A DNA stretch of 64,000 nucleotides from a virus, in the IMG/VR virus record IMGVR_UViG_3300048815_000026, positions 1 through 64,000 of that record. One strand, 5' to 3'. The notes beneath the pieces are model-generated. The model did not search any database, was not told the DNA's origin, and saw nothing but the letters and a program-made list of their open reading frames with translations. Shown piece after piece: positions 1 to 64,000 of this stretch; positions within the stretch are counted from its first letter, which is position 1; each line of letters opens with the position of its first letter. Position numbers and translations under genes: made by a program.

Positions 1-1909
1 CGAAATAAGTGAACTGTTCACCATCGATCTGCACCATCCCGAAGGGAGCGACGTTCGATTCGTAGTAAGGCACAGGGTTGATGGAATTGGCCAGCGTGAT
101 GCTCGAGGGGCACGAGCTGGCACTGATGGCGGTGGCCAGATTTTGCGGACTGGTGCCGGCAAACCATTCCGCTTGCGTGTTGGTCGATCCCGCGGGCAGG
201 GCCGCCGAGAGTGTCAGCGGCGTCGCTCCGCCCGAGCAGCTTCCGGCGGCCGATGACACCGTAGCCGTGAACACGCTGGCCAGGTAGGGAAAGACAACCT
301 TTTGTCCCACTGTCGGCGCTGTCTCCGAGCTGGGCACGCACATCACAGCCGAGGCTGCGGTGATCGAGGCCACTCCGTTAAACGCTCCACTGCTGTTACT
401 GTTTGGCCCTTGGAACCATCCCGGAGCCAGAGGATTCGAGGACACACCGGTCTTTTGTGCGATAGGCCGGTACATCGCCGCTTTGGCGGTGGTTCCTGAA
501 TCGTTGACGAGCTGCCATGGCAGGGTCGCGTCGATGCGCGAGTCCACCAAAAACGTCAGGTCGTGAATGTGCGCTGCGCCCTGGTTGGCTCCCTGCGTCT
601 GGCTGGGATCGGGGCCGGCAAAGATATCTTCCCCCGGCATGCCGACAATCGAGGAGCTGACGCCCAGGCCGATGGGGCTCTGGCTGATCAGCGTCTGGGT
701 ATGGGTAAGGCAGTTGCCTTGAGGAAAGACGAGCGTGCCCCCTGACCCCACCACGCCCATGGTGTGCGCGATCGCGGCCGTGTCATCGTGCCCCAGGTCC
801 ATGTGGTGCGCAGTAGCCTGGGTAAAGGGCGCCGCGGTCGTGAGCACGCCATGGGTGGCGTCGGTGATGCTGGCGATCGCGGACTCAAACTGAGTCGGCA
901 CGCCGGAGACGGCGCCCACGGCGACGATCACCCGGCCCACATCTGCCGAACTGAGCGTGCCCCCGGTGAGCGAAACCGTGGTGCTGCCCTGGGTCAGGTT
1001 GCCATAGACCGAGCGGAGATCGCATTGCGCCCCGTCCTCGGTGACGCTGCGCGCCGTCGCCGGCACGTCATAGCGATTGTCCTGCACCCGGTAGTTGCCG
1101 GGATTCGTAAACGGCGTGCGCCCGGCGCCAGGCTGAATCACCGCCGAGCCATTGTGCGCGGCCGCGTTGGTCAGCGCCGTTTGCGGCGAGATGGTCGACG
1201 CTCCCGTGGTCGGCGCAGCGGCCACGAATTGGTACTCATCCACCGCCGCCGTGTTGGCTGCATTGTTCCCCAGGACATCGCCCTGCAGCGTGCCCAGGTT
1301 GCCCGCCGAGCCGCCCAGCGGCACCAGTACATACTGTGTGCCGTTCCACTGATACCAGTTGTAGGGCTGCGTGGTCACATCGACCAGGCCCAGATTAGTG
1401 CTCCCCTGCACCGTCGAGATGACCGTCGCAGCCACTCCGCCCGCGGCCGCAACCTGCTGGTACCACGCATTGTTGAGGACCACCGTATTCTTCGCCGGGT
1501 TGGTCAAGTTTTGCGTCAGCGCTTCCTGCAAGCCGCCGGTAGCTGAGGTCAACGAAAACGGCAGCTGGTGCGGATTGACAGGCGCGATCGAGATGGCGCA
1601 AGTGACATTGGTGTCGACGTAAGCCGTCGGCGTCACCGTTTCCGATAGCGAGGGATTCCCATCGACGATGCGCACCGGAGTTCCTGTATTGAAAGCAAAG
1701 AAATAGCTCGAGCCCCCCTGCACCCTGCACGATGTAGGCGCGAACGAGTAGGTGTTCGACGTGAACCCCGGCACCGTCCAGTTCCCATACTGAGAAGCGA
1801 TGATCTGCCCCTCGATGTTCTGTGCCTGCGCCAAGCGGCTGCAAGTAAGCAGCAGCCCGGCCACGCCCATCGCGATGACCAGCCAATCTAGAAACTTTAG
1901 TTTTTTCAA
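1..1909 (-). CDS. Secreted fibre/spike-like protein with QNxEGQ N-module (3' end off window)
   Basis: Begins at TTG 1909; TTGA overlaps the stop of the upstream gene (an in-frame ATG lies at 1870). At least 636 residues with no stop before base 1. Residues 1-28 look like a Sec signal peptide: KK start, hydrophobic run, then LAQA/QN. Residues ~29-190 carry the module also present in the proteins at 45032-47971 and 56429-59437 (motifs QNIEGQIIASQYG, GGLQEAL, NTVVLNNAWY, PYNWYQWNG). The rest is Gly/Ala/Ser/Thr-rich and beta-helix-like (LVFPQGNCL resembles the VPAGNYL strand of pectate-lyase-3 spikes). Function is inferred: tail spike/fibre or secreted glycan-binding protein. Confidence 0.8.
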   Translation of the reverse strand, partial: MKKLKFLDWLVIAMGVAGLLLTCSRLAQAQNIEGQIIASQYGNWTVPGFTSNTYSFAPTSCRVQGGSSYFFAFNTGTPVRIVDGNPSLSETVTPTAYVDTNVTCAISIAPVNPHQLPFSLTSATGGLQEALTQNLTNPAKNTVVLNNAWYQQVAAAGGVAATVISTVQGSTNLGLVDVTTQPYNWYQWNGTQYVLVPLGGSAGNLGTLQGDVLGNNAANTAAVDEYQFVAAAPTTGASTISPQTALTNAAAHNGSAVIQPGAGRTPFTNPGNYRVQDNRYDVPATARSVTEDGAQCDLRSVYGNLTQGSTTVSLTGGTLSSADVGRVIVAVGAVSGVPTQFESAIASITDATHGVLTTAAPFTQATAHHMDLGHDDTAAIAHTMGVVGSGGTLVFPQGNCLTHTQTLISQSPIGLGVSSSIVGMPGEDIFAGPDPSQTQGANQGAAHIHDLTFLVDSRIDATLPWQLVNDSGTTAKAAMYRPIAQKTGVSSNPLAPGWFQGPNSNSSGAFNGVASITAASAVMCVPSSETAPTVGQKVVFPYLASVFTATVSSAAGSCSGGATPLTLSAALPAGSTNTQAEWFAGTSPQNLATAISASSCPSSITLANSINPVPYYESNVAPFGMVQIDGEQFTYF

Positions 1910-2130
1910 AGGAACTTCAGACCCATCCGGTGCAGCCTTACGTGATACTTCGGGTCGATGACTTGGCCGGCAACAAACCCCTCCGGCAATGCGTTGAGCA
2001 CGATCATGATGGGGACAGCGCAGGCATCGCACCATCCCGGCCCCTTCGGATTACAAAGAAACGTCTGCTTCCGCTTCCCGCACCCCTGACATTTCGGAAG
2101 CGAGAAGTACCACCGGATCCGCGCGATCAA
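1906..2130 (-). CDS. Small zinc-ribbon protein
   Basis: 74 aa from TTG 2130, whose TTGA overlaps the stop of the 2127-3611 gene; an in-frame ATG at 2148 would add six residues. Four cysteines in CQGCG ... CNPK ... CDAC spacing suggest a zinc ribbon, followed by a hydrophobic stretch (VPIMIVLNAL). It sits between two fibre-like genes, with overlaps at both ends indicating coupled translation. No family recognised; a structural or assembly role is only a guess. Confidence 0.7.
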   Translation of the reverse strand: MIARIRWYFSLPKCQGCGKRKQTFLCNPKGPGWCDACAVPIMIVLNALPEGFVAGQVIDPKYHVRLHRMGLKFL

Positions 2131-3611
2131 GGATGCATCCCGATGCAATCGATCTCGGTCAGCGTGGTCGCCACAGCCTGGCTGGCCGTGCCGTTCTGAA
2201 TCGACAATTCAAACGTGGACGCCGTCTTATTCGAAAACATCAGCGCCGTGATGCCGCCGGCTCCGCCATCGTTCGGCGAGCAAACCACCGCATAGTTGTT
2301 GTCGGCGAACGGCACCGGCCAGGTCACGTCGAAGCTGCACTGCACCGCCGGACCAGTGCCGGTCGTGCAGATCCCGGAATTGATGATCAGCGGCTGAATC
2401 TTCGGAATAACATTGCCGCTGGTGGCCGCCGTCACGCGCCCATACGTATCCACGCTGATGTTCGAGTTAGTGTAGGATCCGGCCGTGACCCCGCTGGCCG
2501 CCAGGTCCACGTAATTCCAGTTCGACCCCGAGTTATTGGCCACCGCCAGCCGCGGCAGAAAGTTGATGATCGACTGCTGCGGAAGCAGCGACCCATTGGT
2601 GGCAACGTACTGGTTGTAAATCGTGGGCAGCGATCCGCACGAACCGGGCCCGAAATATGTCCCATTTGAAACCAGGCACTGCCCAATGGTGCCCGCGCCT
2701 CCACCCACCAAATAGCCCAGGTTGGTGTTGATGTACCCATTTTCAACATCGATCGGAAACGCCGGCGTCGACGTCCCCACCCCCAGCGCGCTCACGTTGA
2801 TCAGCGGATAGCCGGTCATGTTGAGCAGGCCGGAAATGCTCTGCGGCCCATGGTTCAGCGGCTGGGCAAAGATGGGCTGCGGGTAGATCACCACGCCGTT
2901 CCACAGCGGCGCGCCATTCGAGATATTCACTGTGCCCGAAAGCCCGCCATTTAGCTGCCACGCCTGCGGCCACCCGGGATAAGCATTGCCCGCGCTCGAG
3001 CTCAGCGAAACGTTGTAACCGCTGTATGGGATGATGGTGTCGTTGAAGGCGATCGAGCAAATCGTGGTGTTAACCGTGGGAATCGTCTCCCCCGTCGTCA
3101 CCGGCGTCTCATTCTGGACAAACGTGCCCGAGCCGACCGAATTGCCCTGCGCCGTTTCCGCCCCGCTCACCGTGCCCACATAGACGCGCATGCCGGCAGC
3201 GCCCGCGGGAATCGTCGCCGGCGGCGAAATGATCAGCGATCCCGTGCTCGTTAGCTGCACCTTCAGTTCCGGTGAAGCCAGCGTCTCCAGGTTGGTCGAG
3301 GTGTACCACGTGAAGACCACGTAGTAGATGCCCGCGGCCATGGTGCCCGAGCCGTACGTGATCGAAGTGCTGGGCAGCGTCAGAGGGTTGGGAATCCCCA
3401 CCACCGACCCGTCAAGCGAGGTGAAGCACTGCGCCGTGGTCGGCACCACCGCGCCCGTGCCCACAATCAGGCCGGCCTGCTGCAGATTGAAGCTGAGCGT
3501 GCCGTTGGCCACCGGCAACCCGCTCGGTCCCTGGAGTGTGCCTGTAATGGTGCCTGCGCAGGCGGGCAGGGCGGCAGAGATCAGCAACCACAACAGCGGC
3601 TTAAGCTTCAA
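2127..3611 (-). CDS. Secreted fibre-like protein
   Basis: 494 aa from TTG 3611, overlapping the end of the preceding gene by 11 nt. Residues 1-19 form a signal peptide (KLKPLLWLLISAALPACA/G). The mature start TGTLQGPSGLPVANGTLSF resembles a carboxypeptidase-regulatory or fibre beta-sandwich domain; then comes a Gly/Ser/Thr/Asn-rich body with PLINVSALGVGT and a C-terminal part beginning near PLIINSGICTTG that resembles the terminal beta-domain of phage fibres. Virion fibre is most likely, but the signal peptide is atypical for a virion protein. Confidence 0.75.
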   Translation of the reverse strand: MKLKPLLWLLISAALPACAGTITGTLQGPSGLPVANGTLSFNLQQAGLIVGTGAVVPTTAQCFTSLDGSVVGIPNPLTLPSTSITYGSGTMAAGIYYVVFTWYTSTNLETLASPELKVQLTSTGSLIISPPATIPAGAAGMRVYVGTVSGAETAQGNSVGSGTFVQNETPVTTGETIPTVNTTICSIAFNDTIIPYSGYNVSLSSSAGNAYPGWPQAWQLNGGLSGTVNISNGAPLWNGVVIYPQPIFAQPLNHGPQSISGLLNMTGYPLINVSALGVGTSTPAFPIDVENGYINTNLGYLVGGGAGTIGQCLVSNGTYFGPGSCGSLPTIYNQYVATNGSLLPQQSIINFLPRLAVANNSGSNWNYVDLAASGVTAGSYTNSNISVDTYGRVTAATSGNVIPKIQPLIINSGICTTGTGPAVQCSFDVTWPVPFADNNYAVVCSPNDGGAGGITALMFSNKTASTFELSIQNGTASQAVATTLTEIDCIGMHP

Positions 3612-3882
3612 TGGCAGTTTTGCCTTTCAGCCTTTCCCAGAGTCGAATCAACTTCACGATCGCCGGGTTACGCCGCAGCACGCAACCGCGCAGCGTCTTA
3701 CCGCGCGGCACATCGACCGCGATGAACGCGGCTTCAAAACCCAGGTCCTCGCGTTGCCAGTAATCCTCCGCCAGGGCCTGAATGCTCTGCGGTCTGATCG
3801 CAGAGCGATCAAAGAAAATGACGTTGTCGCCGGTTAGCTTGAGCGCGAGGAGCGCATCGCTAATCTCTTGCCGGGCATCCAT
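3601..3882 (-). CDS. Conserved-looking hypothetical protein
   Basis: 93 aa from an ATG directly abutting the TAA of the upstream gene (TAAATG). Acidic N-terminal helix (DARQEISDALLALKL), then NVIFFDRSAIRP and a basic C-terminus (RNPAIVKLIRLWERLKGK). The fold looks alpha/beta; no motif was recognised. It is part of a tightly packed leftward run of small genes. Confidence 0.7.
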   Translation of the reverse strand: MDARQEISDALLALKLTGDNVIFFDRSAIRPQSIQALAEDYWQREDLGFEAAFIAVDVPRGKTLRGCVLRRNPAIVKLIRLWERLKGKTAIEA

Positions 3883-4176
3883 TTACTTCTGCTCCGCCTG
3901 TGCCACTGAGCCGGGCTCCGGCTCGGTTTTCGCTCCCGGCGTTTGATCGACAACCGGCGGCCCAGGCGCCGGTGCGTCCACCGTCTGCGGCCGGCCCGCG
4001 CGCGGAATCGATCCCGGCTCGCCCCTCTTCGGCAGCGTGTGATCGACCAACTTTGTGCCGCTAATTTCCTCATAGGTCGACTTGCGCATGCTCACCGTCA
4101 TGTGTGGCACAAGTTCATCCAGGTGGACGTGGAATTCGCCCAGCTTCGGTATGCTCAAATGGCTCGTATTGCTCAT
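3883..4176 (-). CDS. Hypothetical protein with Pro-rich tail
   Basis: 97 aa; ATG 4176 overlaps the stop of the 4173-4313 gene (ATGA). The N-terminal half (SIPKLGEFHVHLDELVPHMTVSM) looks folded; the C-terminal half is Pro/Gly/Glu-rich and probably disordered. No function can be assigned. Confidence 0.68.
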   Translation of the reverse strand: MSNTSHLSIPKLGEFHVHLDELVPHMTVSMRKSTYEEISGTKLVDHTLPKRGEPGSIPRAGRPQTVDAPAPGPPVVDQTPGAKTEPEPGSVAQAEQK

Positions 4177-4313
4177 TTCGTCCTCGCTTCTCTGTGTGCC
4201 GTGGCCACAATCTGCCGCGCCCGCTGCCGCACCGTGTAAATCTTCCCCTGTTCCTTCAGCGCCTTCTCCACCAGGTGCCGCATCTCGCGCCGCTTCCGGC
4301 TGATCGCGTTCAC
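4173..4313 (-). CDS. Small basic protein
   Basis: 46 aa from GTG 4313, which overlaps the upstream stop as GTGA. Very basic and helical (ISRKRREMRHLVEKALKEQG). It could be a small nucleic-acid-binding protein; this is inference from charge alone. Too short to place in a family. Confidence 0.6.
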   Translation of the reverse strand: MNAISRKRREMRHLVEKALKEQGKIYTVRQRARQIVATAHREARTK

Positions 4314-4714
4314 CGCGCCACCAGCTTCACGATCCCGGGAATCCGGCTGCGCATTCCCAAGGCCTTCATCCCTCCCAGGTACCCGCGCCGCCCAGTGCGT
4401 TCCCGCTGCGCCGCCGTGGTCCGCTTGACGTCGTTGACCATGACCGCCAGCGCCGCCTCGTCCAGCTTCATCGCCCGCAGCCGCCTGGCCGCCTTCGCCG
4501 AAATACCCCACTTCTCGGCAAGATTCAATACAGAATCAGGCTTCCGCGGCCGCCCAGGCGTGCCCACCCGGCTCCCGCCCATCGCCCAAAGCTCCTCCGG
4601 CGTGTACCGCTGGATCAGCAACCGCGCACGATCCAGATTCGCAATGCAGGGACCAGCCGCTCCCCCGACCGACTGGCCCCCTTCCACGCGCCCTGGAGCG
4701 CTCGCGGAACTCAT
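4310..4714 (-). CDS. Putative HTH DNA-binding protein
   Basis: 134 aa from ATG 4714 (ATGA overlap with the upstream stop). The middle has a helix-turn-helix-like stretch: GRPRKPDSVLNLAEKWGISA, then KAARRLRAMKLDEAALAV; the first part reads like an AT-hook-type basic patch. The Lys/Arg-rich C-terminus ends GMRSRIPGIVKLVAR. A DNA-binding role, regulatory or packaging-related, is plausible but unproven. Confidence 0.65.
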   Translation of the reverse strand: MSSASAPGRVEGGQSVGGAAGPCIANLDRARLLIQRYTPEELWAMGGSRVGTPGRPRKPDSVLNLAEKWGISAKAARRLRAMKLDEAALAVMVNDVKRTTAAQRERTGRRGYLGGMKALGMRSRIPGIVKLVAR

Positions 4715-4902
4715 TTGCAAACCCATGCCACCACCACCGCAATTGCAACCGCCGTTGCGCCAAATCCGCCCAGCTCGAGGCCACGCCGGAAACCCGCCCA
4801 CCATCCCCGCTCATGCTGCCGGCGCACCGTGCGGTTATGCAGAAACGTGGCCCGCCGGCAAACCCGGTCGCACGCCTGGCTGATCTCCGGCCGATTGTCC
4901 AT
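4711..4902 (-). CDS. Small membrane protein
   Basis: 63 aa from ATG 4902 (TGATG overlap with the upstream stop; upstream in-frame GTGs exist). Basic N-terminal part (CDRVCRRATFLHNRTVRRQH), then a C-terminal hydrophobic segment (FGATAVAIAVVVAWVC) that should span the membrane. Topology N-in with a short C-tail is inferred. Function unknown; candidates are a superinfection-exclusion or lysis accessory peptide. Confidence 0.62.
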   Translation of the reverse strand: MDNRPEISQACDRVCRRATFLHNRTVRRQHERGWWAGFRRGLELGGFGATAVAIAVVVAWVCK

Positions 4903-5108
4903 CACAGCGACCACGTAATCAGCTTCGCTCGCTCGCCCAGGATGTTTAACGCGTCCACGTAAGCCTCGTAGTACGCCGTACGTCCCGTCCTCACGCCCTC
5001 GAGCGTCGCCAGGACCAGCACGTACTCGTTCACATGGCGCAAGACAATCAGCCCCCGCACCGCCCTGCGCGTGCGCCGGTTGAAGAGCAGTCGCAGCAGG
5101 TTCTTCAA
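4902..5108 (-). CDS. Hypothetical protein
   Basis: 68 aa from TTG 5108, TTGA overlapping the stop of the zinc-ribbon gene upstream. Basic N-terminus (KNLLRLLFNRRTRRAVRG) followed by helical AYYEAYVDALNILGERAKL. Not recognised. The TTGA coupling signal recurs throughout the leftward unit, which supports this start. Confidence 0.6.
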   Translation of the reverse strand: MKNLLRLLFNRRTRRAVRGLIVLRHVNEYVLVLATLEGVRTGRTAYYEAYVDALNILGERAKLITWSL

Positions 5109-5287
5109 GCAGTCACCAGCGGCTCCGGCAACCGCAGCTTGATGTCGCTCCAGCAGCGACCGCACCACATCAACGTCTCGTCCCATCGGCCGTCGCTCTT
5201 GATCAGGGCTGCCACCCACCCTATCGGCAACTCTTCCGTCTCCCACCGAGTCCCGCATTTATCACATTCGAAGAATGTCAGCTTCAC
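5105..5287 (-). CDS. Zinc-ribbon protein
   Basis: 60 aa from GTG 5287 (GTGA overlap, GGAGG eight bases upstream). Two Cys pairs, CDKCG near residue 8 and CGRC near residue 43, with an aromatic-rich linker, fit a zinc ribbon. One of several tiny zinc-ribbon proteins in this genome; specific role unknown. Confidence 0.68.
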   Translation of the reverse strand: MKLTFFECDKCGTRWETEELPIGWVAALIKSDGRWDETLMWCGRCWSDIKLRLPEPLVTA

Positions 5288-5631
5288 GCCACCCTCCGCC
5301 GCCAGCCCTTTGGCGCCCGCCTCTTGACCATCAAGCGACCCGCCCGCGCCCGGTCCCACACCGGCTTGAAGCGATCCAGCTCGGAACGAAACCACGCCGG
5401 ATTCACCCCCGGCGCCAAGCTCAACGCCCAGTCCAGCCGCTCCTGGGCCTCGGCCGTCAGCGGGTAAAGAAAATCCTGCGCGCTGGCATGCTCGTACGGA
5501 TCCAGCGCCATGTAATCCTCAATCGCCGAACACAGCACCGCCGCGCCCAAGCTACGCTTCTCTGGCGTTGCCTGCGGTCCCATGCTCCGGTCTATGTCGA
5601 TGGTCGAGCGGTGATGTTGCAGGTCGAACAT
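5284..5631 (-). CDS. Hypothetical protein, first gene left of a divergent promoter
   Basis: 115 aa from ATG 5631. Helical: SLGAAVLCSAIEDYMALDP, AQERLDWALSLAPG and FKPVWDRARAGRLMVKRR are visible. The start faces the divergently transcribed 5699 gene across 67 bp, so the spacer probably carries promoters for both. No family recognised. Confidence 0.68.
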   Translation of the reverse strand: MFDLQHHRSTIDIDRSMGPQATPEKRSLGAAVLCSAIEDYMALDPYEHASAQDFLYPLTAEAQERLDWALSLAPGVNPAWFRSELDRFKPVWDRARAGRLMVKRRAPKGWRRRVA

Positions 5632-5644
5632 GGCGATTTCTCTA

Positions 5645-5673
5645 GAGACAGCCTGCCCCACTGGCTTTACTAT
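5645..5673 (+). promoter_or_regulatory. Putative sigma70-type promoter for the 5699 gene
   Basis: GAGACA at 5645-5650 and TACTAT at 5668-5673 are separated by 17 bp, each matching 4 of 6 consensus bases. The start codon follows 26 bases after the -10 with GGGAGG between. The only rightward gene in the leftward block follows, ending in a good terminator. Confidence 0.45.
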
Positions 5674-5698
5674 GCTTCGAGGAAGGGAGGAAAAACCA

Positions 5699-5899
5699 AT
5701 GACTAAGAACGACGACAACCCCAATCAAAACGACCTGTTCCAGCAGGCCTACGACGAAAACGTGCGCCAACTCAACGACGCCATCACTGCGCTTGCGAAT
5801 GCGCCTCACTCACTTGGCGTGCAGGACGCACAACAGAAACTGCGCGACCTGAAAGTGACCATGCAAAAGCAGCATGACCGCATACTCCAGGCTGCTTAA
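5699..5899 (+). CDS. Small moron-like protein on the opposite strand
   Basis: 66 aa; ATG 5699 is preceded by a strong GGGAGG. Acidic, Gln/Asn-rich N-terminus (TKNDDNPNQNDLFQQAYDEN) then amphipathic helices (QQKLRDLKVTMQKQHDRILQ) suggesting a small coiled coil. It is transcribed against its neighbours, with its own promoter (5645-5673) and terminator (5936-5982): the classical layout of a phage moron. The NQNDLF stretch loosely resembles a sliding-clamp-binding peptide, but is weak. Function unknown. Confidence 0.75.
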   Translation: MTKNDDNPNQNDLFQQAYDENVRQLNDAITALANAPHSLGVQDAQQKLRDLKVTMQKQHDRILQAA

Positions 5900-5935
5900 A
5901 CCCACTTCTCTGCTGCCCGCTGTGTGAGAGCAAAT

Positions 5936-5982
5936 CGGGCCGGTCTTGATCCGGGGGGATAAGAGACCGGCCCGCTTTGTTT
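5936..5982 (+). terminator. Rho-independent terminator
   Basis: An 11-bp perfect GC-rich stem (5936-5946 with 5964-5974) closes a 17-nt loop and is followed by CTTTGTTT. It lies 37 bp after the stop of the rightward 5699 gene. The strand-symmetric stem might also weakly affect leftward transcription. Confidence 0.8.
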
Positions 5983-6103
5983 ACCTATTGCAACCGCCCG
6001 TCGTCATAAAAAAACTTGTATTGAAACCCTTTGCGCCGGCGTGTTTCATGACCCCTTACCGGCGTTGCAGGATCTCCCTGCAAACCATGCACCAGCGCAA
6101 ACC
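5983..6103. other. Gap without a convincing gene
   Basis: Between the terminator and the end of the 6104-6421 gene. Short leftward ORFs of 22 codons (ATG near 6050, AAGGGG upstream) and about 35 codons (GTG start) exist but overlap each other, and neither is supported by anything else. No other signal is seen here. Confidence 0.3.
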
Positions 6104-6421
6104 CTACTGCAGCCCATGAATCATCTGCATCCCGGCGTGGATGACCTCGCCAAACCGATTCCGCCGGTAAACCTTGGCCCAGCTCATGTGATCCGCCCAC
6201 GCCGCAATCTTCGAATGCCGGCCCACCCACCACAGTTCGCCGCGGGCCACCATCCCCTGCACCCGGGCCGCTGTGAAATGCGCATGCCGGCTATCCCGGC
6301 AGCGATGGCTGATACCCACGTTAGCCAGCTTCTGCGCTTCATCCTGGCTCACAATGCACACCCACCGCGGCGCCGTTTTGGCCGGCGGCCTAACCACCTG
6401 AACCTGGCTCGTGGAACACAC
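6104..6421 (-). CDS. Hypothetical protein with HTH-like features
   Basis: 105 aa from GTG 6421 (GGAG 9 nt upstream). Contains SQDEAQKLANVGISHRCRDSR and TAARVQGMVARGELWWVGRH, which read like a wing-helix or MerR-type HTH followed by an aromatic strand, then IAAWADHMSWAKVYRRN. DNA binding is possible but not demonstrated. Confidence 0.62.
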   Translation of the reverse strand: MCSTSQVQVVRPPAKTAPRWVCIVSQDEAQKLANVGISHRCRDSRHAHFTAARVQGMVARGELWWVGRHSKIAAWADHMSWAKVYRRNRFGEVIHAGMQMIHGLQ

Positions 6422-6509
6422 GGGGACAGCTCCGCCGACAGGATTACTGCCAAGAATCGGTACTTAGGCCCCGTTTGGCATACGCGAGGTTTACTAACTC
6501 GACGCATCG

Positions 6510-6668
6510 TCAGCTAGGTTGTCGGACCGCGAAAGGCTGTGTGCAGTAAGTAATAAGCGCCTTGCGGTCGCAATTACCACACAATCCCGCTCGAGTGTAC
6601 CCAGCTGGTAAACAAGAGTATCCCCAAATTGTGTAGCTTTTTCCATTTTTGGCGTGGACTTGCGCCAC
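6510..6668 (-). CDS. Doubtful small Cys-rich ORF
   Basis: A 52-codon frame from GTG 6668 with four cysteines (SCL, LCGNC, YC), possibly a small zinc-binding protein. The upstream AAGG is poorly spaced and base composition is more AT-rich than surrounding genes. If it is not real, 6422-6700 is a 279-bp non-coding stretch that could hold a promoter for the leftward 6421 gene. Confidence 0.35.
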   Translation of the reverse strand: MAQVHAKNGKSYTIWGYSCLPAGYTRAGLCGNCDRKALITYCTQPFAVRQPS

Positions 6669-6700
6669 GGCAAGCGCCTTATTGCGCCACGGGCGCTTTT

Positions 6701-7027
6701 CTAGCCTTTGGCCGGCTCCAGCCATAGGGTCACGGCCCCGATCGACTCGTCCGTTCCCGCATCGAGCAGCGCATCGCGCATCGCCAACTCGGCCGGGCCG
6801 CCAGGGTCGACCCGATGACACACCTCCGCCGCATCGGTGTATGTACGCAACACCGCAGCATGAACCCAGTCGTCGACGATGCGCGCTGCCATGTAGCGCA
6901 GAAAGCGCTCATCGCCAGGCCCGCTCAGCGTAAGCGCGCGATAGCCAGGCCGCTCGCGAACATCCCCGCCCACCGGCCCACGATGCTGCCGGCTCCTCAC
7001 TGCCGTCTTGTGCTCCCGCTGCCTCAT
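6701..7027 (-). CDS. Hypothetical protein
   Basis: 108 aa from ATG 7027 (ATGA overlap with the helicase-loader candidate upstream). Arg-rich N-terminus (RQREHKTAVRSRQHR) then helical GPGDERFLRYMAARIVDDWV and acidic VCHRVDPGGPAELAMRDALL. Position after the replication genes suggests a role in replication or early takeover, but no motif supports it. Confidence 0.65.
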   Translation of the reverse strand: MRQREHKTAVRSRQHRGPVGGDVRERPGYRALTLSGPGDERFLRYMAARIVDDWVHAAVLRTYTDAAEVCHRVDPGGPAELAMRDALLDAGTDESIGAVTLWLEPAKG

Positions 7028-7521
7028 GACACCCCCGCCGCTCTCTTGGCCTCCCGATAGCGCTGCAGGCACACGCACGCCTTCATCGCCCGCTCGCCAT
7101 TCAGGTGCATCACCATGATCAACCCCTGGTTACCATGATCCGCGCATTCCGCGCATCCCACCTTGGGCAGATTCGCCCGCGCCTCCGCCTGCTTCTTTGC
7201 CTTCACCGCCTTAAGCTCCTTTTCCACCTCGGAAGGGTGGGGAAAAAACTTTTGTTTGCGCAAAAAGGCCAGCAGGACGTCCCGCAGTGGCTCCAGGCCG
7301 TATTCCATCGCCATGTCCGAATAGGCCAGCTGATACATGTCCCCCGTCTCCTCCGCTGTCTCCTGGTGGGGGAACGCCGCCGCCATCTGCATCAGCAGCA
7401 GCGCCGTTTGCCTCGCTGATTCGCGCCAACGCTCGCTCTCCTGCTGCACGGAAAGCTGCCTGGCTTCGCCGGACTCTGCCGACGGCGCCGCCCTCGCTGC
7501 GATTTGCCCCACCCGGTCCAT
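7024..7521 (-). CDS. Putative replicative-helicase loader/inhibitor-like protein
   Basis: 165 aa; ATG 7521 is preceded by GGGAGG, an excellent ribosome site located inside the 3' part of the initiator gene. The middle (MYQLAYSDMAMEYGLEPLRD, then LLAFLRKQKFFPHPSEV) resembles small phage helicase-loader/G39P-like proteins, and the C-terminus adds a four-Cys cluster (CAECADH ... CVC). Its position directly after a DnaD/O-like initiator fits recruitment of the host helicase. Assignment rests on local similarity and synteny only. Confidence 0.65.
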   Translation of the reverse strand: MDRVGQIAARAAPSAESGEARQLSVQQESERWRESARQTALLLMQMAAAFPHQETAEETGDMYQLAYSDMAMEYGLEPLRDVLLAFLRKQKFFPHPSEVEKELKAVKAKKQAEARANLPKVGCAECADHGNQGLIMVMHLNGERAMKACVCLQRYREAKRAAGVS

Positions 7522-8287
7522 TCCGTCCTCCCTTGTCCTGCTCCTTGCTCAGCCACTGGTTAAGAAACCGCGGCATGCCTTTGAACGTCTTCCGCCGCGT
7601 CGGATTGTCGATCAGCCACTGCCGCGCCTTGCGCAGCTCGGCCATCACATCCACCCCCGGGTACGCCACTGTCCACTCGTCCACCTTGGCCTGGGTGAAC
7701 CGCCAGCTCTTCTGGGCGCCCACACACGGGAGTGTGCCGAGAGGCGGAGCGGCGGCGCAGTGCTCGTCAGAGCTCTGCGCAATAGGTCTCCCTCTAACTA
7801 CTCTCTCGGTTGTAACTACAGCCTCTTGTGTAACTGCTCTATATGCTTCTGCTTCTGCCTCTGCCTCTGATATGGGGTTATTTTGTGTGACTTCGTGTGA
7901 CAAAGCGTTACGTTTTGCGTTACGCACCCGCTCCCGGTGACGCGCCTGGCGGACGGCATTTCGTGCCCGCTGCGCCTCTTCGTCCTCCGTTTCCCGGTAC
8001 TTGGTGTAATTCAGCAACCGCCACCCGCCGTCCATCCTGGCGATCCGCCGGCCCTCGTTGTCTTCCGTGCGGCTGTACCGGTCTGGCGATTCCAACACCA
8101 GCAACGCCGCCTCGGTCTCCTCGATCGTCTTGCGCGCCTGATGCGCCAACCCGGGCACAGAAGCATGCACCCGGCCGTACGGATCCGCCAGGGCGAGCAT
8201 CGTGATCCACACCAGACGCACCGAGTCCGGCTCGCTCCAAATAGTTGAGTTCAAGATGGTTGAGAACAGCTTCGTGTACCCAGGCAT
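7211..8287 (-). CDS. DnaD/O-like replication initiator
   Basis: 358 aa. The N-terminal ~130 residues (GYTKLFSTILNSTIW, MLALADPYGRVHASVPGLAH, GGWRLLNYTKYRE) match the winged-helix domain typical of phage replisome organisers, which bind the phage origin and recruit the helicase loader. An Arg-rich helix and an EAEAEAEA run follow. After about residue 255 the frame overlaps the 7024-7521 gene for 311 nt and becomes Gly/Ala/Arg-rich, unlike a folded domain. The functional C-terminus may therefore be near WLSKEQD. ATG 8287 lies just after the upstream stop. Confidence 0.75.
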   Translation of the reverse strand: MPGYTKLFSTILNSTIWSEPDSVRLVWITMLALADPYGRVHASVPGLAHQARKTIEETEAALLVLESPDRYSRTEDNEGRRIARMDGGWRLLNYTKYRETEDEEAQRARNAVRQARHRERVRNAKRNALSHEVTQNNPISEAEAEAEAYRAVTQEAVVTTERVVRGRPIAQSSDEHCAAAPPLGTLPCVGAQKSWRFTQAKVDEWTVAYPGVDVMAELRKARQWLIDNPTRRKTFKGMPRFLNQWLSKEQDKGGRNGPGGANRSEGGAVGRVRRSQAAFRAAGERALARISEANGAAADADGGGVPPPGDSGGDGGHVSAGLFGHGDGIRPGATAGRPAGLFAQTKVFSPPFRGGKGA

Positions 8288-8290
8288 GGT

Positions 8291-8551
8291 TCAGACCGCC
8301 TTGTCTTTGACCAAGTGCATCCCTTGGCGCTCGGCCACCAGCTTGTCCAGCCGCATTCGATACCGGCGGATGCCACGGCCGGCGAGGGAATCCAGACTAT
8401 CCCTCTGCTCGCACAATAGCGACCAGACCAGGGCTTCCAGCTCGCTATGCCACAGTGGTTCACCCACCCCCAACAGGCGGACGATCAACTCGATCGCGCG
8501 CTCCTCGGACTGCAGTGTTGGCTCCTCCACTCTCAATGCTTGTCCCTCCAT
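8291..8551 (-). CDS. Small helical early protein, possible regulator
   Basis: 86 aa, first gene of the leftward unit. ATG 8551 (a TTG at residue 6 with GGAGGG upstream is an alternative). Helical: ERAIELIVRLLGVGEPLWH and LEALVWSLLCEQRDSL, ending with a basic IRRYRMRLDKLVAERQG segment that could be a recognition or wing region. Promoter-proximal position next to the divergent control region suits a regulator, but this is inference. Confidence 0.65.
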   Translation of the reverse strand: MEGQALRVEEPTLQSEERAIELIVRLLGVGEPLWHSELEALVWSLLCEQRDSLDSLAGRGIRRYRMRLDKLVAERQGMHLVKDKAV

Positions 8552-8776
8552 GAGTCAGCAAAGGGCAGAATAAATCCTGAAACTGACCTACCCAATTACT
8601 AACTTGGTTTGTGGAAGACCGGCACGGAACCAAAAACGCTGTAACTGGGTCACCAATGGACAACTTAGCGGCACTTACGACCCACGGCTGGGATGAAAAA
8701 TAATTAATTTCCCACAGGCCGTTTACACGTTGTAGCAGCGTGCTATTATTGAGCTGTAAGAGAAAGGAAAACGGAA
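8552..8776. promoter_or_regulatory. Divergent control region between early units
   Basis: 225 bp without a gene, more AT-rich than the rest, separating leftward and rightward operons. It includes an AT run at 8698-8710 (AAAAATAATTAATTT), an imperfect CCAA...TTGG dyad near 8593-8608 and a good rightward promoter. It is the natural candidate for the early promoters, operators and possibly the replication origin; iteron-like repeats were not evident by eye. Confidence 0.6.
8722..8749 (+). promoter_or_regulatory. Early rightward promoter
   Basis: TTTACA (8722-8727) and TATTAT (8744-8749) match sigma70 consensus at 5 of 6 positions each with a 16-bp spacer. The first rightward start codon is at 8777 after an AGAAAGGAA ribosome site, leaving a short leader. 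Best promoter seen in the window. Confidence 0.7.
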
Positions 8777-8932
8777 ATGGAAAAGATCGAAGCCCTCCAA
8801 GCCGCCATCATCGAGATCAACGAAGCCCAGAAGCAGGTAGCCAAGTTCCCGGCCATCTGGCAGAAACTGAAGCAGGTCGAAGACTATCTACAGGGCCAAC
8901 TGAAACAAGCCGTCGACGCCATCGCCGCCTAA
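8777..8932 (+). CDS. Small helical protein, first gene of rightward unit
   Basis: 51 aa from ATG 8777 with AAAGGA upstream. One long amphipathic pattern (IEALQAAIIEINEAQKQV, then AIWQKLKQVEDYLQGQL) suggests a helical hairpin or coiled coil. First product made from the early promoter, so a host-takeover or regulatory role is plausible. Not recognised. Confidence 0.65.
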   Translation: MEKIEALQAAIIEINEAQKQVAKFPAIWQKLKQVEDYLQGQLKQAVDAIAA

Positions 8933-8990
8933 GTCAACCCCGCCACCAACCTTCAAAAAAGCCACCCACCAAAGTGGCAGGAGAAAACCT

Positions 8991-9191
8991 GTGCCCAAAG
9001 CCAAGAAAAAGCTCTCCCTGAAAAAAGTGATGGCCGCCATCGAAGATGGTGGCTATCCCGGCTTCTGTATCGCCTGCGGCGCCCAGTCCGACGACAACTG
9101 CGAACCGGACGCCCAGAACTACCCCTGCAGCAGTTGCGGCAAAAACAAAGTGTTCGGCGCCGAAGAAATCCTCTTCATGATGGTGCCCTGA
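8991..9191 (+). CDS. Zinc-ribbon protein
   Basis: 66 aa from GTG 8991 (CAGGAG upstream). Lys-rich N-terminus (PKAKKKLSLKKVMAAIEDGG) followed by CIACG and CSSCG pairs, a two-knuckle zinc ribbon commonly seen in small phage proteins near recombination genes. Ends one base before the next start. Confidence 0.72.
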   Translation: MPKAKKKLSLKKVMAAIEDGGYPGFCIACGAQSDDNCEPDAQNYPCSSCGKNKVFGAEEILFMMVP

Positions 9192-9192
9192 G

Positions 9193-9453
9193 ATGAAAGC
9201 CCCGAAATGGAACGCCGCGGCAAGGAAACGGGTTCAAGACGCGATCGATCGGAACCACGGCGCCCGGCTAAAGTGCCTCCCCGGAATGGAATCTTCTGAC
9301 AACGAACGGGAGGCAGCGGCCGCCATCGCCCAGGCCGCAGCACTCAGCGCCGAACTGCTCGAACCACTGAAAAGCATCAGCAAAAAATCCGGCGAAATGG
9401 AACGGGAAGCGCCCCTGTTCTTCGGCGTCGGCGACCACCCCTCACTCTTCTAA
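9193..9453 (+). CDS. Hypothetical protein
   Basis: 86 aa, ATG one base after the previous stop. Basic N-terminus (KWNAAARKRVQDAIDRNH), Ala/Glu-rich helix (REAAAAIAQAAALSAELL) and a C-terminus ending GVGDHPSLF. Unrecognised early gene. Confidence 0.65.
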   Translation: MKAPKWNAAARKRVQDAIDRNHGARLKCLPGMESSDNEREAAAAIAQAAALSAELLEPLKSISKKSGEMEREAPLFFGVGDHPSLF

Positions 9454-9467
9454 CAGGAGCAACGAAC

Positions 9468-9683
9468 ATGCATAGCTGGTACTCCCAACGCGCCGATGCG
9501 ATCCGCGCCGCCTCCCACGCCGGATTGCTTCCGGTCATCGCGGTGAACCGGAGCGATGTCCGCGACAAACTGTTCGCGGTCATCGATCCCTCCCACTTCG
9601 CCTATGGCAGCTTCGAGAGCGGCTGGATCTACGGTTCCTACCACCTCATCGCCATCCGGCCCAGCAACTTCCACCGCGCCTGA
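9468..9683 (+). CDS. Hypothetical protein
   Basis: 71 aa; ATG 9468 with AGGAG upstream. Compact alpha/beta pattern: RADAIRAASHAGLLPVIAVN, DKLFAVIDPSHFAYG and WIYGSYHLIAI. No motif recognised. It probably folds as a small globular domain. Confidence 0.66.
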   Translation: MHSWYSQRADAIRAASHAGLLPVIAVNRSDVRDKLFAVIDPSHFAYGSFESGWIYGSYHLIAIRPSNFHRA

Positions 9684-9723
9684 AAGGGAGAAAACAGATG
9701 ACACCAAAAGAGGAAGACAAAAC

Positions 9724-9960
9724 ATGAGACCACGATTCCACTGCCCCCACTGCAAACAGCCCATCGCTCCCCGGCTGATCAAATCCGCGGCCGCCAGGAT
9801 CAACCGCTCCCGCCAGGCGCCGCCGGTCCCCAAAGTGCTCACCCCATGCCCCCACTGCGGCCAGGAGAAGGGCGCCCGCGAGCTGCGCCTGCACAAACCG
9901 CGCTGCAAGAAAAACCCCCTGGTGATCGCGCGCAAAGCCGCCGCCGCAGATGAGAAATAA
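9724..9960 (+). CDS. Double zinc-finger protein
   Basis: 78 aa from ATG 9724, overlapping (ATGA) a nine-codon mini-ORF that starts at 9698 behind a good ribosome site. Two fingers: CPHCKQ near residue 6 and CPHCG followed by H and C near residues 40-55. Very basic throughout. Likely nucleic-acid binding. Confidence 0.65.
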   Translation: MRPRFHCPHCKQPIAPRLIKSAAARINRSRQAPPVPKVLTPCPHCGQEKGARELRLHKPRCKKNPLVIARKAAAADEK

Positions 9961-10073
9961 TTAATCTGCTCAGCCCTCCATCCCCGCCGATAAACCCCCT
10001 ACAATGGCCATCGGCAAGCCAGAGCAACATACCCCGAATCACGGAAGAAACTGTCAAGGCGATCTTTGGCTGG

Positions 10074-10214
10074 GTGTCGGAAAAAATGATCGCCGAATAC
10101 TCCCACACGCGCATCGCGGCCAAGGTGGAAGCGCTCAAAGCGATTGAAAAGATAGGGCCTAAGCGGGCAGGTATCGAGAAAGACAAGAAGCTGATCATTT
10201 TTCCACAAAAATAA
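10074..10214 (+). CDS. Doubtful small ORF
   Basis: 46 codons from GTG 10074 (ATG at 10086). The frame is open further upstream through a coding-like stretch (PRITEETVKAIFGWVSEKM) but has no good start there. The C-terminal half (HTRIAAKVEALKAIEKIG) is helical and basic. A TACAAT box at 10000-10005 may be a -10. Either a real gene with an unusual start or a remnant. Confidence 0.4.
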   Translation: MSEKMIAEYSHTRIAAKVEALKAIEKIGPKRAGIEKDKKLIIFPQK

Positions 10215-10253
10215 TTCCGTGCACGCCGTACCAACCTGCGTTAATCTCTAGCT

Positions 10254-10466
10254 ATGGCCAGCAAAACTTACACCCAGCAACAAGTGCTCCGGATGGTCAA
10301 AGAACTCCAGGGCGCGCGCAACATAGCAGCGATGGCGCGGGAGTTTGGCGTGACCGACGCTTACATGGGCCGGTTGCTCCGAGGCATGGAACGGCCCGGC
10401 CCCAAAATTCTCGGCAAGCTCGGCCTGGTGGCCGAAAAGGTCTTCATCTACCGCAAAGTAGCTTAA
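10254..10466 (+). CDS. Small HTH regulator (Cro-like)
   Basis: 70 aa. A helix-turn-helix is clear: QQVLRMVKELQGARNIAAMA, then REFGVTDAYMGRLLRGMERPG, the spacing seen in small phage XRE/Cro-type or regulator proteins. The C-terminus KILGKLGLVAEKVFIYRKV looks like a dimerisation strand. A TTAATC box precedes the start. It probably regulates early transcription; operators are not identified. Confidence 0.7.
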   Translation: MASKTYTQQQVLRMVKELQGARNIAAMAREFGVTDAYMGRLLRGMERPGPKILGKLGLVAEKVFIYRKVA

Positions 10467-10493
10467 CCCGTTCGGAAATCCTGCAGAGGTACC

Positions 10494-10964
10494 ATGGACA
10501 TCAGGCCTTACAAGCAGTCGCTCCAGCCCGCCGAATCGGATGCCCCATCCGGTGGTAGTTTCCCGGCACCTGAACCCGAGCCATCGGGCTTTCCGGCTTT
10601 GGAGCGCCCTGCAAACGGGCGGTTAGCTCAGCGGTTAGTCCCCCTGCTCGCCAGCCGCTACATCGGCCATGACCCCAGCTGCCATTGCGACGGCTGCGAC
10701 GGCATGCGCGCCTTCCAAATCCTCGAAGACATGCACCGCGCTTTTGGCCTGAAAACCGTGGCCGAGGTGGTCGCCGAGTGCCGCACTATCACCGACGAAC
10801 AGCGCTCGCTCGCATGGTCCCCAGAGCCGCCGTACACGTCCCTGGGCGCCGGCGACTGCCGCATAGGCGGAAACTCCAGCCTCGACTTCAACGCCGAAAC
10901 CCCGCGCGCCAAGTGGATCCGCGCCCGCTTCCGCATGCGGCGCGAGCAAAGGCGGCCGCAATGA
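10494..10964 (+). CDS. Hypothetical protein with Cys/His cluster
   Basis: 156 aa. Pro/Glu-rich N-terminal third, then DPSCHCDGCDGMRAFQILED, a possible metal site, and helical HRAFGLKTVAEVVAECRTIT. Basic C-terminus RARFRMRREQRRP. It overlaps the next gene by ATGA. No assignment. Confidence 0.65.
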   Translation: MDIRPYKQSLQPAESDAPSGGSFPAPEPEPSGFPALERPANGRLAQRLVPLLASRYIGHDPSCHCDGCDGMRAFQILEDMHRAFGLKTVAEVVAECRTITDEQRSLAWSPEPPYTSLGAGDCRIGGNSSLDFNAETPRAKWIRARFRMRREQRRPQ

Positions 10965-11155
10965 CTCGCGCCGATGCCCACGCCAAAGCGGTCGAACGCT
11001 GGGGCACAGAAGTCTATACCAGCGTCGTCCGCGGCCGCAAAGACGGCCGCTGGACCGCACCGCGATACCAAATCCACACCGTGACTGCGACGTATCGCGG
11101 CGACTCCTGGGAAGCCTGCTTCGCCGCGGCCGGCGCTCAGGGGGTCAGGCTATGA
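10961..11155 (+). CDS. Hypothetical protein
   Basis: 64 aa from ATG 10961 (ATGA overlap). Pattern of beta strands (WTAPRYQIHTVTATYRGDSW) followed by ACFAAAGAQG. The aromatic and Arg content suggests a small OB- or SH3-like fold, but this is a guess. Coupled at both ends. Confidence 0.6.
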   Translation: MTRADAHAKAVERWGTEVYTSVVRGRKDGRWTAPRYQIHTVTATYRGDSWEACFAAAGAQGVRL

Positions 11156-11415
11156 CCGCTCCCCCCGCTGTCGCCCCGTGGACTGACGAGGCCTTCCTGC
11201 GCAGCCAGTGGATCGTGCCTGACGCTGAGCCGGAGCGGGAACCGCTTGCGATCTACGACCGGGGGGCCGCGCTGGTGTTCGAGCCGCTGCCGCCTTTGAC
11301 CTGGCGCGATTGGCTGAAGCTCGCCGCCGGCGTGATGGCAGTGTTCCTGGTGATGGCGTCCGGCATCGCCGCGGTCCTCGCCCTCGGCGTCGCACTGGAA
11401 AGGATTTGCAGATGA
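11152..11415 (+). CDS. Single-pass membrane protein
   Basis: 87 aa from ATG 11152 (ATGA overlap). An acidic N-terminal half (TDEAFLRSQWIVPDAEPERE) precedes a strong transmembrane segment (LKLAAGVMAVFLVMASGIAA) near the C-terminus. Unknown role; early membrane proteins are often exclusion factors. Confidence 0.62.
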   Translation: MTAPPAVAPWTDEAFLRSQWIVPDAEPEREPLAIYDRGAALVFEPLPPLTWRDWLKLAAGVMAVFLVMASGIAAVLALGVALERICR

Positions 11416-11453
11416 AAAGTTTCCCTGGCTACGAAGCACGCGAGGGCTTATGA
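11412..11453 (+). CDS. Mini-ORF bridging two overlaps
   Basis: 13 codons (MKSFPGYEAREGL). Its ATG overlaps the previous stop (ATGA) and its stop overlaps the next ATG (ATGA), which suggests that ribosomes pass through it. It may serve only translational coupling. Confidence 0.35.
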   Translation: MKSFPGYEAREGL

Positions 11454-11590
11454 GCTGGGGAAATGAAGAGCGGGCCCATGCCGTCGACATTGCAGACCGA
11501 CTCATCCCGGTGATGCCGTCGAAAATGCGAGGCCCGCTCTCAAAAAGAATTTGTAACCGTGAAAGGAAACCATGGCCACCACCGCACTAG
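11450..11590 (+). CDS. Small basic ORF running into recT
   Basis: 46 codons: MSWGNEERAHAVDIADRLIP, then a Lys/Arg/Pro-rich tail. Starts by ATGA overlap and ends 18 nt inside recT. The message here also contains GAGCGGGCC (11468-11476) and GGCCCGCTC (11531-11539), able to pair as a hairpin shortly before the recT start, which could modulate recT translation. Confidence 0.4.
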   Translation: MSWGNEERAHAVDIADRLIPVMPSKMRGPLSKRICNRERKPWPPPH

Positions 11591-12522
11591 AAGTCATGCC
11601 ACCGCCGCAGCGCCATACCCTCGAGCCCAACACTCTGGCCGAGGCTAAGGAATTCGCCGAGCTCGCCTCGAAATCCGACCTGGTCCCCAAAGACTACAAG
11701 GGCAACGCCTTCAACGTGCTGATCGCCATCCAGTTTGGCAAAGAACTCGGCGTGCAGCCCATGCAGGCGCTGCAGGGGATCGCGGTCATCAACGGCCGCC
11801 CCTCGGTCTGGGGGGATCTCATGCTGGCCATCGTCATGGCCCACCCCGATTTCGAGGACATCGAAGAGGACGATCTGGCCGACATCAAGGCCAATAACAA
11901 GGCCGTTTGCATCGTCCACCGCCGCGGCCGCAAGCCGGTCAAACGCACCTTCTCCATGGAAGACGCCAAGCTAGCCAAACTCTGGGACAAAGATGGCCCG
12001 TGGAAAAACTACCCCTCGCGCATGATGCAAATGCGCGCCCGCGGCTTCGCCGTGCGTGACGCCTTCCCCGATGCCATGAGAGGCCTGGTGAGCGCCGAAG
12101 AGGCCGGCGACTACGACGGGCCCACCATCGAAGGCCCCTACCACTCCATCGCCGAGCTGCCGCCCATCGACAACCCCATCACCCAGGATCAGGCGCGCGA
12201 CTTTAGCAAAGCCTGGAAGGTCGCCGGCAAGACTCTCGACCAGGTGAAGGCCTACCTCAAAGAGCAGCTGGACACAGACTCCTCGCTCAAGATCAAGACC
12301 AGCCAGTACGAAAAAGCGCTGGCCTGGGCAAAAGGAACCGCCGCAGCGACAAATCAGCCGCGCGCGGACGAAAAGCCCCACCCGGACAAGGCCATCTGCT
12401 TCGAACTGTTCAAAATCCTCGGCTACGACGACGTGAAGCAGGCCAAGGCTATTCAGGAGCACGCGTCCAACTGGACCGCGCTGGCCGCGGCCCTCAACAA
12501 AGAATTGCCCGAGGAAAAGTAA
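11572..12522 (+). CDS. recT: RecT-family single-strand annealing protein
   Basis: 316 aa, normal for RecT. ATG 11572 follows GAAAGGAAACC. Diagnostic stretches are NVLIAIQFGKELGVQPMQAL, GIAVINGRPSVWGDLMLAIV and the Arg/Tyr segment YPSRMMQMRARGFAVRDAFP. RecT binds resected ends and anneals complementary strands, working with an exonuclease; the PD-(D/E)XK nuclease two genes downstream is the likely partner. The C-terminal ~90 residues are Lys/Glu-rich and variable. A candidate structured RNA follows the stop. Confidence 0.88.
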   Translation: MATTALEVMPPPQRHTLEPNTLAEAKEFAELASKSDLVPKDYKGNAFNVLIAIQFGKELGVQPMQALQGIAVINGRPSVWGDLMLAIVMAHPDFEDIEEDDLADIKANNKAVCIVHRRGRKPVKRTFSMEDAKLAKLWDKDGPWKNYPSRMMQMRARGFAVRDAFPDAMRGLVSAEEAGDYDGPTIEGPYHSIAELPPIDNPITQDQARDFSKAWKVAGKTLDQVKAYLKEQLDTDSSLKIKTSQYEKALAWAKGTAAATNQPRADEKPHPDKAICFELFKILGYDDVKQAKAIQEHASNWTALAAALNKELPEEK

Positions 12523-12526
12523 AGGT

Positions 12527-12678
12527 CTCTGCCGCGAGCCGGTGCGCGTACCGGAGCTGAACTGCTAGTGGTGGCCCTGCGCGACGCAAGAGCACCTGTA
12601 TTGGGTGTGAAGAAAGTAAGCAGGGACGGTCGGAACGTGCGGTGAGGGGCGCAAGCCACACCAATCCGGCCGGCAGAG
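12527..12678 (+). ncRNA. Candidate structured RNA after recT
   Basis: About 152 nt with no credible ORF. A perfect 8-bp terminal stem (12527-12534 with 12671-12678) encloses a 5-bp hairpin (12539-12543/12550-12554), a 6-bp stem CCCTGC/GCAGGG (12575-12580/12620-12625) that itself encloses CACC/GGTG (12593-12596/12604-12607), and a hairpin GGTG/CACC (12641-12644/12659-12662) capped by GGC-GCAA-GCC with a GNRA tetraloop. It ends 8 nt before the GGAGG of the next gene, so it is either a cis-acting leader or a processed RNA. It matches no family I can name. Confidence 0.5.
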
Positions 12679-12695
12679 AAAGTTTGGAGGTAACC

Positions 12696-12905
12696 ATGGC
12701 TGACCTAAGTCAAATCGAACTCGATCACGCAATGGCCAGAGACATATTGAACGACAATGCCGAGGCGTGTGAAAAGCGCGGCAACATCTTCGGATACCGA
12801 AAACTCAAGAGCGCGGCCGGCCAGCTCTCCGGCGAACTATTCCGCACGGCGATGGATTACTGTGCCGACCCAGACCCAGAAGCGGAAGAGGATCTACCTT
12901 TCTAA
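12696..12905 (+). CDS. Hypothetical protein
   Basis: 69 aa from ATG 12696 (TTGGAGG upstream). Helical: ELDHAMARDILNDNAEACEK, then YRKLKSAAGQLSGELFRTAM, with an acidic tail PEAEEDLPF. Lies between recT and the nuclease and touches the nuclease start by one base (TAATG). It may be a recombination accessory; the tail resembles short protein-interaction peptides. Confidence 0.68.
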   Translation: MADLSQIELDHAMARDILNDNAEACEKRGNIFGYRKLKSAAGQLSGELFRTAMDYCADPDPEAEEDLPF

Positions 12906-13585
12906 TGGCTGACCTGGCATTCACTTTCGAGCAGGACCGGCACCTCTACCGCAATGCCGCCGGCCTGGTGCGGCCAGGGGTGACCTCATCCCTGACCGCA
13001 CAAGGGGTCTTCGATTTCTCCATGGTGCCCCCCGACGTGCTCGAGCGCGCCCGGCTCCGCGGCAAGAACGTCCACCGCTGGTGCGCCGAGTACGACTGGT
13101 GCGGCTTCATTGACGAGACCTGGATCGCCGTGGACGAAATGGGCTACTTCCAGGCCTGGCTAAACTTCCGGCGCGACATCAAGCCCATCATCCTGGCCGT
13201 CGAGCAACCCATGCTGGGGCTGATCGGCGGCATCGAGGTGGGAGGAACCCCCGACGTCGTCGCCTGGATCGGCACCACGCGCTATGTCATCGACCGCAAG
13301 TGCTGCGCCTCCAGGCACCCCGGCTGGGCGCTGCAGACCGCGGACTACGAAATGCTTATAACCGGCCGAAAGCGCCTCGGCTACATGGGCCGCATGTCGG
13401 TGCAGCTGATGCCCACCGGCAAGTACGCCATTACTCTCTACGGGGAAGATGAGAGCGACGCAGCCGCTGCCGCCGCCGCAGTGGTACTCACCGAATGGGA
13501 TGGCCAAGCCAACGATTACAACGCCGACCACGCAAGAGAGACGCTGGCGGCATGGAAGCACAATCACCGCCTAAAAGCCGCATAA
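12905..13585 (+). CDS. PD-(D/E)XK exonuclease (Cas4/RecB-like)
   Basis: 226 aa. Core motifs: GGTPDVVAWIG near residue 113 (the D of PD) and YVIDRKCCA near residue 127 (D/ExK; here D-x-K), then a Gln/Tyr helix (WALQTADYEML). The N-terminus has HRWCAEYDW with the His seen in phage PDDEXK_1 nucleases. It should resect DNA ends for RecT, two genes upstream. Metal-dependent 5' or 3' polarity cannot be told. Confidence 0.8.
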   Translation: MADLAFTFEQDRHLYRNAAGLVRPGVTSSLTAQGVFDFSMVPPDVLERARLRGKNVHRWCAEYDWCGFIDETWIAVDEMGYFQAWLNFRRDIKPIILAVEQPMLGLIGGIEVGGTPDVVAWIGTTRYVIDRKCCASRHPGWALQTADYEMLITGRKRLGYMGRMSVQLMPTGKYAITLYGEDESDAAAAAAAVVLTEWDGQANDYNADHARETLAAWKHNHRLKAA

Positions 13586-13598
13586 AGGAGAACCAAGG

Positions 13599-14732
13599 AT
13601 GAGCACAGCCACCGTTACACAACTCACACCCGTCAAGTCGGAGATGTTTACCCACGCCGCTTACGATCCCGACACTTTCACCCTCACCGTCCGCTACCAC
13701 CCCACCAAGAGCAATGCCGCCGGGGCCACCTTCCAACACCTCAACATCTCGGAAGAACTGGCCGATGATTTCTTCAAGGCCGCCTCGCTGGGCAAATTCT
13801 TTCTCCAGCACATCAAGGGCAACCCCGACCACCCCAGCCACAAGATCCACGAAAGCGAACTGACGCCGGCCGCGGCGCTGCTCGACCAGCTGAAAGGCTC
13901 GCTCGCGGCGGCAAACCCGGAGCGTGCCGTCGTCAACCTCCAAGCAGTGAAGAAAGCAGTCGACCGCGCCCAGGAACAGGCTCGGGAAATTGCCGAAAAC
14001 GACGGAAGAACATTCGTCAACACCGCCGTCCCTGAAGTCTCCGCAGACCAGGACGAGATGAAGCTGCAGGCCCTCGAAGTGGCCACCCAGGTAAAAGCGC
14101 TGATCATCCAGACTGCCGATGACTACGCTATCGCCGGCAACGAACTGGTGCGCCTGCGCACTATGCGCAAACAGGCTCAGGAGCGCGTCAACCGCATCAA
14201 GCATCCTGCCTACGAAACCTACAAGGCGGCGCTGCAGCTGGAGCACGACGTCATGGAACCCTACCACCAGGCCGAGCAGTTCCTCGATGGCGGCATGGCC
14301 ACCTACCGCCAGCACGAGCGCCAGCAGCGCCTGCTCGCCGAGCAGGAGGAGAACCGCAGACGCCTCGAGGCCGCGGAGGCCGAAGCCAGGCGCAAAGCCG
14401 AAGAAGCCCGCGCTGAAGACCTCAAGACCGCGAAAGCCCAGGGCAATCTGGTGCAAGTGGCCGAACTCCTGCAACAGCCGCTGGAGTTGACTCCCATGCC
14501 CGTGCAAAGGGCGGTCCTGCCCACAGCCGTGCCCGCAGTCAAAGGCATCATTCAGCGGCCGCCGGAATGGCACTGGCGCGTGAAGCAGGGCGCAGAGCAC
14601 CTGATCCCCCGCGAGTACCTGGTGCTCAACGAGAAGGCCATCGGCGCCGCCGTGCGCACCCAGAAAGGCCTGACCAAAATCGCCGGCATTGAAGTCTGGT
14701 CCGAAGAGGCCAAGGTGGGAGTGAAAGCATGA
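13599..14732 (+). CDS. KTSC-domain protein with coiled coil
   Basis: 377 aa. Residues ~15-75 (AAYDPDTFTLTVRYHPTKSN, then LADDFFKAASLGKFFLQHIK) match the KTSC domain, a putative RNA/nucleotide-associated fold often joined to other domains in phages. Residues ~185-300 form a long coiled coil (ERQQRLLAEQEENRRRLEAA). The C-terminal ~70 residues include PPEWHWRVKQGAEHLIPREY, seen in phage proteins accompanying recombination nucleases. Precise role unknown; position suggests DNA repair/recombination. Overlaps the next start by ATGA. Confidence 0.72.
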   Translation: MSTATVTQLTPVKSEMFTHAAYDPDTFTLTVRYHPTKSNAAGATFQHLNISEELADDFFKAASLGKFFLQHIKGNPDHPSHKIHESELTPAAALLDQLKGSLAAANPERAVVNLQAVKKAVDRAQEQAREIAENDGRTFVNTAVPEVSADQDEMKLQALEVATQVKALIIQTADDYAIAGNELVRLRTMRKQAQERVNRIKHPAYETYKAALQLEHDVMEPYHQAEQFLDGGMATYRQHERQQRLLAEQEENRRRLEAAEAEARRKAEEARAEDLKTAKAQGNLVQVAELLQQPLELTPMPVQRAVLPTAVPAVKGIIQRPPEWHWRVKQGAEHLIPREYLVLNEKAIGAAVRTQKGLTKIAGIEVWSEEAKVGVKA

Positions 14733-15109
14733 GCCGCAAAAAGACCATCCTGCTGTACTGCGAAGACGAGCAAGAGCGCGCCGTGCTCTCCACGCTGTTC
14801 TGGGTCCGCTACTACAAGGTGATCGGCGGACTCTCGGCCGAGCCGCCCATCCCTGACCTGGCGGTGGTGGTCGATACCCGCTCCCACTCCACCGGCAAGA
14901 TGGCCAAAGCTATCAAGGAATTTCTGCCGTCCATCCCCATGCTGGTCATCCTCGACGACAACCGCAACGCCCTGCCCGATGGCTATCCGCTGGACGTCGA
15001 ACTGCTGCCCGCGAGAACTCTGCCCATCATGCTGCTGGAGCGCCTGCGCGTGCTCCTCAAGCGCAAGCATCACCCCCTGAAAGGCCTCCCCCGCGAGGTG
15101 GCCGCGTGA
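14729..15109 (+). CDS. Receiver-like (CheY-fold) protein, degenerate
   Basis: 126 aa. The order of elements fits a response-regulator receiver: ILLYCEDEQERAVLSTLF (acidic pair after strand 1), DLAVVVDTRS (candidate acceptor Asp), IPMLVILDD and a final helix ERLRVLLKRK. The Thr/Ser after strand 4 and the conserved Lys after strand 5 are not seen (VELLPARTLP), so phosphorylation is doubtful. No output domain. It may mimic a host receiver. Fold assignment is by pattern only. Confidence 0.55.
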   Translation: MSRKKTILLYCEDEQERAVLSTLFWVRYYKVIGGLSAEPPIPDLAVVVDTRSHSTGKMAKAIKEFLPSIPMLVILDDNRNALPDGYPLDVELLPARTLPIMLLERLRVLLKRKHHPLKGLPREVAA

Positions 15110-16224
15110 GCTTTAGGATCCTCCAGGGCGACGTGATCAAGCGGCTGCGCGATCTGCACGGCAGAAGCGTGGATTGCGTGGTCACGTCGCCCCCTTATTG
15201 GGGCTTGCGCGATTACGGCGTCCCGGGCCAGCTCGGCCTGGAGCCCACACCGGCGGAATACATCGCCAAGATGGTGGACGTGTTTCGCGAAGTGCGGCGG
15301 GTACTCCGCAAAGACGGCACCTGCTGGGTCAACATGGGGGACAGCTACGTTTCCACCGGCGGCGTCCGCGCCCATGGCTGGCAGCCGGAGACCAACGGCC
15401 GCGGCGAACCAAACACGTACCCCAAGCGGGACGGCGAGACGATTATGCCGATGGCGCGCAACCGCCAGCGCAAAGATGCCGACCCCAAGCGGCGCCATTC
15501 TGCGCAGACATCCATCTACCGCGGCGCCTGCGCCTCCGGTTCGCTTAAAGCGAAAGACCTTTGCGGCATCCCCTGGCGCCTGGCGTTCGCTCTCCAGAAT
15601 GACGGTTGGTGGTTGCGCCAAGACATCATCTGGCACAAGCCGAACCCGATTCCGGAGAGCATCACGGATCGTTGTACGAAGGCGCACGAATACATCTTCC
15701 TGTTGAGCAAGAGCGCCACTTACTACTTCGACGCCGACGCCATCAAAGAGCCAGCTTCCCTTAACACGCACGATCGCGGTTCCAACCCCGTAAATCCGAA
15801 AGCGAAATGGAAGACACCCGACGGCTGGGATACCAGCAAGGGTGAGGGCGGCCATGGTGCTTTTCATCGCAAAGGCCGCGAGGCCGGTAAAGTCAAACAG
15901 AACGAGAGTTTCTCGGCCGCGCTAGTCGGCAAACCCGATAACCGCAACAAGCGCTCCGTCTGGACCGTCGGCACCCAGGCCTTCCCTGAAGCACACTTCG
16001 CCACCTTCCCCGAGAAACTGATAGAGCCTTGCATCCTTGCCGGCTGCCCCGCCGGCGGAACAGTCCTCGATCCCTTCAGCGGATCGGGAACCACCGGCGT
16101 GGTCGCCCTGCGCTATCACCGCAACTACATCGGCATCGAGCTCTCGGCAGAGTATGCAGCCATGAGCGAGCGCCGCATCACGTCCGACTCACCCCTCTTC
16201 AATCAAGGAGAAATCACCGCATGA
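15106..16224 (+). CDS. DNA amino-methyltransferase (N4-cytosine or N6-adenine, beta class)
   Basis: 372 aa from GTG 15106 (GTGA overlap). Catalytic motif IV is SPPYWGLRDYG at residues 28-38; the AdoMet motif DPFSGSGTTG is near residue 322, with GIELSAEY after it. This order, catalytic first, defines the beta class, and SPPY rather than DPPY favours N4-cytosine. No partner restriction enzyme is adjacent, so it probably protects phage DNA from host restriction or changes regulation. The target sequence cannot be predicted. Confidence 0.88.
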   Translation: MSFRILQGDVIKRLRDLHGRSVDCVVTSPPYWGLRDYGVPGQLGLEPTPAEYIAKMVDVFREVRRVLRKDGTCWVNMGDSYVSTGGVRAHGWQPETNGRGEPNTYPKRDGETIMPMARNRQRKDADPKRRHSAQTSIYRGACASGSLKAKDLCGIPWRLAFALQNDGWWLRQDIIWHKPNPIPESITDRCTKAHEYIFLLSKSATYYFDADAIKEPASLNTHDRGSNPVNPKAKWKTPDGWDTSKGEGGHGAFHRKGREAGKVKQNESFSAALVGKPDNRNKRSVWTVGTQAFPEAHFATFPEKLIEPCILAGCPAGGTVLDPFSGSGTTGVVALRYHRNYIGIELSAEYAAMSERRITSDSPLFNQGEITA

Positions 16225-16406
16225 ACCGACCTCAGATCGTCGACCAAATCGACCACCGCATCAGCCAACTGCAACAGGCCAAGTGGCTATTAGGCGGAAC
16301 GCCTATCACCAAGCCGGCCCGCGACCAGCGCACTATCAGCAAGGAAAGCCGCCTCAGAATGTCCGCTACACAACTCGCCCGCCGGGCCAGGGAGCGCAAA
16401 GGGTAG
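16221..16406 (+). CDS. Small basic protein
   Basis: 61 aa from ATG 16221 (ATGA overlap with the methyltransferase). Helical N-terminus (RPQIVDQIDHRISQLQQAKW) and basic C-terminus (SATQLARRARERKG). Unrecognised; ends directly before the next ATG. Confidence 0.62.
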   Translation: MNRPQIVDQIDHRISQLQQAKWLLGGTPITKPARDQRTISKESRLRMSATQLARRARERKG

Positions 16407-17024
16407 ATGAAGGTGCTGGTAGCCTGCGAAGCATCTGGCGTGGTTCGCGAAGCCTTCCGCCGTCGAGGGCACGACGCCTGGTCCTGCGATATCGAGCCAG
16501 CTGAGGATGGGTCCATTTGGCACATCCGCGACGACGCGCGCTCAGTGCTCACAGTTCGTTCGATTTGCTGGGATCTCATGATCGCGCATCCGCCATGCCG
16601 ATATCTAAGCCGCGCCGGCGCGGCCTGGACACACGTTGGCGACCGAATGGTGCAGCGAGAATTGGCCATGCAGTTCTTTATGGAAATCGTCCGGGCGCCG
16701 ATCGGAAGGATATGTGTCGAGAACTCCGAAGGCTATCCGCGGCACGCCTACCGGCCTCCCGATCAGGTGGTCAACCCTTTCGAGTTTGGCCACGATGAAC
16801 GAAAGAAAACGCTGCTGTGGTTGAAGAACCTGCCGCCTTTATTCGCCACCATGATCCACCAGCCAGAAAAACCGCGGTTCACGGATCGCGGCGGCAAGAG
16901 ACGCTACTTTGTGGATGCGATGCCCGACAGCAAGAATCGCCGGCAACGCCGCAGCCGCACTTTCCACGGCATCGCTGAAGCCATGGCCGAACAATGGGGG
17001 ACTCTATGCCCGACAAACCACTAG
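16407..17024 (+). CDS. Dcm-like putative DNA cytosine methyltransferase family protein
   Basis: 205 aa. VLVACEASGVVREAFRRRGH is a class-I AdoMet-type first motif, followed by MIAHPPCRYLSRAG (Pro-Cys as in C5-methyltransferases) and GRICVENSEG (ENV-like). Phages often carry this short family, annotated as DNA cytosine methyltransferase; whether it methylates DNA alone is uncertain because the target-recognition region is minimal. TAG-ATG adjacency to the upstream gene. Confidence 0.7.
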   Translation: MKVLVACEASGVVREAFRRRGHDAWSCDIEPAEDGSIWHIRDDARSVLTVRSICWDLMIAHPPCRYLSRAGAAWTHVGDRMVQRELAMQFFMEIVRAPIGRICVENSEGYPRHAYRPPDQVVNPFEFGHDERKKTLLWLKNLPPLFATMIHQPEKPRFTDRGGKRRYFVDAMPDSKNRRQRRSRTFHGIAEAMAEQWGTLCPTNH

Positions 17025-17194
17025 TCACCAAATGCGAAATGCCCGACTGCGACGGCTCGCTCGTCTATTCCTGCATAGACCACATCGGAGAGCCCACCTT
17101 CGCCATCGTCTCCGGCGATGTCCTCACCCTGGAATGCGCCGTCTGCGGTAACGTCGTCTGCTACCTGCGTGTCACCGGAGAAGTGGAACTATGA
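17006..17194 (+). CDS. Small zinc-ribbon protein
   Basis: 62 aa from ATG 17006 (GGGGGA upstream; ATG 16994 possible), starting inside the previous gene. Cys pattern CEMPDC and CAVCG around VFC-like strands indicates a zinc ribbon. Ends overlapping the next start (ATGA). Confidence 0.64.
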   Translation: MPDKPLVTKCEMPDCDGSLVYSCIDHIGEPTFAIVSGDVLTLECAVCGNVVCYLRVTGEVEL

Positions 17195-17373
17195 AGATCC
17201 AAACCGTCACCATCGGACGCCTGTGTTCCAACAAGGGGTGCAAGCGTGTTGCCCGGCAGGCTCGCTGGTTCAACAACTTCTGGATCTCCTACTGCGACGA
17301 CTGCTGGGGAAAAGTCATCACGCTCGACATGGATAAGATCCCCACACCGCAGAAGGGAGCCGCAACCCTATGA
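17191..17373 (+). CDS. Small Cys-rich protein
   Basis: 60 aa; ATGA overlaps at both ends. Cysteines in LCSNKGCKR and YCDDCWG suggest a zinc ribbon with aromatic core (WFNNFWISY). Second of two adjacent tiny zinc-ribbon genes before the HNH nuclease. Confidence 0.64.
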   Translation: MKIQTVTIGRLCSNKGCKRVARQARWFNNFWISYCDDCWGKVITLDMDKIPTPQKGAATL

Positions 17374-17906
17374 ACGCACATCCGACCCTCTTTCCCAAAG
17401 AAGCGAAGTCACGGTTCCTAACCATCACCGGCGATCGCTACCGCAACATGGTAGCGCGCCTGGCGAAAAAGCACATGGCGGTGCCCTTCAACGGCCGCGA
17501 CCTCCGCGAGCATGTCCTCGATCACATGGGCGACCGCTACGACGGCGCCCTCAAGTGCCCTTACTGCCGGCGCGTCTGCGATATCTCCGAGGTGGAATTC
17601 GACCACGCTACCCCGCTCAGCCGCGGCGGCTCCCCAGGCCTCGACAATATCGAGTACCCCTGCGCCGCCTGCAATGCGCAGAAAGGCGAAATGCTGCCCT
17701 GGGAATTCGTCAAGCTCTTGGATTTCCTCGAGCATGCCCTGCCCCTGGCGCGCACCAGCATCCTCAAGCGACTGCAGGAACACTCCAAGCTGCTGGCCAC
17801 CAAGCGGCGCAGCGAAATGTTGATTCGTAACCACGGCGTACCGCCGGCCAAGCGACCGGCCCCCGGCAAACCACCCATGATCTCAGCCATCGAGGAGGCA
17901 TTTTGA
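17370..17906 (+). CDS. HNH endonuclease
   Basis: 178 aa. CPYCRRVC near residue 63, VEFDHATPLSRGG near residue 77 (D-H of the beta-beta-alpha-metal motif) and CAACNAQKGE near residue 97 (N of HNH, second Cys pair) make a canonical HNH nuclease with a structural zinc. It lacks the duplication and codon signatures of the homing genes nearby and is embedded in the coupled operon, so it may be a native recombination or DNA-processing nuclease. Confidence 0.8.
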   Translation: MNAHPTLFPKEAKSRFLTITGDRYRNMVARLAKKHMAVPFNGRDLREHVLDHMGDRYDGALKCPYCRRVCDISEVEFDHATPLSRGGSPGLDNIEYPCAACNAQKGEMLPWEFVKLLDFLEHALPLARTSILKRLQEHSKLLATKRRSEMLIRNHGVPPAKRPAPGKPPMISAIEEAF

Positions 17907-18145
17907 AAATCACCATCGAAAACACCGACACCATCACCCTGCTCATCACTCCCGACGGCGGCAAGATGCCCGGCCGCCTTTGGGTTGGCACCACCGAAAG
18001 CGGCGTGCCTGTCCACTGCTTTATCACCCGCATCTCCCCGCAAACCCGAGAGCCGGAAAAGATCGTTCAATTCGAGAACGAACTGCAGGAGACCCCACCG
18101 CCCAGGGATGACCTCGGCGCCATCCCGCTGCGCATGATCCTCTAA
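17903..18145 (+). CDS. Hypothetical protein
   Basis: 80 aa from TTG 17903 (TTGA overlap). Beta-rich: KITIENTDTITLLITPDGG, RLWVGTTESGVPVHCFITRI, then an acidic C-terminus with PPPRDDLG. Small immunoglobulin- or OB-like domain possible. No assignment. Confidence 0.65.
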   Translation: MKITIENTDTITLLITPDGGKMPGRLWVGTTESGVPVHCFITRISPQTREPEKIVQFENELQETPPPRDDLGAIPLRMIL

Positions 18146-18174
18146 ACGCACCACTCACCCTGAAAGGAGTCACA

Positions 18175-18783
18175 GTGTCCGATCAATACCTCAGCAAGAC
18201 CTTCTTTCCCGGCACCCGCAAGCAGCTGCGCGTGCAAAACGTCCAACTGCTCACCGACAAAGCCGGCGTCAAGCGCATCAAGCTGGCACTGGATATGTCT
18301 CTGGCCGATGACAAACTGGTGGGCATGCCCTCCTGGGTGGCCGAAGCCTACGACCACATGGCCGAAGAGGAGAGTCAGGAAGTCTCCACCAAATTCGCCG
18401 TCGACCTCGACGAAATGACGCTGTACATCCACACCACAGAGGACGTCGACCACCACGCCATCACCGCCTTCTCTGTGAAGCTGAAAAATTTCAAACTCAC
18501 CCGGGAAAAGACCGATGAGGACGACGAAGAACAGCCCGACCTGGCGCTGTGCTTCGAGGCCTATCTACCCGACAATCGCAGCGCCTGGAACTGGCTCTAC
18601 GACTACAGCAAAAAGTTCATCTTCGTTCGTTTCGACACCACCCAGCCCGACCTTGCGGCCGCAGCCAAGCCAGCAGACAAGCAAATGAAACTCGGAGAGC
18701 TAACTAAAGAGCAAATCGAAGCCGAACGCCGCGAGGCCTGCAGTCCGGAGCACGACGCCGAATTTGCAAGCGTAGGGAAGTGA
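18175..18783 (+). CDS. Hypothetical acidic protein, possible single-strand-binding/accessory protein
   Basis: 202 aa from GTG 18175 (AAAGGAG upstream). Beta-rich N-terminal two thirds with an acidic insert KTDEDDEEQPDLAL. The acidic character and position in the replication/recombination block resemble phage ssDNA-binding or DUF-type accessory proteins, but no diagnostic motif is present. The last codons (EFASVGK) are more AT-rich than the rest and precede a homing-type gene. Confidence 0.62.
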   Translation: MSDQYLSKTFFPGTRKQLRVQNVQLLTDKAGVKRIKLALDMSLADDKLVGMPSWVAEAYDHMAEEESQEVSTKFAVDLDEMTLYIHTTEDVDHHAITAFSVKLKNFKLTREKTDEDDEEQPDLALCFEAYLPDNRSAWNWLYDYSKKFIFVRFDTTQPDLAAAAKPADKQMKLGELTKEQIEAERREACSPEHDAEFASVGK

Positions 18784-18786
18784 GAA

Positions 18787-19293
18787 ATGGAATACGGCGC
18801 GCGGTGCCACCTCCAGCTCTATCGACTCATTCCCCTCACTCAGGGGAAGTGGGCTACTGTTGACGCCACGGATTACGCGTGGCTGTCGCAATGGAAGTGG
18901 CACGCAAGCTACAGGCCTGAGAGAGACTGCTATTACGCTATTCGCCGTGGCGCGCACCCGGTTTATATGCACCGAGCCATTCTGGGGCTCGAACACGGTG
19001 ATCCGCGGTGGGGAGACCACATCGAACCACCTAAAACCCTAGATAACAGACGGCTCAACCTGCGAGTCGGCAGCGCAGAACAAGGCATTTGGAATAGAAG
19101 AAGGTCGCGAAACAACACCAGCGGATTCAAGGGAGTTTACTGGCGCAAAGACTTAGGCTTGTGGCGCTCCCAAATCTGCGCTGCAGGGGTGCGAATCCAC
19201 CTCGGATACCGCACCACTGCAGAGGCGGCATATACAGAACTCTACGTGCCCGCGTGCCTGCGGTACCACGGAGAGTTTGCGAGGATCGCCTGA
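18787..19293 (+). CDS. HNH-AP2 homing endonuclease
   Basis: 168 aa. N-terminal RLIPLTQGKWATVDATDYAW and YYAIRRGAHPVYMHRAIL lead into the HNH core (GDHIEPPKTLDNRRLNLR); the C-terminal AP2-type DNA-binding domain is SGFKGVYWRKDLGLWRSQIC to GYRTTAEAAYTELY. Free-standing homing nuclease family, paralogue of the 35447-35938 gene. AT-richer codons than its neighbours (e.g. AATAGAAGAAGG) suggest recent arrival. Stop and next start overlap (TGATG). Confidence 0.85.
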   Translation: MEYGARCHLQLYRLIPLTQGKWATVDATDYAWLSQWKWHASYRPERDCYYAIRRGAHPVYMHRAILGLEHGDPRWGDHIEPPKTLDNRRLNLRVGSAEQGIWNRRRSRNNTSGFKGVYWRKDLGLWRSQICAAGVRIHLGYRTTAEAAYTELYVPACLRYHGEFARIA

Positions 19294-19484
19294 TGGCGCC
19301 AGAGCATTTTACAAAGGCAACAGTGGCCGCGTCTTTTTGGTGTGCGAAGTGCGCCAAGCCCACCTTCCACCGCGTCGACAACGGCCGCCGCGGCCCCTGC
19401 CACGAGTGCATGCAGAAGCTCGAGGCCGAACGATTGAAGCCCAAGCCGCCCCCGCCGGCGCAACAAGAGGACTTGTTCTCATGA
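19293..19484 (+). CDS. Zinc-ribbon protein with possible clamp-binding tail
   Basis: 63 aa from ATG 19293. CAKCAK near residue 18 and CHECMQ near residue 36 form a zinc ribbon; a Pro/Lys-rich linker ends in QEDLFS at the extreme C-terminus, resembling the QxxLF peptide that docks on the bacterial sliding clamp. That would bring the protein to replication forks. The motif is short, so this is inference. ATGA overlap with the DnaJ-domain gene. Confidence 0.66.
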   Translation: MAPEHFTKATVAASFWCAKCAKPTFHRVDNGRRGPCHECMQKLEAERLKPKPPPPAQQEDLFS

Positions 19485-20101
19485 GCGAAACCCGCTACCC
19501 CCTGCTGTGGCCCAGCTACGTCCCCCGCACCAACGACCACGCGCGTAAACGCGCCGCCTTCAAATCGCCTCGCCAGGGCACTTATCCCGGCCCGAAGACC
19601 ATGGCCGCCGCACTCAGCTCTCTGCAGGCGCAGATGGACAACCTCGCCGGCGCATCGCAAATGGTTCTGTCCAGCAACGTGGTCCTCCGCCTCGACGGCT
19701 TCCCCCGCAGCGACCAGGCCAAGCCCAAAGACCCCGGCGCCGCGCTCTACTTAAACCGCAATGGCAAACGCCTCTGCTTTCCCTGCGATAAGTGGGAGCG
19801 CGTGGAAGACAACATCTACGCCATCGCCATGCACCTCGATGCCATGCGCGGCATGGAGCGCTGGGGAGTGGGCACCACCGAGCAAGCCTTCGCCGGCTAC
19901 AAGGCCCTGAGCGCCGGCGAGGACTGGTGGGACGTGCTGGGCTGCAGTGAACACTCAGAGGTTGAGCAAATCAACTCTGCCTATTGGAAGCTGGCCCAGA
20001 TCGCCCACCCCGACAAACCCGGCGGCTCGAGCGACGCCATGGCCCGGCTCAACAAAGCCCGCGAAGAAGCCTTCGCCGCACTGAAAGCAACGGTGGCATG
20101 A
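19481..20101 (+). CDS. DnaJ-domain protein
   Basis: 206 aa from ATG 19481. The C-terminal ~60 residues form a J-domain: WWDVLGCSEHSEVEQINSAY, KLAQIAHPDKPGG with the HPD tripeptide near residue 175, and ARLNKAREEAFAAL. The N-terminal 140 residues are unfamiliar (VVLRLDGFPRSDQAKPKDPG). It likely recruits host DnaK to a phage target such as the replication complex. ATGA overlaps at both ends. Confidence 0.8.
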   Translation: MSETRYPLLWPSYVPRTNDHARKRAAFKSPRQGTYPGPKTMAAALSSLQAQMDNLAGASQMVLSSNVVLRLDGFPRSDQAKPKDPGAALYLNRNGKRLCFPCDKWERVEDNIYAIAMHLDAMRGMERWGVGTTEQAFAGYKALSAGEDWWDVLGCSEHSEVEQINSAYWKLAQIAHPDKPGGSSDAMARLNKAREEAFAALKATVA

Positions 20102-20340
20102 CGGGCCTGGTCAACATCTCCGGCGGCGACATCATCCGCGTGTTCCCCGTGCGCACGCACTGGACGCCGACTGATCTAAGAGACGTTTTTGACCTGGGCT
20201 TCATGCCCTACTGCCAGCTGTACCAACCGCCGACCGCCGACCGGCCGACGAAAATCTATTCCGCTGAGTGGAAAGCAGTGATGCGTAAGTGGTGCCGCCC
20301 AGCCGCATACATGGGAAGGGAGCCCCATGGGACTCTATAA
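20098..20340 (+). CDS. Hypothetical protein
   Basis: 80 aa from ATG 20098 (ATGA overlap). Starts TGLVNISGGDIIRVFPVRTH and continues with WTPTDLRDVFDLGFMPYCQL. Aromatic-rich and compact; no motif recognised. Overlaps the ASCH gene by 14 nt. Confidence 0.6.
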   Translation: MTGLVNISGGDIIRVFPVRTHWTPTDLRDVFDLGFMPYCQLYQPPTADRPTKIYSAEWKAVMRKWCRPAAYMGREPHGTL

Positions 20341-20677
20341 CTTCAAATCGCAATTCGTGCCTAAGATCCTCGCCGGCGAGAAGACGCACACCATCCGCGC
20401 GGTCAGGGCCAACCCCGACAAACCCGGTAACACGCTGCATCTCTACACCGGCCTGCGCCATAAGGGCGCCCAGCTGCTGATGCGCGCCCAGTGCAGCAAG
20501 GTCGAGGCGATCGAGATCAGTCCCGAGGGCGACATCCTGATCGATGGGACCGAACTGGGCGAAGACGAAATCGAACAGCTCGCCCGCCGCGACGGCTTCG
20601 AGAGCCACGCCGAAATGATGAGGTTCTGGGAGGGCCGGCTCCCCTTTACCGGCCACATCATCCACTGGAGAAAATAA
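20327..20677 (+). CDS. ASCH-domain protein
   Basis: 116 aa. FKSQFVPKILAGEKTHTIRA and NTLHLYTGLRHKGAQLLMRA are the signature strands of ASCH domains, PUA-like folds that bind RNA or modified nucleotides (YqfB-type members are amidohydrolases on N4-acetylcytidine). Acidic helix DELGEDEIEQLARRDGF-like region in the second half. RNA or nucleotide binding is likely; the exact ligand is unknown. Its stop is three bases before the homing gene start, and its end supplies that gene's ribosome site (TGGAG). Confidence 0.75.
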   Translation: MGLYNFKSQFVPKILAGEKTHTIRAVRANPDKPGNTLHLYTGLRHKGAQLLMRAQCSKVEAIEISPEGDILIDGTELGEDEIEQLARRDGFESHAEMMRFWEGRLPFTGHIIHWRK

Positions 20678-20692
20678 ATGTCCGTCGGCCTA
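20678..20692 (+). repeat. Original 5' end of the GH13 gene (copy A), now start of the endonuclease
   Basis: ATG TCC GTC GGC CTA encodes MSVGL in GC-rich phage codons, directly behind the ribosome site at the end of the ASCH gene. The same five residues open the amylase-like gene at 21202. See copy B. Confidence 0.6.
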
Positions 20693-21217
20693 ATGGAATG
20701 GCGAACCATCCCGGGGTTTCCCGATTACGAAGTCTCCAGTGATGGCCAAGTAAAGCGAATCGCCGCCGATAAGTCCGGACGCTTCGCTGGCCACATTATG
20801 TCCCAATGTTTATCGACAAAGGGTTGCTACCGGATCGTCAGCTTGCGAGACCGCTGCGGTAAGAGATCGACGCGTACAGTTCATTCGCTCGTTGCCGTTG
20901 CGTTCCATGGACCGTACCCGCCAGGCAAGGAAGTGCGCCATGAGGACGGCATCGGGATGCATAACCACGCGGCCAACCTCCTCTACGGCACAAGAAAAGA
21001 AAATGCTGAGGACAGGATACGCCACGGGAACAGCCGACGTGGACCGCTGGCAAGAGATGCCAAGCTGTCATGGGATGCCGTGCGGCGCATCCGGTCAACG
21101 CCATTTACGCGAGGGACAGCGACTCGCTTCGCAGAGGAATTCGGCACCGCCGCCGGATCAATCATTAAGGTCAAGCGCGGGGTCACATGGAGGGAAGAAA
21201 CATGTCAGTTGGGTTGA
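20678..21217 (+). CDS. NUMOD4-HNH homing endonuclease fused to target-gene start
   Basis: 179 aa. After a five-residue extension MSVGL comes the usual NUMOD4 opening MEWRTIPGFPDYEVSSDGQV, then VHSLVAVAFHGPYPPGKEV and RHEDGIGMHNHAANLLYGTR (HNH with H and N residues), and a C-terminal NUMOD1-like helix-turn region (GTATRFAEEFGTAAGSIIKV). It uses the ribosome site of the gene it interrupts, and its last codons overlap the rebuilt start of that gene. AT-richer codons than neighbours. Confidence 0.85.
   Translation: MSVGLMEWRTIPGFPDYEVSSDGQVKRIAADKSGRFAGHIMSQCLSTKGCYRIVSLRDRCGKRSTRTVHSLVAVAFHGPYPPGKEVRHEDGIGMHNHAANLLYGTRKENAEDRIRHGNSRRGPLARDAKLSWDAVRRIRSTPFTRGTATRFAEEFGTAAGSIIKVKRGVTWREETCQLG
21202..21216 (+). 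repeat. Recoded 5' end of the GH13 gene (copy B)
   Basis: ATG TCA GTT GGG TTG again encodes MSVGL, but all four codons after ATG differ synonymously from copy A at 20678. It lies inside the 3' end of the endonuclease ORF, in another frame, with its own GGAGGG ribosome site. Confidence 0.6.
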
Positions 21218-22629
21218 TCAACTGGGTGCGCAGTTTCACCTACGACCAAAACGGGGCCATCATTCGTAACCAGAACGGGCCCGTATTCGCCGCCCACCCG
21301 CAACCCAACCTCTGGTCGCTGATCGCCGCCAACGCAAAAAGCCTGGCAGAGTCCTTCGACCTGATCCAGCTGCCCCCGGCTTCCCACGGCTACGGAGAAG
21401 GCTATTCCCCCTTCGAATTACGCGACCTCAACTCCAATTGGGGAGCCGTTGAGGAACTGATCGCCGCCGTCACCACCTGCCACGCCGCCGGCATGCTGGT
21501 CTCGACCGATCTCCCGTTTCGCCAGATGAGCGGCGCCAATGGCGGACCAGGCGTCTTTCTCTACGACGGCCGGCCGGGGGAAACCACCGCGTCCTGGTTT
21601 CAGTTCTTCAACAACCCGGGCGAAACCCTGCCGCCCTTTGTCCCCCAGGACAGCGTGCCCAACGCGCAAGGGAATTACGCCTTCGGGACCGTGCGCAGCT
21701 ACGAAAACTGCATCCCCGCCGGCGTGGTCGAAGCCGACACCACAGACGTGCTGGCCACCATGATAAACACGCTGGGCTTGATTCCCGGCAAAGACATTCC
21801 CCGCTGGGATGACGGCAAGGGCATGCACGCGCCCAGCTGCCTGCGCATCATGAACTCGCAACCGTCGCTGGATTTCTATGTCGAATACTTCTCCGGCAAC
21901 CCAGCCGAGCTCGACTGGTACGTCCGCGATGTGATGCAGAACCGCTGCGCGGTCGAAGACTACGCCCAGTATTGGCACACCCAAAACGCCTGCAATGGCT
22001 ATGACGCGCGGCAATTCGACGCCGGCGGCGGTGGCTACTGGCGATGGAACTCCGCCGCCTCGATCGGCTTCGTCAACAACCCTGATGTGGCCACGAGCTG
22101 GTCGGCCACCGGCGGCATCTCGCAGCAGATTGCGTTTAATTTGCTGCTCGCCTATGCCCATGGCATGTGTCTGCCGTACAAGGAATTTCTGGTCTATGCC
22201 GAAGACTACTTCCCATCAAGCCCTGACTACCCCACCGGTCGCGGGCTTAAAGTTTGGATCGACAACCTATGCTGGTTTAGCCGCACATTTGCATTCGGAA
22301 ACTTTGAGAAGCGCTGGGAGGATAAAGATGTCTACGCATACACTCGCGACGGCAATGGAGGATCGGTTGGCTGGAGCGGCGGCTGCCTGGTCGCTATCAA
22401 CTTCAACACTCTCAACCCCAGAACCATCACGGTCCAAACCCCCTGGCCCGAAGGCGAGCAAGTCCACAACTACTCCGCCACCGGCCACAATGAGGACTAC
22501 ACCGTCGGCCCCGGCGGCCGGCTCACCGTCACCGTCCAATCGAACTACTTCTCCGGCGGCCAGTCCTACCTGCTGATCGCCCCCGGAGGAGTCAACCACC
22601 CTGTAAAGATGCACCCAATCGCCGCCTAA
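21202..22629 (+). CDS. GH13 alpha-amylase-like protein
   Basis: 475 aa. The barrel signature reads DLIQLPPASHGYGEGYSPFE, then region I VSTDLPFRQ (~101), region II PRWDDGKG (~201, matching RxDxxKH with D kept and H lost), region III YVEYFSG (~226, Glu) and region IV FVNNPDV (~290, matching FVDNHD with D kept, H lost). The three catalytic acids appear present, the two substrate His absent. C-terminal ~90 residues are the usual beta-domain (SGGQSYLLIAPGG). No signal peptide. Glycan cleavage or binding is inferred; such a protein among phage early genes is unusual. Confidence 0.72.
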   Translation: MSVGLINWVRSFTYDQNGAIIRNQNGPVFAAHPQPNLWSLIAANAKSLAESFDLIQLPPASHGYGEGYSPFELRDLNSNWGAVEELIAAVTTCHAAGMLVSTDLPFRQMSGANGGPGVFLYDGRPGETTASWFQFFNNPGETLPPFVPQDSVPNAQGNYAFGTVRSYENCIPAGVVEADTTDVLATMINTLGLIPGKDIPRWDDGKGMHAPSCLRIMNSQPSLDFYVEYFSGNPAELDWYVRDVMQNRCAVEDYAQYWHTQNACNGYDARQFDAGGGGYWRWNSAASIGFVNNPDVATSWSATGGISQQIAFNLLLAYAHGMCLPYKEFLVYAEDYFPSSPDYPTGRGLKVWIDNLCWFSRTFAFGNFEKRWEDKDVYAYTRDGNGGSVGWSGGCLVAINFNTLNPRTITVQTPWPEGEQVHNYSATGHNEDYTVGPGGRLTVTVQSNYFSGGQSYLLIAPGGVNHPVKMHPIAA

Positions 22630-22647
22630 CCGAAAGGAGCAACATCT

Positions 22648-22875
22648 ATGACCACCGATCCCAACGAAGCCATCGCGGAAGAACTGCTCACCGCAGTAGT
22701 CAGCGCAGATGAAGAGATCCTGCAGGCTGACCCCCTGCCCAAGCTCCCCGTAACCTACGAGGAAAAGGAAGCGCTCGCCAACAAAATCTGGAGAGACAAT
22801 GGCGCCGTCGAAAACGACCCGCGCACCCTCAACAACTGGCTCGACGCCGAGATCATCCTCGAGACCAAGAGCTAA
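22648..22875 (+). CDS. Small acidic protein
   Basis: 75 aa with GAAAGGAG upstream. Acidic helices (NEAIAEELLTAVVSADEEIL) and EKEALANKIWRDNG, ending LDAEIILETKS. Resembles small DUF-type phage proteins with a HHH-like tail only superficially. No function assigned. Confidence 0.65.
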   Translation: MTTDPNEAIAEELLTAVVSADEEILQADPLPKLPVTYEEKEALANKIWRDNGAVENDPRTLNNWLDAEIILETKS

Positions 22876-22930
22876 AAAGGAAACCGGCCTGCCGTTCGCA
22901 AGGGCGGCAGCGGCCAGAGGGCGGTTAAAA

Positions 22931-23722
22931 ATGGCTGAGATACCAGAGCGCATTTGGATTGCAGCATACACGGCGGGCGATGGGTCTTCCATCTTGGGCA
23001 ACGGGGTATTATTCCGCTCCATCCATGATTCGCGGGAGGATGCTGAGGGCGCAGCCCAGCGCTACCACCCAGATCCGAATGGCATCACTATCGGCGAGTA
23101 CGTCGCCGAGGCACGCATCAGGGAATTAGAGCAGGCGCTGCGGAAAATCCACCAAGAGCCGGATGGATTGAATGCGTGGCATATCGCAGATAAGGTTTTG
23201 GGCTCCCTCGAGGCAGATAACCTCCGGCTGTTTACGGCCCTCATGAGAACACGCGAAGTGTGCGGGCGGATCCCGGTTGGCTCTCCCGCCAGCAAGGAAC
23301 TGCTCGAAGAGGCGGTCGAAGCGGTCAAGCATGCCAACGAGGCGATCGGGATCTATCAACCGAAAGGATCAGCGGGCAGTGGCTCCTTGCCTGACCATGG
23401 GTCACTCCAGGCCCAGCTCCAGGCAGTCACCCAGACCGCATTCGCTGATATCAATCGCATGACGGTCGAATTGCAGGCAGTCACCCAGGAGCGGGACACG
23501 GCCAACGAACTATCTGTAAAGGTCGAGAATGCTGCGGTAATTCAAGCACGGGAAATGACCCAGCTTCAGGCCCGCAACAAAGCGCTGAGAGATGCGCTGC
23601 GGACCTACAGGTACGAGCACTCGAAAAACAACTGCTATTTTTCTGGCCCTACGGGCGCCATTTGCGATGAGTGCTGCAGGGTCGATAAGTTGCTCGCCCA
23701 AGCCGCCGAGGTAAAGCCATGA
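22931..23722 (+). CDS. Coiled-coil hypothetical protein
   Basis: 263 aa from ATG 22931. N-terminal ~50 residues (ERIWIAAYTAGDGSSILGNG) form a beta-rich module; then helices and a coiled coil with a repeated phrase LQAVTQ (twice, ~25 residues apart). C-terminal Cys/His cluster (NNCYFSGPTGAICDECCR) may bind a metal. AT-richer than its neighbours. Overlaps the beta-propeller gene by ATGA. Confidence 0.62.
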   Translation: MAEIPERIWIAAYTAGDGSSILGNGVLFRSIHDSREDAEGAAQRYHPDPNGITIGEYVAEARIRELEQALRKIHQEPDGLNAWHIADKVLGSLEADNLRLFTALMRTREVCGRIPVGSPASKELLEEAVEAVKHANEAIGIYQPKGSAGSGSLPDHGSLQAQLQAVTQTAFADINRMTVELQAVTQERDTANELSVKVENAAVIQAREMTQLQARNKALRDALRTYRYEHSKNNCYFSGPTGAICDECCRVDKLLAQAAEVKP

Positions 23723-25638
23723 GACCGCGCAAAAACTCCCACGTCATCGCCATCGGCCTGACTCTCTCCGTGGGCATACTCCTGCTGCTGGTGCACGCCT
23801 GCAACGCGCAGACGATGGCCCCCTGGCTCACCCGGTCACACGACAACCAGCGCTCGGGCTGGAACAACCAGGAAACCCTGCTCACCCAGGCAAACGTAAC
23901 CGCCAAAGGTCTCGTTCGCCAAACCATCATCCCGGTCACCGGTGACGCCCGCGGCATGGAGGCTCAGCCGCTCATCCTGCCCGGCGTCACCACCCCTCTC
24001 GGCGTCCACGATGTGATGGTCCTTCCCTCGATGGCTAACGTCGTCCGCGGCGTCGACGCCCACACCGGCGCCGGCATCTGGACCACTATGCTGGACGTGC
24101 CGATTACCGGCTCCGCCGCGATCGACGGCCACCTCATCAACCAGCACTGGGGCTGCCTCTCGACCGGCGTCATCGATGCCGCCCTGCAACGGCTGTACCA
24201 GGTGTGCTGGATGTCGCCCGACGCGACAGGCAATCCGCAGACCGGGCTCTACTACATGTACGTGCTTAACGTGGCCACCGGCGCCCAGGTGGTCCCGCCC
24301 GTCCTCCTACAGGGCGGCACGCCGGCCTTCAGCGCCCAGATGCGCAAGCAGCGCAGCTCCCTGGTCGAAACCAACGTCAACGGCCTCAAAACCGTCTTCG
24401 GCTGTTCGGGGACCATCTACGAAACCGCCGCCGGCGCCGCGGGCTACTGCTTCGCCTTCGATGTCGCCAGCAACACTCTCACCACCATGCAGGCGCTCAC
24501 TGATGGTGAAGGCGCCGGCGTCTGGATGGGCGGCCAAGGCCCCGCGGCCGACGCGCAAGGCTACCTTTACCTGCTTACCGGAAATGGAGATTTCGACGGG
24601 ATCACCCAATGGGGCGAGTCCCTGCTAAAGCTGCGCTACAGGGCCGAAAAGATCACGCAAGTAAGTCCCAACCAATCCACGTATATCCAGGCATCTCTGG
24701 CCGTCATCGACAACTGGACCCCATGGACCGACCTCCAGCGCGCCGGCAACACCGCAGCGCCCGCCGCCAAACTCGCCGGCATGAGCGCGCCCTCGGAAGC
24801 AGCACGGCCAGTCAACAGCGGCATGAAGCCGGCGGTCAAGTCCCGCACCGTAATAAGCGCCAACGGCACGCCCCTGGTCTATCCGCAGATGGCCACCGGC
24901 GCCTGGAGCGATGAGGATTGGGGATCCGCCGGCCCCGCCTGCCTATTTCAGATCAACATCTGCATAGCAACCGGCAAAGACGGCATAGGCTACCCAGTCA
25001 AGTCTCCGCACCTCGGGCAGACGCGACCGGCCGACCTGGCGAATCCCGCGGCCAACTGCGCCAAACTCGCCGGCGCGCCCGCCTGGCTCACCATGGATCC
25101 GGGGCCCGTCAACCCGTGCCCGACGAACCCGGCAACCTTGAATTTCTTTCCGTGGGGCGACACCGCGCACTTACACGCCACCCCAGTGCAGATGTACGAC
25201 CCGCTCTTAAAAAGCTGGACGATCTTTGTGTGGGGAGAAAACGCCCAGCTGCACAAGTGGGCAGTCAACTCCGCCGGCAAACTGACCTACATAGCGCAAA
25301 GCCACGAATACGCCAGTGCAAATGTTCGGGGAACCCCACCAGGCGGAATGCCCGGGGGCTTTTGCTCAGGCTCGAGCAACGGAGGGAATGCCAACACCGC
25401 GCTGCTGGTCTGCAGCGTGCCCTATGGCGACGCCAACACCGCCGTGGTCGCCGGCCGGCTCCTGGTCTACGACCCGGTACACCTGACCGCGGATGGATCG
25501 CTCAAGGTGCTCTGGGATTCCCAACAGTGGGGGATCACTTACCTCTTCAACAAATTCGACCCGCCGGTGATCGACGGCGGAGAGATACTAAATCCGAATT
25601 ACAATGGAGGAGTAGACGTTTATACCTTAGCCCCATGA
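23719..25638 (+). CDS. Secreted beta-propeller (PQQ-like) protein
   Basis: 639 aa. Residues 1-31 are a signal peptide (RPRKNSHVIAIGLTLSVGIL, hydrophobic run, CNAQ). The mature start WLTRSHDNQRSGWNNQETLL with TQANVTAKGL is the typical opening of PQQ-like beta-propeller proteins secreted by Acidobacteriota; blade motifs (VRGVDAHTGAGIWTTML, QGYLYLLTGNGDF) follow. Likely exported. Last codons (GAG ATA CTA AAT CCG onward) use rare AT-rich codons because the 3' end has been rebuilt by the adjacent endonuclease gene. Role in infection unknown. Confidence 0.78.
   Translation: MRPRKNSHVIAIGLTLSVGILLLLVHACNAQTMAPWLTRSHDNQRSGWNNQETLLTQANVTAKGLVRQTIIPVTGDARGMEAQPLILPGVTTPLGVHDVMVLPSMANVVRGVDAHTGAGIWTTMLDVPITGSAAIDGHLINQHWGCLSTGVIDAALQRLYQVCWMSPDATGNPQTGLYYMYVLNVATGAQVVPPVLLQGGTPAFSAQMRKQRSSLVETNVNGLKTVFGCSGTIYETAAGAAGYCFAFDVASNTLTTMQALTDGEGAGVWMGGQGPAADAQGYLYLLTGNGDFDGITQWGESLLKLRYRAEKITQVSPNQSTYIQASLAVIDNWTPWTDLQRAGNTAAPAAKLAGMSAPSEAARPVNSGMKPAVKSRTVISANGTPLVYPQMATGAWSDEDWGSAGPACLFQINICIATGKDGIGYPVKSPHLGQTRPADLANPAANCAKLAGAPAWLTMDPGPVNPCPTNPATLNFFPWGDTAHLHATPVQMYDPLLKSWTIFVWGENAQLHKWAVNSAGKLTYIAQSHEYASANVRGTPPGGMPGGFCSGSSNGGNANTALLVCSVPYGDANTAVVAGRLLVYDPVHLTADGSLKVLWDSQQWGITYLFNKFDPPVIDGGEILNPNYNGGVDVYTLAP
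25597..25623 (+). repeat. Recoded 3' end of the propeller gene (copy A)
   Basis: Nine codons for NYNGGVDVY in AT-rich spelling (AAT, GGA, GGA, GTA, GTT). Six of nine differ synonymously from copy B at 26145-26171. Followed by TLAP and a stop that overlaps the endonuclease ATG. Confidence 0.7.
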
Positions 25639-26186
25639 AAACACTTATACCTTCGACGCGCCGGGAGAACCTCGCTGGCAAGCAATTCTTTCGACTTACA
25701 GCTCTGGAATATGCGGGAGACTCGCACTGGACCTGCTCCTGCGAATGTGGCCGTATCGTCACGGTCGATGCTTACAAGCTGAAGACCGGGCGCACTGTTA
25801 GCTGCGGTTGCTTTCGCAACGAATGTTCAAGGAATCGAGCCACGATCCACGGGCAAAGCAACACCCCGACCTGGCGAGTCTGGAATGGCATGCTGCGCAG
25901 ATGCTACGACCATAAGTTCCACGCCTACGACCGGTACGGTGGTCGTGGGATTGGTGTCGTTGATCGGTGGCGTGGCGAATCCGGATTCGCAAACTTTCTG
26001 CATGACATGGGAGAGCGTCCGGCGGGCAAGTCGTTGGATAGGTTTCCGGATAACTCGGCTGGGTACGGACCGGATAACTGCCGGTGGGCGACACCTAAAG
26101 AGCAATCTAATAACAGACGGCCACGGCGCGACAGCAGAAAAACCAACTACAACGGCGGCGTGGACGTATATGGGCTAACGGAGTGA
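25635..26186 (+). CDS. HNH-like homing endonuclease fused to target-gene end
   Basis: 183 aa from ATG 25635 (ATGA overlap). N-terminal zinc-ribbon CSCECGR and SCGCFRNE, then the common phage endonuclease core: TWRVWNGMLRRCYD, YDRYGGRGIGVVDRW, FLHDMGERPAGKSLDRFPDN and YGPDNCRWATPKEQSNNRR (His-Me-finger-like D-R...N...C-W). The last 13 codons (NYNGGVDVYGLTE) do not belong to the family: they are the displaced 3' end of the beta-propeller gene. Its stop overlaps the next gene as GTGA, a coupling inherited from the target gene. Confidence 0.85.
   Translation: MKTLIPSTRRENLAGKQFFRLTALEYAGDSHWTCSCECGRIVTVDAYKLKTGRTVSCGCFRNECSRNRATIHGQSNTPTWRVWNGMLRRCYDHKFHAYDRYGGRGIGVVDRWRGESGFANFLHDMGERPAGKSLDRFPDNSAGYGPDNCRWATPKEQSNNRRPRRDSRKTNYNGGVDVYGLTE
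26145..26171 (+). repeat. Displaced original 3' end of the propeller gene (copy B)
   Basis: Nine codons for NYNGGVDVY in GC-rich phage spelling (AAC, GGC, GGC, GTG), in frame at the C-terminus of the endonuclease. See copy A. Confidence 0.7.
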
Positions 26187-26473
26187 CCTACCATCCACGG
26201 CTAACCAAATGCCCCGTCTGCGGAACAATGAAAAGTCCGCTGGCAACACTCTGCCACGGGTGCTATCGCATAGCGAGAAAAGCCGGTTGCAAAAACACCG
26301 GCGATATCCTGGCATTTGTCCGTTGGTTAGGAAGTTGGGAAAATACACTCGAGAGGAATCCATTCCTCAGTGCCGCCGAGGCCCCATCCCCATCCCCATC
26401 CGCCGCCGCCGGCCCAGCTGAATCGGTGCCTCTTCCTGGTCAATGCGGTCCTCCATCTGCTGCCAGCGAATAG
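26183..26473 (+). CDS. Small zinc-finger protein, last rightward gene
   Basis: 96 aa from GTG 26183 (GTGA overlap). CPVCG near residue 10 and CHGCYR near residue 24, then GDILAFVRWLGSWENTLERN; the C-terminal third is Pro/Ala/Ser-rich. The last 107 bp overlap the 3' end of terL on the other strand, so the tail may be non-functional. No terminator is seen between the convergent units. Confidence 0.6.
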   Translation: MTYHPRLTKCPVCGTMKSPLATLCHGCYRIARKAGCKNTGDILAFVRWLGSWENTLERNPFLSAAEAPSPSPSAAAGPAESVPLPGQCGPPSAASE

Positions 26474-27932
26474 CCGCCGACCCCAGGTCCAGCCCGCGCA
26501 CCGCATCCTGCAGCCGCATCTCCCGCGGCTTGGTCGCAAACTGCACAAACGTGTACAGCGCATAGCGCGTCTCGTCCGACACGTCGTCCAGCGGATCCCC
26601 GGCCACCTTCTTGATGTCTCCAGGCTTCACATCGTCGTGCATCCGGGTGCGCAGCGCCTCAAACGTCCGCGGGCACACATCGGTAATCTCAAACTCCCCC
26701 GAGCGCAGCATCCGGTACAACAGCTGCCAGCCGCCCAGCCGGTCATTCGAAGCCCGCTCAAAGTGGATATCCCACGGCTCGAATATCTCGTTCACCTGGT
26801 CCGCAATCGTGTGCCCGTCGCCAATTTCCTTGAAGTTCGATGGATCCAGAAACCCGGCAATGATCCGCCGCCGCTCCCCACCCTCGGCCGGCTTCACAAA
26901 AGCCTCGATCGCCATCTGCGCCAACTCGTACGCCGGCACATGCGGCACCACCAACTCCCCAATCTTGCGGATCCGTCCTTCTGGAAAATACACCGCGTTG
27001 GTGTCCGGCAGCATTTCCCGGCGCACCCCGGGAATATGTAACTCCGGCGGCGCCGCTTCCCCCGGCCCGCGCACGTACAGCCCCACCGACGACGACGACT
27101 TGCCGTACCCAAAGTCCATCGATAGGAAATGGTTGTGCCACCACTCCACCCCGGCCTCGGCCAGCGGCTTGATCATCCCCCGGTGGAGAAAGGGAAAATA
27201 CGCGCCCTCGAGCGTACACCAGCAGCCCTTCTCCATCGCGGCTGCGGCGCCCCCAGACATCATGTGCAGACGCTTGGAGTAATTCGCATCCAGCAAATTG
27301 TGGTCGGAAAGTTTGCCTGGAATGAAGGCCACGGAGAAGGGAATCGCCTCCCCATCGGAAGGCCAGAAGCGGTTCCAGTAGAGCTTGCCCGGCTGGGCGC
27401 ACTCCTTCGGCGTATGCACCGGGCAGAACCCATGCAGGAACAGCGTCATGTGCCACGCCGCCCCGATGTTGCCCGGGTTCGACGTCAGCCGCATGCGCAG
27501 CCGCAGCGTCGAATCAGTCGAGCTCAAACGCCCCAGAATGTTGCGTACCTGCTTCTCCGAGTGCAGCGTAGACTCGTCAAAGCCGATGAACGAATAGCGC
27601 GGACCCAGGTACTTCCACACGTCATCATCCGTCTTCATGTACGCAAACTGGATGGTGGCGCCGGAGGGAAACGTCCAGGTCCACTTCGGCGAGCCCACAA
27701 ACACCCCGCCGAAGGGGGAATACAGCCGCTTGGTCTTATCGATGATGTCCGTCATCTCGACGAACGATGACCGGAAAACGATCCCCCGCAGGTTAGGGTT
27801 GTCGTACTCCTGCACCGCGTCCATGAGCATGGTCTCGGTCTTGAGCGACCCCGCGGACCCTCCAAACAGAAGAATATCGGCGCGGGAATCGAGCGCGTCC
27901 TTCTGGGCAGGTGTAGCCGGCTTCCAATCCAT
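26367..27932 (-). CDS. terL: Terminase large subunit
   Basis: 521 aa. ATPase: Walker A-like GGSAGSLKTET at residues 24-34 (Leu replaces the usual Gly before Lys), Walker B FIGFDES near 116. Nuclease: SMDFGYG near 271, LDPSNFKEIGDG near 364 and DETRYALY near 455 provide the acidic residues. Motor and headful or cos nuclease of DNA packaging, acting at the portal. Directly follows terS (8-bp gap). The C-terminus RRRRMGMGMG is low complexity and overlaps the convergent gene. Confidence 0.92.
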   Translation of the reverse strand: MDWKPATPAQKDALDSRADILLFGGSAGSLKTETMLMDAVQEYDNPNLRGIVFRSSFVEMTDIIDKTKRLYSPFGGVFVGSPKWTWTFPSGATIQFAYMKTDDDVWKYLGPRYSFIGFDESTLHSEKQVRNILGRLSSTDSTLRLRMRLTSNPGNIGAAWHMTLFLHGFCPVHTPKECAQPGKLYWNRFWPSDGEAIPFSVAFIPGKLSDHNLLDANYSKRLHMMSGGAAAAMEKGCWCTLEGAYFPFLHRGMIKPLAEAGVEWWHNHFLSMDFGYGKSSSSVGLYVRGPGEAAPPELHIPGVRREMLPDTNAVYFPEGRIRKIGELVVPHVPAYELAQMAIEAFVKPAEGGERRRIIAGFLDPSNFKEIGDGHTIADQVNEIFEPWDIHFERASNDRLGGWQLLYRMLRSGEFEITDVCPRTFEALRTRMHDDVKPGDIKKVAGDPLDDVSDETRYALYTFVQFATKPREMRLQDAVRGLDLGSAAIRWQQMEDRIDQEEAPIQLGRRRRMGMGMGPRRH

Positions 27933-27940
27933 TCAGCGAT

Positions 27941-28399
27941 TCACTGCACCGGGTCATCCCGCCAGGCCGAGCGGTAGAACGACGGCTTAGCCTTATCCGC
28001 CGGCGTCTCCTTGTACCCATCAATGCCCGGGTCCAGCACCTGCTCCGGCATCCATCCCAGGATCTTCGCCAGCACTTCAATCGCCCGGATCTGGCCCGCC
28101 ACCGTGGGCTGGCCCCCATCCGCCTGGATGATCTTTACCAACGCCTCGACCGCGTCCGGCTTATCGAACTTGATCTTCTTGAGCGCGGCCGCGGACTCCT
28201 TCTTGAGCGCAGCATCGATCTCCGCCCGCAGCTTTTCCTGGTACTCCTTGAATTGCGGCTTCGCTATGTGCCGGCACAGCGTTCGCGGATCCATGCCCAG
28301 CTTGAGCGCCACCGAGCGCCCCGAGGCCTTGCTATCCTCCACCAGCATGCGCGCCGCCACCATCTCCTGTGCGCTTAATGTCACCTTTTTTTTGTTCAC
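27941..28399 (-). CDS. terS: Terminase small subunit
   Basis: 152 aa from GTG 28399 (AGGG just upstream; GTG 28384 possible). N-terminal helix-turn-helix: NKKKVTLSAQEMVAARMLVE, then SGRSVALKLGMDPRTLCRHI, followed by helices of an oligomerisation core (RAEIDAALKKESAAALKKIK). Position before terL and HTH layout identify it. It should recognise the packaging start; the hairpin and pentanucleotide array immediately upstream are candidates for that site. The frame is open further upstream only because of the array. Confidence 0.8.
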   Translation of the reverse strand: MNKKKVTLSAQEMVAARMLVEDSKASGRSVALKLGMDPRTLCRHIAKPQFKEYQEKLRAEIDAALKKESAAALKKIKFDKPDAVEALVKIIQADGGQPTVAGQIRAIEVLAKILGWMPEQVLDPGIDGYKETPADKAKPSFYRSAWRDDPVQ

Positions 28400-28423
28400 G
28401 CCCTGAAAGACCTTTCCCTCAAA

Positions 28424-28456
28424 TAGAAACGGCAGACCGAAGCCTGCCGTTTCTAC
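28424..28456. repeat. 12-bp perfect inverted repeat before terS
   Basis: TAGAAACGGCAG (28424-28435) and its exact reverse complement (28445-28456) flank a 9-nt loop. No U-run follows on the leftward strand, so terminator function is unlikely. It sits 25 bp before the terS start and abuts the CC-every-5 array. Confidence 0.8.
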
Positions 28457-28610
28457 CATGCCAAACCAAACCAAGCCAAGCCACGCCGAGCCCTAACAGA
28501 CCGTGCCCAGCCGAACCATGCCACGTGCCCTGCCAAGCCTTCACCTGGCCGCACCTGACCATAACTCGCCGGACCGTGCCACGGCATACCTCACCGGACC
28601 ACACCTCTTA
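28457..28610. repeat. Pentanucleotide-phased CCNNN array
   Basis: CC occurs at 28457, 28462, 28467, 28472, 28477, 28482, 28487, 28492, then 28502 to 28522 in steps of 5, and after a phase slip at 28534, 28539, 28545 to 28560 and 28570 to 28605 with only two slots missed. On the leftward transcript this is GG every 5 nt for ~150 nt. Units differ in the other three bases, so it is a phased, not an exact, tandem repeat. It fills the gap between the polyvalent-protein gene and terS; 28611-28651 shows nothing more. Confidence 0.85.
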
Positions 28611-28651
28611 AAACTGCTGCACCTCGAAGTGGGTCTGCTGCAGCCGTAGCA

Positions 28652-31600
28652 TCATCTCTTCGCGACCGCTTCCTCCTCCAGTTCCTTGAGCTCGCTCTGC
28701 TTCACGGTGATGTTCCGCCCGTCGTCAGTCTTGATGCGCGCAATCCGCTGCTCCGGATCCTGCCACGCAATCCGGCCTCGGGTGCCGTCCCGCAACCGCA
28801 CCGCTACCCCATTTTTGGAAGATTGAATGGTGCCTGGGCTTACTTCTGCCGGCCGGAGGGTTGCTCCAGCCGCTTCACTTCCCCGCTCAGCCGGTCCAGC
28901 TGCTCCTCCGAGAGTTTTGGATAAAGCCGCCCTGGCTTGCTCATAGGCTGCGGATTTGACTCCGTTTGCGTCTTTGCCGGCTGCAAGGTCGGCCGCGCCC
29001 CGGTTGAGGATGTCATCGAGCGGTCCCGCTCGCGTACTGAGTCGGTCATAGAGCTCCTGTGCCTGCGCCGCACCCGCGGCGATCTTTGCATTCTCGGTTG
29101 TGTTGATTGTATTGCCCGCCTGCGCCAGCGGAGCCACTTTATTTTCTTTAGAAACCCCCGCAAACAGGCGCCGCTCCTGCGAGATCCGCCGGCGGATGTA
29201 CTGCGAAACCTCCGCCTTCTCCAGCATCAGGTTGCGCTTCATCTCCTGCGTGCCGAAAAGGCTCACCTGCGTGTCTGTGTGCTCGCCGGCGCCACGCGCC
29301 ATGCGCGCCATTTCGTCGACCACGTCGTCGGGAACCCGGCCGCCTTTGGCCTCCCGCGCCTCGATCGTTTTTAGAATCGCTTCCTGCTCGGCTGGGTTCT
29401 CGGTCGCCCTGCCAATCGCCACCGCACGGCTCTCCGGTATCTTGCCGGCGACCACGTCGTCAAAGATAGGACCGCTCAGCTTCGAGAGCGCCATCCCTTC
29501 CGACGCCAGCTTTTCCTTCAACGTAATCCCGCGCTTGGCCAGCGTTTCCGGCGTCGCCTCGGTGTCACGGAAGAATTTCGCCGCATCCACTGCGGTCCCT
29601 TTGCCCTGGGCAATATTCTGCATCGCCCCCACCACGCGCGCTTCGCCGGCGTCCTTCGCGCTCAGGATCGGCTTAGTGTCGATGTCCTCCACCCCGTTAG
29701 CTTTGGCCAGGTCGATGCGATGGTGACCGTTCACTACATACGTCTTTCCGTCCGCCGGATCCTGCCAGGTGGCGATCGCGTCCGCCAGGTCTTCGTTCCA
29801 CTTCCGACCCTTGAGCGCATCGGTAACGCCGGCTTTGTCTGTCTTCAGCTTGAACTGGAAACGCTTCGGGTCGACCGCGATGTCAGACACACGCATGCGC
29901 TTGACTGTCGTGGCCGCGCCTGAATCTTTTGGGGGTGCGGAATTTTTAACAGGCGTTGTCGCGGCTGCGGGCGCAGCCGGCTTTTCTAGTACGGTACTTC
30001 GAAGTCCGCCGGCAGGTTGTTCATTCCGTCCACTGTTGCCTGGCCGATCCGATCCGCTACCTGAGCGTGCGTTAACTTCTCCGGTGGCATCTGTGGCTTT
30101 GGCTGCGGCATAGATGTCGCTGGGGATCGGCTTTTCTCGATTGATCTGCTCGAGTCGCTCATTCATTGCCTCCGTGGTTCGCTCAGGCGTCCACTGCTGC
30201 TGAACCTTGCTGATGAACTCCGGGGTCCTGTCTTGATTATATAGTAGTTTTGCGCTGCCCCGTTCACCAGAGTTATCGATCGTTTGCACCTCCAGCTGGT
30301 CCCCAAAGTGCTGCATTAAGTGCTCTAAAACGTTGGGGATCTCACTATAGGCGTGCGCCATGTAGCTCAGCTGCACGGTGCGCCCGATGCGCCGCGCCCG
30401 GTCGATCATGCGCCCCACCGTCTTTGCCGGATCGTCCACGTAAGACCATAGAATGGTCGGCCGCCGCCCCGAATCGATGATTTGCTGCACCTTCTTCACC
30501 GCATCGGCCTGGTTGTCGAGAATGCTCTCCATGTCCAGGCCCACATGCCCCTCTCCCGGCGTGGTCAACCCCGTCGTCTTACCCGACCCTGGAGAGGCCG
30601 TCATAATACGCACGTCGGCTTTGCCCGGAGCCGGCGGCTTCTTCAACACCGTACGCAGCGAAGCATCCGCCACCTGGCTGGCCGCTGAGGCGACCAAGCG
30701 ATCCTGGTTGGTCCGATCCTTCACATACTCAGGAAACTGCTCCTTGGCCGCGTCCGTGGCAATGTTAGGCACCCCATTCTTGGTGTTGGCCTTCAGGTAG
30801 TCCGCCACCATCTGCGGGCCGTTCTCCTGCACACGCTGCTGGAACGCAGCCTCTTGGGCGGTTCCCGTATTGGAACGTTTGGCCTTGATCGGTGCAACAT
30901 CCTCGGCCGTGTATCCCGGTGCAACCTCCACCCGCGCAGGCGCAGCTGGACTAGTTTCCGCGGGCTGAGCCGCTTCTGTCGCCGGCCTGCGCACTGGCTG
31001 CACGACCGGCCTCGGGCCGACTGGTTCCACAGCTGTGCCCGGATTCAGTTGCGGATAAGGCGCCCGCACTGCTGCGGGTCCAGGCCTCACTGGCACCAGA
31101 GGCGCATTAGCCCCTGCCCCGACAGCCCCCGCATTCCCCGTGGTGCCTACCTGCGTCCGCGCCGTCCTCGGCGTCACCGGCTGCACGTACTGCCCTGACA
31201 ACCGCGTCGGCGAGGGCTCCGGCAAATTCGAAAAGAAATGCTGCAGCCCCTCTTGGATCGGCGTCATCGGCGTCGAGCCAAGGACTTTGTTGGCCACCAG
31301 TTTGGCTGCGCCCTTCATGAAGCCGCCGTCGACGCCCTTCAGCGCCTGCGCCGCCGTCTCCCGTGCGCTTAGCGGCTGTTCCGCGATCGCCTGCTGCTTG
31401 GCCATCCGCGGCGCCGCGTTCTGCAAGGCCTCCTGCGCCTTCAGCACGCTCGATTCCTGCCGCTTCAGCCACTGGAAATTCTGCCCCGTCGCCTGCTCCA
31501 GCTTCTGGTAGTACAAATCCCTGGTCGCTCCCAGCGCGTCCTCGAGGCCTTTAGTCACCGCGCCGGCGCGCCCAGCCGCCACAGTGTTCTTGGGAAACTG

Positions 31601-32761
31601 GTTGGCCAGCTCGCGGTTCAGCCACTGCCGCAAGTCGTTCAATCCCCCCAGCGTCTTCACTGTCCCCAGGCGCCGTTGCAGTTCCTTGATCTCCGCCGCA
31701 TCCTCCGGCGCAAACTCCTCCAACGTCTCTGGGAACTTCACCGCGCTCTGCAACGGCGTGGGATCGACCGGCAAATCCTTCACCGGAGCCAACGTCTGCG
31801 CATGCGCCACGTCGGTCTGCTCCTGCATCTTCTCGAGCACTGCCTGTGTCCGCGCTACCGCATCTTCCGGCGTCGCTGCCGTCGCCGGATTCAGTTCGGG
31901 ATTGTCTGCCACCACCTGGCGCAGACCACTCCCAATGTCCGTGGCAATTTCCTTGGGAAAGAAGCTGGTATCCCGAATAGTCCCGCGCGCCAAAACGCCC
32001 GCTAAAGACGCGTGCTGCGTAGCCGTATAGTTCTGCCCTACGATCTTCGGCTGCGGCTTAGCCCATGCCACCGCCGGCTCGACCACCTTGCCCAGCAGAT
32101 AGCCGCCCAGCATTTGCCCGGCAGTGTTGGCCGGGTTGGCGGCCATCGCTACACCCTGCTCGCCGGCCTCCTGGCGCACGTCAGCGACCGCCTCAGCGTT
32201 CTGCGCGTCGATCGTGGGGTTTCCCGTCACTGCCATCGCAGGGACGCCCAAGGCCGACCCTGAAGCCCCTCCAGCCATCAGTCCCTTGCCGGCTGCCTGC
32301 AGCGCCTCCCACGGGTGCAGGACGGGGTTAACCAAGCCCTGCGCCGTACCTTGCCCAAACCGCTCCACCTGCCCACGCCAACCCGTGTCCGGAGTCGTGC
32401 CCGGCGCGGCCAGCTCCTCCGTGATCCGGTCGCGCCAGTTCTGCGGCGGAGTGGCCGCGGCAGGCTGCGAAGGGAGTCCGTCGGGGGCCTGGGCCGGCAG
32501 CACCGGAGCCGGCTGCAATCCGCCCGAGCCAAAATCAATCTGCCCCGACCGGTTCATCCCCGTACCCGGCACCGGAGGCGGATGCAGTTGGTCTCCGCCA
32601 TACGCCGCGAACGGGTTGACCGCCCCTGCCGCCGCCGGCGCAGGCAGGTCTGAAGTGCCCGTCACCGCCGTGTTATCGGGAGTCAGTACCCCGCCGCCAT
32701 AACCCGCGAGTGGATCTTGATCCTGGGTCGTCTGGTCTGTCTGGTCTACCGTGGTGGTCAT
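28652..32761 (-). CDS. Giant polyvalent protein (P-loop kinase-like and ParB-like domains)
   Basis: 1369 aa. Order: Pro/Ala-rich disordered N-terminus; helical region (NWRDRITEELAAPG, GQVERFGQGTAQGLVNPVLH); coiled coils; Pro-rich linker; a P-loop domain with ASPGSGKTTGL near 718 and GRRPTILWSYVDD, like zeta-toxin/kinase proteins; a ParB/sulfiredoxin-like domain near 957-1100 (VSDIAVDPKRFQF, YVVNGHHRIDLAKANG); helical tail and a final SH3/KOW-like segment (RLRDGTRGRIAWQD). Such multi-enzyme giants are the polyvalent proteins of phages and plasmids, thought to enter with DNA and counter defences. Placement between internal-virion-type genes and terS fits ejection. Confidence 0.75.
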   Translation of the reverse strand: MTTTVDQTDQTTQDQDPLAGYGGGVLTPDNTAVTGTSDLPAPAAAGAVNPFAAYGGDQLHPPPVPGTGMNRSGQIDFGSGGLQPAPVLPAQAPDGLPSQPAAATPPQNWRDRITEELAAPGTTPDTGWRGQVERFGQGTAQGLVNPVLHPWEALQAAGKGLMAGGASGSALGVPAMAVTGNPTIDAQNAEAVADVRQEAGEQGVAMAANPANTAGQMLGGYLLGKVVEPAVAWAKPQPKIVGQNYTATQHASLAGVLARGTIRDTSFFPKEIATDIGSGLRQVVADNPELNPATAATPEDAVARTQAVLEKMQEQTDVAHAQTLAPVKDLPVDPTPLQSAVKFPETLEEFAPEDAAEIKELQRRLGTVKTLGGLNDLRQWLNRELANQFPKNTVAAGRAGAVTKGLEDALGATRDLYYQKLEQATGQNFQWLKRQESSVLKAQEALQNAAPRMAKQQAIAEQPLSARETAAQALKGVDGGFMKGAAKLVANKVLGSTPMTPIQEGLQHFFSNLPEPSPTRLSGQYVQPVTPRTARTQVGTTGNAGAVGAGANAPLVPVRPGPAAVRAPYPQLNPGTAVEPVGPRPVVQPVRRPATEAAQPAETSPAAPARVEVAPGYTAEDVAPIKAKRSNTGTAQEAAFQQRVQENGPQMVADYLKANTKNGVPNIATDAAKEQFPEYVKDRTNQDRLVASAASQVADASLRTVLKKPPAPGKADVRIMTASPGSGKTTGLTTPGEGHVGLDMESILDNQADAVKKVQQIIDSGRRPTILWSYVDDPAKTVGRMIDRARRIGRTVQLSYMAHAYSEIPNVLEHLMQHFGDQLEVQTIDNSGERGSAKLLYNQDRTPEFISKVQQQWTPERTTEAMNERLEQINREKPIPSDIYAAAKATDATGEVNARSGSGSDRPGNSGRNEQPAGGLRSTVLEKPAAPAAATTPVKNSAPPKDSGAATTVKRMRVSDIAVDPKRFQFKLKTDKAGVTDALKGRKWNEDLADAIATWQDPADGKTYVVNGHHRIDLAKANGVEDIDTKPILSAKDAGEARVVGAMQNIAQGKGTAVDAAKFFRDTEATPETLAKRGITLKEKLASEGMALSKLSGPIFDDVVAGKIPESRAVAIGRATENPAEQEAILKTIEAREAKGGRVPDDVVDEMARMARGAGEHTDTQVSLFGTQEMKRNLMLEKAEVSQYIRRRISQERRLFAGVSKENKVAPLAQAGNTINTTENAKIAAGAAQAQELYDRLSTRAGPLDDILNRGAADLAAGKDANGVKSAAYEQARAALSKTLGGAAGPAERGSEAAGATLRPAEVSPGTIQSSKNGVAVRLRDGTRGRIAWQDPEQRIARIKTDDGRNITVKQSELKELEEEAVAKR

Positions 32762-32762
32762 C

Positions 32763-34598
32763 CTAGAAAACCTTCGCCCCCGGGTTGTCCTTCAAAAACC
32801 GTTCCTTCTGCTTTGGGTCGATGTGCCCATACCGCCCATCCTTCAGCTGCACCCCAACCTGCCCCGCCGGAATCTTGATGTTCTCCGGCCACCCATTCGG
32901 CTGATGTCTGCCGCCGCCTGTGGTATGCACCTGGTGCCCACCCTGCACCCCGGGAATGCCCTCCGCCAGCCGCCGCGTGGTCGCGTGAATCTGGTTGGTC
33001 TGCCGCAGAAAGTAATCCAGGTCCGGCGTCGAAGCATTCGGCAGCATATCCAACAGCCGGTTGACCTGAGATTCGGTCGCCCCCGGCAGCCCGCCCGCCT
33101 TGCGCATCGCCTGCAAATTCTCCCGCGCCGAAACCAGGCCGATTACATAGTTCCTCTGCTCCGGCGAAAGATTCGATTTCGCCAACTGCCCCTGAACCCA
33201 CTGCGTTGCCGTCCCCTCCGGCTGCGCCAGCGCCGCGGCCACCAGCGTGTTGTCGATCCGCTGACCCTTGGCGGACATAGCCCTGGCCGCCTGCTCCAGA
33301 GTGTCGAGCGATCCGCTCACATCGTTGAACTGCGCCACCTGCGCCTGGTTCTTTGAGGCCTGCGATTGGAACGCCGTGCCCACCCCCGTCGTGTTCCCCT
33401 GGTCATCGGTCAACTCCGTCCGCCCAGGCAAACCATGGCCCTGCAGATCCGTGCCCTTGGCCGCCAGCAAATAGCGCCCATAGTAGGCCTGCGCCCGCTC
33501 GCCCTCGACCGCAATCTGCTGCTGCCGCTGGTTCCATGCCGGCGTCCCCGGAGTGATCTTCTCCTGCTCGATCTCGGTCTTCCATTTGGCGATCTTGGCC
33601 ATCGAATCGCGGTACTGGTTCAGCGCCACCCGTGACTGCGTGACCACCGAATCGGGATCCTCGACAATCGATTTCTCTCCCGTGGCCGGGTCCGTAACCA
33701 CCTTCATCCCCTTGGAAGGGGCCTCGTCAATATCCTTCTGCTGGATGCCCTGAATCCGCAGATGCCCCGTCGTCGCCGCCCTGGTGATGCCGCCCAGGTC
33801 CGCCGGCCGGTACGTCGCGCCCACGATCAAATCGGGATTCTGCGCATGCATCTCCGGGGTGACAATCTCCGGCTCCATACCCTGCGCCTTGGCCGCATCC
33901 AGCGCGGTCTTCTGCTGCGTCTCCGCCAGGTTCGCCGAGGCCGCCTGCTGCGCCTGCTCGTTGCCGATCAGTTGTTGCTCCCGGCCCACCAACAGTTGAT
34001 GGTGCCCCTCGGTCCCACCCACCAACGGCTCAATCCCCGGGAGTATCGCGGCCAGCGTGTCGTCGCCAATCCGCGCCAGCACCCGCTTTACCGGGCTCTT
34101 GATCTGCGAAATCCCGCTCCCTGTCGAGGTCAGCCGCGCCAGCTCTGCCTGCTCCCGGTCCAACGTGGACGGCCCCTGCACTGGCTGCACTCCGCCCTGA
34201 GGAATCGCCGGCATCACCGGCGTTGTCCCACCCGGCCGCGCAAAACCGCCCGGATCCGGATTCGCCGGATCGGCCGCCGGAGCCAGCTGCGAAGCCGCGT
34301 ACGCCGCTGGGCCACCTGATGCGTTGTAGTCAGCCGTCCTTTGCTGAAACGCCCCCGCCAGGCCAGCCCGCTTCGGCTCTGCCTGCGATGGCGGCGTCTT
34401 GATAGATCCGCTCTGCGGCGTCGTCTGCCCGGCCGAGGTCTGCGGCGCCGTGTTGGGCGGCGGCATCACCAAAGCCTGCGCCGGCGCAGGGCTGGCAAAC
34501 CCGGCAATCTGCCGGTCTACATCATCGGCGTCGTCGTCCTGGCCCGGCCAATACGACGGGTTCGTCAGCATCTGCGTTCCGCCCATTAGTTCGTCCAC
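32763..34598 (-). CDS. Putative internal virion protein
   Basis: 611 aa. Pro/Gln-rich N-terminal 150 residues, then helices with Ala/Gln-rich coiled coil (GNEQAQQAASANLAETQQKT), a long helical body and a C-terminal SH3-like piece (VGVQLKDGRYGHIDPKQKER). Located with two other helical, Gln/Ala-rich genes before the packaging genes, like the internal/ejection proteins of short-tailed phages. No sequence motif is decisive. Confidence 0.6.
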   Translation of the reverse strand: MDELMGGTQMLTNPSYWPGQDDDADDVDRQIAGFASPAPAQALVMPPPNTAPQTSAGQTTPQSGSIKTPPSQAEPKRAGLAGAFQQRTADYNASGGPAAYAASQLAPAADPANPDPGGFARPGGTTPVMPAIPQGGVQPVQGPSTLDREQAELARLTSTGSGISQIKSPVKRVLARIGDDTLAAILPGIEPLVGGTEGHHQLLVGREQQLIGNEQAQQAASANLAETQQKTALDAAKAQGMEPEIVTPEMHAQNPDLIVGATYRPADLGGITRAATTGHLRIQGIQQKDIDEAPSKGMKVVTDPATGEKSIVEDPDSVVTQSRVALNQYRDSMAKIAKWKTEIEQEKITPGTPAWNQRQQQIAVEGERAQAYYGRYLLAAKGTDLQGHGLPGRTELTDDQGNTTGVGTAFQSQASKNQAQVAQFNDVSGSLDTLEQAARAMSAKGQRIDNTLVAAALAQPEGTATQWVQGQLAKSNLSPEQRNYVIGLVSARENLQAMRKAGGLPGATESQVNRLLDMLPNASTPDLDYFLRQTNQIHATTRRLAEGIPGVQGGHQVHTTGGGRHQPNGWPENIKIPAGQVGVQLKDGRYGHIDPKQKERFLKDNPGAKVF

Positions 34599-35410
34599 CT
34601 CTCGGCCCGCACCAGTGCCCGGTCAAAGATCAGCTTGAACACCTTGCGCACAATACGACTGCGGCGTACCCAGCCCGACGCCCGCAGCCCGTATTGGCTG
34701 TACATCCCGGCCCAAAAGCCGCCCCACCAGGTGCTCGAGAACGGTCCCCAGATCCAGGCCCGCAGCAGTTTCACCCGGTAGTCGTCCCACCCGCCATACA
34801 GCTCGACCGCAATCCAGCAACCCACCGAAACGCCGCCACCGCCGCCCGGGCTGTATCCCACCCGGCCCAGCTCTCCGGCCACGGTGTTGCCCACCTCATC
34901 CCAGAAGCTGGGCGTCTTCGCCGCGCCCTCTTCCGTCGACAACGCGCTGTCCCCAGCGCCCGTGGACGTCGAATACAAGCTCTGGTTGGCCGTGATCGGC
35001 TCCGCCGTGGCCTGCAGCGCCTGCTGGTTGTAGCCAGCCTCGCCAGCGATCCGCTGCTGCTGCGCACCTGCCTCCGCCGCCATAAGACTGCGCGTGTTCT
35101 CAGCCGCCGAAGATGCCACCGTGGCCGCATCTGCCGCCGAATTCTGCCCCGTGCGCAACGCCTGCGACTGCAGCGCCCCGGCAAGGGAATTGGCGCCGGC
35201 GTCCGAAGTGTTCGCCAGTCCGGTGTTGATGGTCTGGTCGTACTCCCCACCCTTGGTGTACGGGTTGCCGGAAACGAATTTCGCCAACTGGTTGTTGTAA
35301 TTGCCGACGGCGTCCTCGGTCGAGCCGAAGGCCTTCTGTGCATTACTGAAGTCCGTCGCGTTCTCGTTCGACGCCGTGTTGAATGTCTGCGTGGATTGTC
35401 CGCGTGACAT
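34586..35410 (-). CDS. Putative internal virion protein with CFI-box-like C-terminus
   Basis: 274 aa; ATG 35410 overlaps (TAATG) a 12-codon mini-ORF, MSYFNLLSGVPD. N-terminal two thirds are Gln/Ala/Asn-rich and helical (AAEAGAQQQRIAGEAGYNQQ). C-terminal ~70 residues, GCWIAVELYGGWDDYRVKLL onward, resemble the CFI-box C-terminal domain (CFIATAAYG type) with an aromatic segment that could insert in membranes (WWGGFWAGMYSQYG). Ejection or membrane-channel role is inferred. Confidence 0.6.
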   Translation of the reverse strand: MSRGQSTQTFNTASNENATDFSNAQKAFGSTEDAVGNYNNQLAKFVSGNPYTKGGEYDQTINTGLANTSDAGANSLAGALQSQALRTGQNSAADAATVASSAAENTRSLMAAEAGAQQQRIAGEAGYNQQALQATAEPITANQSLYSTSTGAGDSALSTEEGAAKTPSFWDEVGNTVAGELGRVGYSPGGGGGVSVGCWIAVELYGGWDDYRVKLLRAWIWGPFSSTWWGGFWAGMYSQYGLRASGWVRRSRIVRKVFKLIFDRALVRAERWTN

Positions 35411-35446
35411 TAGTCGGGCACCCCACTTAGTAAGTTAAAATAGCTC

Positions 35447-35938
35447 ATGAGACTGATACCTCTAACTCGCGGTAAGTTTGCTAAGGTCGATGACTCTGAT
35501 TACGAAGAGATGTCCAAGTACTCATGGCAAGCAGAGCTTAAGGGGAACATGACTTATGCTGGACGCGCCCTGCCTCGGGTAAAAGGGGAACCTCGTCGCC
35601 GCATCTACATGCATGTGCAAATCCTCGGAACTCCCAAGGGAAAGCGCTCGGACCATCACGACGGAGACGGACTGAACAATCAGCGCTACAATCTTCGGCC
35701 AGCCACTGCATCGCAAAATGCTGCCAACTCTGAAGGCCATAAAGACCGGACCTCCCCGTTAAAGGGCGTTATCTGGGACAAGAACCGAAACGCCTGGGCC
35801 GCTCGCATCGGATTTAACAAGAGAACCATAAACCTCGGCAGGTATCGCACCAAGGAGGAGGCGGCTACCGCGTACGGGGCAGCCGCCGCGAGGTACTTTG
35901 GCGAATTTGCAAAATTGCCTAACGTAAGTCCCTCGTGA
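35447..35938 (+). CDS. HNH-AP2 homing endonuclease, antisense to late genes
   Basis: 163 aa. RLIPLTRGKFAKVDDSDYEE, YMHVQILGTPKGKRSDHHDG (HNH His pair), GLNNQRYNLRPATASQNAAN (N), then AP2 domain SPLKGVIWDKNRNAWAARIG and GRYRTKEEAATAYGAAAARY. Paralogue of 18787-19293. Only rightward gene in the late block; its ATG shares a CATG with the divergent mini-ORF at 35410-35448, and its 3' end overlaps the GNAT gene by 20 bp. AT-richer than neighbours. Confidence 0.85.
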   Translation: MRLIPLTRGKFAKVDDSDYEEMSKYSWQAELKGNMTYAGRALPRVKGEPRRRIYMHVQILGTPKGKRSDHHDGDGLNNQRYNLRPATASQNAANSEGHKDRTSPLKGVIWDKNRNAWAARIGFNKRTINLGRYRTKEEAATAYGAAAARYFGEFAKLPNVSPS

Positions 35939-36323
35939 AGTGAGCAAGGTCTTGATCCACACACTCAAAGCCGGCCCGCCGCAGCGGCTTGCCAATCATC
36001 TTCACCAGTTTTCTCGGGACGAACACCTCCAGCCAGCGAAGCCCCTTGCTCCTGAGCCTTTCGGCCAACCGTTCCACTTCCCGCTGCGCGGCGGCGGTGA
36101 ACCTTGGATCGATCGCGACAAAGCGCAATTCCGCAACCGCCTCGCAGTAGTAGAGCCCCACGATTTGCCCGTCCGATTCGCCCACCACCGCGTCAATGAT
36201 GCAGCTGCCATCAAATGGCGGACCCTCGAAGTTTGTTCCCTGGATTCTGGATTGTTCCACGTGCAACGCATTGATAGCCGCCACATCGGCGCGCGTGGCC
36301 TCGCGGAAGCTAATCTTCGTCAT
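35919..36323 (-). CDS. GNAT-family acetyltransferase-like protein
   Basis: 134 aa from ATG 36323. ISFREATRADVAAINALHVE is the usual GNAT strand 1/helix 1; GQIVGLYYCEAVAELRFVAI gives strands 3-4 and FTAAAQREVERLAERLRSKG the helix after the AcCoA loop, although the canonical QxxGxG/A loop is weak (DPRFTAAAQ). C-terminus VFVPRKLVKMIGKPLRRAGF is typical. Substrate unknown; short GNATs in phage virion regions may help maturation or modify host proteins. Confidence 0.7.
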   Translation of the reverse strand: MTKISFREATRADVAAINALHVEQSRIQGTNFEGPPFDGSCIIDAVVGESDGQIVGLYYCEAVAELRFVAIDPRFTAAAQREVERLAERLRSKGLRWLEVFVPRKLVKMIGKPLRRAGFECVDQDLAHFTRDLR

Positions 36324-36528
36324 GGTCGTACAATTCGCGGCGCAAATGCTCGGCCGCCGCCACCCGGACAAACTCGATCATCCCCAACGTGTCCGCGGCG
36401 ATCTGCCCGCAGGAGTCATAGCTGATCTCTCCGTCTATGGTCCGGGTGACAATGAGCACCTGGACCACGTCGTCCATCCCCTCCATCTTCGAAATCAGGA
36501 AATCGCTGGGGCTCAGATCGTCGTTCAT
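36310..36528 (-). CDS. Hypothetical protein
   Basis: 72 aa from ATG 36528 (ATGA overlap). SPSDFLISKMEGMDDVVQVL, TRTIDGEISYDSCGQIAADT, then an amphipathic C-terminal helix IEFVRVAAAEHLRREL. Looks like a small alpha/beta domain. Overlaps the GNAT gene by 14 nt. Confidence 0.66.
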   Translation of the reverse strand: MNDDLSPSDFLISKMEGMDDVVQVLIVTRTIDGEISYDSCGQIAADTLGMIEFVRVAAAEHLRRELYDHDED

Positions 36529-36788
36529 TTCACCGTCAACCCGTGCTTGCCGGCGTAGGCCAGCATGTTTTCCTGCGAAGTGTTCAGCGCCCCATTGTGC
36601 TTGGCGATCGCCGCCGCTGGATCCAGTTCGCCCAGGTTCGTCTTCAGATGAACTGCTCCACATGCCGGGCAGGCATCGTGCCCCACCCCAAGCTGCAACA
36701 CGTGCTGATGCCCCCGCTCATCGCGCAGTTCGATCACATGAAATCCGCTCGCCAGGTCGAGATATTGCTGGTGCAGGTGAAAAGGCAT
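36525..36788 (-). CDS. Hypothetical protein with CxxC
   Basis: 87 aa. HVIELRDERGHQHVLQLGVG, then CPACGAVH (single Cys pair plus His) and acidic GELDPAAAIAKHNGALNTSQ. Half of a zinc site is visible; two subunits might share a metal. Part of a chain of coupled small genes before the tail gene region. Confidence 0.65.
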   Translation of the reverse strand: MPFHLHQQYLDLASGFHVIELRDERGHQHVLQLGVGHDACPACGAVHLKTNLGELDPAAAIAKHNGALNTSQENMLAYAGKHGLTVK

Positions 36789-36791
36789 GCG

Positions 36792-36875
36792 CTATTCTCT
36801 CCTCAGTCCTTGGGCTGGGGGGACGGATGGGGAGCCCACCACGATAGTTGTGGACACGCCGGTCCCGTTTATCAC
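36792..36875 (-). CDS. Tiny ORF in overlap chain
   Basis: 27 codons from GTG 36875, GTGA overlapping the stop of the 36872 gene and ending three bases before the next ATG. INGTGVSTTIVVGSPSVPPA reads like a fibre C-terminal fragment. It could be a coupler or the broken end of the upstream protein. Confidence 0.35.
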   Translation of the reverse strand: MINGTGVSTTIVVGSPSVPPAQGLRRE

Positions 36876-37969
36876 GTAGTGCCCCCATAGAACCTGCCCG
36901 TGTTCTGCCCCGTAGGTCCGCCGCCGCCCACCGCGCCACCACTCACTCCGCCACTCACATTCACCGTGTCCCCGCCGGCATAATTCGCCCCCGGGTTCCC
37001 TGGAGCAATCGACTGCAGCACGCCGCCCGAAATCACCTGCGCGCCTGGCGCCGCCCCGCTGCCCGTGCTGGTGACAATGGCCAGCGAAACATCCGCCGTC
37101 AGATCGTTCCCACCGCTGACGACGTTCCACGCGATCACCGCGCCCCCGGCCCCCAGCACCAGGTGGATCACCGGCAGCACCAGCCCTGACCCGTTCGAAA
37201 TCACCGAGACCTTGCCCACCGGGATCCACGTATCGGGAAACGTCTGCGTCAAACTCGGCTTCAGCTGATACTTCGAGCCGTCCCACACCACAAACCCTGT
37301 GGTCCCATACGCCACATTCAAGATGGTCCCCGCAGGGATCACCTTCGAGCTATTGCCCAGGATCGACGTCCAGGCCGTGTTCACCCCACCCGAGCCGTAA
37401 ATGCGAACCGTCGCCGTCCCACCGGCCGCCACCGAATCCACCGTGGCAAAATTGCTCTGGTTGAGGCTCACATTCGGCTGCGTTGCCGCCGACGTCTGCA
37501 GCCCCGCCGCCACCGCGCCCGGCAGCACCACGTAGTTGTTCCAGTTCTGCTGGTTGTAGCTCGAGCGCAGCCGCCAGTAGAGCGTCGCCCCCGGGTTGGG
37601 AAACACATAGCTGGTCCCGGTCCCCACCGGATACTTCACCAACCCGGTTGCAAAATTGGCCGCCGGCGAACTGGAAAGCTCCTGATAAATCGGCGCATTC
37701 ATCGGGTTGCCCGGCGCCGCCGATCCCGAGGCCTGCTGCGGAAGCGTGATCGTCACCGTGAAGCTGCCATTCGCCCCCACCACGGAAAGCCCGCACTGCG
37801 CCGGCGGCCCCAGGTTGGGCGTCGGCTTCGCATCCACCTTCTGCAGCGGCGCCGTAGCCCCCGCATAAAGCGACTGCACCGCCAGGTGCAAGCTGGTCAA
37901 CGTCTCCCGCAAATCGCTGTTGCCCTTGGCCGCGGAATTGATCTGCGCCAGGTTGACCTGCAGCGCCAT
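36872..37969 (-). CDS. Fibre-like structural protein
   Basis: 365 aa. Helical N-terminus (LQVNLAQINSAAKGNSDLRE) followed by Gly/Ser/Thr/Asn-rich beta regions: a fibronectin-like piece (GSFTVTITLPQQASGSAAPG), YWRLRSSYNQQNWNNYVVLP, then GTTGFVVWDGSKYQL and a Gly-rich C-terminus (GGVSGGAVGGGGPTG). No signal peptide, unlike the fibre-like proteins at 45-59 kb. Likely virion tail fibre or collar decoration. Confidence 0.65.
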   Translation of the reverse strand: MALQVNLAQINSAAKGNSDLRETLTSLHLAVQSLYAGATAPLQKVDAKPTPNLGPPAQCGLSVVGANGSFTVTITLPQQASGSAAPGNPMNAPIYQELSSSPAANFATGLVKYPVGTGTSYVFPNPGATLYWRLRSSYNQQNWNNYVVLPGAVAAGLQTSAATQPNVSLNQSNFATVDSVAAGGTATVRIYGSGGVNTAWTSILGNSSKVIPAGTILNVAYGTTGFVVWDGSKYQLKPSLTQTFPDTWIPVGKVSVISNGSGLVLPVIHLVLGAGGAVIAWNVVSGGNDLTADVSLAIVTSTGSGAAPGAQVISGGVLQSIAPGNPGANYAGGDTVNVSGGVSGGAVGGGGPTGQNTGRFYGGTT

Positions 37970-38004
37970 TAACCATCTCTCCCTAAAAACACGCCGCCCT
38001 CCCT

Positions 38005-38080
38005 CTTGTCATCCCGAGCGTAGCCGAGGGACCTGCTATGCGCCTCAACCCCTCCCGAATGCCGCCAGGCGCAAGTAGCG
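38005..38080. repeat. Host-style intergenic repeat, copy 1
   Basis: Starts CTTGTCATCCCGAGCG, continues GGACCTGCT and ends GGCGCAAGTAGCG; TGCGCC and GGCGCA inside can pair. About 80 percent identical by eye to the copy at 51270-51345. Both lie in gaps between structural genes. Confidence 0.7.
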
Positions 38081-38084
38081 AACC

Positions 38085-41000
38085 TCATCGCCCACTCCCC
38101 GAACGTCCGCTAAATAGCGGCCGCGACCACAGCGCCGCATACTTTACGCTGGCCCACGCATCCGCCTTCTTCCGGTTCGTGAACCGCAGCCGAAACCACT
38201 CATCCACCGGCCCCCGCGCGCCGGCGTCATATGCGTTCCACTGCTCCGGCGTGAGCACAAAATCCGGCAGCGGAATCTCCCTGACCGCCATCGGCCCCTG
38301 GTTGCCCACACCAGGCGATGTCACCCCGCTCCGCGCCACCAGCACCGAGACCGATAACGCCCCCGATCCCACCGCGCTCACACTCGCCCCGCCCAGCATG
38401 TTCACCGCCGCACCCTGCGAAATCGCGGCCGTCTCATACTGCATATCGATCCCCTGGCCGTTGTCGTTGTACACGCCCATGGTGATCATCTGCACCGTGC
38501 CATCGGGAGACGACGAACCAAACAGCACCTGCGATTGCCGCATGGTCCCAAAGATCGAAGCGTTCGCCGGCAACTTGCGCTCCATCTTCACGCACACGTT
38601 GGCCGCAATGTCGTCCAGCGACCACTGCCGCGCGCCGGCCAGGTACCGCTCGTTCCCATCCTGCGAAGTGAAATGGATCGGCCCCCCAAGGCCCCCCGAG
38701 TAGTTCAGGGTCAACACCTGGTTGGGCACCGTCGCATTGCCCAGCGGTACCCCGATGCGCAGCTCCTTCTTCTCCTCGTCTGCCTCGCACCAGATCGTCT
38801 GCTGCGCATCCCAGTTGATCCGCGACCACACCGTCTCCGGCTGATCCGGCGACTCCTTGGTCATCAGAAAGGGGGAGTCGCCCGAGGTGTACGCGTACCC
38901 ACCGCTGCGATGCACAAAGAACAGAAAATCATTGGTGACGCACACCGCCCGCGGCCCGCATGGCCCTATACCCGTCCAGCGCTGCAGCACCTGCCAGGTC
39001 GAAGGATCGCTCGGCCCAGGCACGATATTGAAGCCGCCCCGCTCCTTCAGCGAATACGTGGTCCCCTGGAAATCCCGCGCGCAGATGCACGCCTGCCCAT
39101 CCCCATTGGCTACCTGGATCGGCGACGTGTCGCCATAGTAAGACTCCGAGTCCGCCGCCAGCGAAATGTAATGCCCGCTGGCGTACCCAGGAACCCCGGT
39201 CAAAATGATCCGGTTGAGCGTCTTCGAAAAATACACATCCACCGCCCACGGCGCCCAGATGCAGCGCAGCCGGTCCGTCATGTCCGTCGACGTCTCCGCC
39301 TGCAAAAACTCATCGGTGAAGTTGAAGAAGGCCGTGGTGGTGGTGTTGTCTGGGATGACCGTGGCCGTCTGCAAAACCCCGGCGCTCACCGCGGCTGAGG
39401 GAATGTAGAAAAACGGACCCACGTTGGTTCCATCGGCCACGCAGAAGCCGATTGTCCGATTGAGAGTGTTGGACGGTCCAACGGGGATATTTGCCATGTA
39501 CAGCTCGTACCCGGGGACGTCGACGAAGATCGACGTAAAAGCAGGGACTGTCCCTGAGAGATTGCCGTTTCGGTTAGTGAAACCAATTGATGCATATCTC
39601 AGTCCTTGCACTCCGGTGTCGTTGACGTCTGCGGAGTCAGGCGCGATATTGCCCGCAGCGCCAGAAGTGTTGGCCACTGGAGGAGCCGGCCCGGTTGCGC
39701 TGGCAGTGATGGTGCCGGTAGATAAGGGCTGAAAGGTTCCAACCAGCGCATACGCGCTAGTCGCTGGTGCTGGTGCCCCAGTTGCAACGTCACACTCATA
39801 AAGATTCACTCCCGTGATCTGGTAAAGGGTGGAAGGGATCGGCACCTGCGCCGCATCGTCAAGCACCGTGTCCACCAAAACTCCGGCCACCGACGGCAGC
39901 GTCTCTCCGCTAGAATTGGTGAATGTCGCTATCACGTAGACGTCTCGTCCCGCTGGGAAACTACCCGCCCCTGATGCGCGTTCCACTGTGGGCGCGCTTG
40001 GCGGTTGCAAGCCTCCCGGGGTTACTCGCGCTGTGTTTGCTGTTGGTGGTGCTGCTCCTGAAGCTGTAGCAGTCACCGTAACCACCGCCCCTAATCCGTA
40101 GCTCCCGACCAAAGCAAAGGATGCGCTGGCAGGGGCTGGCCCTCCAGTGGCCACATCGGCCTCGTAGAGCTTGCACCCGGTAGGAATAAAGCTCCCTCCG
40201 AGTCCACGAATCCAACCAGCCAGGCTCGCGAGCGTGGGCATGGTCGTTTGCGCCGCATCGTTGAGTACCGTGTCCACCAGGACCGCCGGACCACTGGGGA
40301 CCGACTCACCCTGAGCGTTGACGAAGGTGATCGCAAGATAAACGTCTCGCCCGGCTGCAAAAGTCCCCCCTCCCGAATCCCGTACGATAGAAGGTGTATT
40401 AGGCGCAGGCAGCCTATTGACCAAAACAGGAGTCGATTCCGTCCATGTCACCCCGCCGTCCGTCACCGTCCCGCCCTCAGTCAGTGGCCAGCTTGGCTGA
40501 TTTGCCGAAGTTGTTCCCGCAACTGTACAGCGATACAAATGACCATTCCCGCCCGCTGCCGTTGGTTGAACGTACTCCCCCACCAGATACGCGGTCGATG
40601 CTAACCAACTTCCCCCCAAAGGCTTCTGCCCATAAGGATCGAGCGCCCCAGTGGACAAACCGTAAACGTTCATCGGCCCCGAAGCCGTCAACAGATTCGA
40701 GTAAGCGATGAACCCGCGGTTATACGCCTCGGTGATGATGGCGTGGGCATTGGCCGGCGGATACACCAGCGGCCCCTGCACCCGCACAAACCGGCCCGTG
40801 CCCACCGGCTTCTCGATCAGCAGATACCCATCGGTATCGAAGGCCATGGGCACCTGGAAGAACGACTCGCCCACATTCTCCGGGGTGTAGATCAGCGAAG
40901 CCAGGCCGCTGATCTGCGCTCCCTTGTTAGGCGACTGCATCGCCGTCTGCAGCCCGTACCGGCAAGCAAAGGTGGTCAGGTGAAAGCGGCAGTTTTTGGC

Positions 41001-41099
41001 TACCGCCGCTACCCCCATGGGCAAAACAGTCGGATCGTCCTCGTCCACAAACCCACCGAAACGCGTGAATTCGTGCGGCGTGAAGCCGTCAAAATTCAA
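38085..41099 (-). CDS. Large tail protein
   Basis: 1004 aa. Opens FDGFTPHEFTRFGGFVDEDD and VAAVAKNCRFHLTTFACRYG, an opening I associate with large tube/hub proteins of short-tailed phages. Residues ~235-480 contain two tandem ~125-residue domains with shared phrases (AAGRDVYLAITF / PAGRDVYVIATF; GPAVLVDTVLNDAAQ / AGVLVDTVLDDAAQ; YEADVATGGPAPAS / YECDVATGAPAPAT). C-terminal third includes YSLKERGGFNIVPGPSDPST. The duplicated part has AT-richer codons, hinting at domain acquisition. Confidence 0.72.
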   Translation of the reverse strand: MNFDGFTPHEFTRFGGFVDEDDPTVLPMGVAAVAKNCRFHLTTFACRYGLQTAMQSPNKGAQISGLASLIYTPENVGESFFQVPMAFDTDGYLLIEKPVGTGRFVRVQGPLVYPPANAHAIITEAYNRGFIAYSNLLTASGPMNVYGLSTGALDPYGQKPLGGSWLASTAYLVGEYVQPTAAGGNGHLYRCTVAGTTSANQPSWPLTEGGTVTDGGVTWTESTPVLVNRLPAPNTPSIVRDSGGGTFAAGRDVYLAITFVNAQGESVPSGPAVLVDTVLNDAAQTTMPTLASLAGWIRGLGGSFIPTGCKLYEADVATGGPAPASASFALVGSYGLGAVVTVTATASGAAPPTANTARVTPGGLQPPSAPTVERASGAGSFPAGRDVYVIATFTNSSGETLPSVAGVLVDTVLDDAAQVPIPSTLYQITGVNLYECDVATGAPAPATSAYALVGTFQPLSTGTITASATGPAPPVANTSGAAGNIAPDSADVNDTGVQGLRYASIGFTNRNGNLSGTVPAFTSIFVDVPGYELYMANIPVGPSNTLNRTIGFCVADGTNVGPFFYIPSAAVSAGVLQTATVIPDNTTTTAFFNFTDEFLQAETSTDMTDRLRCIWAPWAVDVYFSKTLNRIILTGVPGYASGHYISLAADSESYYGDTSPIQVANGDGQACICARDFQGTTYSLKERGGFNIVPGPSDPSTWQVLQRWTGIGPCGPRAVCVTNDFLFFVHRSGGYAYTSGDSPFLMTKESPDQPETVWSRINWDAQQTIWCEADEEKKELRIGVPLGNATVPNQVLTLNYSGGLGGPIHFTSQDGNERYLAGARQWSLDDIAANVCVKMERKLPANASIFGTMRQSQVLFGSSSPDGTVQMITMGVYNDNGQGIDMQYETAAISQGAAVNMLGGASVSAVGSGALSVSVLVARSGVTSPGVGNQGPMAVREIPLPDFVLTPEQWNAYDAGARGPVDEWFRLRFTNRKKADAWASVKYAALWSRPLFSGRSGSGR

Positions 41100-41106
41100 G
41101 CGGCTC

Positions 41107-41499
41107 TTATCCCTGGTTGTCTACCGTCGCGATCCACACCGCGCCGTAGTTGCTCCCGTTGGCCGGAAAGCCCGCGCCGCTGTACGTGCCAGCGGCTAGC
41201 TGTGAACCCCCTGAATAAAAGTTGATCCCGCACTCCCCTGCGGTGCCGTTGCCGCCGATCTGCAGCTCAGGGACGTTCCCCCCTGTGGTTGATCCCAAGG
41301 TCATCGGCCGGGCAAACGGGCCGGTAAAGTCCGGCACCTGGAAATCCTCGAGCCCGTTAGGATTGCCCGCCGTGTTGAAGTTGAGTACCTCGGCATAGTT
41401 TTGCGCATAGCTGCCGCTAAATACAGCCAGCCAGAGGCGGAAGTTTGGGCTGCGGCCCTTGCCCCGAAGGTATGCCTGATAAGTCAGCGTGTTTGCCAT
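41107..41499 (-). CDS. Small structural protein
   Basis: 130 aa from ATG 41499 (AAAGGAGAAG upstream). ANTLTYQAYLRGKGRSPNFR and LWLAVFSGSYAQNYAEVLNF start a beta-rich protein ending AVWIATVDNQ. It resembles a small tail/neck decoration protein; assignment by context only. Confidence 0.66.
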   Translation of the reverse strand: MANTLTYQAYLRGKGRSPNFRLWLAVFSGSYAQNYAEVLNFNTAGNPNGLEDFQVPDFTGPFARPMTLGSTTGGNVPELQIGGNGTAGECGINFYSGGSQLAAGTYSGAGFPANGSNYGAVWIATVDNQG

Positions 41500-41512
41500 G
41501 TTTGCTTCTCCT

Positions 41513-41839
41513 TTAAAGTGCTTCGATTGAGTAGTAGAGGCTCCAGGTTCCGGTGCCAGACTGAGTAACGGAGAGGCTGATGGCATCTCCAGATGCGGCG
41601 TAAATCACCATCGCCCCAGGTCCAGTAAAGGACAGGTTCTCGGAGCGGGCCGCCGAACTGTCATTCCAATAGACCGTTGAGGATGCGCTGAATCCATCGG
41701 TTATCAGAACGGTCCCAACGTTGACCCGATAGAGTCCAGAGACTGTGGGCGTAAAAACAGCAGTTTCGGCGAGCGATTCGGTTTGACTAAGGAAGCTCCC
41801 ACTCGCCACGGTCTGAGGTAACGTAATACAGTTCGACAT
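41513..41839 (-). CDS. Small beta-sandwich structural protein
   Basis: 108 aa from ATG 41839 (CAGGAG upstream). SNCITLPQTVASGSFLSQTE and VFTPTVSGLYRVNVGTVLIT look like a TNF/C1q or jelly-roll head-fibre domain. AT-richer than flanking genes. Probably a virion decoration or receptor-binding knob. Confidence 0.65.
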   Translation of the reverse strand: MSNCITLPQTVASGSFLSQTESLAETAVFTPTVSGLYRVNVGTVLITDGFSASSTVYWNDSSAARSENLSFTGPGAMVIYAASGDAISLSVTQSGTGTWSLYYSIEAL

Positions 41840-41865
41840 TGCCGCTGTTTTCTCCTGTGAAGAAA

Positions 41866-42639
41866 TTAAGTGCCGTACTGCCTGCCGCCGCGGCCCCGCC
41901 GCGTCATTCGCGCCACCCTGCGCACCTGGCCCTGCTCCGCCTTCACCAGCTGCTCCATGATTTCGTCCATGCCCTCGAGCGCCTTCTGCTCGTACTGCTG
42001 CGTCCACGCTTCATTGCCGCGCACCGTGGCAATCAGCGCCGCCGTCCCATAAGCCACCACGTAGCCAATCCGCGGATGCGAAATGAGCACTGAGTCATTG
42101 CTGGTCAACACCGGCGGCCCAAACTCCCCGCGAATGCGCAGATCGACCGCGAACGTTGCTGGCCCCAGCCAGATCACATCTGAGCGAAACTCCCACCCGG
42201 GTATGCCTTGCTGGGGCAGAAAGTCCGGCAGCACCTCGTAGTTATGCACCAGTTGGTAATTCTGTGGGGGATTGCCCGCCGGCTTCCAGTCGATGCGTAG
42301 CGGCTGGTCGGTCAGCGTGCCCAGCAGCTGGCCAGGCTGCTGCTGCGGCGCCAGGTTGGGCGTCCCCGCCGCGATGTTAGGACACTCCACAGTCGAGATA
42401 TCCCACGAGGTGCCGGTGTTCGCCAACTGCGAATTGGCGTCGTCGTACACCTCGTTAATCAGCGGCTCGATGAACGCATCCGTAAGATACGATCCCTGGG
42501 GATCGTCCAACAAATTGCGCACCCGAGCCTTGACCTGTCCCAGCGTCCAACTCATTTGCTTGCCCCTTCTCGACAGGATGGAGTCAAAGCGCGCCCTCCT
42601 CCGATGCCATCGCCACTCATAAAGCCACTGCCGGATCAT
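41866..42639 (-). CDS. Head-tail adaptor-like protein
   Basis: 257 aa from ATG 42639 (ATGA overlap, AAAGG upstream); ATG 42555 with AGAAGGGG is the other candidate and would give the family-like start SWTLGQVKARVRNLLDD. Helical N-terminal and C-terminal parts (GMDEIMEQLVKAEQGQVRRV) bracket a beta insertion (NYQLVHNYEVLPDFLPQQGI), as in short-tailed phage adaptors that sit under the portal. Very basic C-terminus. Confidence 0.66.
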   Translation of the reverse strand: MIRQWLYEWRWHRRRARFDSILSRRGKQMSWTLGQVKARVRNLLDDPQGSYLTDAFIEPLINEVYDDANSQLANTGTSWDISTVECPNIAAGTPNLAPQQQPGQLLGTLTDQPLRIDWKPAGNPPQNYQLVHNYEVLPDFLPQQGIPGWEFRSDVIWLGPATFAVDLRIRGEFGPPVLTSNDSVLISHPRIGYVVAYGTAALIATVRGNEAWTQQYEQKALEGMDEIMEQLVKAEQGQVRRVARMTRRGRGGRQYGT

Positions 42640-43616
42640 TCAACCTTTGCCGCCGGAGGGTCGACCATGCGGAATTTCTTCAGCTTGTCCCGCTCCAGCT
42701 TGATCGCGTTGACCTCTTTCCACTCCTCCGCGCTCAGCCGGTCAAACTCCTGCGCCCCGTAAGCGATGCGCGCGTTCTTGTAGGCCGCCACCACGTTGAA
42801 GATGTGGCCGCAGTTGGTGCACAGCACCGCACCCTCCTTGGGCATCGACATGCAGCTGGGGCAGGGATCCGGCTGCTTGGTCATCAGCGTGTTCTGCTGC
42901 ATCACCCACCGCGGCAGCTCAGGAATCAGCCCCTCAGCCACCGCCATGCGCGCCATCTCGCGGTGCACGTCGTTCACGTTCATGCGCTGGAATTCGTTCT
43001 CGTACCACATGTTGGCTGATTGCAGCCGGTTCATCAGCGAGTTGTTCCGCTTCAGCCGCACCCGGGCCAGAATCTCGTCAAAGACGCGGTCGACGACGTT
43101 GATGTAAAACTCGCCCGTCTCGTCATAAGCGATCTCCGGCACCCTCACCCGCTGGCCCTTCTTGATGGTCGCCGGATCCTGGTCGCCCACGTAGCACAGC
43201 ACGCCGCCGAAGCCGCCGTCCTGCTGCACATACTCGCGGATGTATTCGGAAGCCAGCACCAGGGGGATGCAGGGTACCGGCTCCATCTGCATCATGTTCT
43301 GCGCATCGCACCCCAGGTCTTTGTGTCCCCAGCGCACGTCCCGGATCACATGCACCGTGTACGGCTTGTCCTGCGGGCAGGCCGCAATCTGCTCTCCCGA
43401 GAAATAGACACCGCCATTGATCTCGAGGAAAAACGGGTTCAGGTTAAGAATGGTGACCGGCCTGTCCGTCTCGTTCTGACGAATGGTGCGCAGCATGTCG
43501 TTGTACCGCTTCTGCGACCACCGCATCCCGGGATCCTTGAACTTCCCTGGATCCTTGCCAATCAAAGCCTCTGCATTCGCCCGCTGCATCTCAGGCGTAA
43601 TCACTACCGTTGCCAT
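42636..43616 (-). CDS. Structural protein with zinc ribbon
   Basis: 326 aa. PFFLEINGGVYFSGEQIAAC, HVIRDVRWGHKDLGCDAQNM and LASEYIREYVQQDGGFGGVL in the first half; helical MNRLQSANMWYENEFQRMNV; zinc ribbon CPSCMSMPKEGAVLCTNCG near residues 250-268; basic C-terminus. Lies between neck and capsid genes. Specific role unknown; the zinc ribbon is unusual for a virion protein. Confidence 0.65.
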   Translation of the reverse strand: MATVVITPEMQRANAEALIGKDPGKFKDPGMRWSQKRYNDMLRTIRQNETDRPVTILNLNPFFLEINGGVYFSGEQIAACPQDKPYTVHVIRDVRWGHKDLGCDAQNMMQMEPVPCIPLVLASEYIREYVQQDGGFGGVLCYVGDQDPATIKKGQRVRVPEIAYDETGEFYINVVDRVFDEILARVRLKRNNSLMNRLQSANMWYENEFQRMNVNDVHREMARMAVAEGLIPELPRWVMQQNTLMTKQPDPCPSCMSMPKEGAVLCTNCGHIFNVVAAYKNARIAYGAQEFDRLSAEEWKEVNAIKLERDKLKKFRMVDPPAAKVE

Positions 43617-43629
43617 TGCTCTCTCCTTT

Positions 43630-43944
43630 TTAGAAAAGCGTGTATTTGCTGAGCCGCTTCTTTAGCCGCTCAATCTCGCCCCGCAGCTGATCGTTCTCCC
43701 TCTTGAGTTCGATCAGCATATCCACCGGGATCACCGCGTTGCTGCTGGGTTGTGGCCTTGTCCAGCGCGCTGGGAAAACGGCGTCCACCGTGACCTTTAG
43801 CGCATACTCCAGAACAAAAATACTCTCCTCCGCCGTCTGCGCCGAAATCCTGTTGCCCGGCGTGAATATCTCCAACCCTGTCGGAGGCGGATCCGCGATG
43901 ACTGGCTTTACCGCGGCCTTGCGTGTTGGCTTTTTCTTTTCCAC
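43630..43944 (-). CDS. Hypothetical protein with C-terminal coiled coil
   Basis: 104 aa. Lys-rich N-terminus (EKKKPTRKAAVKPVIADPPP), a middle FVLEYALKVTVDAVFPARWT and a C-terminal coiled coil (IELKRENDQLRGEIERLKKR). Possibly an assembly chaperone. Good GGAGAGGAAAG ribosome site. Confidence 0.65.
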   Translation of the reverse strand: MEKKKPTRKAAVKPVIADPPPTGLEIFTPGNRISAQTAEESIFVLEYALKVTVDAVFPARWTRPQPSSNAVIPVDMLIELKRENDQLRGEIERLKKRLSKYTLF

Positions 43945-43974
43945 ATCTTTCCTCTCCTGTTAAGCTGGTGCCTT

Positions 43975-44046
43975 AACGGCGGATCGCAAAGAGCTATCGG
44001 GACCAGAAATCCCGTGCGCTGAGGTCGTCCGCAGCTTTCCGCCGTT
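43975..44046 (-). ncRNA. Candidate structured intercistronic RNA
   Basis: AACGGCGGA and its exact complement (43975-43983 with 44038-44046) can form a 9-bp stem enclosing a CGGGA/TCCCG hairpin (43999-44003 with 44011-44015). A short TTAAG/CTTAA hairpin lies just beyond, before the next ribosome site. Lies wholly in the 105-bp gap between two late genes. Could protect an mRNA end or tune translation. Confidence 0.4.
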
Positions 44047-44049
44047 CCC

Positions 44050-44757
44050 TTACAAAATTCCAATGTGCTCGTTGCTGTTGCCCGTCCGCCGAGCCAAATC
44101 CTGCCGCCACCGGCTCGCCGCCAGGCTGGTCGAAGACAAGGGCGAAAGATGGTCAGCCATCAGGGCCTCGTACTCCACCTTGCGCTTCGCCTCCGCCTGC
44201 TCCTCCTCGTACTGATACCGCAGCAGATACTCTTCCGCCCGCGACTGCGCCGTGCCCCGCCGGCTGTTGATCTTATGGCAATACTGCGAAATCAGCCCCT
44301 GCAGCACGTCCGTGGTCGGCACCTTCGCCCAGGGACCAAAGATCATCTCGTAGTCGCCACACTCCGGGTAAGGTCCCAGGCACGGCGTCACCCCATCGAT
44401 CGCCACAAAGCTGTACCAATCCGCCTGCGTCCCATAGCTCGATGCCGGAAACCACTTCTCCAGAATCCAGCCCGCGGCATGCGGATACTTCACCACCTCG
44501 CGCTTCTCTGTGACCACGCGCAGCGGCTTGTTATCGTGGCGCGTGAAATTGCAGCCCGGCGCGTTGGGGTTAGGCGAAAAATTCAGCCCGCCCTTCTCCG
44601 CCGTCGACAATCCCGGCGCCCAGTCGCGGTACACCCCGGCCTCTTTCACCATCCGCTCCGTGCCCACCACCATCCGCCACTGCGGGCCGCCAAACGGATT
44701 CTTGCCTCCATACGTCACCAGAAAACGCTCGGTTGCCCGAGGAACCTTGTGGATCAA
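44050..44757 (-). CDS. Structural hypothetical protein
   Basis: 235 aa from TTG 44757 (TTGA overlap, AGGAGG upstream). IHKVPRATERFLVTYGGKNP, FGGPQWRMVVGTERMVKEAG and HAAGWILEKWFPASSYGTQA show an aromatic-rich fold; C-terminus is helical (YLLRYQYEEEQAEAKRKVEY). Located between spike and neck genes. The frame stays open far upstream but that part is not coding-like. Confidence 0.66.
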   Translation of the reverse strand: MIHKVPRATERFLVTYGGKNPFGGPQWRMVVGTERMVKEAGVYRDWAPGLSTAEKGGLNFSPNPNAPGCNFTRHDNKPLRVVTEKREVVKYPHAAGWILEKWFPASSYGTQADWYSFVAIDGVTPCLGPYPECGDYEMIFGPWAKVPTTDVLQGLISQYCHKINSRRGTAQSRAEEYLLRYQYEEEQAEAKRKVEYEALMADHLSPLSSTSLAASRWRQDLARRTGNSNEHIGIL

Positions 44758-45008
44758 TGCAACCTCCTCTGCCAAGCAATCAGCGAGGTCTCCGCCAGAA
44801 GCCAGTCGCGCTCCGCGGTCCCCGCCGGCCGCCCGCTCCCTACCCAAATCTTTTCTGCCAGCGGCGCAATCAACCCCTGCGACGGCAAACACCACCAAAC
44901 CGCCGTGGTCGCCCCGCCAGGTGACGCCGGAGGAATCACCTCTCGCCGGCAATCCCACAACGGAATCGGCTGGTAGCTCTCTACTGCGGCTCCCGCGCGT
45001 AACAACAT
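44754..45008 (-). CDS. Hypothetical protein starting in the 45-nt element
   Basis: 84 aa from ATG 45008 (GGGAGG upstream); an earlier ATG at 45044 lies within the spike gene end. Starts MLLRAGAA, exactly the leader peptide encoded by the repeat copy at 59782-59826, then VESYQPIPLWDCRREVIPPA and AVWWCLPSQGLIAPLAEKIW. Trp-rich; no family recognised. TTGA overlap couples it to the next gene. Confidence 0.6.
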   Translation of the reverse strand: MLLRAGAAVESYQPIPLWDCRREVIPPASPGGATTAVWWCLPSQGLIAPLAEKIWVGSGRPAGTAERDWLLAETSLIAWQRRLH

Positions 45009-45030
45009 CTGTTCCTCCCTCGGTATCCGC
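44986..45030 (-). repeat. 45-nt structured element, copy 1
   Basis: Begins GCGGATACCGAGGG and ends GGGAGCCGC; GCGG/CCGC can close it and AAC/GTT forms the inner hairpin. The gene at 44754-45008 starts inside it. Same length and ends as copies at 49349-49393 and 59782-59826. Confidence 0.8.
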
Positions 45031-45031
45031 T

Positions 45032-47971
45032 CTACTGCGTGCATGAGTACCCCCAGATGTAAAGCGTCGAGGACGCCAGCGCCGACGACCCCGAAGTGAT
45101 CGCAAACGCCGTGTTCGAACCCACCGGCACATACGCCTGCCCGGCCCCGCTAAGCGCCGAAGCCGCGGCATTCGCCGGCCACAGCGAACACTTCGCCAGG
45201 GTCGCGTACGCCGTCCCAAACGTCCCCGTCGCAATGGTCGAGGACGCCGCCGGCGAACTCCCCGTGGTCACACTCAGATAGCCGGACACATCATTCGAAT
45301 TGGCATTCGCCGCCAGCGTGGGACCGGTCCCCGCACCGCTCCCCGCCGCCCAGGTGGGCACCGAAGCATACGTCCCCGCAGCCATGCCTCCAAGATGCTT
45401 GGCCTGCACCAGGCCCGTCACCGTGCTCTGCGGCTCCAGCACGCTCGACGCCTGCGTCATGTCGATGGTGATCGGGAACCCGCACCCGCCGTACTGGTTG
45501 AATGAAAAGCTCTCCGTCGACAGCGTCGGATACTGGTCCAGCCAGCCCACAGATTCCGTCTGCTGCGCCCCCGAAGCCCAGCATTTCGATTGGTAATAAA
45601 GCACCGCACCATTCACGTAACTGCCGCTGGTCGCCCCGGCGGTGGGCAGAAAGTAGTAGTTGGGCGGCACAAAGCTCTGGATCATGCCCCCATTGCGGAA
45701 CACCATCGAGTGCCCGGGATCGGTGTACGTGTAGGTGGTCGCCGCATTGGCCGCCGTCGGCCCCAGGTAGCCGGTCGCCGTCGCATAAGTGATCGCGATG
45801 TTCCACATCGAATGCGATCCGCTGGTCGACGCATCGTAAATCTGGCCGGTGAAGCTGGTGGCGTTGGTGTCATTCACATTGATATTCGTGAGGTTCACGA
45901 AGCCCACGGCTGTGTTGGCCAGGTAAACCGCGTCAATGCCCGTCGAAACCTGATTGACCGCATTGAAGGCGAGCCCGGTGCCTGTCAGCCGGTTGGTGTT
46001 CTGGTCATAGAGGCCATAGGTGCCCACGTCCGTGCATTTAATGGCATCCAGGTTGACCTCGTTGCCTTCGGTCTGCAAGCAGCCGGTGGTGTTGCCATTG
46101 CCCACGTCGTAGAAGACCAGGTTCGAGGCCTGGACGTCGTCATTCTGGTACTCCGCCATCTGCAGGCCCCAGCTGGAGACGTGGGTGGCTTCGATGTTCG
46201 AAAAGGCGATATGCGAAATCGGCCCCGATGGGTTGGTCCCCACATTGACGTAGAGAGCCTGGGCCGTGGCCACGTTGAGCGGATTGCTCCCGTATCCGGT
46301 GCCGTAGATGGCGCCGTTCGAAATGGCGACGCGATCAGGCCAGTGGGCAGTAGTGGTGCTGGGATCTTGCCCAACAAAAACGCTCTCCTTGGCGCTGCCC
46401 ACAATCGAGAAGCCGTCCACCGCCACGTTGCGGCAGGAATTCACCAGGATCCCTTCCAGGTCATTCGAACTGGTGATGTTCGCGGCCGTGATCTGCTCGC
46501 AGGGAATGGAGTGCGCGGTGTACTCGGAATCGAACCAGCTCACCTCGAAGCAGGCATCCTGGTTGTTCTGGCACGCCAGGCCATCGACCCGCAGATCCTG
46601 ATTGTTGATCATGAACGTGCCGTTAGCGTAGAAGTTCGAAACCTTCAGGTTCTTGATAGAGGTGTGAACTGAGCTCGCCAGCCGAAGTCCTGATAAGTCA
46701 CCGTTGTTGAGCGAGACATTCTCGATCCGGCAATTAGTGCAAGTCTCGATGTCGACCGCATAGCCGCTGGAACGGGTGGTGGCCGTAGGGGTAAAGGAGA
46801 CCGATAAATTTGCCAGCCCGAAGCCAGTCGCACCGGTCGACTGTAAGCAGTCCGCTGCGCCGACCGTGTTACAAGCCAGGCTCGAAGCAGGACCATCTCC
46901 CCAAATGAGTACATTGTTTGCGCCAGTAAGCACAGGGCCCGAGCTGTTGTTAAGCAGATAGTTTCCCGCAGGTACATAAACGCTCTTTCCCGTGGCGCTG
47001 GCCGCGGCCACCGCATTCTGCAACCCTGCGGTGTCCAGTGACAGATTCCCCCCGGTCGCCCCGAAATCTAGAATGGAAATCGAATCCTGCAGCTTGGAAG
47101 TGACCGTCCGCGTCACCGCCCCGCTGCCACCTTGGTTGTAATTCGCGCTGGCTGCATTATTCGCCACAAACTGATCAGTGGCCACATCGGTCGAGGTGTC
47201 TCCATTGCTCTGCGTCGTCGCCGTGGTGCTGTTCGGCAGCGCCGACGCCGCAGAAAGTGACCCGGCCGATCCGCTGGTGTTCGCGTTGGGCAGCGCGTAA
47301 TCCGTCCCAGGAGTCGCCGCCACTGACAGACCAGGCGACCCGCCGCCCTTCAGCACTAGCGTGGTGTTGGGAATCGTCGCCCCGCTCACATTCACCTGCT
47401 GGTACTGCGAACCGTTCCACGCATACGACGTGTACGGCGTCGTCGTGATATCGATCAGCCCCAGCGAACTGATCCCATGCACCGAAGCGATCACCGTCGC
47501 CGGGTTGCCCGGCTGCACCAGCCGATACCACTCCCAGTTGAGGATGATCGTATTGACGCCATTGTTCGTCTGGTTGGCCGTGATGGCCTCTTGCAGCCCG
47601 CCAGTGCCCGAGGTCAGGTAATAAGGGGGGACATGGGTATAGGTGGTGCTCATGTTCACGACGCAAGCCGTGATGTACACCGAACTGGGCGTGGCGATCT
47701 CCGTGTGCGCGGGGTTGCCATCGACAATCTTGATCGGGCGCCCCGCAGCAAACGCCGCAAAATTCTTGCCTCCACCGCTCACCTGGCAAGTGCCGGCAGG
47801 AAACTGAAAGCTCCCGATGTTCTGCCCCGGCACTTGAAACTCGCCATACTCCGCGGCAATCGGCTGCCCTTCGACATTCTGCGCCTGACAGCTGATCGCG
47901 AGCACAAACCCCGCCAGCACCAGCAACACTGCGAAAATCATGGCCCTGCGATGAAGTCTTTTCATTTTCAC
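45032..47971 (-). CDS. Tailspike-like protein with signal peptide and pectate-lyase-type beta-helix
   Basis: 979 aa. Signal peptide residues 1-30 (RRAMIFAVLLVLAGFVLAIS, CQA/QN). Shared N-module ~31-200 (QNVEGQPIAAEYGEFQVPG, GGLQEAIT, TPYTSYAWNGSQY). A pectate-lyase-3 entry at ~295-350 (ISILDFGATGGNLSLDTAGL, SVYVPAGNYLLN) and a long right-handed beta-helix. The C-terminal ~90 residues match the 56429-59437 protein (LWPANAA..AL.G, then Y.WGYSCTQ). Likely polysaccharide-binding or -degrading spike; the signal peptide raises the possibility of secretion. Confidence 0.8.
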   Translation of the reverse strand: MKMKRLHRRAMIFAVLLVLAGFVLAISCQAQNVEGQPIAAEYGEFQVPGQNIGSFQFPAGTCQVSGGGKNFAAFAAGRPIKIVDGNPAHTEIATPSSVYITACVVNMSTTYTHVPPYYLTSGTGGLQEAITANQTNNGVNTIILNWEWYRLVQPGNPATVIASVHGISSLGLIDITTTPYTSYAWNGSQYQQVNVSGATIPNTTLVLKGGGSPGLSVAATPGTDYALPNANTSGSAGSLSAASALPNSTTATTQSNGDTSTDVATDQFVANNAASANYNQGGSGAVTRTVTSKLQDSISILDFGATGGNLSLDTAGLQNAVAAASATGKSVYVPAGNYLLNNSSGPVLTGANNVLIWGDGPASSLACNTVGAADCLQSTGATGFGLANLSVSFTPTATTRSSGYAVDIETCTNCRIENVSLNNGDLSGLRLASSVHTSIKNLKVSNFYANGTFMINNQDLRVDGLACQNNQDACFEVSWFDSEYTAHSIPCEQITAANITSSNDLEGILVNSCRNVAVDGFSIVGSAKESVFVGQDPSTTTAHWPDRVAISNGAIYGTGYGSNPLNVATAQALYVNVGTNPSGPISHIAFSNIEATHVSSWGLQMAEYQNDDVQASNLVFYDVGNGNTTGCLQTEGNEVNLDAIKCTDVGTYGLYDQNTNRLTGTGLAFNAVNQVSTGIDAVYLANTAVGFVNLTNINVNDTNATSFTGQIYDASTSGSHSMWNIAITYATATGYLGPTAANAATTYTYTDPGHSMVFRNGGMIQSFVPPNYYFLPTAGATSGSYVNGAVLYYQSKCWASGAQQTESVGWLDQYPTLSTESFSFNQYGGCGFPITIDMTQASSVLEPQSTVTGLVQAKHLGGMAAGTYASVPTWAAGSGAGTGPTLAANANSNDVSGYLSVTTGSSPAASSTIATGTFGTAYATLAKCSLWPANAAASALSGAGQAYVPVGSNTAFAITSGSSALASSTLYIWGYSCTQ

Positions 47972-48027
47972 TCAAAAAGAAGGGCCGGAGCCTTCGCTCC
48001 GACCCCGCCAAAGCAACTGCTTCACGA

Positions 48028-49314
48028 CTAGTTAAACGCCGGCACCTTCAACCCGGTGACCGAGGAAATCGCCTGTGGATTGTCGACCGCGTACTGCCGC
48101 GCATCCACGTAGTAGCATCCCTCGTTCGCCGTCGGATTGCCCGAGCTCGGATCATAGATTTGGAACACCCACTGTCCCGCCCGGTTCTTGAACCAGAACG
48201 GCGCCTTGCCCCAAACCACCTTCAACCACGAACCGAACTCCATGAAGTCGATCCTGGTCTGGTCGGCGTGAATGTTCCTCACCACCTCGCGGCCGGCAAT
48301 CTTGAACATGTTCTGGTTGGCTGCCACACCGTCATAGTTGCCGGTGAAGTTGCCGCTCCCAGACGTCCATTCCTGCCTGGCAAAGCCCATCTCCTCGTAC
48401 GCCTGGATCTGAGAAGGATGTGCATGCCATACCTGCGACTTCAGCGCGTCGGTGCCCAGCGACTGCTCTACGCGGGAAAGCGCAGCGCGAATCATCGGCA
48501 GCGACAACGGAGCGCCGCCCGCGGCCACACCGTTCGCCACTACATAGTTCTGCGTCCGGTTGATGCCCAGGTACGTGCCCGTGGTCGAGGTGTTGTGAAA
48601 GTATGGAATCCCGTACCAGAACACAGGAGTCGTCGCCGCCACGCCGGCCACCATGATGAAGTCCCCGGCCACCGTGCCCGAAGGAACCGCGTCTACCGTG
48701 ATCGACTGCGCCGAACCCAGCTTGTTGTTGACGTTGTTGACGTAGCAGGTGCCCCGCAGTGCGTAGGTGTTCGACATCACCTGCAGCTGCTGGCCCTGTC
48801 CGATCAGCCTGGCGCCCCACGGCGTCGACGTCAGGATGATCGGGTTGGCCCCGCCGCCGGCATAGCTGGCGTCCACCTGGGCAATCTTTCCATCGCCGGC
48901 TTGCTGCAGGAACTGATCGCGATTCTTTGCCATCTGCACTGCAACATCGGCCAGGGTCTTGGTCACCGGGTTTTCGGAAACTACCTTCGGCCCACCCTCA
49001 CCAATGATGTCCACCAGGCGCGAATACTCCACCGGGATGCAAATCGCCAGCGGCGTCAGCGTGCCCTGATCCCACTGCGAAAAGCTGCCCGTGGGAAGAA
49101 TGCCGCCATCCAGGTTGAACATGGCGACGTTGCCCGGGAAAGAGGTTTGGAAGCGCACACGAAAACTGCGCAAAGAAACCGGGGTGATCGAACCGCGCTC
49201 GGAAATCTTCGCATCCAAACGCGCTTCTTTTTCAATAAGCAGCTTGATGACCTCGTTCAAGGCCTCAAGCTGCAGCTGCTGTGTCGTTGACGCTGCACCA
49301 GTCACTGCGGCCAT
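48028..49314 (-). CDS. Major capsid protein
   Basis: 428 aa. N-terminal helix LQLEALNEVIKLLIEKEARL, SLRSFRVRFQTSFPGNVAMF, and the HK97-like elements: a spine helix region (NPVTKTLADVAVQMAKNRDQ) and a C-terminal beta segment ending FQIYDPSSGNPTANEGCYYV. Lies immediately downstream of scaffold and portal in transcription order, as expected. Capsid identity rests on synteny, size and pattern. Confidence 0.8.
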   Translation of the reverse strand: MAAVTGAASTTQQLQLEALNEVIKLLIEKEARLDAKISERGSITPVSLRSFRVRFQTSFPGNVAMFNLDGGILPTGSFSQWDQGTLTPLAICIPVEYSRLVDIIGEGGPKVVSENPVTKTLADVAVQMAKNRDQFLQQAGDGKIAQVDASYAGGGANPIILTSTPWGARLIGQGQQLQVMSNTYALRGTCYVNNVNNKLGSAQSITVDAVPSGTVAGDFIMVAGVAATTPVFWYGIPYFHNTSTTGTYLGINRTQNYVVANGVAAGGAPLSLPMIRAALSRVEQSLGTDALKSQVWHAHPSQIQAYEEMGFARQEWTSGSGNFTGNYDGVAANQNMFKIAGREVVRNIHADQTRIDFMEFGSWLKVVWGKAPFWFKNRAGQWVFQIYDPSSGNPTANEGCYYVDARQYAVDNPQAISSVTGLKVPAFN

Positions 49315-49550
49315 GCATTTGTCCTCGACCCACCCAAGGGTCTGCTAAGCGGCTCCCGCGGTAAAGACTTCTGTCTTTCCCCTCGGTATCCGCGCTAGAG
49401 GGCTGTCTCACCCCTTAAAACCCCCCTTTAAAAGGGTATTTAATGGGCGGCACACTGCTGCGACTGCGCTCTCATTCGCCTTTCGTTGCCCTATCGCCGG
49501 GAGGTTGCGGCGCGTACCATCCTGAGCCAAGCGAACTCAACCGCAAAACT
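49315..49550 (-). other. Scaffold-capsid intergenic region
   Basis: 236 bp without a gene. Contains the 45-nt element (copy 2), a CCCTTT-A-AAAGGG near-palindrome (49424-49437) that may be a weak terminator or processing site, and near 49517-49536 a CATCCTGAGC...AGCGAAC string resembling the start of the host-style repeat. A capsid promoter could be here but none is clear. Confidence 0.5.
49349..49393 (-). repeat. 45-nt structured element, copy 2
   Basis: Same ends as copy 1 (GCGGATACCGAGGG ... GGGAGCCGC). The inner hairpin here is AAAGAC-AGAA-GTCTTT, a perfect 6-bp stem. The leader-peptide ATG seen in the other copies is AAG. It lies 35 bp before the major capsid start. Confidence 0.8.
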
Positions 49551-51209
49551 TTAACGGCCACCGGATGTCAAAAGCTGCAACACCCGCGGCAAAATCAATT
49601 CCCGCGCCACCTTGTCAAACGGCTTGCCGGGATTAGCCCGCTGCCACTCCGCCTGGGCCGTATCGAACGCCGTCGACGCACCCACCGGCTGCCCCGCCGT
49701 CGAACCCGCCGGCGCCGTCGATCCCCGCGGCTCCGTCTGCCGGGTAGCCTCAGCCTGGCTGGCCTCTTTGGCCTGCTTCGCCTTGGCCCCGGTCACAATC
49801 TGCACTCCGGCCGCCTCCAGATCGTCCATCGCAATATCCGGCAAATACAACTGGATCGCCCGATCGACGACTGCCAACCGCCGCCCCCGCGACTTATCTC
49901 CGACCGGCAGCCGCTGCAGTTGCAGCATTTGCCTCTTGAACCCGGGATTATCGCCGATCTTCTTCCATAGTTTTTCCTGAATCCCCTTCGGCAGCGTCTC
50001 CTCGAGATAGGGGCTGATCGCGCTGCCCTGCGCCTTCACCCGCGCGATGATCTTGCCAATCTCGCTGTCTGCCCGCGTCCGCGCATCCTTGATCAAGCTC
50101 GTTTCGAACTGCTGCCGCGTCTGCACCTGCGAGCCGTGCTCCCGCTCTCGCAGCTTGGCCTCCCGCCGCTCGATGTCCTCCACCTTGCGCCGCAGGTTCT
50201 CCGGCAGCGCCTGCGAGTCCTCTTTCTTCGGATCCCGCATCTCCGCCAACATCTCGTCATATTGCTTCTTCAGCCGGAAATCTTTGTCGTAAGCCGCCTG
50301 CGCCTGCTCTGTGGTCTCTATCTCCGGCGCCTTGTGATACTGGTTGGCCTCCAGCCGATCGGAAACGTCCGCTAGGCGGTGCTCGATGTCCATCGCCACC
50401 ACGTTGTCGACGAACCCATAGAAGTCGTCGCCAATCACCGGGCGGCCGTTCTGCATCAGAACATTTCCGTCGTCGTCCCGCTCATAGCAGAGCTCTGCCA
50501 TCTTCCCCAGGGCCTTCATGGTGCCCTCTTTGGTGGTCGAGGACATGAAGACTTCAGACATCTCGTTGAACGCCGTGGCCGACGTCACCGCTTCCTTGGC
50601 CGACTCCAGGTCAGGGAAAATTTCCCGGTAAGGCTTCAGCTCCGCAGCTTCCCGCGTCGTCTTGTATAGCTGCCCCTTCAGCTTCGGATCGCTCTCCAGC
50701 AGCTTCCCAAACTCCGGGTTGTCGGTCACCATCTTGGTGAGCGCTTCCGGGGTGATGATCGGCTCCCGCATCAGGGGAGGCTGTTCCTCCGTGGCCGGCT
50801 TCTCCTCTGCTTTTTCTGCGGGGGTTTCAGGAGCCGCCACCGGCGCGGCCTCCGTCGCAGCCGCCGCCGGATCCACGGCCGGCAGTTCCACCGCCACCGT
50901 CGGCTCCTCGGAAACTTCTGGCTCAGGCGGAGCCGTCTTGGCCTTCTCGGCCGCCACCGCCAGGCGCTCCTGCACCAGAGCCTGCAGATATTCATCGCTG
51001 CCCGGCTTGAACCGGCTGTCATTGGGGTCAATGTGCGACTCGACGCCGCTGCTTGCCCCAAACGTCTTCCCCGGCTGCGCAACTGGAGCCGCCGCCGCTG
51101 GAGCGGAAACAGGGGCTGCTGGCGCTGCCGCAGGGGCTGCCGCGGGTGCGGGTGCTGCTGCTGGCGCCGCTGCCGGCGCGGGTGCTGCTACTGCTGCTTC
51201 TGGTGCCAT
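49551..51209 (-). CDS. Scaffolding-like protein
   Basis: 552 aa from ATG 51209 (GAGGAAGAG upstream). An Ala/Pro repeat N-terminus (APAPAAAPAAAPAPAAAPAA), acidic middle, then coiled coils (NLRRKVEDIERREAKLRERE) and a helical C-terminus. Between portal and capsid, which fits a capsid scaffold although it is larger than most. The Pro/Ala arm may be removed or extended inside the prohead. Confidence 0.72.
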   Translation of the reverse strand: MAPEAAVAAPAPAAAPAAAPAPAAAPAAAPAAPVSAPAAAAPVAQPGKTFGASSGVESHIDPNDSRFKPGSDEYLQALVQERLAVAAEKAKTAPPEPEVSEEPTVAVELPAVDPAAAATEAAPVAAPETPAEKAEEKPATEEQPPLMREPIITPEALTKMVTDNPEFGKLLESDPKLKGQLYKTTREAAELKPYREIFPDLESAKEAVTSATAFNEMSEVFMSSTTKEGTMKALGKMAELCYERDDDGNVLMQNGRPVIGDDFYGFVDNVVAMDIEHRLADVSDRLEANQYHKAPEIETTEQAQAAYDKDFRLKKQYDEMLAEMRDPKKEDSQALPENLRRKVEDIERREAKLREREHGSQVQTRQQFETSLIKDARTRADSEIGKIIARVKAQGSAISPYLEETLPKGIQEKLWKKIGDNPGFKRQMLQLQRLPVGDKSRGRRLAVVDRAIQLYLPDIAMDDLEAAGVQIVTGAKAKQAKEASQAEATRQTEPRGSTAPAGSTAGQPVGASTAFDTAQAEWQRANPGKPFDKVARELILPRVLQLLTSGGR

Positions 51210-51269
51210 GATCTCTTCCTCACTTTTTCATCCCACTGGCAGCGCTCGATAAAACCGCGCCACCCTAAA

Positions 51270-51345
51270 CTTGTCATCCTGAGCGCAGCGAACGGACCTG
51301 CTGTGCGCCCTTCGGCCTTCCCGAATTTCAACCGGCGCAAGTAGC
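51270..51345. repeat. Host-style intergenic repeat, copy 2
   Basis: CTTGTCATCCTGAGCG ... GGACCTGCT ... GGCGCAAGTAGC, aligned end-to-end with the copy at 38005-38080. Lies in the portal-scaffold gap. TGCGCC and GGCGCA form a short stem. Confidence 0.7.
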
Positions 51346-51355
51346 CGCGAAGCGC

Positions 51356-53968
51356 CTACTGCACACTCGTGGCATTGGCGGCAATCTCTTCCGCCTTGGC
51401 TCCCAAATTCGCTACTTCCGTCAACGCCGCTACTTGCCCCTGCACGCTCTCCCCAGGAGGCAACGCCGGCATCGCCCCAATCTGCATCAACTGCGCAATC
51501 GCTGGACCACTGGCCCGCCGAATCATCGCCAACTCGTTCGCCTGATCCGGCGACAACTGCGGCGGAGGCGGTGGCGGAGGCGTCGCCGCCACCTTCCCCG
51601 CACCCACAGCCGTGCCCTGCTGCTGCGCCTGCTGCGCCAGGTCCGCCGTCTGCATGGCCACCAGCTGCGTGTAGTAGGCCATCATGTTCGCCCAGCCATC
51701 CGGCACCTCGTCCTCCAGGTCGAAATTCTTCTGCGCGTACTGCTTCACCGTCTTCCTGGCTACATCGAAGTCGTCCGTCTGCTTGGGCATGATCGACGGC
51801 AGCATCACTCCAGTCGGCTGGCCGGTCTGCGGATCCATCTGCGGAATCGGCTCCGCCTGCAGCAGCTGCGCAATAATCTGCCGCACCTTCACTCGCATCG
51901 CCTGGCCCGGAACCACCATCCCAGGAACCCCAATCGATGCCGCCGCCTGCTCCATGTTTTCGGGATCGTCAAACACCGCCTGCGCCACGGGATTCTTCTC
52001 CGCCGCGTTCAGCAGATCCATCCACCGCTGCCGCAACTCCGCCGCCGTGACCGGTAAACCCTGGTCAGTGTCCGAGTAAGCACGCACGCTGCCCTGCAAA
52101 TCATCCAACTTGACATACTCGTTCCTAAACTCCGACCCCTGGTCCTCCACTACCTTGCGCATGTCCTCCGTCAAGTTGTCCTTGGCGCAGTTCACCGCCA
52201 GCATGTCCGCCTCGGCATGCTCATCCTTCAGGTTTTCCCAGTAGATATTCAGCTTGCCCAGCGCCGTGTTCAGCTGCTGCTGCTGCCCGCCAAAGGTCTC
52301 GATCGACGGATCGCCCTCGCCTCCATACAGCTGCGGTGGCACCCCGGCAAACATCTGCGCATTGAAGGCCTGGTTCTTCTGGTACTCCATCGCCTCCTGA
52401 ATCTTCAGCTCGATCTCGAACTGCCACAGCGCATCCTGCAGCCGCTGCGAACCCGGAGGCCCCGTCTTCTTCAACTTCACCGGGTTCAGAATCCCCGGCA
52501 GCAACGGCTTGCCTTGAAACGCCTTCGACCCGATCAGATCCTCGTTGGCCAGCAACAGCCCGCAGAACCCGCGGTCAATGCCCTCCTGCAAGATGTTCGA
52601 CAGGTCGTTGTACTTCTTCTGGAACGGCACCACCACGTCACCCGGGGTCGGCGGATACATGCCAAACTTCTCGTGCGTCCCCGCCCATGTCCACTCCTTC
52701 GTCAGCGACGCTTCGCGCGCATTCAGGAACGTCTGCCCCGTCGAAACCAGCAACATCCCCGAAGGGAACATTGCCCGCATCCGGTCCCCAAACGCCTTGT
52801 CGTTCTCGATATCCCACGCCCAAGGCTGAATCCAGGTCCGCGACAGCGTCGGCTTCTGGTCGTTCAGAATCGAAATCTGCCCGTCCGTCTGCGAGTACGT
52901 TTGCTGCCGCGCAATCCGATCAATGGTTCCGTTGGCCGAGAGCTCCGACGTTGCCGAAGCCTGGATCTGGTCATACATCCCCGGGTAAGCCGCTCGTAGC
53001 GCCCCAACATGCACCTCCACCTCGAGATTTAGGATGGGCGTCTGCCGCAGCTTCTGCGCCGTGGGATCCACATCGATCTCCAGCGGCGAATACAAATCCT
53101 GCGCCACCATCCCCTGCGGCACTTCCTGCGTGCCCACCTGGCGCACCACCGGCCCACTCACCGCTGGATAGAACGAATCCTCGCCCATCCCGGCGCCGCA
53201 GTTAGGGCAAGCCAGGTTGCCTACCGCCGGCGTGATTCCGGTCGCATCGGGAGAACTATCCGTCCCGCAACCATGGCAATGCATCCGCGCCGGCATGATC
53301 TCCGTCTCGGTAGCATTGAAGATCGGCTCCGGCTTGGTCCCCCAGCGCTCCTCGCTCACCAGGTAGCGCGTGTGCCGAAACGCCGCGCCCATGGCCCAGA
53401 AGTAAAGCAGCTGCGCCTTCAACAGCGACGCCTCGCCGTTCTGCTGCTCCACAATGTCGATCAGCGTTTGCGCCGCCTTGGCCGTGGTCGTATCAGCCAG
53501 CTGGTCGGCATCCCGCGGCATCCACTTCGATTTCGGCACCTGCGGACACAACGCGGCCACAAACCCCGTGGCCAGCATCTGGTAAAAGTTGTTGCAGTAG
53601 CGATAGAGGTCAGTGTCGTCGGCGTCCTCCGCATGCCCATTCCCACCGCCAAAGCCCACCCAGTCGAAGGCATCGGAGAACTGCGCCGTCCCCGGCCCAA
53701 AGCTGATGTACTGGTTGCCCTTGAAGAACTCCATGTTCTCCGAGCACCGCTGCATCAAAATCAGCCGGTTTTGCGACCACTGATCTTTGTACTGGCGCAC
53801 CACTCCGATGCACCGCTGCTGATCCTCTTCGCTCAGCTGCCCGCTATTCTGCGGCTCGTTCGCCGTGCCCACCATGGGATCGGAGGGAGTATGCTCCTGG
53901 CCCTGCTGCGGAGGCGTCTGTGGGAACAATTGCGATGTCTGGGTCAGATCAAGTCCGGCTGTCGCCAA
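51356..53968 (-). CDS. Portal protein (large, podovirus-type)
   Basis: 870 aa from TTG 53968 (AAGGAAACAGG upstream). NRLILMQRCSENMEFFKGNQ and RYCNNFYQMLATGFVAALCP open the portal fold; FEIELKIQEAMEYQKNQAFN lies in the stem/wing helices; a Pro-run and helical tail (ATPPPPPPPQLSPDQ) follow. A zinc-ribbon insertion, CHGCG near ~237 and CPNCG near ~262, is atypical. Forms the dodecameric DNA channel where terminase and adaptors dock. Size, order and helices support the call. Confidence 0.8.
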   Translation of the reverse strand: MATAGLDLTQTSQLFPQTPPQQGQEHTPSDPMVGTANEPQNSGQLSEEDQQRCIGVVRQYKDQWSQNRLILMQRCSENMEFFKGNQYISFGPGTAQFSDAFDWVGFGGGNGHAEDADDTDLYRYCNNFYQMLATGFVAALCPQVPKSKWMPRDADQLADTTTAKAAQTLIDIVEQQNGEASLLKAQLLYFWAMGAAFRHTRYLVSEERWGTKPEPIFNATETEIMPARMHCHGCGTDSSPDATGITPAVGNLACPNCGAGMGEDSFYPAVSGPVVRQVGTQEVPQGMVAQDLYSPLEIDVDPTAQKLRQTPILNLEVEVHVGALRAAYPGMYDQIQASATSELSANGTIDRIARQQTYSQTDGQISILNDQKPTLSRTWIQPWAWDIENDKAFGDRMRAMFPSGMLLVSTGQTFLNAREASLTKEWTWAGTHEKFGMYPPTPGDVVVPFQKKYNDLSNILQEGIDRGFCGLLLANEDLIGSKAFQGKPLLPGILNPVKLKKTGPPGSQRLQDALWQFEIELKIQEAMEYQKNQAFNAQMFAGVPPQLYGGEGDPSIETFGGQQQQLNTALGKLNIYWENLKDEHAEADMLAVNCAKDNLTEDMRKVVEDQGSEFRNEYVKLDDLQGSVRAYSDTDQGLPVTAAELRQRWMDLLNAAEKNPVAQAVFDDPENMEQAAASIGVPGMVVPGQAMRVKVRQIIAQLLQAEPIPQMDPQTGQPTGVMLPSIMPKQTDDFDVARKTVKQYAQKNFDLEDEVPDGWANMMAYYTQLVAMQTADLAQQAQQQGTAVGAGKVAATPPPPPPPQLSPDQANELAMIRRASGPAIAQLMQIGAMPALPPGESVQGQVAALTEVANLGAKAEEIAANATSVQ

Positions 53969-53969
53969 G

Positions 53970-54386
53970 CTATGCCTGTTTCCTTCCCTGTTTCACGCCG
54001 TTTTCCTCAGCTTCTGCAAACATCGCAGCAAGTTTAGGGTTTTCCGGCTCGCCCTCGGCCACCCACTTCACCGTCGGACCCACCTTCGCCTTGTTGTGCT
54101 CCCGCCAATTCCGCCGCGTGAGCGCTTCGGCCAGCTTCGACGGCCGCCGCTTCAACGCCAGCAACCGCTGAATCACCGACTCCGCATCCTTCTCCGGATC
54201 CGGCTCCGGCTCCTGTTCCGCTACCTCGATCTCTGCCGGCGGCTGATGAAACAGCGGCCCGCCCAGGCCAATCGCGCCCAGGCGGTCATAGACCACCTTC
54301 CGCTCCTCCCGCATCTCGGCAATCTGCGCCTGCAACAGCGACACAATCACCTCGTGCATGGATCGCGAAACCCAAGGCCACTTCAC
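53970..54386 (-). CDS. Hypothetical protein upstream of portal
   Basis: 138 aa from GTG 54386 (TAGTG overlap; TTG 54395 or ATG 54359 possible). Coiled coil at the start (VIVSLLQAQIAEMREERKVV), an acidic middle (EVAEQEPEPDPEKDAESVIQ) and a basic end. Could be a terminase or portal accessory; unrecognised. Confidence 0.62.
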   Translation of the reverse strand: MKWPWVSRSMHEVIVSLLQAQIAEMREERKVVYDRLGAIGLGGPLFHQPPAEIEVAEQEPEPDPEKDAESVIQRLLALKRRPSKLAEALTRRNWREHNKAKVGPTVKWVAEGEPENPKLAAMFAEAEENGVKQGRKQA

Positions 54387-55294
54387 TAGTTGCAAGTCAC
54401 CGAGAACACGTAAGCGGTCGAAGCCGTCGGCGCGGCCGCCACGGCAAAGGTCGCAACCCCGCCCGAGGAGCTAAAGGTGATCGCGCCGGTGAATGCGTTC
54501 GCCCCAATGCTCTGCGGAAGCGTGCAGTTCACCGCCCGGCTCAACGCCGGCGCCGTCACCGTCTCCGTGAACAGCGTCCCCGTGGTGGTCGCCGTCCCCG
54601 TGGTCACATTCGCAACCATCACGTTTCCATTGGACCCGGAAGCATTCGACACCGTCGGCGACGTGCCCGCGGCCGCGCCTGCGGCGATCGTCGGCACCGC
54701 CGTGCCCAGAATCGAGTAGCTCGAGACGTAGTGCGTCCCATTCCACCCATAAGCCACCTCCGGCGCGAAGTTCACCGCCGAGATATCGGTGTTGGCGTTG
54801 CCGGCCGCGGAGTAGATGATCGTCGACGTCCCACCCGCCTGGAACCAATTCGTGTCCAGAAGCACGGTGTTGATCTGGTTGCTCAGCACCGAGGCATTGA
54901 GCGCCTCCTGCAGCCCATAGGTGCCCGACTGGAAGAAATAGGGCGAGGTGTGCGCATTGCTGGTGGTCAGCGTGGCCGTGCAGCCGCCGTTGGTGATGCT
55001 GGTCGGCGTGATGATCTCATCCACCGCCGCATTGCCCGGGTCGACAACCTTGATCGGCGTCGAGGCCACAAACACCGGGATGTTCGGCGCCCCGCCAGCC
55101 GCATAGCTGCAAGGGTTGACCGAAACCACGTTCGCGCCGGCCACCAGGTTGGTGTTGCTGTACGGCCCCGACTGCGGCAAGGCGTGCCAGTTGTTGAACT
55201 GCGAAGCCACAAACTGGTGCGTGATCGACTGCGCATGACCGGCCGCGGCCGCCACGCACAGAGCTGCGAGAACAATCTTCCGAATCATGTGCAT
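54386..55294 (-). CDS. Secreted fibre-like protein, divergent member of the N-module family
   Basis: 302 aa. Signal peptide ~1-22 (IRKIVLAALCVAAAAGHAQ). Motifs FVASQFNNWHALPQ, TPIKVVDPGNAAVDE, SGTYGLQEAL, NTVLLDTNWF and VAYGWNGTHYV align with the longer spike proteins, so it is a minimal version: N-module plus a C-terminal beta domain (AFTGAITFSSSGGVATFAVA) and no beta-helix. May be a secreted competitor or a short fibre. Confidence 0.72.
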   Translation of the reverse strand: MHMIRKIVLAALCVAAAAGHAQSITHQFVASQFNNWHALPQSGPYSNTNLVAGANVVSVNPCSYAAGGAPNIPVFVASTPIKVVDPGNAAVDEIITPTSITNGGCTATLTTSNAHTSPYFFQSGTYGLQEALNASVLSNQINTVLLDTNWFQAGGTSTIIYSAAGNANTDISAVNFAPEVAYGWNGTHYVSSYSILGTAVPTIAAGAAAGTSPTVSNASGSNGNVMVANVTTGTATTTGTLFTETVTAPALSRAVNCTLPQSIGANAFTGAITFSSSGGVATFAVAAAPTASTAYVFSVTCN

Positions 55295-55331
55295 TCTCCT
55301 ATTTTGGATTTCTGCTGAAGCTACTACTTTG

Positions 55332-56453
55332 TTACCGAGTGACGTTCATCTGCCAATTGACATAGTCGACGTACATGAGGTTGCTCGAAGCGGTGCCCCC
55401 GGTCGCGCTCCAGGACATCAGCATCGCTGAGCTGGTGATGCTCGCAAGCGCCGTCTTGCACGCAGTCGCCTCCGTCCCGTTGATGTACCAGTGAACATAG
55501 GTGCCATCGTTGTGCAGAGACAGGCGGACGAAGGTCGCGGCAGTGGCTCCGATCGTCGAGTCAGTCAAGGTGCCGGCATTGTTGCAATACCAGTCGTTCG
55601 GCGTGCCGTTGGCCGAGGAAAGATCGAAGCTGACGGTAGCCACCCATGGGCTGGCTGCCTCCTGCAAAACCAATCCCGCCTGATACTGGCCCGCAGTCGT
55701 GCCGGGGAGCACCACCACGTCAACATCCGTCTCATAGGTCCAGAGCGGCGTCGCGCCGTTGCCAATGATGGACCTCTGCAGGGTGTTGCTGATCGAACAA
55801 GCCTCGCCCGTGTTTGAACTCGCTGTCCCGGAGGCCACCGATAAGAGCCCCGGGTGATTCGCATTCGTGTTTGGGGTCAAAATTGAACATCCAGCGGCCG
55901 TGGGAGAGCCGATAGCATTGCCGCTGATGTCTGCAGTGGAGTAAAAGTCGTTCCAGTAGGTGCTGTAGGGTCCGGCCGAAATCGACTGCGAGTAAAACGC
56001 CGGCGCCGTCTGCGCCGCGGTGAACGCCGTGGTATTTGCCGGGATGCTCGCGACCACATTCGCCGTCGTCGCCACCTGCGTCGTATTGGTCCCTGCGCTC
56101 GCGGTCGGCGCCGTGGGCGTCCCGGTCAGCGCCGGCGAAGCCAGAGGCGCCGCCCCTGTCACCTCCCCCACCGAATAATCTCCCGAGTTCGCCACCACAT
56201 CGCCGGTGCGCGTAAACACTGAAGTTACCGGAGCCGACGCGCTGCACGACGCCGGTGCCCATGCCGTGCCGTTATAAACCAGGCAGTAGTTCGTGGTGGG
56301 CAGGGTGGCCGACACGGGCACACTCTGCAGTGCCGTCGCGTTGCCCGTAGATACCCCCGGCACACCCCCAGGCCCCGTCTGCTGGCCAAACGCCATCGCG
56401 CCGCTCAGCACCGCCATCAGAACGCAAATTACTGCGTACATCCGTACCCCCAT
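55332..56453 (-). CDS. Tail-fibre-like protein with signal peptide and lectin-like domain
   Basis: 373 aa from ATG 56453 (ATG 56441 possible), overlapping the previous gene by 25 nt. Signal peptide YAVICVLMAVLSGAMAFGQ. Then a fibre linker typical of phages (VFTRTGDVVANSGDYSVGEV, ALTGTPTAPTASAGTNTTQV) and a C-terminal LamG/jelly-roll-like domain (NHPGLLSVASGTAS, VRLSLHNDGTYVHWYINGTE). Clear fibre architecture joined to an export signal, which is unusual. Confidence 0.78.
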   Translation of the reverse strand: MGVRMYAVICVLMAVLSGAMAFGQQTGPGGVPGVSTGNATALQSVPVSATLPTTNYCLVYNGTAWAPASCSASAPVTSVFTRTGDVVANSGDYSVGEVTGAAPLASPALTGTPTAPTASAGTNTTQVATTANVVASIPANTTAFTAAQTAPAFYSQSISAGPYSTYWNDFYSTADISGNAIGSPTAAGCSILTPNTNANHPGLLSVASGTASSNTGEACSISNTLQRSIIGNGATPLWTYETDVDVVVLPGTTAGQYQAGLVLQEAASPWVATVSFDLSSANGTPNDWYCNNAGTLTDSTIGATAATFVRLSLHNDGTYVHWYINGTEATACKTALASITSSAMLMSWSATGGTASSNLMYVDYVNWQMNVTR

Positions 56454-59437
56454 TCGTAAGCCGTTGCCCCCGCGAGCGCGGTCGCTCCCGCGCGGGCCGC
56501 GGCGGTGGTTCCCCCGGTGTCGATGTCAGCGGGAAAGATCTGCACCCCGGCCGTTCCCGTCAGAGCCTGCGTCGCGGCGTTGGCCGGCCACAGCCAGCAC
56601 TTCGGCCCAGGGAAGCTGTACGGCTGGTTGAAGGTGATGGTGAAGACGATGGCCGAAGCGGTCGGACTCGCTCCGGTGGTGAGCGTGATGTATCCGGTTA
56701 GATCGCTCCCAAACGCGACAACCGCAGGACCGGTGGGGCTGGTGCCCGCGCCTGTCCCGGCAGCCGCCGTGGGTCCGCTTGGTACGCTCGAGCCGATGTG
56801 ATACCCGCTCAGTAGAGCGCTCACTGACACCTGCTGCTGGAAGCTGAAGATGCATTGACTTGGGCAGGGGTAGATGAGGAAGTTGTCGGCAATGGCCGGG
56901 TTCGAGCCGGTGCCGACAGTCGTCCAGTTGAAGGCGGTCGAGAGCTGGTGCGTGCTCCCATTCCAATAGCTGACTTGAGGCCCGAAGCTGTTGGCGGGGG
57001 TGCCGAAGTTCGCCCCGCTGGTCGCGGTCCCGGTCGGAGGGATGAACAGCGTCGAGGGAGTGAAGTTGGTGACGTTGAGCGTGCCCACGTTGAGCGTCGA
57101 GGAAACGTAATCGCCCATCGTCTCCCCGCATGTCACGTCATTGCCCAGCACGGAAAGCCCCGCCGGCACCTTGGCCGCGTAGTCGGACGGGGACACAATC
57201 GGACCCGTGGGCGTCAGAAACTCATGCCAGTCGACCGGTTCGCCCCCGCCCGGATTGGCCGAGCACAGCGATCCGGACGCTCCGATGGTGACCGCCCGCA
57301 GCACGGTCGGCGCCGGAGTGAAGCAGTACGTCGACGATCCCGGCAGCAGGCGATCCCCGCCGATATAGGCGTTGGTGCCCTCAAACGACGTGCCCTCCGC
57401 GTCGAATGGCTGGGTAACGATGAACCCGCATCCCCCAACATCGTCAATCTCCGTGGCCACCAGGTGTATGCCGCCAGTGGTGACGACGCCGTTGAACACT
57501 ACGGAGGGATGGAAATGGATAAACGTATCGTTGCCCCCGCCCCCCTGGAATGCGGCGATGCTGCCGTCGTAGGAGACGACGTCTTTCGCCGTCGAGTCCG
57601 AAGCGTTCATGATCATGCCGTAGTTCACATTCGGCGTCTGGTAAACCTGTACGCCGATGACCCCGCTGCAGGTGGCTCCCGTGCCTGCCCCGGGCGTGAT
57701 CGCCGTGACCGCATGGCCTACGATGGTCACTGTCGGGGGATCCGGCATCGTTCCGCAGGGCGTATTGTGCGCGCCCCCACGGCTGCCCTGCAGCGCGACC
57801 ACGGTCAACTCCACGCTGCCGGCGTAGGTGTTGTAGCAATCGCCACCGCTGTTGACGGTGTACGACGTGATTGCCCCGCCCACCACGTTCGCGGTGAAGG
57901 TTCCGCAATTCTGAGTGCCAGAGTCGGGGTATACCCCGATGTTGATGTCGGTGGGGAAGACCTGGAAAGCGTCACCGCCGAAGTGGCCAAACTCCAGGAC
58001 GTGGTCCGCGCCTGGCTGCACATGGCCCACGGCTAGCTGGCGAAAATAACTCTGCCCCAGGGTGCCCAACTCGATGATCGCGGACGCCACTCCCCCACCA
58101 TCGAGCGTCATGTTGTCGATGTCCATCGACGTGAAGTTCGCGCCCCCGGTCGGCCGGTTGAAGAGGGGGATGTTCGCCGTCCCGCCGTAGACGATATACG
58201 TGCAGCCCGACCCGCAGCCGCGCGCGCTCACCGAAAATTCGTCATCGAAACTGTTGCCGTCGACCGGCTGCCAGAAGCTGAGGTTCGACGTATAGTGCCC
58301 CGCCCCGAACTCGATCATCGCACTCTGGTGGTTCTCCGACATGTACGCGACGGCGAAGTACCACGCGCAGTCGGCATTGGTCGAGGCCAGCGCGTGCGCG
58401 GTGTTCACCGGCAGGGGATACCAGACCCCCGAAAACGTGCCCGGGATGGTGGTGTGGTTGGTTGCGTTGAGCGCGATGTATGCGTTGCCGCTGTACGTCA
58501 CCACCTGGCACTCCGGGAAGTCGGTCGACGGGCTGCTGAAGGCGATGGGCGCGACGCCTACCCCGCCGTACGAGCTGAAGCCATCGACAAAGAAAACCTT
58601 GTTCGCGAAGTTGGTGTTGAAGGACGTGAAGAACGTGTTGTCGAGCGGCTGCTGCACATACTGTGTCGCCGGCGGGAACTGGTTCACGCTGTTCTGTGCG
58701 TGCACGTAGGCGTCGGTGGCCACCTTGGTCGAGGCGTCGCTGGGCGTCTGACTCACTGCCGCCGTGTTCGCGGGCAGATTGAGGGTGGCCGCCGCCTGGC
58801 CGGCGTTCCCGCTGGTCACCAACACGCCGCCCGTCGCCGGGATCGCCGCGCCCGTCCCCTGAGAAACATACTGCGAACCATTCCACCCGTACGCCGTATA
58901 TGGCGTCGTGGTCACATCCACCAGCCCTAGACTCGTGCTGCCATGCACCGAGGCAATCACCGTCGCCGCCGACTGCGGAGCGATCAGCCCATACCACTCA
59001 CTATTCAAAATCACCGTGTTCGGGCCGCCGGCCTTCACCTGCCCATTGTTCAGCGCTTCCTGCAAACCGCCCGTGCCCGACGTTAGATAGAAGGGCAGCG
59101 CATGAATGTACGTGGTCGCCATCGACACTGCGCACTGGCTGATGAACACCGCGGAAGGCGTCTGAAACTCGTTCAACGCTGGATTCGAATCGACAATCTT
59201 GACCGGCACGCCGGCCGTGAAGGCCGCAAAGTTCTTCCCCCCACCCACCACCTGGCACGTCGACGGCTCAAACTGCAGGCTCCCCACCGCAATGCCCGGT
59301 ACCTGGAACTCGCCAAACTGGCTGGCAACAATCTGGCCCTCGACATTCTGCGCCTGCAGATGCGAAGCGCAAAACACGAGGGCCAGTCCCACCAGCAAGC
59401 GACGCAGCAACCTAGTCGAACTCCGTGACGCGCACAA
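56429..59437 (-). CDS. Tailspike-like protein with signal peptide
   Basis: 1002 aa from TTG 59437 (TTG 59407 possible). Signal peptide LLRRLLVGLALVFCASHLQA/Q, N-module (QNVEGQIVASQFGEFQVPG, GGLQEALN, TPYTAYGWNGSQY), then a long beta-helix-type middle with VDGFSSYGGVGVAPIAFSSP, SMDIDNMTLDGGGVASAIIE and GGAITSYTVNSGGDCYNTYA. C-terminal ~90 residues match the 45032-47971 protein. Depolymerase or receptor-binding role inferred. Confidence 0.78.
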   Translation of the reverse strand: MCASRSSTRLLRRLLVGLALVFCASHLQAQNVEGQIVASQFGEFQVPGIAVGSLQFEPSTCQVVGGGKNFAAFTAGVPVKIVDSNPALNEFQTPSAVFISQCAVSMATTYIHALPFYLTSGTGGLQEALNNGQVKAGGPNTVILNSEWYGLIAPQSAATVIASVHGSTSLGLVDVTTTPYTAYGWNGSQYVSQGTGAAIPATGGVLVTSGNAGQAAATLNLPANTAAVSQTPSDASTKVATDAYVHAQNSVNQFPPATQYVQQPLDNTFFTSFNTNFANKVFFVDGFSSYGGVGVAPIAFSSPSTDFPECQVVTYSGNAYIALNATNHTTIPGTFSGVWYPLPVNTAHALASTNADCAWYFAVAYMSENHQSAMIEFGAGHYTSNLSFWQPVDGNSFDDEFSVSARGCGSGCTYIVYGGTANIPLFNRPTGGANFTSMDIDNMTLDGGGVASAIIELGTLGQSYFRQLAVGHVQPGADHVLEFGHFGGDAFQVFPTDINIGVYPDSGTQNCGTFTANVVGGAITSYTVNSGGDCYNTYAGSVELTVVALQGSRGGAHNTPCGTMPDPPTVTIVGHAVTAITPGAGTGATCSGVIGVQVYQTPNVNYGMIMNASDSTAKDVVSYDGSIAAFQGGGGNDTFIHFHPSVVFNGVVTTGGIHLVATEIDDVGGCGFIVTQPFDAEGTSFEGTNAYIGGDRLLPGSSTYCFTPAPTVLRAVTIGASGSLCSANPGGGEPVDWHEFLTPTGPIVSPSDYAAKVPAGLSVLGNDVTCGETMGDYVSSTLNVGTLNVTNFTPSTLFIPPTGTATSGANFGTPANSFGPQVSYWNGSTHQLSTAFNWTTVGTGSNPAIADNFLIYPCPSQCIFSFQQQVSVSALLSGYHIGSSVPSGPTAAAGTGAGTSPTGPAVVAFGSDLTGYITLTTGASPTASAIVFTITFNQPYSFPGPKCWLWPANAATQALTGTAGVQIFPADIDTGGTTAAARAGATALAGATAYEWGYGCTQ

Positions 59438-59777
59438 TCGTCGTCAGCGCCGACGCCGAGCGCAAATTGATCAGCAGCGTGGCCGCAATCGCGTACCCGC
59501 CAGAGTTATCCGGCGGCGTGCCAATCACCATGCCGTATCCCTCGCCCTGCGGAATCGGCGTGCCCAGGATGATCGGCTCCGACTGCGGCTCGATGGTGTA
59601 CGTGGTGGTAAAGGGCGTTGCCGAGCCATCGGCGAACTGATACGCCAGCCCCTGGCCAACGCCCCCGTTCGCGCTCCCGTCCTCGATCACCTCGACCCGC
59701 CGCGTTACCTGCGTCGCCGAAACCGCGACGAAGGCCCCGCCAGAGCCGTTCAAATTGATTAGTCGTGTGTGCGCCAT
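59412..59777 (-). CDS. Small beta structural protein
   Basis: 121 aa; ATG 59777 directly follows the TAG of the MLLRAGAA mini-ORF. AHTRLINLNGSGGAFVAVSA, VTRRVEVIEDGSANGGVGQG and PIILGTPIPQGEGYGMVIGT form a beta-sandwich pattern seen in small phage decoration or fibre-base proteins. Overlaps the spike gene start. Confidence 0.68.
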   Translation of the reverse strand: MAHTRLINLNGSGGAFVAVSATQVTRRVEVIEDGSANGGVGQGLAYQFADGSATPFTTTYTIEPQSEPIILGTPIPQGEGYGMVIGTPPDNSGGYAIAATLLINLRSASALTTIVRVTEFD

Positions 59778-59781
59778 CTAA

Positions 59782-59826
59782 GCGGCCCCCGCGCGTAAAA
59801 GCATTTGTTTTTCCCTCGGTATCCGC
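59782..59826 (-). repeat. 45-nt structured element, copy 3, with leader peptide
   Basis: GCGGATACCGAGGG ... GGGGCCGC. Encodes the mini-ORF MLLRAGAA whose TAG abuts the ATG of the 59412-59777 gene. The inner hairpin (AAAA/TTTT plus a C-G pair) differs in sequence from copies 1 and 2 but keeps pairing. Confidence 0.8.
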
Positions 59827-59828
59827 AT

Positions 59829-60014
59829 CTACTTCCCGCCTTTGTTCATGCTCATCAGCGTCTGCGCCAGGCGCGCCCGCCGGCCCATCTTGCCGCCGGC
59901 CGACGCCTTCTCGTCCGCATACTCCGCCGTCGACTCGCCCGCCTTCTTGGCCGCGGCCGAGAAACTGCCCTTATTCTTCGAGGTCGCCTTCTCGATCCAG
60001 TCCTTGCTTCCCAT
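59829..60014 (-). CDS. Small basic phage protein
   Basis: 61 aa: GSKDWIEKATSKNKGSFSAA, AAKKAGESTAEYADEKASAG, GGKMGRRARLAQTLMSMNKG. This matches a widespread family of ~60-residue phage proteins with a KxWI start and a GRRARLAxTL end, of unknown function, often near structural genes. Lys/Arg-rich; DNA binding or capsid association is possible. Confidence 0.72.
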   Translation of the reverse strand: MGSKDWIEKATSKNKGSFSAAAKKAGESTAEYADEKASAGGKMGRRARLAQTLMSMNKGGK

Positions 60015-60027
60015 CTGCCCCTCCGCG

Positions 60028-60351
60028 TTACAGCACGTAACTCTTCTTCAACTGCTCATCGAGCGCCACCAGCGCATCCCAATCCGCATGCAACTTTTCC
60101 ACATAGGAGAAGAAATCCTCCCCCTGCGCCCGCCGGGCCATCGCGATATCCGCCTTCACGGTGGCGATCTCTGCCCGCTCATAGACGGCGTAGTCAACAT
60201 CCGCGTCCCACATCGGCATCTTGTCTGCGACCGCAGCCACGAATTGCTTGCCCTCGATCGTCGGATCCGCGACTATGTAAAAATGCGAGCGCACGTGTAC
60301 CGCGCACCCCGTCAGCAACAGCGATGCGGCGAACGCCAGGCGCTTGGTCAT
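60028..60351 (-). CDS. Lipoprotein, candidate outer-membrane spanin subunit
   Basis: 107 aa. A lipoprotein signal, KRLAFAASLLLTGCA, with Cys16 as lipobox Cys. Helical mature part (EIATVKADIAMARRAQGEDF, FSYVEKLHADWDALVALDEQ). In a lysis cassette next to holin and endolysin genes, so an outer-membrane spanin (Rz1-like or u-spanin) is plausible, but the partner is not obvious. Confidence 0.62.
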   Translation of the reverse strand: MTKRLAFAASLLLTGCAVHVRSHFYIVADPTIEGKQFVAAVADKMPMWDADVDYAVYERAEIATVKADIAMARRAQGEDFFSYVEKLHADWDALVALDEQLKKSYVL

Positions 60352-60354
60352 TTT

Positions 60355-60729
60355 TCAGATCGCGCCAAACGCCTTCAGGATGATCACCGAGCCATCGATC
60401 CACGTTTGCATCTGCGCCGTGGTCGGCGGGAGGATCCCCAGCTTCTGCGCGTCCTGCACCGCATAGGGCAGCAGCGAAGCCATCACCAGGGCCGCTTTCT
60501 GCTTCCCGGCCTTCTGCGCCCCGGCCGCGCCCGCCGACGCTTCCGCCGTCTTGATCAGCGTCTCTGTCATGTTCCACAAGGGTCCAAGCACGGGGAACAT
60601 GATCGCCAGACCAGGCTCGGCGACCTCCGCCACCTCTTCCGCCACCGGCGCGGCCTTCTCGGCCACCTTCCAGATGTCTTTGCCGAGCGCGCCGATCTTA
60701 TCCAATACAGAAACAAACTTGCTGGTCAC
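60355..60729 (-). CDS. Hypothetical lysis-cassette membrane-associated protein
   Basis: 124 aa from GTG 60729 (GTGA overlap). Helices: SVLDKIGALGKDIWKVAEKA, VAEVAEPGLAIMFPVLGPLW and a C-terminal amphipathic segment (WIDGSVIILKAFGAI). Could be a second holin or antiholin; hydrophobicity is moderate. Coupled between the holin-like gene and the lipoprotein. Confidence 0.62.
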   Translation of the reverse strand: MTSKFVSVLDKIGALGKDIWKVAEKAAPVAEEVAEVAEPGLAIMFPVLGPLWNMTETLIKTAEASAGAAGAQKAGKQKAALVMASLLPYAVQDAQKLGILPPTTAQMQTWIDGSVIILKAFGAI

Positions 60730-60932
60730 TGTTTTTTTTCCTCCGGATCCTGCTGGATCACGCCGATCCAAGCGCGGCAGAGGCTCGAAACCAGCGTCAT
60801 CGCACCCGGCACAGCCGCCTGCCACGCCTTCGGACTCTTGATGATGGCGAAGTAAGCCGAAACCGGCCCTGCCGTCGCCATCGTCGCGCTTAGAATCCCC
60901 GCTGTGGTTGTCTTCCAACCCTTAACGCTCAT
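60726..60932 (-). CDS. Holin-like membrane protein
   Basis: 68 aa; GGAGGG upstream. SVKGWKTTTAGILSATMATA is the common start of small phage holins (KGWKTTxAGI), then a second hydrophobic stretch (WQAAVPGAMTLVSSLCRAWI) and a charged tail QQDPEEKKQ. Two-segment topology fits a class II-type holin that forms inner-membrane lesions to release the endolysin. Confidence 0.72.
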   Translation of the reverse strand: MSVKGWKTTTAGILSATMATAGPVSAYFAIIKSPKAWQAAVPGAMTLVSSLCRAWIGVIQQDPEEKKQ

Positions 60933-60947
60933 GCTGCCGCCCTCCGC

Positions 60948-61100
60948 TCAAGAGTTATTTTGCTGGGTCAGATATTGCTTTGCTTCAAACCAGTTGATGA
61001 TGGCCGTGTTCTCATCCGGCGGACACCAGCTGGAATTGAGCTTCATCTCGTAAATTTCGAACGCCTTGACCGCAATCTGCTCGTGCGTGGGTTCCCTCAT
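60948..61100 (-). CDS. Small lysis-cassette protein
   Basis: 50 aa from ATG 61100 (ATGA overlap with the endolysin stop). REPTHEQIAVKAFEIYEMKL, then NSSWCPPDENTAIINWFEAK. Soluble and acidic, resembling the C-terminal DUF2934-type motif (HEQIAxxAYEIYxxRG...A...WxxAExxL) that is common in bacterial and phage proteins. No enzymatic role seen. Confidence 0.6.
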   Translation of the reverse strand: MREPTHEQIAVKAFEIYEMKLNSSWCPPDENTAIINWFEAKQYLTQQNNS

Positions 61101-61639
61101 GCTGCCGCTCTCCTTAACCACCCCGCCTTGTAAACCTCTAGGCCAGGATTCCGCTCGATTAGCGCTTCATAGTAGTTCTCCGCCTCGGTGCGCAAATTCT
61201 CCAGCACCTGCGCCGGCTCCGCCAGGTCCAGCGCATGCAAGGTCAGCGGACCAATCCGCCCATCGCCCACCACGCACAGCGCGTCCTGCAGCATCCGCGC
61301 CCCGTTCGTCACTCCAACATTCACGCCCAGAGACAACAGCTTGTTGGCAATCTCCTGGTTGGCAATCTCCGCAATGCACAGCGGCTGCGCGTAACTCACG
61401 TCATAAATCGAGCGCGCAATCTGCAACGCCGCCAGGGTGCCCCATCCTTTGCGTTCTTGGCAAAGGGTGGGCACCTGGCCCATCGAACTGTAATAGAGAC
61501 AGTTCGTCAGCTCCGGATGAAAATGCTCGTCGATCCCGAACCTGGTCCGCTTGCCATCCGGCGCCGTCGTCACCACCCCCGAGAGCGTCGAATCTTCCCA
61601 CCCCAGCACGTAATCGATCGCCGCGTTTACGTCAGCCAT
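61097..61639 (-). CDS. Endolysin (GH108-type muramidase)
   Basis: 180 aa. ADVNAAIDYVLGWEDSTLSG with Glu near 15 and PDGKRTRFGIDEHFHPELTN match the GH108 catalytic start (EGG..NDP.DPGG.TKFGIS). ARSIYDVSYAQPLCIAEIAN and LGVNVGVTNGARMLQDALCV, then a short peptidoglycan-binding-3-type end GDGRIGPLTLHALD. No signal peptide, so release needs the holin. It should cleave the glycan backbone of the host wall. Confidence 0.85.
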   Translation of the reverse strand: MADVNAAIDYVLGWEDSTLSGVVTTAPDGKRTRFGIDEHFHPELTNCLYYSSMGQVPTLCQERKGWGTLAALQIARSIYDVSYAQPLCIAEIANQEIANKLLSLGVNVGVTNGARMLQDALCVVGDGRIGPLTLHALDLAEPAQVLENLRTEAENYYEALIERNPGLEVYKAGWLRRAAA

Positions 61640-61642
61640 GCA

Positions 61643-62116
61643 TCAGTGCCCCACACCGCTATGCTTCGCCAACAGGTTGGCCAGAATCGTGATAATTGCC
61701 GCCCCACCAGCTCCGCCAATAAACCCGGTTACCGCGCTCATCAGTTCCCGCCGCCCTTTCGACTGCTGCCGGGACTCCTTCAGTTCGTCCAAGGTGGTCT
61801 CCATCTTCTCCAGCCGCACATCCAGGTTCTTGCCCTTGTTCTGGTAATCACCCTTCTGCAGCTCCTCCACCGCTTTGAGAATGTCGTCCAGCCGCCGGTT
61901 GATCCGGGGGATCTCAATCTCCACCTGCGGCAACCTCCCGTGTGGGCCATCCAGTCCCAGCTCCCGGCGAAGCAATGCCAGCTGCTGGCCGGTCTCCCGG
62001 CCCTGGGTGGAAATCTCTTTTACTTCGCTGGATAGCGCTCTCAGTTGCATCAAAATGTCTGCATTCGTCGCTGCCACTAGGCCCCCAATCACATAGCGTT
62101 TCCGAAACGTTTCCAT
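61643..62116 (-). CDS. Coiled-coil tail-anchored membrane protein (XhlA/holin-like)
   Basis: 157 aa from ATG 62116 (GTG 62128 possible). Short N-terminal basic region, long coiled coil (LRALSSEVKEISTQGRETGQ, INRRLDDILKAVEELQKGDY, LEKMETTLDELKESRQQSKG) and a C-terminal transmembrane segment (GFIGGAGGAAIITILANLLA). Architecture matches haemolysin XhlA-type holin partners. Directly before the endolysin. Confidence 0.7.
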   Translation of the reverse strand: METFRKRYVIGGLVAATNADILMQLRALSSEVKEISTQGRETGQQLALLRRELGLDGPHGRLPQVEIEIPRINRRLDDILKAVEELQKGDYQNKGKNLDVRLEKMETTLDELKESRQQSKGRRELMSAVTGFIGGAGGAAIITILANLLAKHSGVGH

Positions 62117-62153
62117 GGAGAATCGCACCTCTCCACGAGTATGAAGGCTTTGC

Positions 62154-64000
62154 TCAAAACTTCACCGTCCCCGAGAACGACACCGGCCCGCTGATCGTGA
62201 TCTGGTACACCCCCGAGGGCACCGCCACCACCGTCAGCGGCAGATTGGGGCTGGTGAAGGTACCCGCATGCGCCGTCAAATTCGTGGTCCCCGCCGCCAC
62301 CCCCGTGACCAGGCCCGTCGTCGCGTTCACCGTCGCGTGCCCCGTGCTCGAGCTGGCATACGTCCCCGCCACGTTGCCATGGCTGTCTGTCGTCGTGCAG
62401 TTGGTGGTCGAGCTATCCGAGTAACTGCAGGTGGCAATCAGCTGGTTGGTGGACCCCACAAACAGCCCCGTCACCCCGCCCGTGGTCGCAAGCGAAACCC
62501 CGGTTAAGGTCACCGTCGGCGCGCTCACCGTAAGGTCCCACTGGTTCAGCCCCACCGTCCCCACGTAGGCCTTGATGTACGGCGTTCCCGCCGCAACCGC
62601 GCTCGCCAGCCCTGGATTCGCCGATCCCACCGCGCCAATCGTCACCGACCCTGTATTCGAACTCGTCCAGCTGGTGACCGCGTTGCCGTAAATATCGGCC
62701 ACACTGCAATTCGTAGTGGTCGAATTCGAGTAGTTGCAGTAGGCCGAGAACTGCAGCGTCCCCCCCACCACCATGGTGTTGGCGCTCCCCGGAGTCCCCA
62801 GGTACCCACCGGTCAGCGTGGGCGGTGCCGCCGTCACCGTGATGGTCAGCGCAGGACTCGAGGTGATCCCCGCCACCACCGCCGTCAAATTCGTCGAACC
62901 CGCGGCCACTCCGCTCACCAGGCCGCTGCTGCTCACCGTGGCAATCGTCGTTGCGGTACTCGTCCAGGCCGTGACCTTATTGCCGTGCGAGTCCGTCGTC
63001 GCGCAGCTGGTGGTTGAGCTATCCGAATAGTGGCAGGTAGCGACCAACTGGTTAGTACCGCCCACGACCAGAGTTGTGATCCCACCCGTGGTGGCGAGAG
63101 AGACCGAACTCAGCGTCACGCTGGCCGCGGTAACACTGAGCGTGAAGGGGGGGCTGGTCACACCGGCAACGGTGGCCGTCAGGTTGGCCGAGCCGACCGC
63201 AACGCCCCCCGCCAGACCCGACGAGTTGAGGCTCACGATACCGGCGTTGCTGGTGTTCCAGTTGGAGACAGAATTGCCATACGCATCGGGCGTATTGCAG
63301 CCCGTCGTCGTGCCATTCGCGTAGTGGCAGGCGGCATTTATCTGCACGCTGGTGCCCACCTGGATTGAGGTTACAGGGCCCGCTGCCGTCAGGCTTACGC
63401 TGTTGAGCGTCGGCGGGCTGCCGGCTGTGTAGGTCGCCGAGACCACCGCGCTTGGCCCGTAGCCGTACCCGGAAGCGTACGAGGAGGGCTGATTCTGCGC
63501 CCCCCACATGCCCACTGCTTTTACCGTGGTGGTGGTGGAGACGGCGATCGTCCCTCCGCTCGCGATGTACCTCGCGGTCCCCGAGCCAGGCACAGGAGTC
63601 GATCCATCCGTCGTGTACCAGATGCCGGTGTTCGTGTCTCGGTTGGTGCCTGAGTTGGTGAAGGTCACCGTCTGCGAGGTCGTGAAGCTTCCGCTCGCCG
63701 GTGAGATCGTTGGGGCGATGCTGGTCTGCGTCGAACCATTGAAAAAATCACACTGGTTGCCGCTGCCGCTGGGGGTGTTGGCTGGGCCATCCTCCACGCC
63801 CCACCAGCCAAAGGCCCCCGCATAGCCGGGGTAGCAGTCGGCCGGAGTGTTGTTCCCGCCCGCCCCAAAGGAGCTCTGGATGTGATTGTTGCTGTCGGAG
63901 AAGGCCCCGTCCTGGGCGAGCATCATAGAGTTGGACCACTCGCCCTGCACCAGGTTGTAGTTGGCAGTTGTGCCTGTCGAGCCCCACTGCTCAATCCCAT
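62154..64000 (-). CDS. Large fibre/adhesin-like protein with Ig-like (Big_2) repeats (5' end off window)
   Basis: At least 615 aa; no start needed before base 64000 because the frame is open to the edge (GIEQWGSTGTTANYNL precedes GTG 63950). N-part has a chitobiase/fn3-type domain (SGSFTTSQTVTFTNSG, YTTDGSTPVPGSGTARYIAS). Then five ~85-residue bacterial Ig-like repeats with SVSLATTGGITTLVVGGTNQ, CHYSDSSTT, GNKVTAWTSTATTIATVSSS and GLVSGVAAGSTNLTA. Phages place such repeats on tail and head proteins to bind glycans. Phase matches the gene at 1-1909 if the ends join. Confidence 0.78.
   Translation of the reverse strand, partial: GIEQWGSTGTTANYNLVQGEWSNSMMLAQDGAFSDSNNHIQSSFGAGGNNTPADCYPGYAGAFGWWGVEDGPANTPSGSGNQCDFFNGSTQTSIAPTISPASGSFTTSQTVTFTNSGTNRDTNTGIWYTTDGSTPVPGSGTARYIASGGTIAVSTTTTVKAVGMWGAQNQPSSYASGYGYGPSAVVSATYTAGSPPTLNSVSLTAAGPVTSIQVGTSVQINAACHYANGTTTGCNTPDAYGNSVSNWNTSNAGIVSLNSSGLAGGVAVGSANLTATVAGVTSPPFTLSVTAASVTLSSVSLATTGGITTLVVGGTNQLVATCHYSDSSTTSCATTDSHGNKVTAWTSTATTIATVSSSGLVSGVAAGSTNLTAVVAGITSSPALTITVTAAPPTLTGGYLGTPGSANTMVVGGTLQFSAYCNYSNSTTTNCSVADIYGNAVTSWTSSNTGSVTIGAVGSANPGLASAVAAGTPYIKAYVGTVGLNQWDLTVSAPTVTLTGVSLATTGGVTGLFVGSTNQLIATCSYSDSSTTNCTTTDSHGNVAGTYASSSTGHATVNATTGLVTGVAAGTTNLTAHAGTFTSPNLPLTVVAVPSGVYQITISGPVSFSGTVKF

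Follow-up and report, generated by a model that had tools for sequence, protein, structure and literature searches.

Predicted Sec-Type Signal Peptides on the Spike- and Fiber-Like Proteins of a Tailed Phage Suggest a Possible Route to the Virion via the Periplasm

All seven of the spike- and fiber-like proteins encoded by the viral genome analyzed in the present study begin with a predicted Sec-type signal peptide (SP), and it is very probable that those of the window are exported. The explanation that we favor, by a slight balance of judgment, is that these proteins are Sec pre-proteins that would be exported, processed, and oxidized in the periplasm and then joined to the heads at lysis. 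The window, i.e., the whole stretch of DNA that was analyzed (64,000 nucleotides), corresponds to positions 1-64,000 of a virus record of 69,310 bases. The two ends of this record carry an exact 127-bp direct repeat (window 1-127, identical to record 69184-69310), which indicates a complete circular or circularly permuted genome of approximately 69.18 kb.

An earlier note on this DNA described six fiber- or spike-like ORFs with export signals, and all six were confirmed at the positions given there, on the minus strand, each opening with a basic n-region that leads into a hydrophobic core and a small-x-small site and each positive with our own rule-based predictor (not SignalP). The gene for the spike-like protein A (1-1909) starts with TTG at 1909, encodes the SP MKKLKFLDWLVIAMGVAGLLLTCSRLAQA↓QN (↓, predicted cut) at 1823-1909 and a domain shared with D, E, and G (the N-domain) at 1328-1822, and spans the record join; it is cut only by the arbitrary start of the record and continues from 69310 to 66311. 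Directly downstream of A lies a seventh SP-positive protein, H, which was absent from the earlier list; its gene (62154-66314, minus strand) runs past the window end, its ATG at 66314 overlaps the A stop, its SP is MKFNGKNPLDWLVLLLAVFGSGLAISRAQA↓QN, and its C-terminal part in the window (62154-64000) contains Big_2 Ig-like domains. The fiber-like protein B (2127-3611; SP 3555-3611, ..PACA↓GTITG) showed a weak match to the Gp53-like_C tail-fiber C-terminus, below the Pfam cut-off; in most divergent relatives, a homologue of B lies next to a spike with the N-domain. The tailspike-like protein D (45032-47971) has its SP at 47882-47971 (..SCQA↓QN), the N-domain at 47399-47881, and a predicted right-handed beta-helix at approximately 45662-47089, while E (54386-55294; SP 55232-55294, ..GHA↓QS; N-domain 54725-55231) is a short member with a short C-terminal part. 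The fiber-like protein F (55332-56453; SP approximately 56385-56453, ..MAFG↓QQ or MA↓FG) matched PHROG tail-fiber families at residues 89-139 (1e-10), and the spike-like protein G (56429-59437) has its SP at 59351-59437 (..HLQA↓QN) and the N-domain at 58865-59350. Family searches including PHROG gave no tail-family match for A, D, E, or G, and no peptidoglycan hydrolase family was found in the SP proteins by family search, i.e., they are not of the SAR endolysin type.

Regarding the reliability of the predictions, the rule, which we wrote ourselves, requires a basic n-region, a 9-residue hydrophobic core, a small-x-small site, and no transmembrane stretch thereafter. For its calibration, two E. 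coli K-12 regions of 50 kb each were used, in which 20/22 exported, 3/53 cytosolic, and 4/16 inner-membrane proteins were positive, with class labels that we take to be correct. In the record, the rule was positive for 7/7 fiber/spike-like proteins versus 1/27 other ORFs (Fisher P 1.5e-6), the single exception being p161, which had the lowest score (3.29). Spurious ORFs overlapping real genes were positive at a rate of 3/106, and control phages at a total of 4/82 (crAss001 1/22, B124-14 1/20, N4 2/15, T7 0/14, and P22 0/11); none of these four is annotated as a fiber, spike, or other structural protein, and they include an N-acetylmuramidase of N4. No transmembrane stretch (hydrophobic 19-mer above 1.5) was detected in the mature SP proteins, and, thus, they appear to be soluble and exported rather than anchored. 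A conserved lipobox cysteine at +1 was not found, with some SPII calls by rule and with mostly A↓Q or A/G↓G sites among D and B homologues. The predicted signal peptides held up in all of the sequence tests that could be applied; export is well supported, and actual translocation and cleavage are inferred.

A domain of approximately 165 aa is common to A, D, E, and G and begins right after the predicted cut. An alignment search identified relatives of this N-domain at 32 viral loci and one bacterial-genome locus. INPHARED contained no homologue of the N-domain, F, or the major head protein (MCP) and only weak partial matches to B, and no relatives of F or of gp12 of the phage Tunturi_1 were found in viral_contigs. 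Once six loci that duplicated contigs already counted, repeated sequences, and frames cut at the locus start had been removed, 44 of the 49 distinct N-domain copies with an N-terminus were SP-positive by rule, and a hydrophobic leader was still visible by eye in the other five. The small-x-small↓Q motif was kept at the domain border in 47/49, and the sequence of the hydrophobic core was variable. Under a narrower start rule, an earlier count gave 37/42 for the N-domain, 14/19 for homologues of B, 1/7 for those of the scaffold, and 2/16 for those of p121; the five B misses still counted there comprised three loci with no usable start in the 60 codons scanned (L027, L028, and L037) and two partial matches to a different protein (L052/L053). 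Homologues of the putative portal (0/18), MCP (0/4), and p141 (0/14) showed no SP.

The trait was conserved across phages with N-domains of approximately 30% identity, the homologues mostly start with ATG, and the order of the cassette is kept in distant relatives, with B beside an N-domain spike followed by p121, p141, portal, scaffold, and MCP. The combination, in four paralogues, of one N-domain with differing C-terminal parts resembles an anchor in the virion that carries interchangeable tips. The AlphaFold2 model of the domain had a pLDDT of 91, and its best match in fold comparisons by VIA was 7w1c_C (Z 8.2, rmsd 2.1, 69 aligned), followed by the phage tail-tip protein 8vjh_B (Z 7.2, rmsd 2.0, 71 aligned), both covering residues 13-93 only; among the best rows, which covered half of the domain, barrels of phage depolymerase and tail-tip type were mixed with those of EF-Tu. 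Foldseek returned no match for the N-domain below E 0.001.

The middle part of D was modeled as a right-handed beta-helix with a pLDDT of approximately 70-86 over much of the helix (whole-model mean 53), and VIA matched approximately residues 265-740 to phi29 gp12 (Z 23.2-23.4) and to the Sf6/HK620 tailspikes (19-22), so that D is predicted to be a tailspike-type beta-helix. Other fold neighbors were polysaccharide lyases, epimerases (AlgE), and galacturonases, and the Z scores for tailspikes and related enzymes together ranged over 19-24. The match of D to PF13229 (3e-5) was below the cut-off, and searches of solved structures with the G and D sequences gave no real match. The two cysteines of the N-domain were invariant in 50/50 copies read, as were 16/16 cysteine columns of the D family in 11 sequences. 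Mature SP proteins contained 191 cysteines in 9,963 residues (1.92%), with an even count in 11/12, compared with 95 in 12,379 (0.77%) for 16 SP-less phage proteins used as fiber controls, some of which had been chosen on size or annotation alone. The periplasm, and not the cytoplasm, is where disulfides form. The cysteine pattern is as expected from selection for disulfides, and the invariant pair together with the even counts suggests folding in an oxidizing compartment.

The minus strand carries the head, tail, and lysis genes, among which the terminase large subunit (26367-27932; phrog_979, 4e-41), the major head protein (48028-49314; phrog_14242, 3e-4), the putative portal (51356-53968; no family match), and a PG_binding_3 endolysin (61097-61639; 5e-11, with GH108 at 0.003, below the cut-off) all lack an SP. 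The portal and scaffold labels were given by position, size, and conservation. A small protein (61643-62128, minus strand) has a C-terminal transmembrane stretch and a weak SP score and may be holin-like. The only large low-K+R protein of the virion region without an SP is a 365-aa fiber-like or adaptor candidate (36872-37969, minus strand), which is conserved in the prophage described below. A 1369-aa protein (28652-32761), which lies beside other internal-virion candidates, showed a weak match to Zeta_toxin (0.006, below the cut-off) and a strong C-terminal match to phrog_21 (1e-63), and is possibly an ejected multi-domain protein. The putative portal contains zinc-ribbon-like CxxC pairs, as does a 326-aa protein of the virion region (42636-43616; weak Zn_ribbon_3), and the early region encodes a KTSC domain protein, two HNH homing-type endonucleases, and a DnaJ-domain protein (13599-14732, 17370-17906, 19277-20101, and 20678-21217).

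The bacterial-genome relative of the N-domain was located on an 87-kb contig from an Acidobacteriaceae MAG, in which the whole structural block sits between chromosomal genes on both sides, indicating a prophage. One flank carries enolase-like, phosphorylase, permease, and outer-membrane barrel genes, and Fic, patatin, and DsbH-type thioredoxin genes are also among the chromosomal neighbors. Judging from this relative, the window phage probably infects soil bacteria of the Acidobacteriota, a diderm phylum. A search of 396 genomes of the phylum gave one strong N-domain match, i.e., the prophage, and two weak matches.

Cultured viruses of Acidobacteriota, Tunturi 1-5, have been described (PMC11924767), and passages of that description make no mention of signal peptides; Tunturi_1 and Tunturi_2 are podoviruses. 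Our comparison covered Tunturi_1 to Tunturi_4. In Tunturi_1, 6/42 tested proteins were SP-positive, namely, gp12, gp13, gp14 (annotated as a tail spike), gp16, gp17 (annotated as a virion structural protein), and the lipoprotein gp43, and the same set was positive in Tunturi_2 (6/31), in which gp14 is annotated as a pectin lyase. Similar to the window proteins, gp12-gp14 and gp17 of both phages have a Sec-type SP, an A↓Q or A↓T site, low K+R, and, in the large proteins, even numbers of mature cysteines; however, their sequences have no detectable homology to the window proteins. In Tunturi_1, the cuts are predicted after residue 19 of gp12, residue 28 of gp14, and residue 18 of gp17. The trait therefore occurs in phages that are unrelated, Tunturi_1 having given no match to any window protein. 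An Acidobacteria-wide habit or a GC artifact was rejected because Tunturi_3, from the same host strain, was 0/35 and Tunturi_4 was 1/39 with a non-fiber protein. Low K+R provides no support for export: it was rejected as an export mark because the SP-less fibers of Tunturi_3 share it (gp15, 1.0%) and because exported proteins of the MAG host have a median of 9.4% (n=13). A resemblance by eye between the mature N-terminus of B and Tunturi_3 gp15 was also dropped after a profile search found nothing. The gp43 lipoprotein (L063, 39529-39912) has a clean lipobox and is a possible outer spanin or exclusion factor.

In the Myxococcus phage Mx8, 2/20 tested proteins were SP-positive, p64 (PHROG tail-fiber families, 4e-5) and p66. 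The mature start of p64, TRNSVGTYTLPGGNPVV, matched a protein of BUCT555 (58% over 47 residues, E 1e-7) that starts with MPRNGSGTYLLPTGINPVV and lacks an SP, the shared fiber N-terminus beginning at its residue 3, and an SP-less protein of a Bradyrhizobium phage also matched (E 3e-7). In Mx8 p64 and Mx9 p14, the predicted SP precedes a fiber N-terminus that lacks one in two other phages, and p64 is the clearest sign of an SP apparently added before, or lost from, an ordinary fiber. As in the window, the SP stands before a tail-fiber protein; unlike the window, only a single fiber with another N-domain is involved, and SP-less homologues exist. Two genes after this fiber, p66 (L085, 38169-38822) is a 217-aa protein with an SP, seven cysteines, and no family match. 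In P-SSP7, 1/19 proteins was positive, p44, a small protein of this cyanophage that belongs to phrog_650 and has an evident SP (L087, 38376-38738).

The explanation that we favor may be outlined as follows. Tail spikes and fibers would be synthesized as Sec pre-proteins and exported to the periplasm during infection, where signal peptidase I would cut at small-x-small↓Q and where folding and disulfide bonding would take place, while short-tailed, DNA-packed heads would be built in the cytoplasm without spikes. Holin, endolysin, and envelope failure would then mix both pools, and the spikes would attach via their N-terminal domains, such that receptor-binding maturation would be completed at or after lysis. 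If the SP proteins are the spikes, and there is no other large candidate save the SP-less 365-aa protein, their encounter with the heads must take place beyond the cytoplasm, most simply at lysis. Fiber attachment is late and self-driven in several phages (P22, T4), and the P22 tailspike joins tail-less heads in vitro. The near-exclusive occurrence of predicted SPs on fiber/spike-like proteins, the position of the N-domain always directly after the SP, and the adjacency of N-domain spikes to the putative portal, scaffold, and MCP in relatives argue for this explanation, as do the beta-helix predicted for D, the cysteine pattern, and the SPs of the Tunturi_1/2 and Mx8/Mx9 proteins. Against it, receptor binding could in truth be the task of the 365-aa protein, the Mx8 record does not label p64 as virion structural, and 0/18 tested MS/MS-supported structural proteins of the crAss-like phage phi14:2 were SP-positive, which provides no mass spectrometry precedent; moreover, five N-domain copies and five B homologues were missed by the rule. 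On the whole, attachment to the virion after export may be judged marginally probable.

The earlier note had offered three options for these proteins, i.e., secretion during infection, assembly outside, and a hydrophobic N-terminus retained as an anchor in the particle. This interpretation is partly supported: secretion and assembly outside were both rightly named, and the evidence favors export followed by attachment outside the cytoplasm. The main rival is that the proteins are free, non-virion enzymes, decoys, or exclusion factors. Free enzymes or decoys, which would degrade exopolysaccharide around the dying cell or bind receptors on debris and thereby free the progeny, appear doubtful, although they fit the conserved SPs equally well and are in keeping with the enzymes among the fold neighbors of D, the pectin lyase annotation in Tunturi_2, and the missing virion label of Mx8 p64. 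This rival is weaker only because it leaves the virion nearly spike-less, all large spike candidates of the window phage and Tunturi_1 having an SP and almost no receptor-binding protein remaining, and because p64-type fibers keep the N-terminus of ordinary fibers; the N-domain common to four paralogues beside head genes also speaks against it.

It is unlikely that the proteins are exclusion factors of the surface or periplasm that would block superinfection and be expressed from the prophage as well. The prophage state of the relative is compatible with such a role, and known exported phage proteins such as Lom (PMC12309495) act at the host surface; however, the window proteins include large modular beta-helix proteins in a late gene block, B and D homologues have no conserved lipobox, and the mature parts of the window proteins have no transmembrane stretch. 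The anchor option is disfavored and highly unlikely: five of the 49 N-domain members miss a rule-perfect cleavage site, whereas 47 carry small-x-small↓Q immediately ahead of the conserved domain and behind a core of variable sequence, several exported proteins of the MAG host have A↓Q sites too, mature parts are without a transmembrane stretch, and the predicted cut in Mx8/Mx9 leaves an N-terminus where the SP-less homologues start. The probability that the pattern is an artifact, due either to wrong gene calls or to hydrophobic leaders or start codons that arose by chance because the genome is rich in GC, is negligible in spite of TTG starts in three window genes (A, B, and G), given the chance rate among spurious ORFs, the mostly ATG starts of homologues, and conservation both across divergent phages and in annotated cultured ones.

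In a broader sense, we tentatively propose, at somewhat less than even confidence, a two-compartment assembly in which receptor-binding proteins would be matured in the periplasm by host Sec, signal peptidase, and the disulfide machinery and the virion would become infectious only once lysis mixes the pools; phages infecting Acidobacteriota and Myxococcus may have arrived at this on at least three occasions, at least once by the grafting of an SP onto an ordinary fiber gene. Tailed-phage assembly is taught as wholly cytoplasmic, a picture that Sec-routed tail spikes, if true, would break; they would also account for the making of disulfide-rich spikes and present post-lysis fiber attachment as an evolved strategy. 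Cultured test systems are available in Tunturi_1/2 versus Tunturi_3, with and without the trait on one strain, and in Mx8 on its genetically tractable host.

Among known systems, the coat proteins of filamentous phages, such as M13 pIII, are virion proteins with a cleaved Sec signal (PMC8310372). M13 pIII differs in that it belongs to an inovirus assembled at the membrane and has a C-terminal membrane anchor, whereas the window represents a tailed dsDNA phage with mature parts lacking a transmembrane stretch. Lom, an outer-membrane barrel (PMC12309495), and SAR endolysins share with the window proteins the use of host Sec export. The N4 gp61-type endolysin was also caught by our rule; however, it is a lysis enzyme, and the endolysin of the window phage has no SP. 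In the literature searched, the coverage of which excluded most subscription papers, no report of SP-bearing tail spikes was found. By our rule, the P22 gp9 tailspike has no SP, and the Sf6 and HK620 tailspikes and phi29 gp12 are not known to have one. These tailspikes resemble D in the predicted beta-helix, the modular N-terminal anchor with a variable tip, and the place among virion genes; in contrast, the window spikes have a predicted SP, an N-domain absent from INPHARED, and many conserved cysteines. Taken together, tailspikes are a known kind of protein, and the predicted export route represents the new feature.

Follow-up and report, generated by a model that had tools for sequence, protein, structure and literature searches.

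Among the selfish genes of phages, free-standing homing endonucleases rank with the commonest, and to our knowledge their settling at gene edges without destruction of the neighboring gene is poorly explained. A 64,000-nucleotide part of an uncultured phage's IMG/VR virus record of 69,310 bases (here called the window) raises this question at one locus, where a gene for an HNH endonuclease (HNH2) and the amylase-like gene after it open with the same five residues. Which of the two genes owns this start, and how did it come to be there twice? The terminase of the window shares 75 to 81% identity with proteins in Acidobacteriaceae or Acidobacteria assemblies, and homologues of window genes in such genomes are called host homologues below. 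The upstream copy of a 5' end is called the relic and the downstream copy the patch; at a 3' end the order is reversed (Table 1).

Table 1. Features of the two endonuclease loci, in window coordinates
Feature	Position	Strand	Basis or remark
ASCH-like gene	20327..20677	+	ORF; phrog_8581, E 1.5e-14; Pfam ASCH below cut-off; directly upstream of HNH2
HNH2, NUMOD4 + HNH_3 homing endonuclease, 179 aa	20678..21217	+	Pfam, phrog
Relic, ATG TCC GTC GGC CTA (MSVGL), in frame with HNH2	20678..20692	+	Sequence; family N-terminus in host homologues; codon usage
GGAGGG, ribosome-binding-site-like, within HNH2 3' end	21189..21194	+	Sequence
Patch, ATG TCA GTT GGG TTG, regenerated 5' end	21202..21216	+	Sequence; synonymous differences from relic
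Amylase-like (GH13-like) target, 475 aa	21202..22629	+	Acidobacteriaceae homologues 38-47% identical
PQQ-like gene, target of mirror-image element	23719..25638	+	Best host homologues ~70% identical
Probable patch, regenerated PQQ-like 3' end (GEILNPNYNGGVDVYTLAP)	25579..25638	+	GC3 fall; EILN; exact left border uncertain
HNH3, unrelated HNH endonuclease, 183 aa	25635..26186	+	phrog_374, 3.4e-55; start overlaps PQQ-like stop
Relic, original PQQ-like 3' end (NYNGGVDVYGLTE, then stop), in frame with HNH3 end	26145..26186	+	Host homologue endings; p 3e-7

HNH2 has Pfam matches to NUMOD4 (5e-10, 39.9 bits, cut-off 23.4) and HNH_3 (2.7e-8, 33.8 bits, cut-off 24.8) and matches phrog_59 at 6.8e-35. 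Its ATG is abutted by the stop codon of the ASCH-like gene (TAA, 20675-20677), and it opens at 20678 with ATG TCC GTC GGC CTA ATG GAA TGG (MSVGL-MEW). The amylase-like gene starts out of frame within the last HNH2 codons, 7 nt after the GGAGGG, and opens at 21202 with ATG TCA GTT GGG TTG ATC AAC TGG (MSVGL-INW). The initial annotation had described this pair as a duplicate in which all four codons after ATG are synonymous, and the sequence confirms it: codons 2 to 5 differ in 4 of 4 cases, with no amino acid change.

Excising 20693-21216 would leave one in-frame gene start, as would be expected if the HNH gene belonged to a self-splicing intron or an intein whose splicing rejoins MSVGL to INW. 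However, searches of the window element and of six comparable loci gave no match to an Rfam intron family, and a group I intron at HNH2 was rejected on the lack of any Rfam ribozyme match flanking the endonuclease in the same set. The HNH2 ORF moreover occupies the whole insert, end to end, is fused on one side only, and has its own stop at 21217, and splicing is not needed where the regenerated start comes with a ribosome-site-like sequence of its own. We consider splicing very improbable here; HNH2 is a free-standing homing endonuclease gene, outside any intron or intein.

The owner of MSVGL was sought among homologues of both proteins. The amylase-like protein has no Pfam match, and its GH13 label is weakly suggested by a PDB amylase (6sao, E=0.0023) and by a below-threshold Alpha-amy_C_pro match in one homologue. 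Homologues occur in 20 of the 398 genomes of the family of genome G001, and the 11 aligned full-length ones start with MAVGLI-W, MAIGLI-W, MAIGLL-W, MAVGFI-W, MSVGLI-W, or MSISLI-W, which gives M[AS][VI]G[LF]I-W as the N-terminus of the family in Acidobacteriaceae. The viral protein is without a C-terminal part of about 100 residues that the host proteins have. Because the host homologues begin in this way, we take MSVGLI-W to be the native start of the amylase-like gene. Neither SVG nor VGL occurs near the endonuclease start at any of 81 other NUMOD4-family loci, presence at unrelated loci being a refutation that the initial annotation had named, and together with the native start of the target this argues that MSVGL on HNH2 is a captured 5' end of the amylase-like gene. 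The claim that these residues are a foreign extension of the endonuclease is thus borne out.

DNA and protein searches of phages and viral contigs found no uninterrupted viral relative of this site and no viral relative with an amylase-like gene next to an ASCH gene. For the amylase-like protein itself, phages searched by DNA and protein gave nothing usable, and neither did viral contigs searched with the single protein, with alignment patterns, and with the degenerate motif GYxPxxLxDLN; one candidate (L074) was rejected as too distant at 29% identity. Relatives of the ASCH-like gene have different genes downstream, and relatives of the terminase (L002, L003, L020, and L021) have the structural module in common and the amylase-like cassette absent.

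The same virus has a mirror image of this arrangement, in which the PQQ-like gene is affected at its 3' end. In most host homologues the native ending of this protein is PNYNGGVDVYxL[TA]x or close to it. The ending is encoded at the end of the PQQ-like gene as AAT TAC AAT GGA GGA GTA... (NYNGGVDVYTLAP) and again at the end of HNH3 as AAC TAC AAC GGC GGC GTG... (NYNGGVDVYGLTE), with 7 of the 10 same-residue codons differing. The HNH3 tail reaches past the end of most HNH3 relatives, which have no such tail. GC3 drops from about 0.8-1.0 to 0.2-0.4 across the last ~19 codons of the PQQ-like gene, where the protein has EILN versus QIYV in most homologues. A target end is thus present twice with an endonuclease between the copies at both loci, MSVGL at HNH2 and NYNGGVDVYxL at HNH3. 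The two enzymes are unrelated (phrog_59/NUMOD4 type versus phrog_374 type), in agreement with what had been proposed at the outset, and since HNH2 sits at the 5' end of its target, only HNH3 fits a C-terminal duplication.

The PQQ-like gene adjoins the amylase-like gene in several Acidobacteriaceae chromosomes (for example, G159 C230 and G118 C1), so these two genes of the virus seem to be a pair derived from the host, and the stretch 21202-25638 is probably a host-derived cassette. This pair is bracketed by the two endonucleases, HNH2 on the 5' side and HNH3 on the 3' side.

The initial annotation had further read the silent differences as an excess of synonymous change. This part was not borne out. 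Among host homologues, 71% of same-amino-acid codons differ at the four positions concerned, and four synonymous differences out of four are expected in about 25% of host-homologue comparisons. The silent recoding is ordinary divergence between homologues, without excess, and no special recoding is needed because homologues in the host already differ to this degree. The patch resembles the DNA of a diverged homologue. Codon usage was compared with that of the gene bodies. In the HNH2 case the left copy is favored as native, by 4.7 nats with the body of the amylase-like gene as reference or 6.3 nats with that of the PQQ-like gene, but not with phage structural genes (log-likelihood ratio of -1.5). 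In the HNH3 case it is the right copy that is favored, by the PQQ-like body (8.3), the amylase-like body (6.0), and the structural genes (4.7). GC3 in the amylase-like gene is 0.6 in the patch and 1.0 over the next five codons.

Empty and filled versions of one site are found in mycobacteriophages. An HNH gene lies within the 5' end of an exonuclease gene in Lesedi and is absent from Monet, Nepal, Watermelon, and Alvin, which gives presence and absence at one site among related genomes. The upstream relic in Lesedi matches the beginning of the uninterrupted Monet gene at 66 of 66 nucleotides, while the regenerated start shares about 60% identity with it over ~105 nt, and the patch region about 61% over 120 nt, so that the inserted copy is more diverged from relatives than the relic. 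This divergence ends about 14 codons beyond the point of insertion; the gene body, from CGC CCA GCG GCC TGG onward, is 95 to 100% identical. The relic in BluSpix is of the Alvin type (74 of 75 nucleotides identical). Over 650 nt, the HNH gene and patch of Lesedi are identical to those of four other phages at 647 to 649 positions (at least 99.5% across the five phages); the DNA 60 to 160 nt upstream in these phages is unrelated (22 to 31%), and the relics differ by recipient. This combination argues that the HNH gene and patch move as a unit, a single block that has entered several recipients at one site. In these mycobacteriophages, the empty sites prove insertion together with a regenerated 5' end.

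Such comparisons also bear on whether the patch was imported at all. If the gene start had been duplicated in tandem within this genome and had then mutated silently, with selection acting against recombination between the repeats, five codons with silent differences only would be left, as seen at HNH2, where both copies would be translated. Against this, the mycobacteriophage patch is common to five phages at an identity of at least 99.5% while the relics are recipient specific, so the patch travels with the element. The divergence between copies equals that between homologues, and the patches reach beyond the duplicated part (by about 14 codons in Lesedi and about 6 in the PQQ-like gene). 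We regard a tandem duplication as unlikely and favor a patch carried in with the endonuclease.

The mycobacteriophage annotations reflect this structure. In Mycobacterium phage McGuire, the relic of the exonuclease 5' end that precedes the HNH gene (105 bp; L252, 1420-1524) is annotated as a separate exonuclease gene (gp72), and gp64 of Lesedi is annotated from an internal ATG. Homing with a substitute gene end would explain odd N-terminal extensions and wrongly called starts such as these two, and it would create chimeric gene ends. The start of the Lesedi HNH protein, MPENLIRNE (L078, 2468-2494), resembles the exonuclease starts VTENLTRN and MPTDLTRNE of Alvin and Gwendoluna, which suggests, but does not prove, that it is an older captured end and that two nested rounds of insertion took place. 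A match of the same HNH start to Bxb1 was dismissed as chance, its position being the end of the Bxb1 exonuclease gene.

We screened for target-end duplications at HNH loci in general. Two scans, each of 80 loci ranked by similarity to the window's own endonucleases, were made for the HNH2 and HNH3 families and yielded 152 non-redundant HNH loci. The translated left flank of each endonuclease was compared with its right flank against a composition-shuffled null, with 571 other genes of the same loci as controls. A flank duplication at p<1e-3 was found at 8 of the 152 HNH loci, including HNH3 of the window, which had prompted the screen, and at 0 of the 571 controls (Fisher, 3e-6). This analysis replaced a cruder cross-locus null and ORF control which were tainted by low-complexity frames and redundancy and overstated the enrichment; in that earlier ORF control the difference was not significant at scores of at least 45. 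A screen had been proposed for HNH genes that duplicate the end of a neighbor with excess synonymous change; the duplicates do recur. Taken with the mycobacteriophage empty sites, the recurrence upholds the suggestion that the mode is general. The other 144 loci show no such duplication, which makes this mode one of several.

Targets of the 5' type include a Cas4-like PD-(D/E)XK exonuclease (L078), a cell wall hydrolase (L076), a RuvC-like protein (L115), an AAA ATPase (L084), and an unidentified protein (L143). Two further loci (L165 and L111) are probably of the 3' type, and a D12 methylase case (L210) is weaker, with a p of 5e-3 in its relative L212. In-frame 5' fusions like MSVGL-MEW recur at the RuvC-like and AAA ATPase loci, as in MPTLDTVDTGSA-EDEEWRPVPG followed by a target starting MPSLDTVDTGSA. 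At another locus (L090, 2366-4507), a NUMOD4-HNH endonuclease continues in frame from a RuvC-like N-terminus (AVLALDLGTTT), and a downstream RuvC-like copy was looked for there and not found. This insertion may have cost the target gene, and regeneration is therefore not universal. At L096 a NUMOD4 endonuclease and the next ORF (3971 and 4546) begin alike with the short start MSRR. Within the window, no flank duplication was found at two more HNH genes, one at 17370 and the AP2-type HNH1 (18787-19293), the latter with a 13-residue N-terminal extension, MEYGARCHLQLYR.

The match at HNH2 is short, and alone its five residues give a p of 0.85 in the general flank-alignment test, for which they are too few. 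N-terminal extensions also vary among NUMOD4 endonucleases, so the shared residues might be coincidental and HNH2 an endonuclease with an ordinary short extension, inserted between two genes. When the test is anchored at gene starts, however, identity of residues 2 to 5 between left-flank and right-flank starts occurs in 7 of 22,952 cross-locus pairs, a chance rate of 3e-4 per locus; over the 152 loci 0.046 such matches are expected and 2 were seen, one of them the HNH2 seed case. The shared residues match the start that is conserved in the target family, similar architecture is longer and certain at other loci, and the 3' mirror case lies in the same virus, all of which makes coincidence quite improbable. 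The HNH2 match carries weight because of its anchored start, the family-conserved amylase-like N-terminus, and the demonstrated general pattern.

With considerable confidence, we propose that HNH2 is a free-standing homing endonuclease gene that entered the amylase-like gene behind codon 5 and brought a substitute 5' end with it, and that HNH3 did likewise with the 3' end of the PQQ-like gene. An uninterrupted copy, which at HNH2 would have read ...GTCGGCCTA|ATCAACTGG..., would be cut by the endonuclease near the 5' end of the gene, and repair would copy endonuclease and patch from the donor. The gene body would provide the right homology for this repair and, once the element is established, the relic the left. 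The original five codons would stay upstream and, with their ribosome site, now start HNH2, while the 3' end of HNH2 would supply a ribosome site, an ATG, and four synonymously different codons; the target would still be made because the element carries a substitute 5' end. In general terms, the patch would be a stretch of a diverged homologue that restores the target gene, and the relic would serve the endonuclease as a start in the 5' type, when in frame, and as a tail in the 3' type. The different spelling of the patch probably also hides the site from the enzyme and keeps the element from being lost by recombination between the two copies. Carriage of a substitute gene end would account for settlement at gene edges without destruction of the neighbor, and its recurrence points to a real way for endonuclease genes to spread without killing the gene that they invade. 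Whether this fuse-and-regenerate mode amounts to a widespread, unnamed class of phage homing element, beside intron- or intein-borne and intergenic ones, is in our judgment evenly balanced; the mobile unit of such a class would be an endonuclease plus a substitute gene end, invading coding sequence at either gene end without splicing, and the two elements of the window might co-mobilize the host-derived pair.

Several known systems share parts of this arrangement. Phage nucleases have been noted at exchange boundaries (PMC10448857). In phage ShiLan, a hidden HNH insertion without a splicing element is present in a methylase (PMC11855218). As in our cases, the HNH gene lies in coding sequence, and residues 1 to 11 of the insert are similar to those on its right; the ShiLan insertion differs in lying inside the gene, with proposed read-through and no regenerated start. 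The free-standing endonucleases of T-even phages, such as SegF and MobE, home without introns, and as described in a review (PMC2988022), they too have no intron or intein and spread by cutting and repair with co-conversion of the flanks. Those of T4, however, flank genes or sit between them, and their cleavage sites are distant; a relic plus a regenerated gene end is not described in the review as far as it was searched. Nor did term searches of PMC3630166, PMC4019555, PMC2988022, PMC10448857, and PMC12724721 find a 5' end described as captured and regenerated. For phages, the 5' form appears to be undescribed in the literature searched, an absence which is weak evidence of novelty because the search spans open-licence papers only. 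The 3' form is already known from fungal mitochondria: C-terminal duplications in which an endonuclease separates the native from the inserted end, in mobile ORFs termed mORFs, are established in Allomyces atp6 and Glomus atp6, atp9, cox2, and nad3 (PMC3630166), and a C-terminal duplication with an endonuclease also in Phlebia mitochondria (PMC4019555). The mORFs likewise place (PMC3630166) an endonuclease gene and a substitute end at the end of a gene, with the native end beyond the endonuclease and the two copies differing mostly silently, and HNH3 with the PQQ-like gene would be their phage counterpart. Those mORFs act at C-termini in organelles, mainly with LAGLIDADG or GIY-YIG enzymes, whereas the enzymes here are HNH endonucleases of phages, and HNH2, unlike a mORF, acts at the 5' end of its target, with the relic as its own start.

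Follow-up and report, generated by a model that had tools for sequence, protein, structure and literature searches.

Duplicated propeller gene end beside a free-standing HNH endonuclease gene in a soil phage, and the same anatomy at eight other phage genes

In a virus genome from soil, the 3' end of a beta-propeller gene is present twice: once on the intact propeller gene and once, in diverged spelling, as the in-frame tail of a free-standing HNH endonuclease gene that follows it directly. This arrangement is best explained by one-sided homing of the HNH gene (probability about 0.8), in which the incoming DNA would have supplied the propeller gene with a new ending and left the old one stranded behind the nuclease. 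The explanation draws on the gene arrangement, the base composition of the putative graft, the different phage lineages of intact gene and stub at a second locus, the recurrence of the same anatomy at other phage genes and the absence of an intron.

Two copies of the propeller end

The analyzed stretch of 64,000 nucleotides (hereafter, the window) is part of a 69,310-base IMG/VR virus record from a soil phage, which was assigned to the tailed phages by its terminase and portal genes. The features of the locus are listed in Table 1. Chromosomes of Acidobacteria and one further virus record carry homologues of the propeller protein (55-69% identical); none were found in cultured phages. A low-confidence structure model (pLDDT 57.7) and a Foldseek search with it point to a PQQ/BamB-like fold. 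The overlap between the HNH stop and the next gene, described in the original prediction as a coupling habit of this phage, was confirmed, and the junctions of the propeller gene with the HNH gene and with the upstream ORF at 22799 overlap in the same way. No relatives of the downstream zinc-ribbon gene were found.

Table 1. Positions of the features at the propeller-HNH locus within the window
Feature	Position	Strand	Description and basis
Beta-propeller gene (PQQ/BamB-type fold), target gene	23719..25638	+	639 aa, intact ORF, C-terminal end NYNGGVDVYTLAP
Putative replacement 3' end	25579..25638	+	Last 19 codons and stop, foreign spelling; GC3 change-point; last two modelled propeller strands
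Duplicated part of the replacement end	25597..25638	+	NYNGGVDVYTLAP and stop; sequence comparison of the two copies
ATGA overlap of propeller stop and HNH start	25635..25638	+	Sequence, ORFs
HNH endonuclease gene	25635..26186	+	183 aa; phrog_374, E = 7.9e-55; short form ending soon after the nuclease core
Putative displaced propeller end, in-frame endonuclease tail	26145..26186	+	NYNGGVDVYGLTE and stop; matches conserved uninterrupted propeller ends, e.g. NYNGGVDVYGLAP in L066
GTGA overlap coupling the displaced end to the next gene	26183..26186	+	Sequence, ORFs
Downstream small gene	26183..26473	+	96 aa; weak zinc-ribbon similarity, E = 0.01, below the Pfam cut-off

The two tails reported in the original prediction, with six of their nine shared codons recoded, proved exact, and their positions were confirmed in the sequence. 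The propeller gene ends AAT TAC AAT GGA GGA GTA GAC GTT TAT ACC TTA GCC CCA TGA, and the endonuclease gene ends AAC TAC AAC GGC GGC GTG GAC GTA TAT GGG CTA ACG GAG TGA. All six differences within the nine shared codons (NYNGGVDVY) are synonymous; over 11 codons, 7 differences are synonymous, 1 is nonsynonymous, and 3 codons are identical. The repeat in the window is itself short, and its interpretation leans on the conserved end of the propeller family, a change-point in base composition and parallel cases at other loci.

The phrog_374 match spans residues 9-174 of the HNH protein, in which the conserved core residues of the family alignment are present; searches with its structure model gave nothing significant. 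The duplicated peptide starts just beyond this core, and residues 171-183 are predicted to be disordered. Some relatives of the endonuclease end shortly past the core, and the rest extend further at the C-terminus (HTH-like by eye, or AP2). The claim that the family normally ends near QSNNRR therefore applies to about 40% of its members (66 of 166 with at most 30 residues after the core), the others being extended. An enrichment of short forms among the loci with duplicated ends was considered and rejected (3 of 7 vs 66 of 166).

Propeller genes that lack the insertion, in six bacterial genomes and one phage, natively end in a conserved NYNGGVDVY, for which L060 has the variant NYAGGV. The ends found are NYNGGVDVYQLAQ, NYNGGVDLYRLVQ, NYNGGVDVYELAM, NYAGGVLIIGQ, NYNGGVDVYGLAP and NYNGGVDVYGVP, and NYNGGVDVYAP in the phage record; their final residues are thus QLAQ, RLVQ, ELAM, GLAP, GVP, AP, and IIGQ. 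Both tails in the window fall within this variation, with GL as in GLAP in one and LAP as in GLAP in the other. Since uninterrupted genes end in NYNGGVDVY followed by QLAQ, ELAM, GLAP, GVP, or AP, both tails are, on sequence comparison, genuine propeller ends. The proposed foreign origin of the endonuclease tail is thereby borne out: it matches the uninterrupted ends of the propeller family, and no NYNGGVDVY-type tail was seen natively on the endonuclease relatives examined. The uninterrupted propeller relatives examined likewise include none ending in TLAP, in agreement with the proposal that this ending came with the insertion.

The score of the 13-residue pair (E = 3.4e-4) is marginally better than that of the best of 1,138 control ORFs (3.5e-4). 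Because it barely exceeds the best control, the case for the window rests on position, the conserved family end and the parallel loci, and on these grounds the repeat is more than a chance match.

In the propeller gene, GC3 falls from 0.82 through codon 620 to 0.32 over the final 19 codons. Codon 621 (25579) is the best change-point, which 0 of 500 shuffles matched. The displaced tail has a GC3 of 0.77, and nine large phage genes not adjoining the insertion have values of 0.72-0.82; the HNH core has 0.62, vs 0.72-0.82 in most large phage genes measured. From the value of 0.32, as compared with those of the displaced copy and of the phage genes, the ending on the intact propeller gene looks like a graft, and the ending on the endonuclease looks like that of the resident gene. 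The change-point thus upholds the idea of a foreign replacement end. The polarity is inferred from position and base composition because no sister phage was found. With 13 codons, the displaced copy is too short for a tree, and base composition is the sole measure of lineage in the window.

The shift in spelling begins six codons upstream of the duplicated peptide, as expected of a short co-conversion tract. Recoding that removes the cut site had been proposed for the new end; an ortholog from another lineage is the simpler reading, and its divergence may protect incidentally. Thus, the synonymous divergence need not reflect selection, as an ortholog from another phage would look alike. In the propeller model (pLDDT 57.7), the graft comprises the DSSP strands 622-627 and 631-637. 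Because these are the last two modelled strands, loss of the graft would probably damage the propeller fold.

Related phages without the insertion had been suggested as a check. One phage record provided an uninterrupted end, NYNGGVDVYAP, but neither an uninterrupted sister phage nor a donor with a diverged propeller end followed by the HNH gene was found. Three other leads were considered and rejected: two terminase relatives (L049 and L050, 80% identical), candidates for uninterrupted sister phages, which have no propeller gene; the zinc-ribbon gene, which might have marked the uninterrupted junction but whose relatives were not found; and Acidobacterial genomes, from which the donor endonuclease might have come (3 of 396 only, distant).

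Duplicated gene ends at other HNH loci

The screen covered 189 non-redundant members of the endonuclease family, taken from three bacterial genomes and from viral contigs; at each, the end of the upstream gene was compared with the downstream DNA. At six loci besides the window, the upstream gene's end recurs in diverged form behind the HNH gene. The target genes encode a dCMP deaminase (L017, stub of 41 residues), an NPWVWV-motif protein (L161, 21 residues), a tyrosine recombinase (L195, 25 residues, starting at the catalytic-tyrosine region), a DUF7484 protein (L201, 16 residues; of 17 codons, 12 differ synonymously and 1 nonsynonymously), an SbcC-like ATPase (L215, about 20 residues), and NinB (L218, 30 to about 50 residues). 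In most of the 3' cases both copies reach their own stop codons in register, and in several the start of the HNH gene and the stop of the intact gene overlap. The resulting frequency of about 4% (7 of 189, window included) is not an unbiased estimate, since the loci screened were the best matches to two queries; most members of the family are located between genes without a stub.

The six loci scored 32-45 bits and the window 27.6 bits, vs at most 27 bits for mispaired loci. Composition-corrected statistics were also applied to 1,138 non-HNH ORFs from the same loci, and 0 of them had an E-value as low as that of the weakest genuine pair in that comparison. In a first six-frame repeat screen, the top scores belonged mostly to low-complexity high-GC frames and were rejected by eye and by composition-corrected statistics. 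The recombinase locus was detected solely in the ungapped screen. Matches at L197 and L129 were rejected as tandem HNH remnants rather than gene ends.

The deaminase locus is informative about lineage. Its intact deaminase is 62-65% identical over the whole length to the deaminases of PaP1 and Ab3-TPeters and about 30% identical to those of phiPto-bp6g and SYP, whereas the stranded stub is of the phiPto-bp6g/SYP type (65% and 55% identical). Judged from this comparison of gene and stub, which belong to different phage lineages, the locus is read as one where a complete foreign gene together with the HNH gene replaced the resident gene and left its last 41 codons behind. The stub starts within the zinc-binding CxxC region, at its second cysteine. 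Conserved motifs are the expected cutting sites of homing enzymes.

Two mirror cases concern 5' ends. At L210, the HNH gene is preceded by an N-terminal stub of a GMP reductase/IMPDH gene and followed by the intact gene. The other case is in LucasX, a cultured Xanthomonas phage. There, the HNH gene follows a stub of 21 codons from a macro-domain gene, and the HNH stop overlaps the start of the intact macro-domain gene; between the two copies, 12 codons differ synonymously and 5 nonsynonymously. Thus, in the 3' and 5' cases alike, the intact gene adjoins the HNH gene and the diverged stub is on the far side of it. LucasX is the exception among the 20 cultured loci examined, as no convincing stub was found at the other 19. 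Stubs were not found in eight cultured phages with the HNH gene beside genes for ligase, polymerase, helicase, and others. The thymidylate synthase gene of Acinetobacter phage Phab24, which is split by an HNH gene without a duplicated end, is a contrast rather than a case.

Most of the loci are metagenome contigs, but an assembly artefact is unlikely because nine different targets are affected, one of them in a cultured phage. That eight other, unrelated phage genes share this anatomy points to a process that recurs.

Proposed route of insertion and alternative explanations

In the proposed route, the HNH enzyme would cleave the resident's propeller gene close to the conserved 3' end, and repair would copy the end together with the HNH gene from a donor in which a diverged propeller gene is directly followed by the HNH gene. 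The left junction would lie in homologous propeller sequence near codon 621, where the composition marks the start of the graft. Homology beyond the HNH gene would be unavailable, so the right side would be joined to the cut end, leaving the last 13 codons of the resident gene behind the HNH gene. By chance of frame, these displaced codons would have become the tail of the endonuclease, which keeps the translational overlap with the next gene. The propeller gene would stay whole because the insertion supplied its own ending, and this ending, in its new spelling, may escape cutting.

Ordinary recombination of diverged propeller alleles near the HNH gene might also produce a partial duplicate, with no cutting by the enzyme. 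Nuclease genes have been reported at phage exchange boundaries (PMC10448857), and at the deaminase locus the whole intact gene is of another lineage than the stub, as in wholesale exchange. We consider such passive mosaicism unlikely, since the stubs are located beside HNH genes and none was convincing beside the 1,138 other ORFs. Additionally, stubs begin in conserved motifs (NYNGGVDVY, the deaminase CxxC, and the catalytic-tyrosine region of the recombinase), as expected of cut sites, and the overlap of the HNH start with the stop of the intact gene in several cases also speaks against it.

The direct repeats on both sides of the HNH core would be accounted for by a transposon-like insertion with target-site duplication, the copies being first identical and later diverged. 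The excess of synonymous differences (7:1 in the window and 12:1 at L201) makes this origin highly improbable, as both copies would have evolved under protein-level selection, which is not expected of a stranded tail. Moreover, the deaminase copies come from different phage lineages, repeat lengths vary from about 13 to 50 residues, and the GC3 shift in the window begins upstream of the repeat.

The two ends are interchangeable in sequence and group I introns commonly hold HNH genes, so splicing of an intron between the copies could in principle swap the TLAP end for the GLTE end. We give very little credence to such an RNA-level ending. No Rfam match was found in 24500-27500 even at E = 1, the copies start in unlike contexts (CCG AAT vs ACC AAC), and the HNH gene has its own overlapping start, with the displaced end in frame with it. 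An intein, which would share the frame of its host protein, is excluded because the frames differ: the propeller stop is at 25638 and the HNH gene starts at 25635 in another frame. Thus, the HNH gene is a stand-alone ORF inside neither an intron nor an intein. Chance or functional mimicry, by which the endonuclease tail came to resemble the propeller end, is scarcely credible even for so short a peptide, given a 13-residue end-to-end match to the conserved family end of the adjacent gene, a tail foreign to the endonuclease family and eight parallel cases.

One-sided homing of the HNH gene can be extended to a broader proposal, which we put forward tentatively, at somewhat less than even odds: carriage of a replacement gene end may, alongside introns and inteins, be a general strategy of phage homing endonucleases. 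The gene end and the HNH gene would travel together and insert at conserved motifs, catalytic or structural, of either the 3' or the 5' end. The divergence of the supplied end would then confer immunity, and visible stubs would be only the fraction of events without far-side homology. In such a process, a selfish cutter of an HNH family common in phages would settle at a conserved gene with no intron, no intein and no breakage, by bringing a new ending. Homing would act as gene-end replacement, creating hybrid genes and leaving a searchable scar. The start of the stranded piece gives a predicted cut-site region for otherwise uncharacterised enzymes. Such pieces are short ORFs, omitted by annotation or called hypothetical proteins. 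The LucasX case, in a cultured phage, is open to direct testing.

Comparison with known systems

Hybrid genes with mobile endonuclease ORFs (mORFs) were described in fungal mitochondria for Allomyces atp6; Glomus atp6, atp9, cox2, and nad3; Rhizopus atp9; and Mortierella cox2 (Beaudet, 2013, PMC3630166). The two copies of Glomus atp6 have 91% of amino acids in common and 63.5% of nucleotides, and the fungal native ends differ from those of relatives only synonymously (PMC3630166). The likeness to Allomyces atp6 drawn in the original prediction holds for the window: in both systems the endonuclease ORF is directly downstream, an inserted in-frame C-terminus keeps the gene whole, and the native C-terminus lies displaced beyond the ORF (26145-26186 in the window). 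The fungal enzymes are LAGLIDADG or GIY-YIG and mitochondrial, whereas those found here are of the HNH phrog_374 type in tailed phages. Unlike the mORFs, the phage cases include 5' ends, and the enzyme in the window has an in-frame fusion to the displaced end. Since the enzyme belongs to an HNH family and was found in a virus record, the phage cases appear to work like mORFs rather than to be members of that group.

The free-standing homing endonucleases of T-even phages (Seg, Mob), which act in intronless homing and marker exclusion, are also stand-alone genes with starts overlapping the upstream stop, and co-conversion of neighbour genes and one-way inheritance would be expected here as well (PMC2988022). 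The same review describes split genes, with MobE in nrdA of Aeh1 and MobA in the T4 topoisomerase gene, and cleavage hundreds or thousands of bases away from the gene of the nuclease (PMC2988022). A whole gene with a supplied end and a stranded old end is not among the cases described there (PMC2988022), and no phage example of this combination was found in full-text searches of an open-access library or in the phage reviews and surveys consulted.

The proposed joining resembles the one-sided homing of the td intron in T4, which proceeds by illegitimate double-strand-break repair with junctions at microhomology (Parker et al., 1999, reviewed in PMC2988022). Homology on one side only is common to both, and the microhomology junction on the other side is that of td. 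The td system is a laboratory intron model, unlike the present cases, which concern stand-alone HNH genes and are inferred from natural genomes. As with group I introns and inteins that carry homing endonucleases, insertion is into conserved coding motifs and function is kept. In those elements the gene product is restored at the RNA or protein level, whereas here restoration would take place at the DNA level, by the supplied end.

The propeller gene and its neighbors

Homologues of the propeller gene (66% identical) and of the gene at 21187 (45% identical) adjoin each other in a Granulicella chromosome, and thus a pair of acidobacterial genes is apparently present in the window phage. The propeller gene was also found, uninterrupted and 68% identical to that of the window, in another virus record of 61,626 bases (G007, loci L055 and L058). 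No terminase similar to that of the window phage was found in this record, so the propeller is cargo common to otherwise different phages. The small, weakly zinc-ribbon-like gene downstream of the HNH gene has a third-position G+C content of 0.52, low for the window phage. A search of viral contigs for its relatives found none.

Coordinates of the analyzed features
Locus	Position	Feature
Window	21187-25638	gene at 21187 and propeller gene; homologues at L054 3220-6914, Granulicella chromosome
Window	26183-26473	small zinc-ribbon-like gene
L161	2361-3017	NPWVWV-motif gene region with replacement end
L201	2857-2940	intact gene end followed by hairpin
L201	3947-4060	displaced copy followed by hairpin
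L210	3615-5681	GMP reductase/IMPDH-like gene
L264	794-2670	thymidylate synthase locus, Acinetobacter phage Phab24
L256	187-3609	DNA polymerase I locus, Escherichia phage phi G17

Supplied gene ends and a probable second homing element

In the NPWVWV gene, the replacement end extends ten residues beyond the motif and includes GGAGGGGGAAAATG at the HNH start; this supplied end seems to hold the ribosome-binding site of the nuclease. At the DUF7484 gene (L201), separate terminator-like hairpins follow the intact end and the displaced copy, so the unit may have brought a terminator too. The intact GMP reductase/IMPDH-like gene adjoining the HNH gene of L210 itself includes a LAGLIDADG domain (PF14528), which is probably an intein. 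This single gene would then have two kinds of homing element, the HNH gene and the intein.

Genes split by HNH genes

A broken HNH gene splits the ThyX-type thymidylate synthase gene of Phab24 into parts that stand separate; neither a supplied end nor an intron was found at this locus. No duplicated end was found, as at Phab24, at the phi G17 locus, where an HNH gene divides DNA polymerase I into two ORFs and overlaps both of them.
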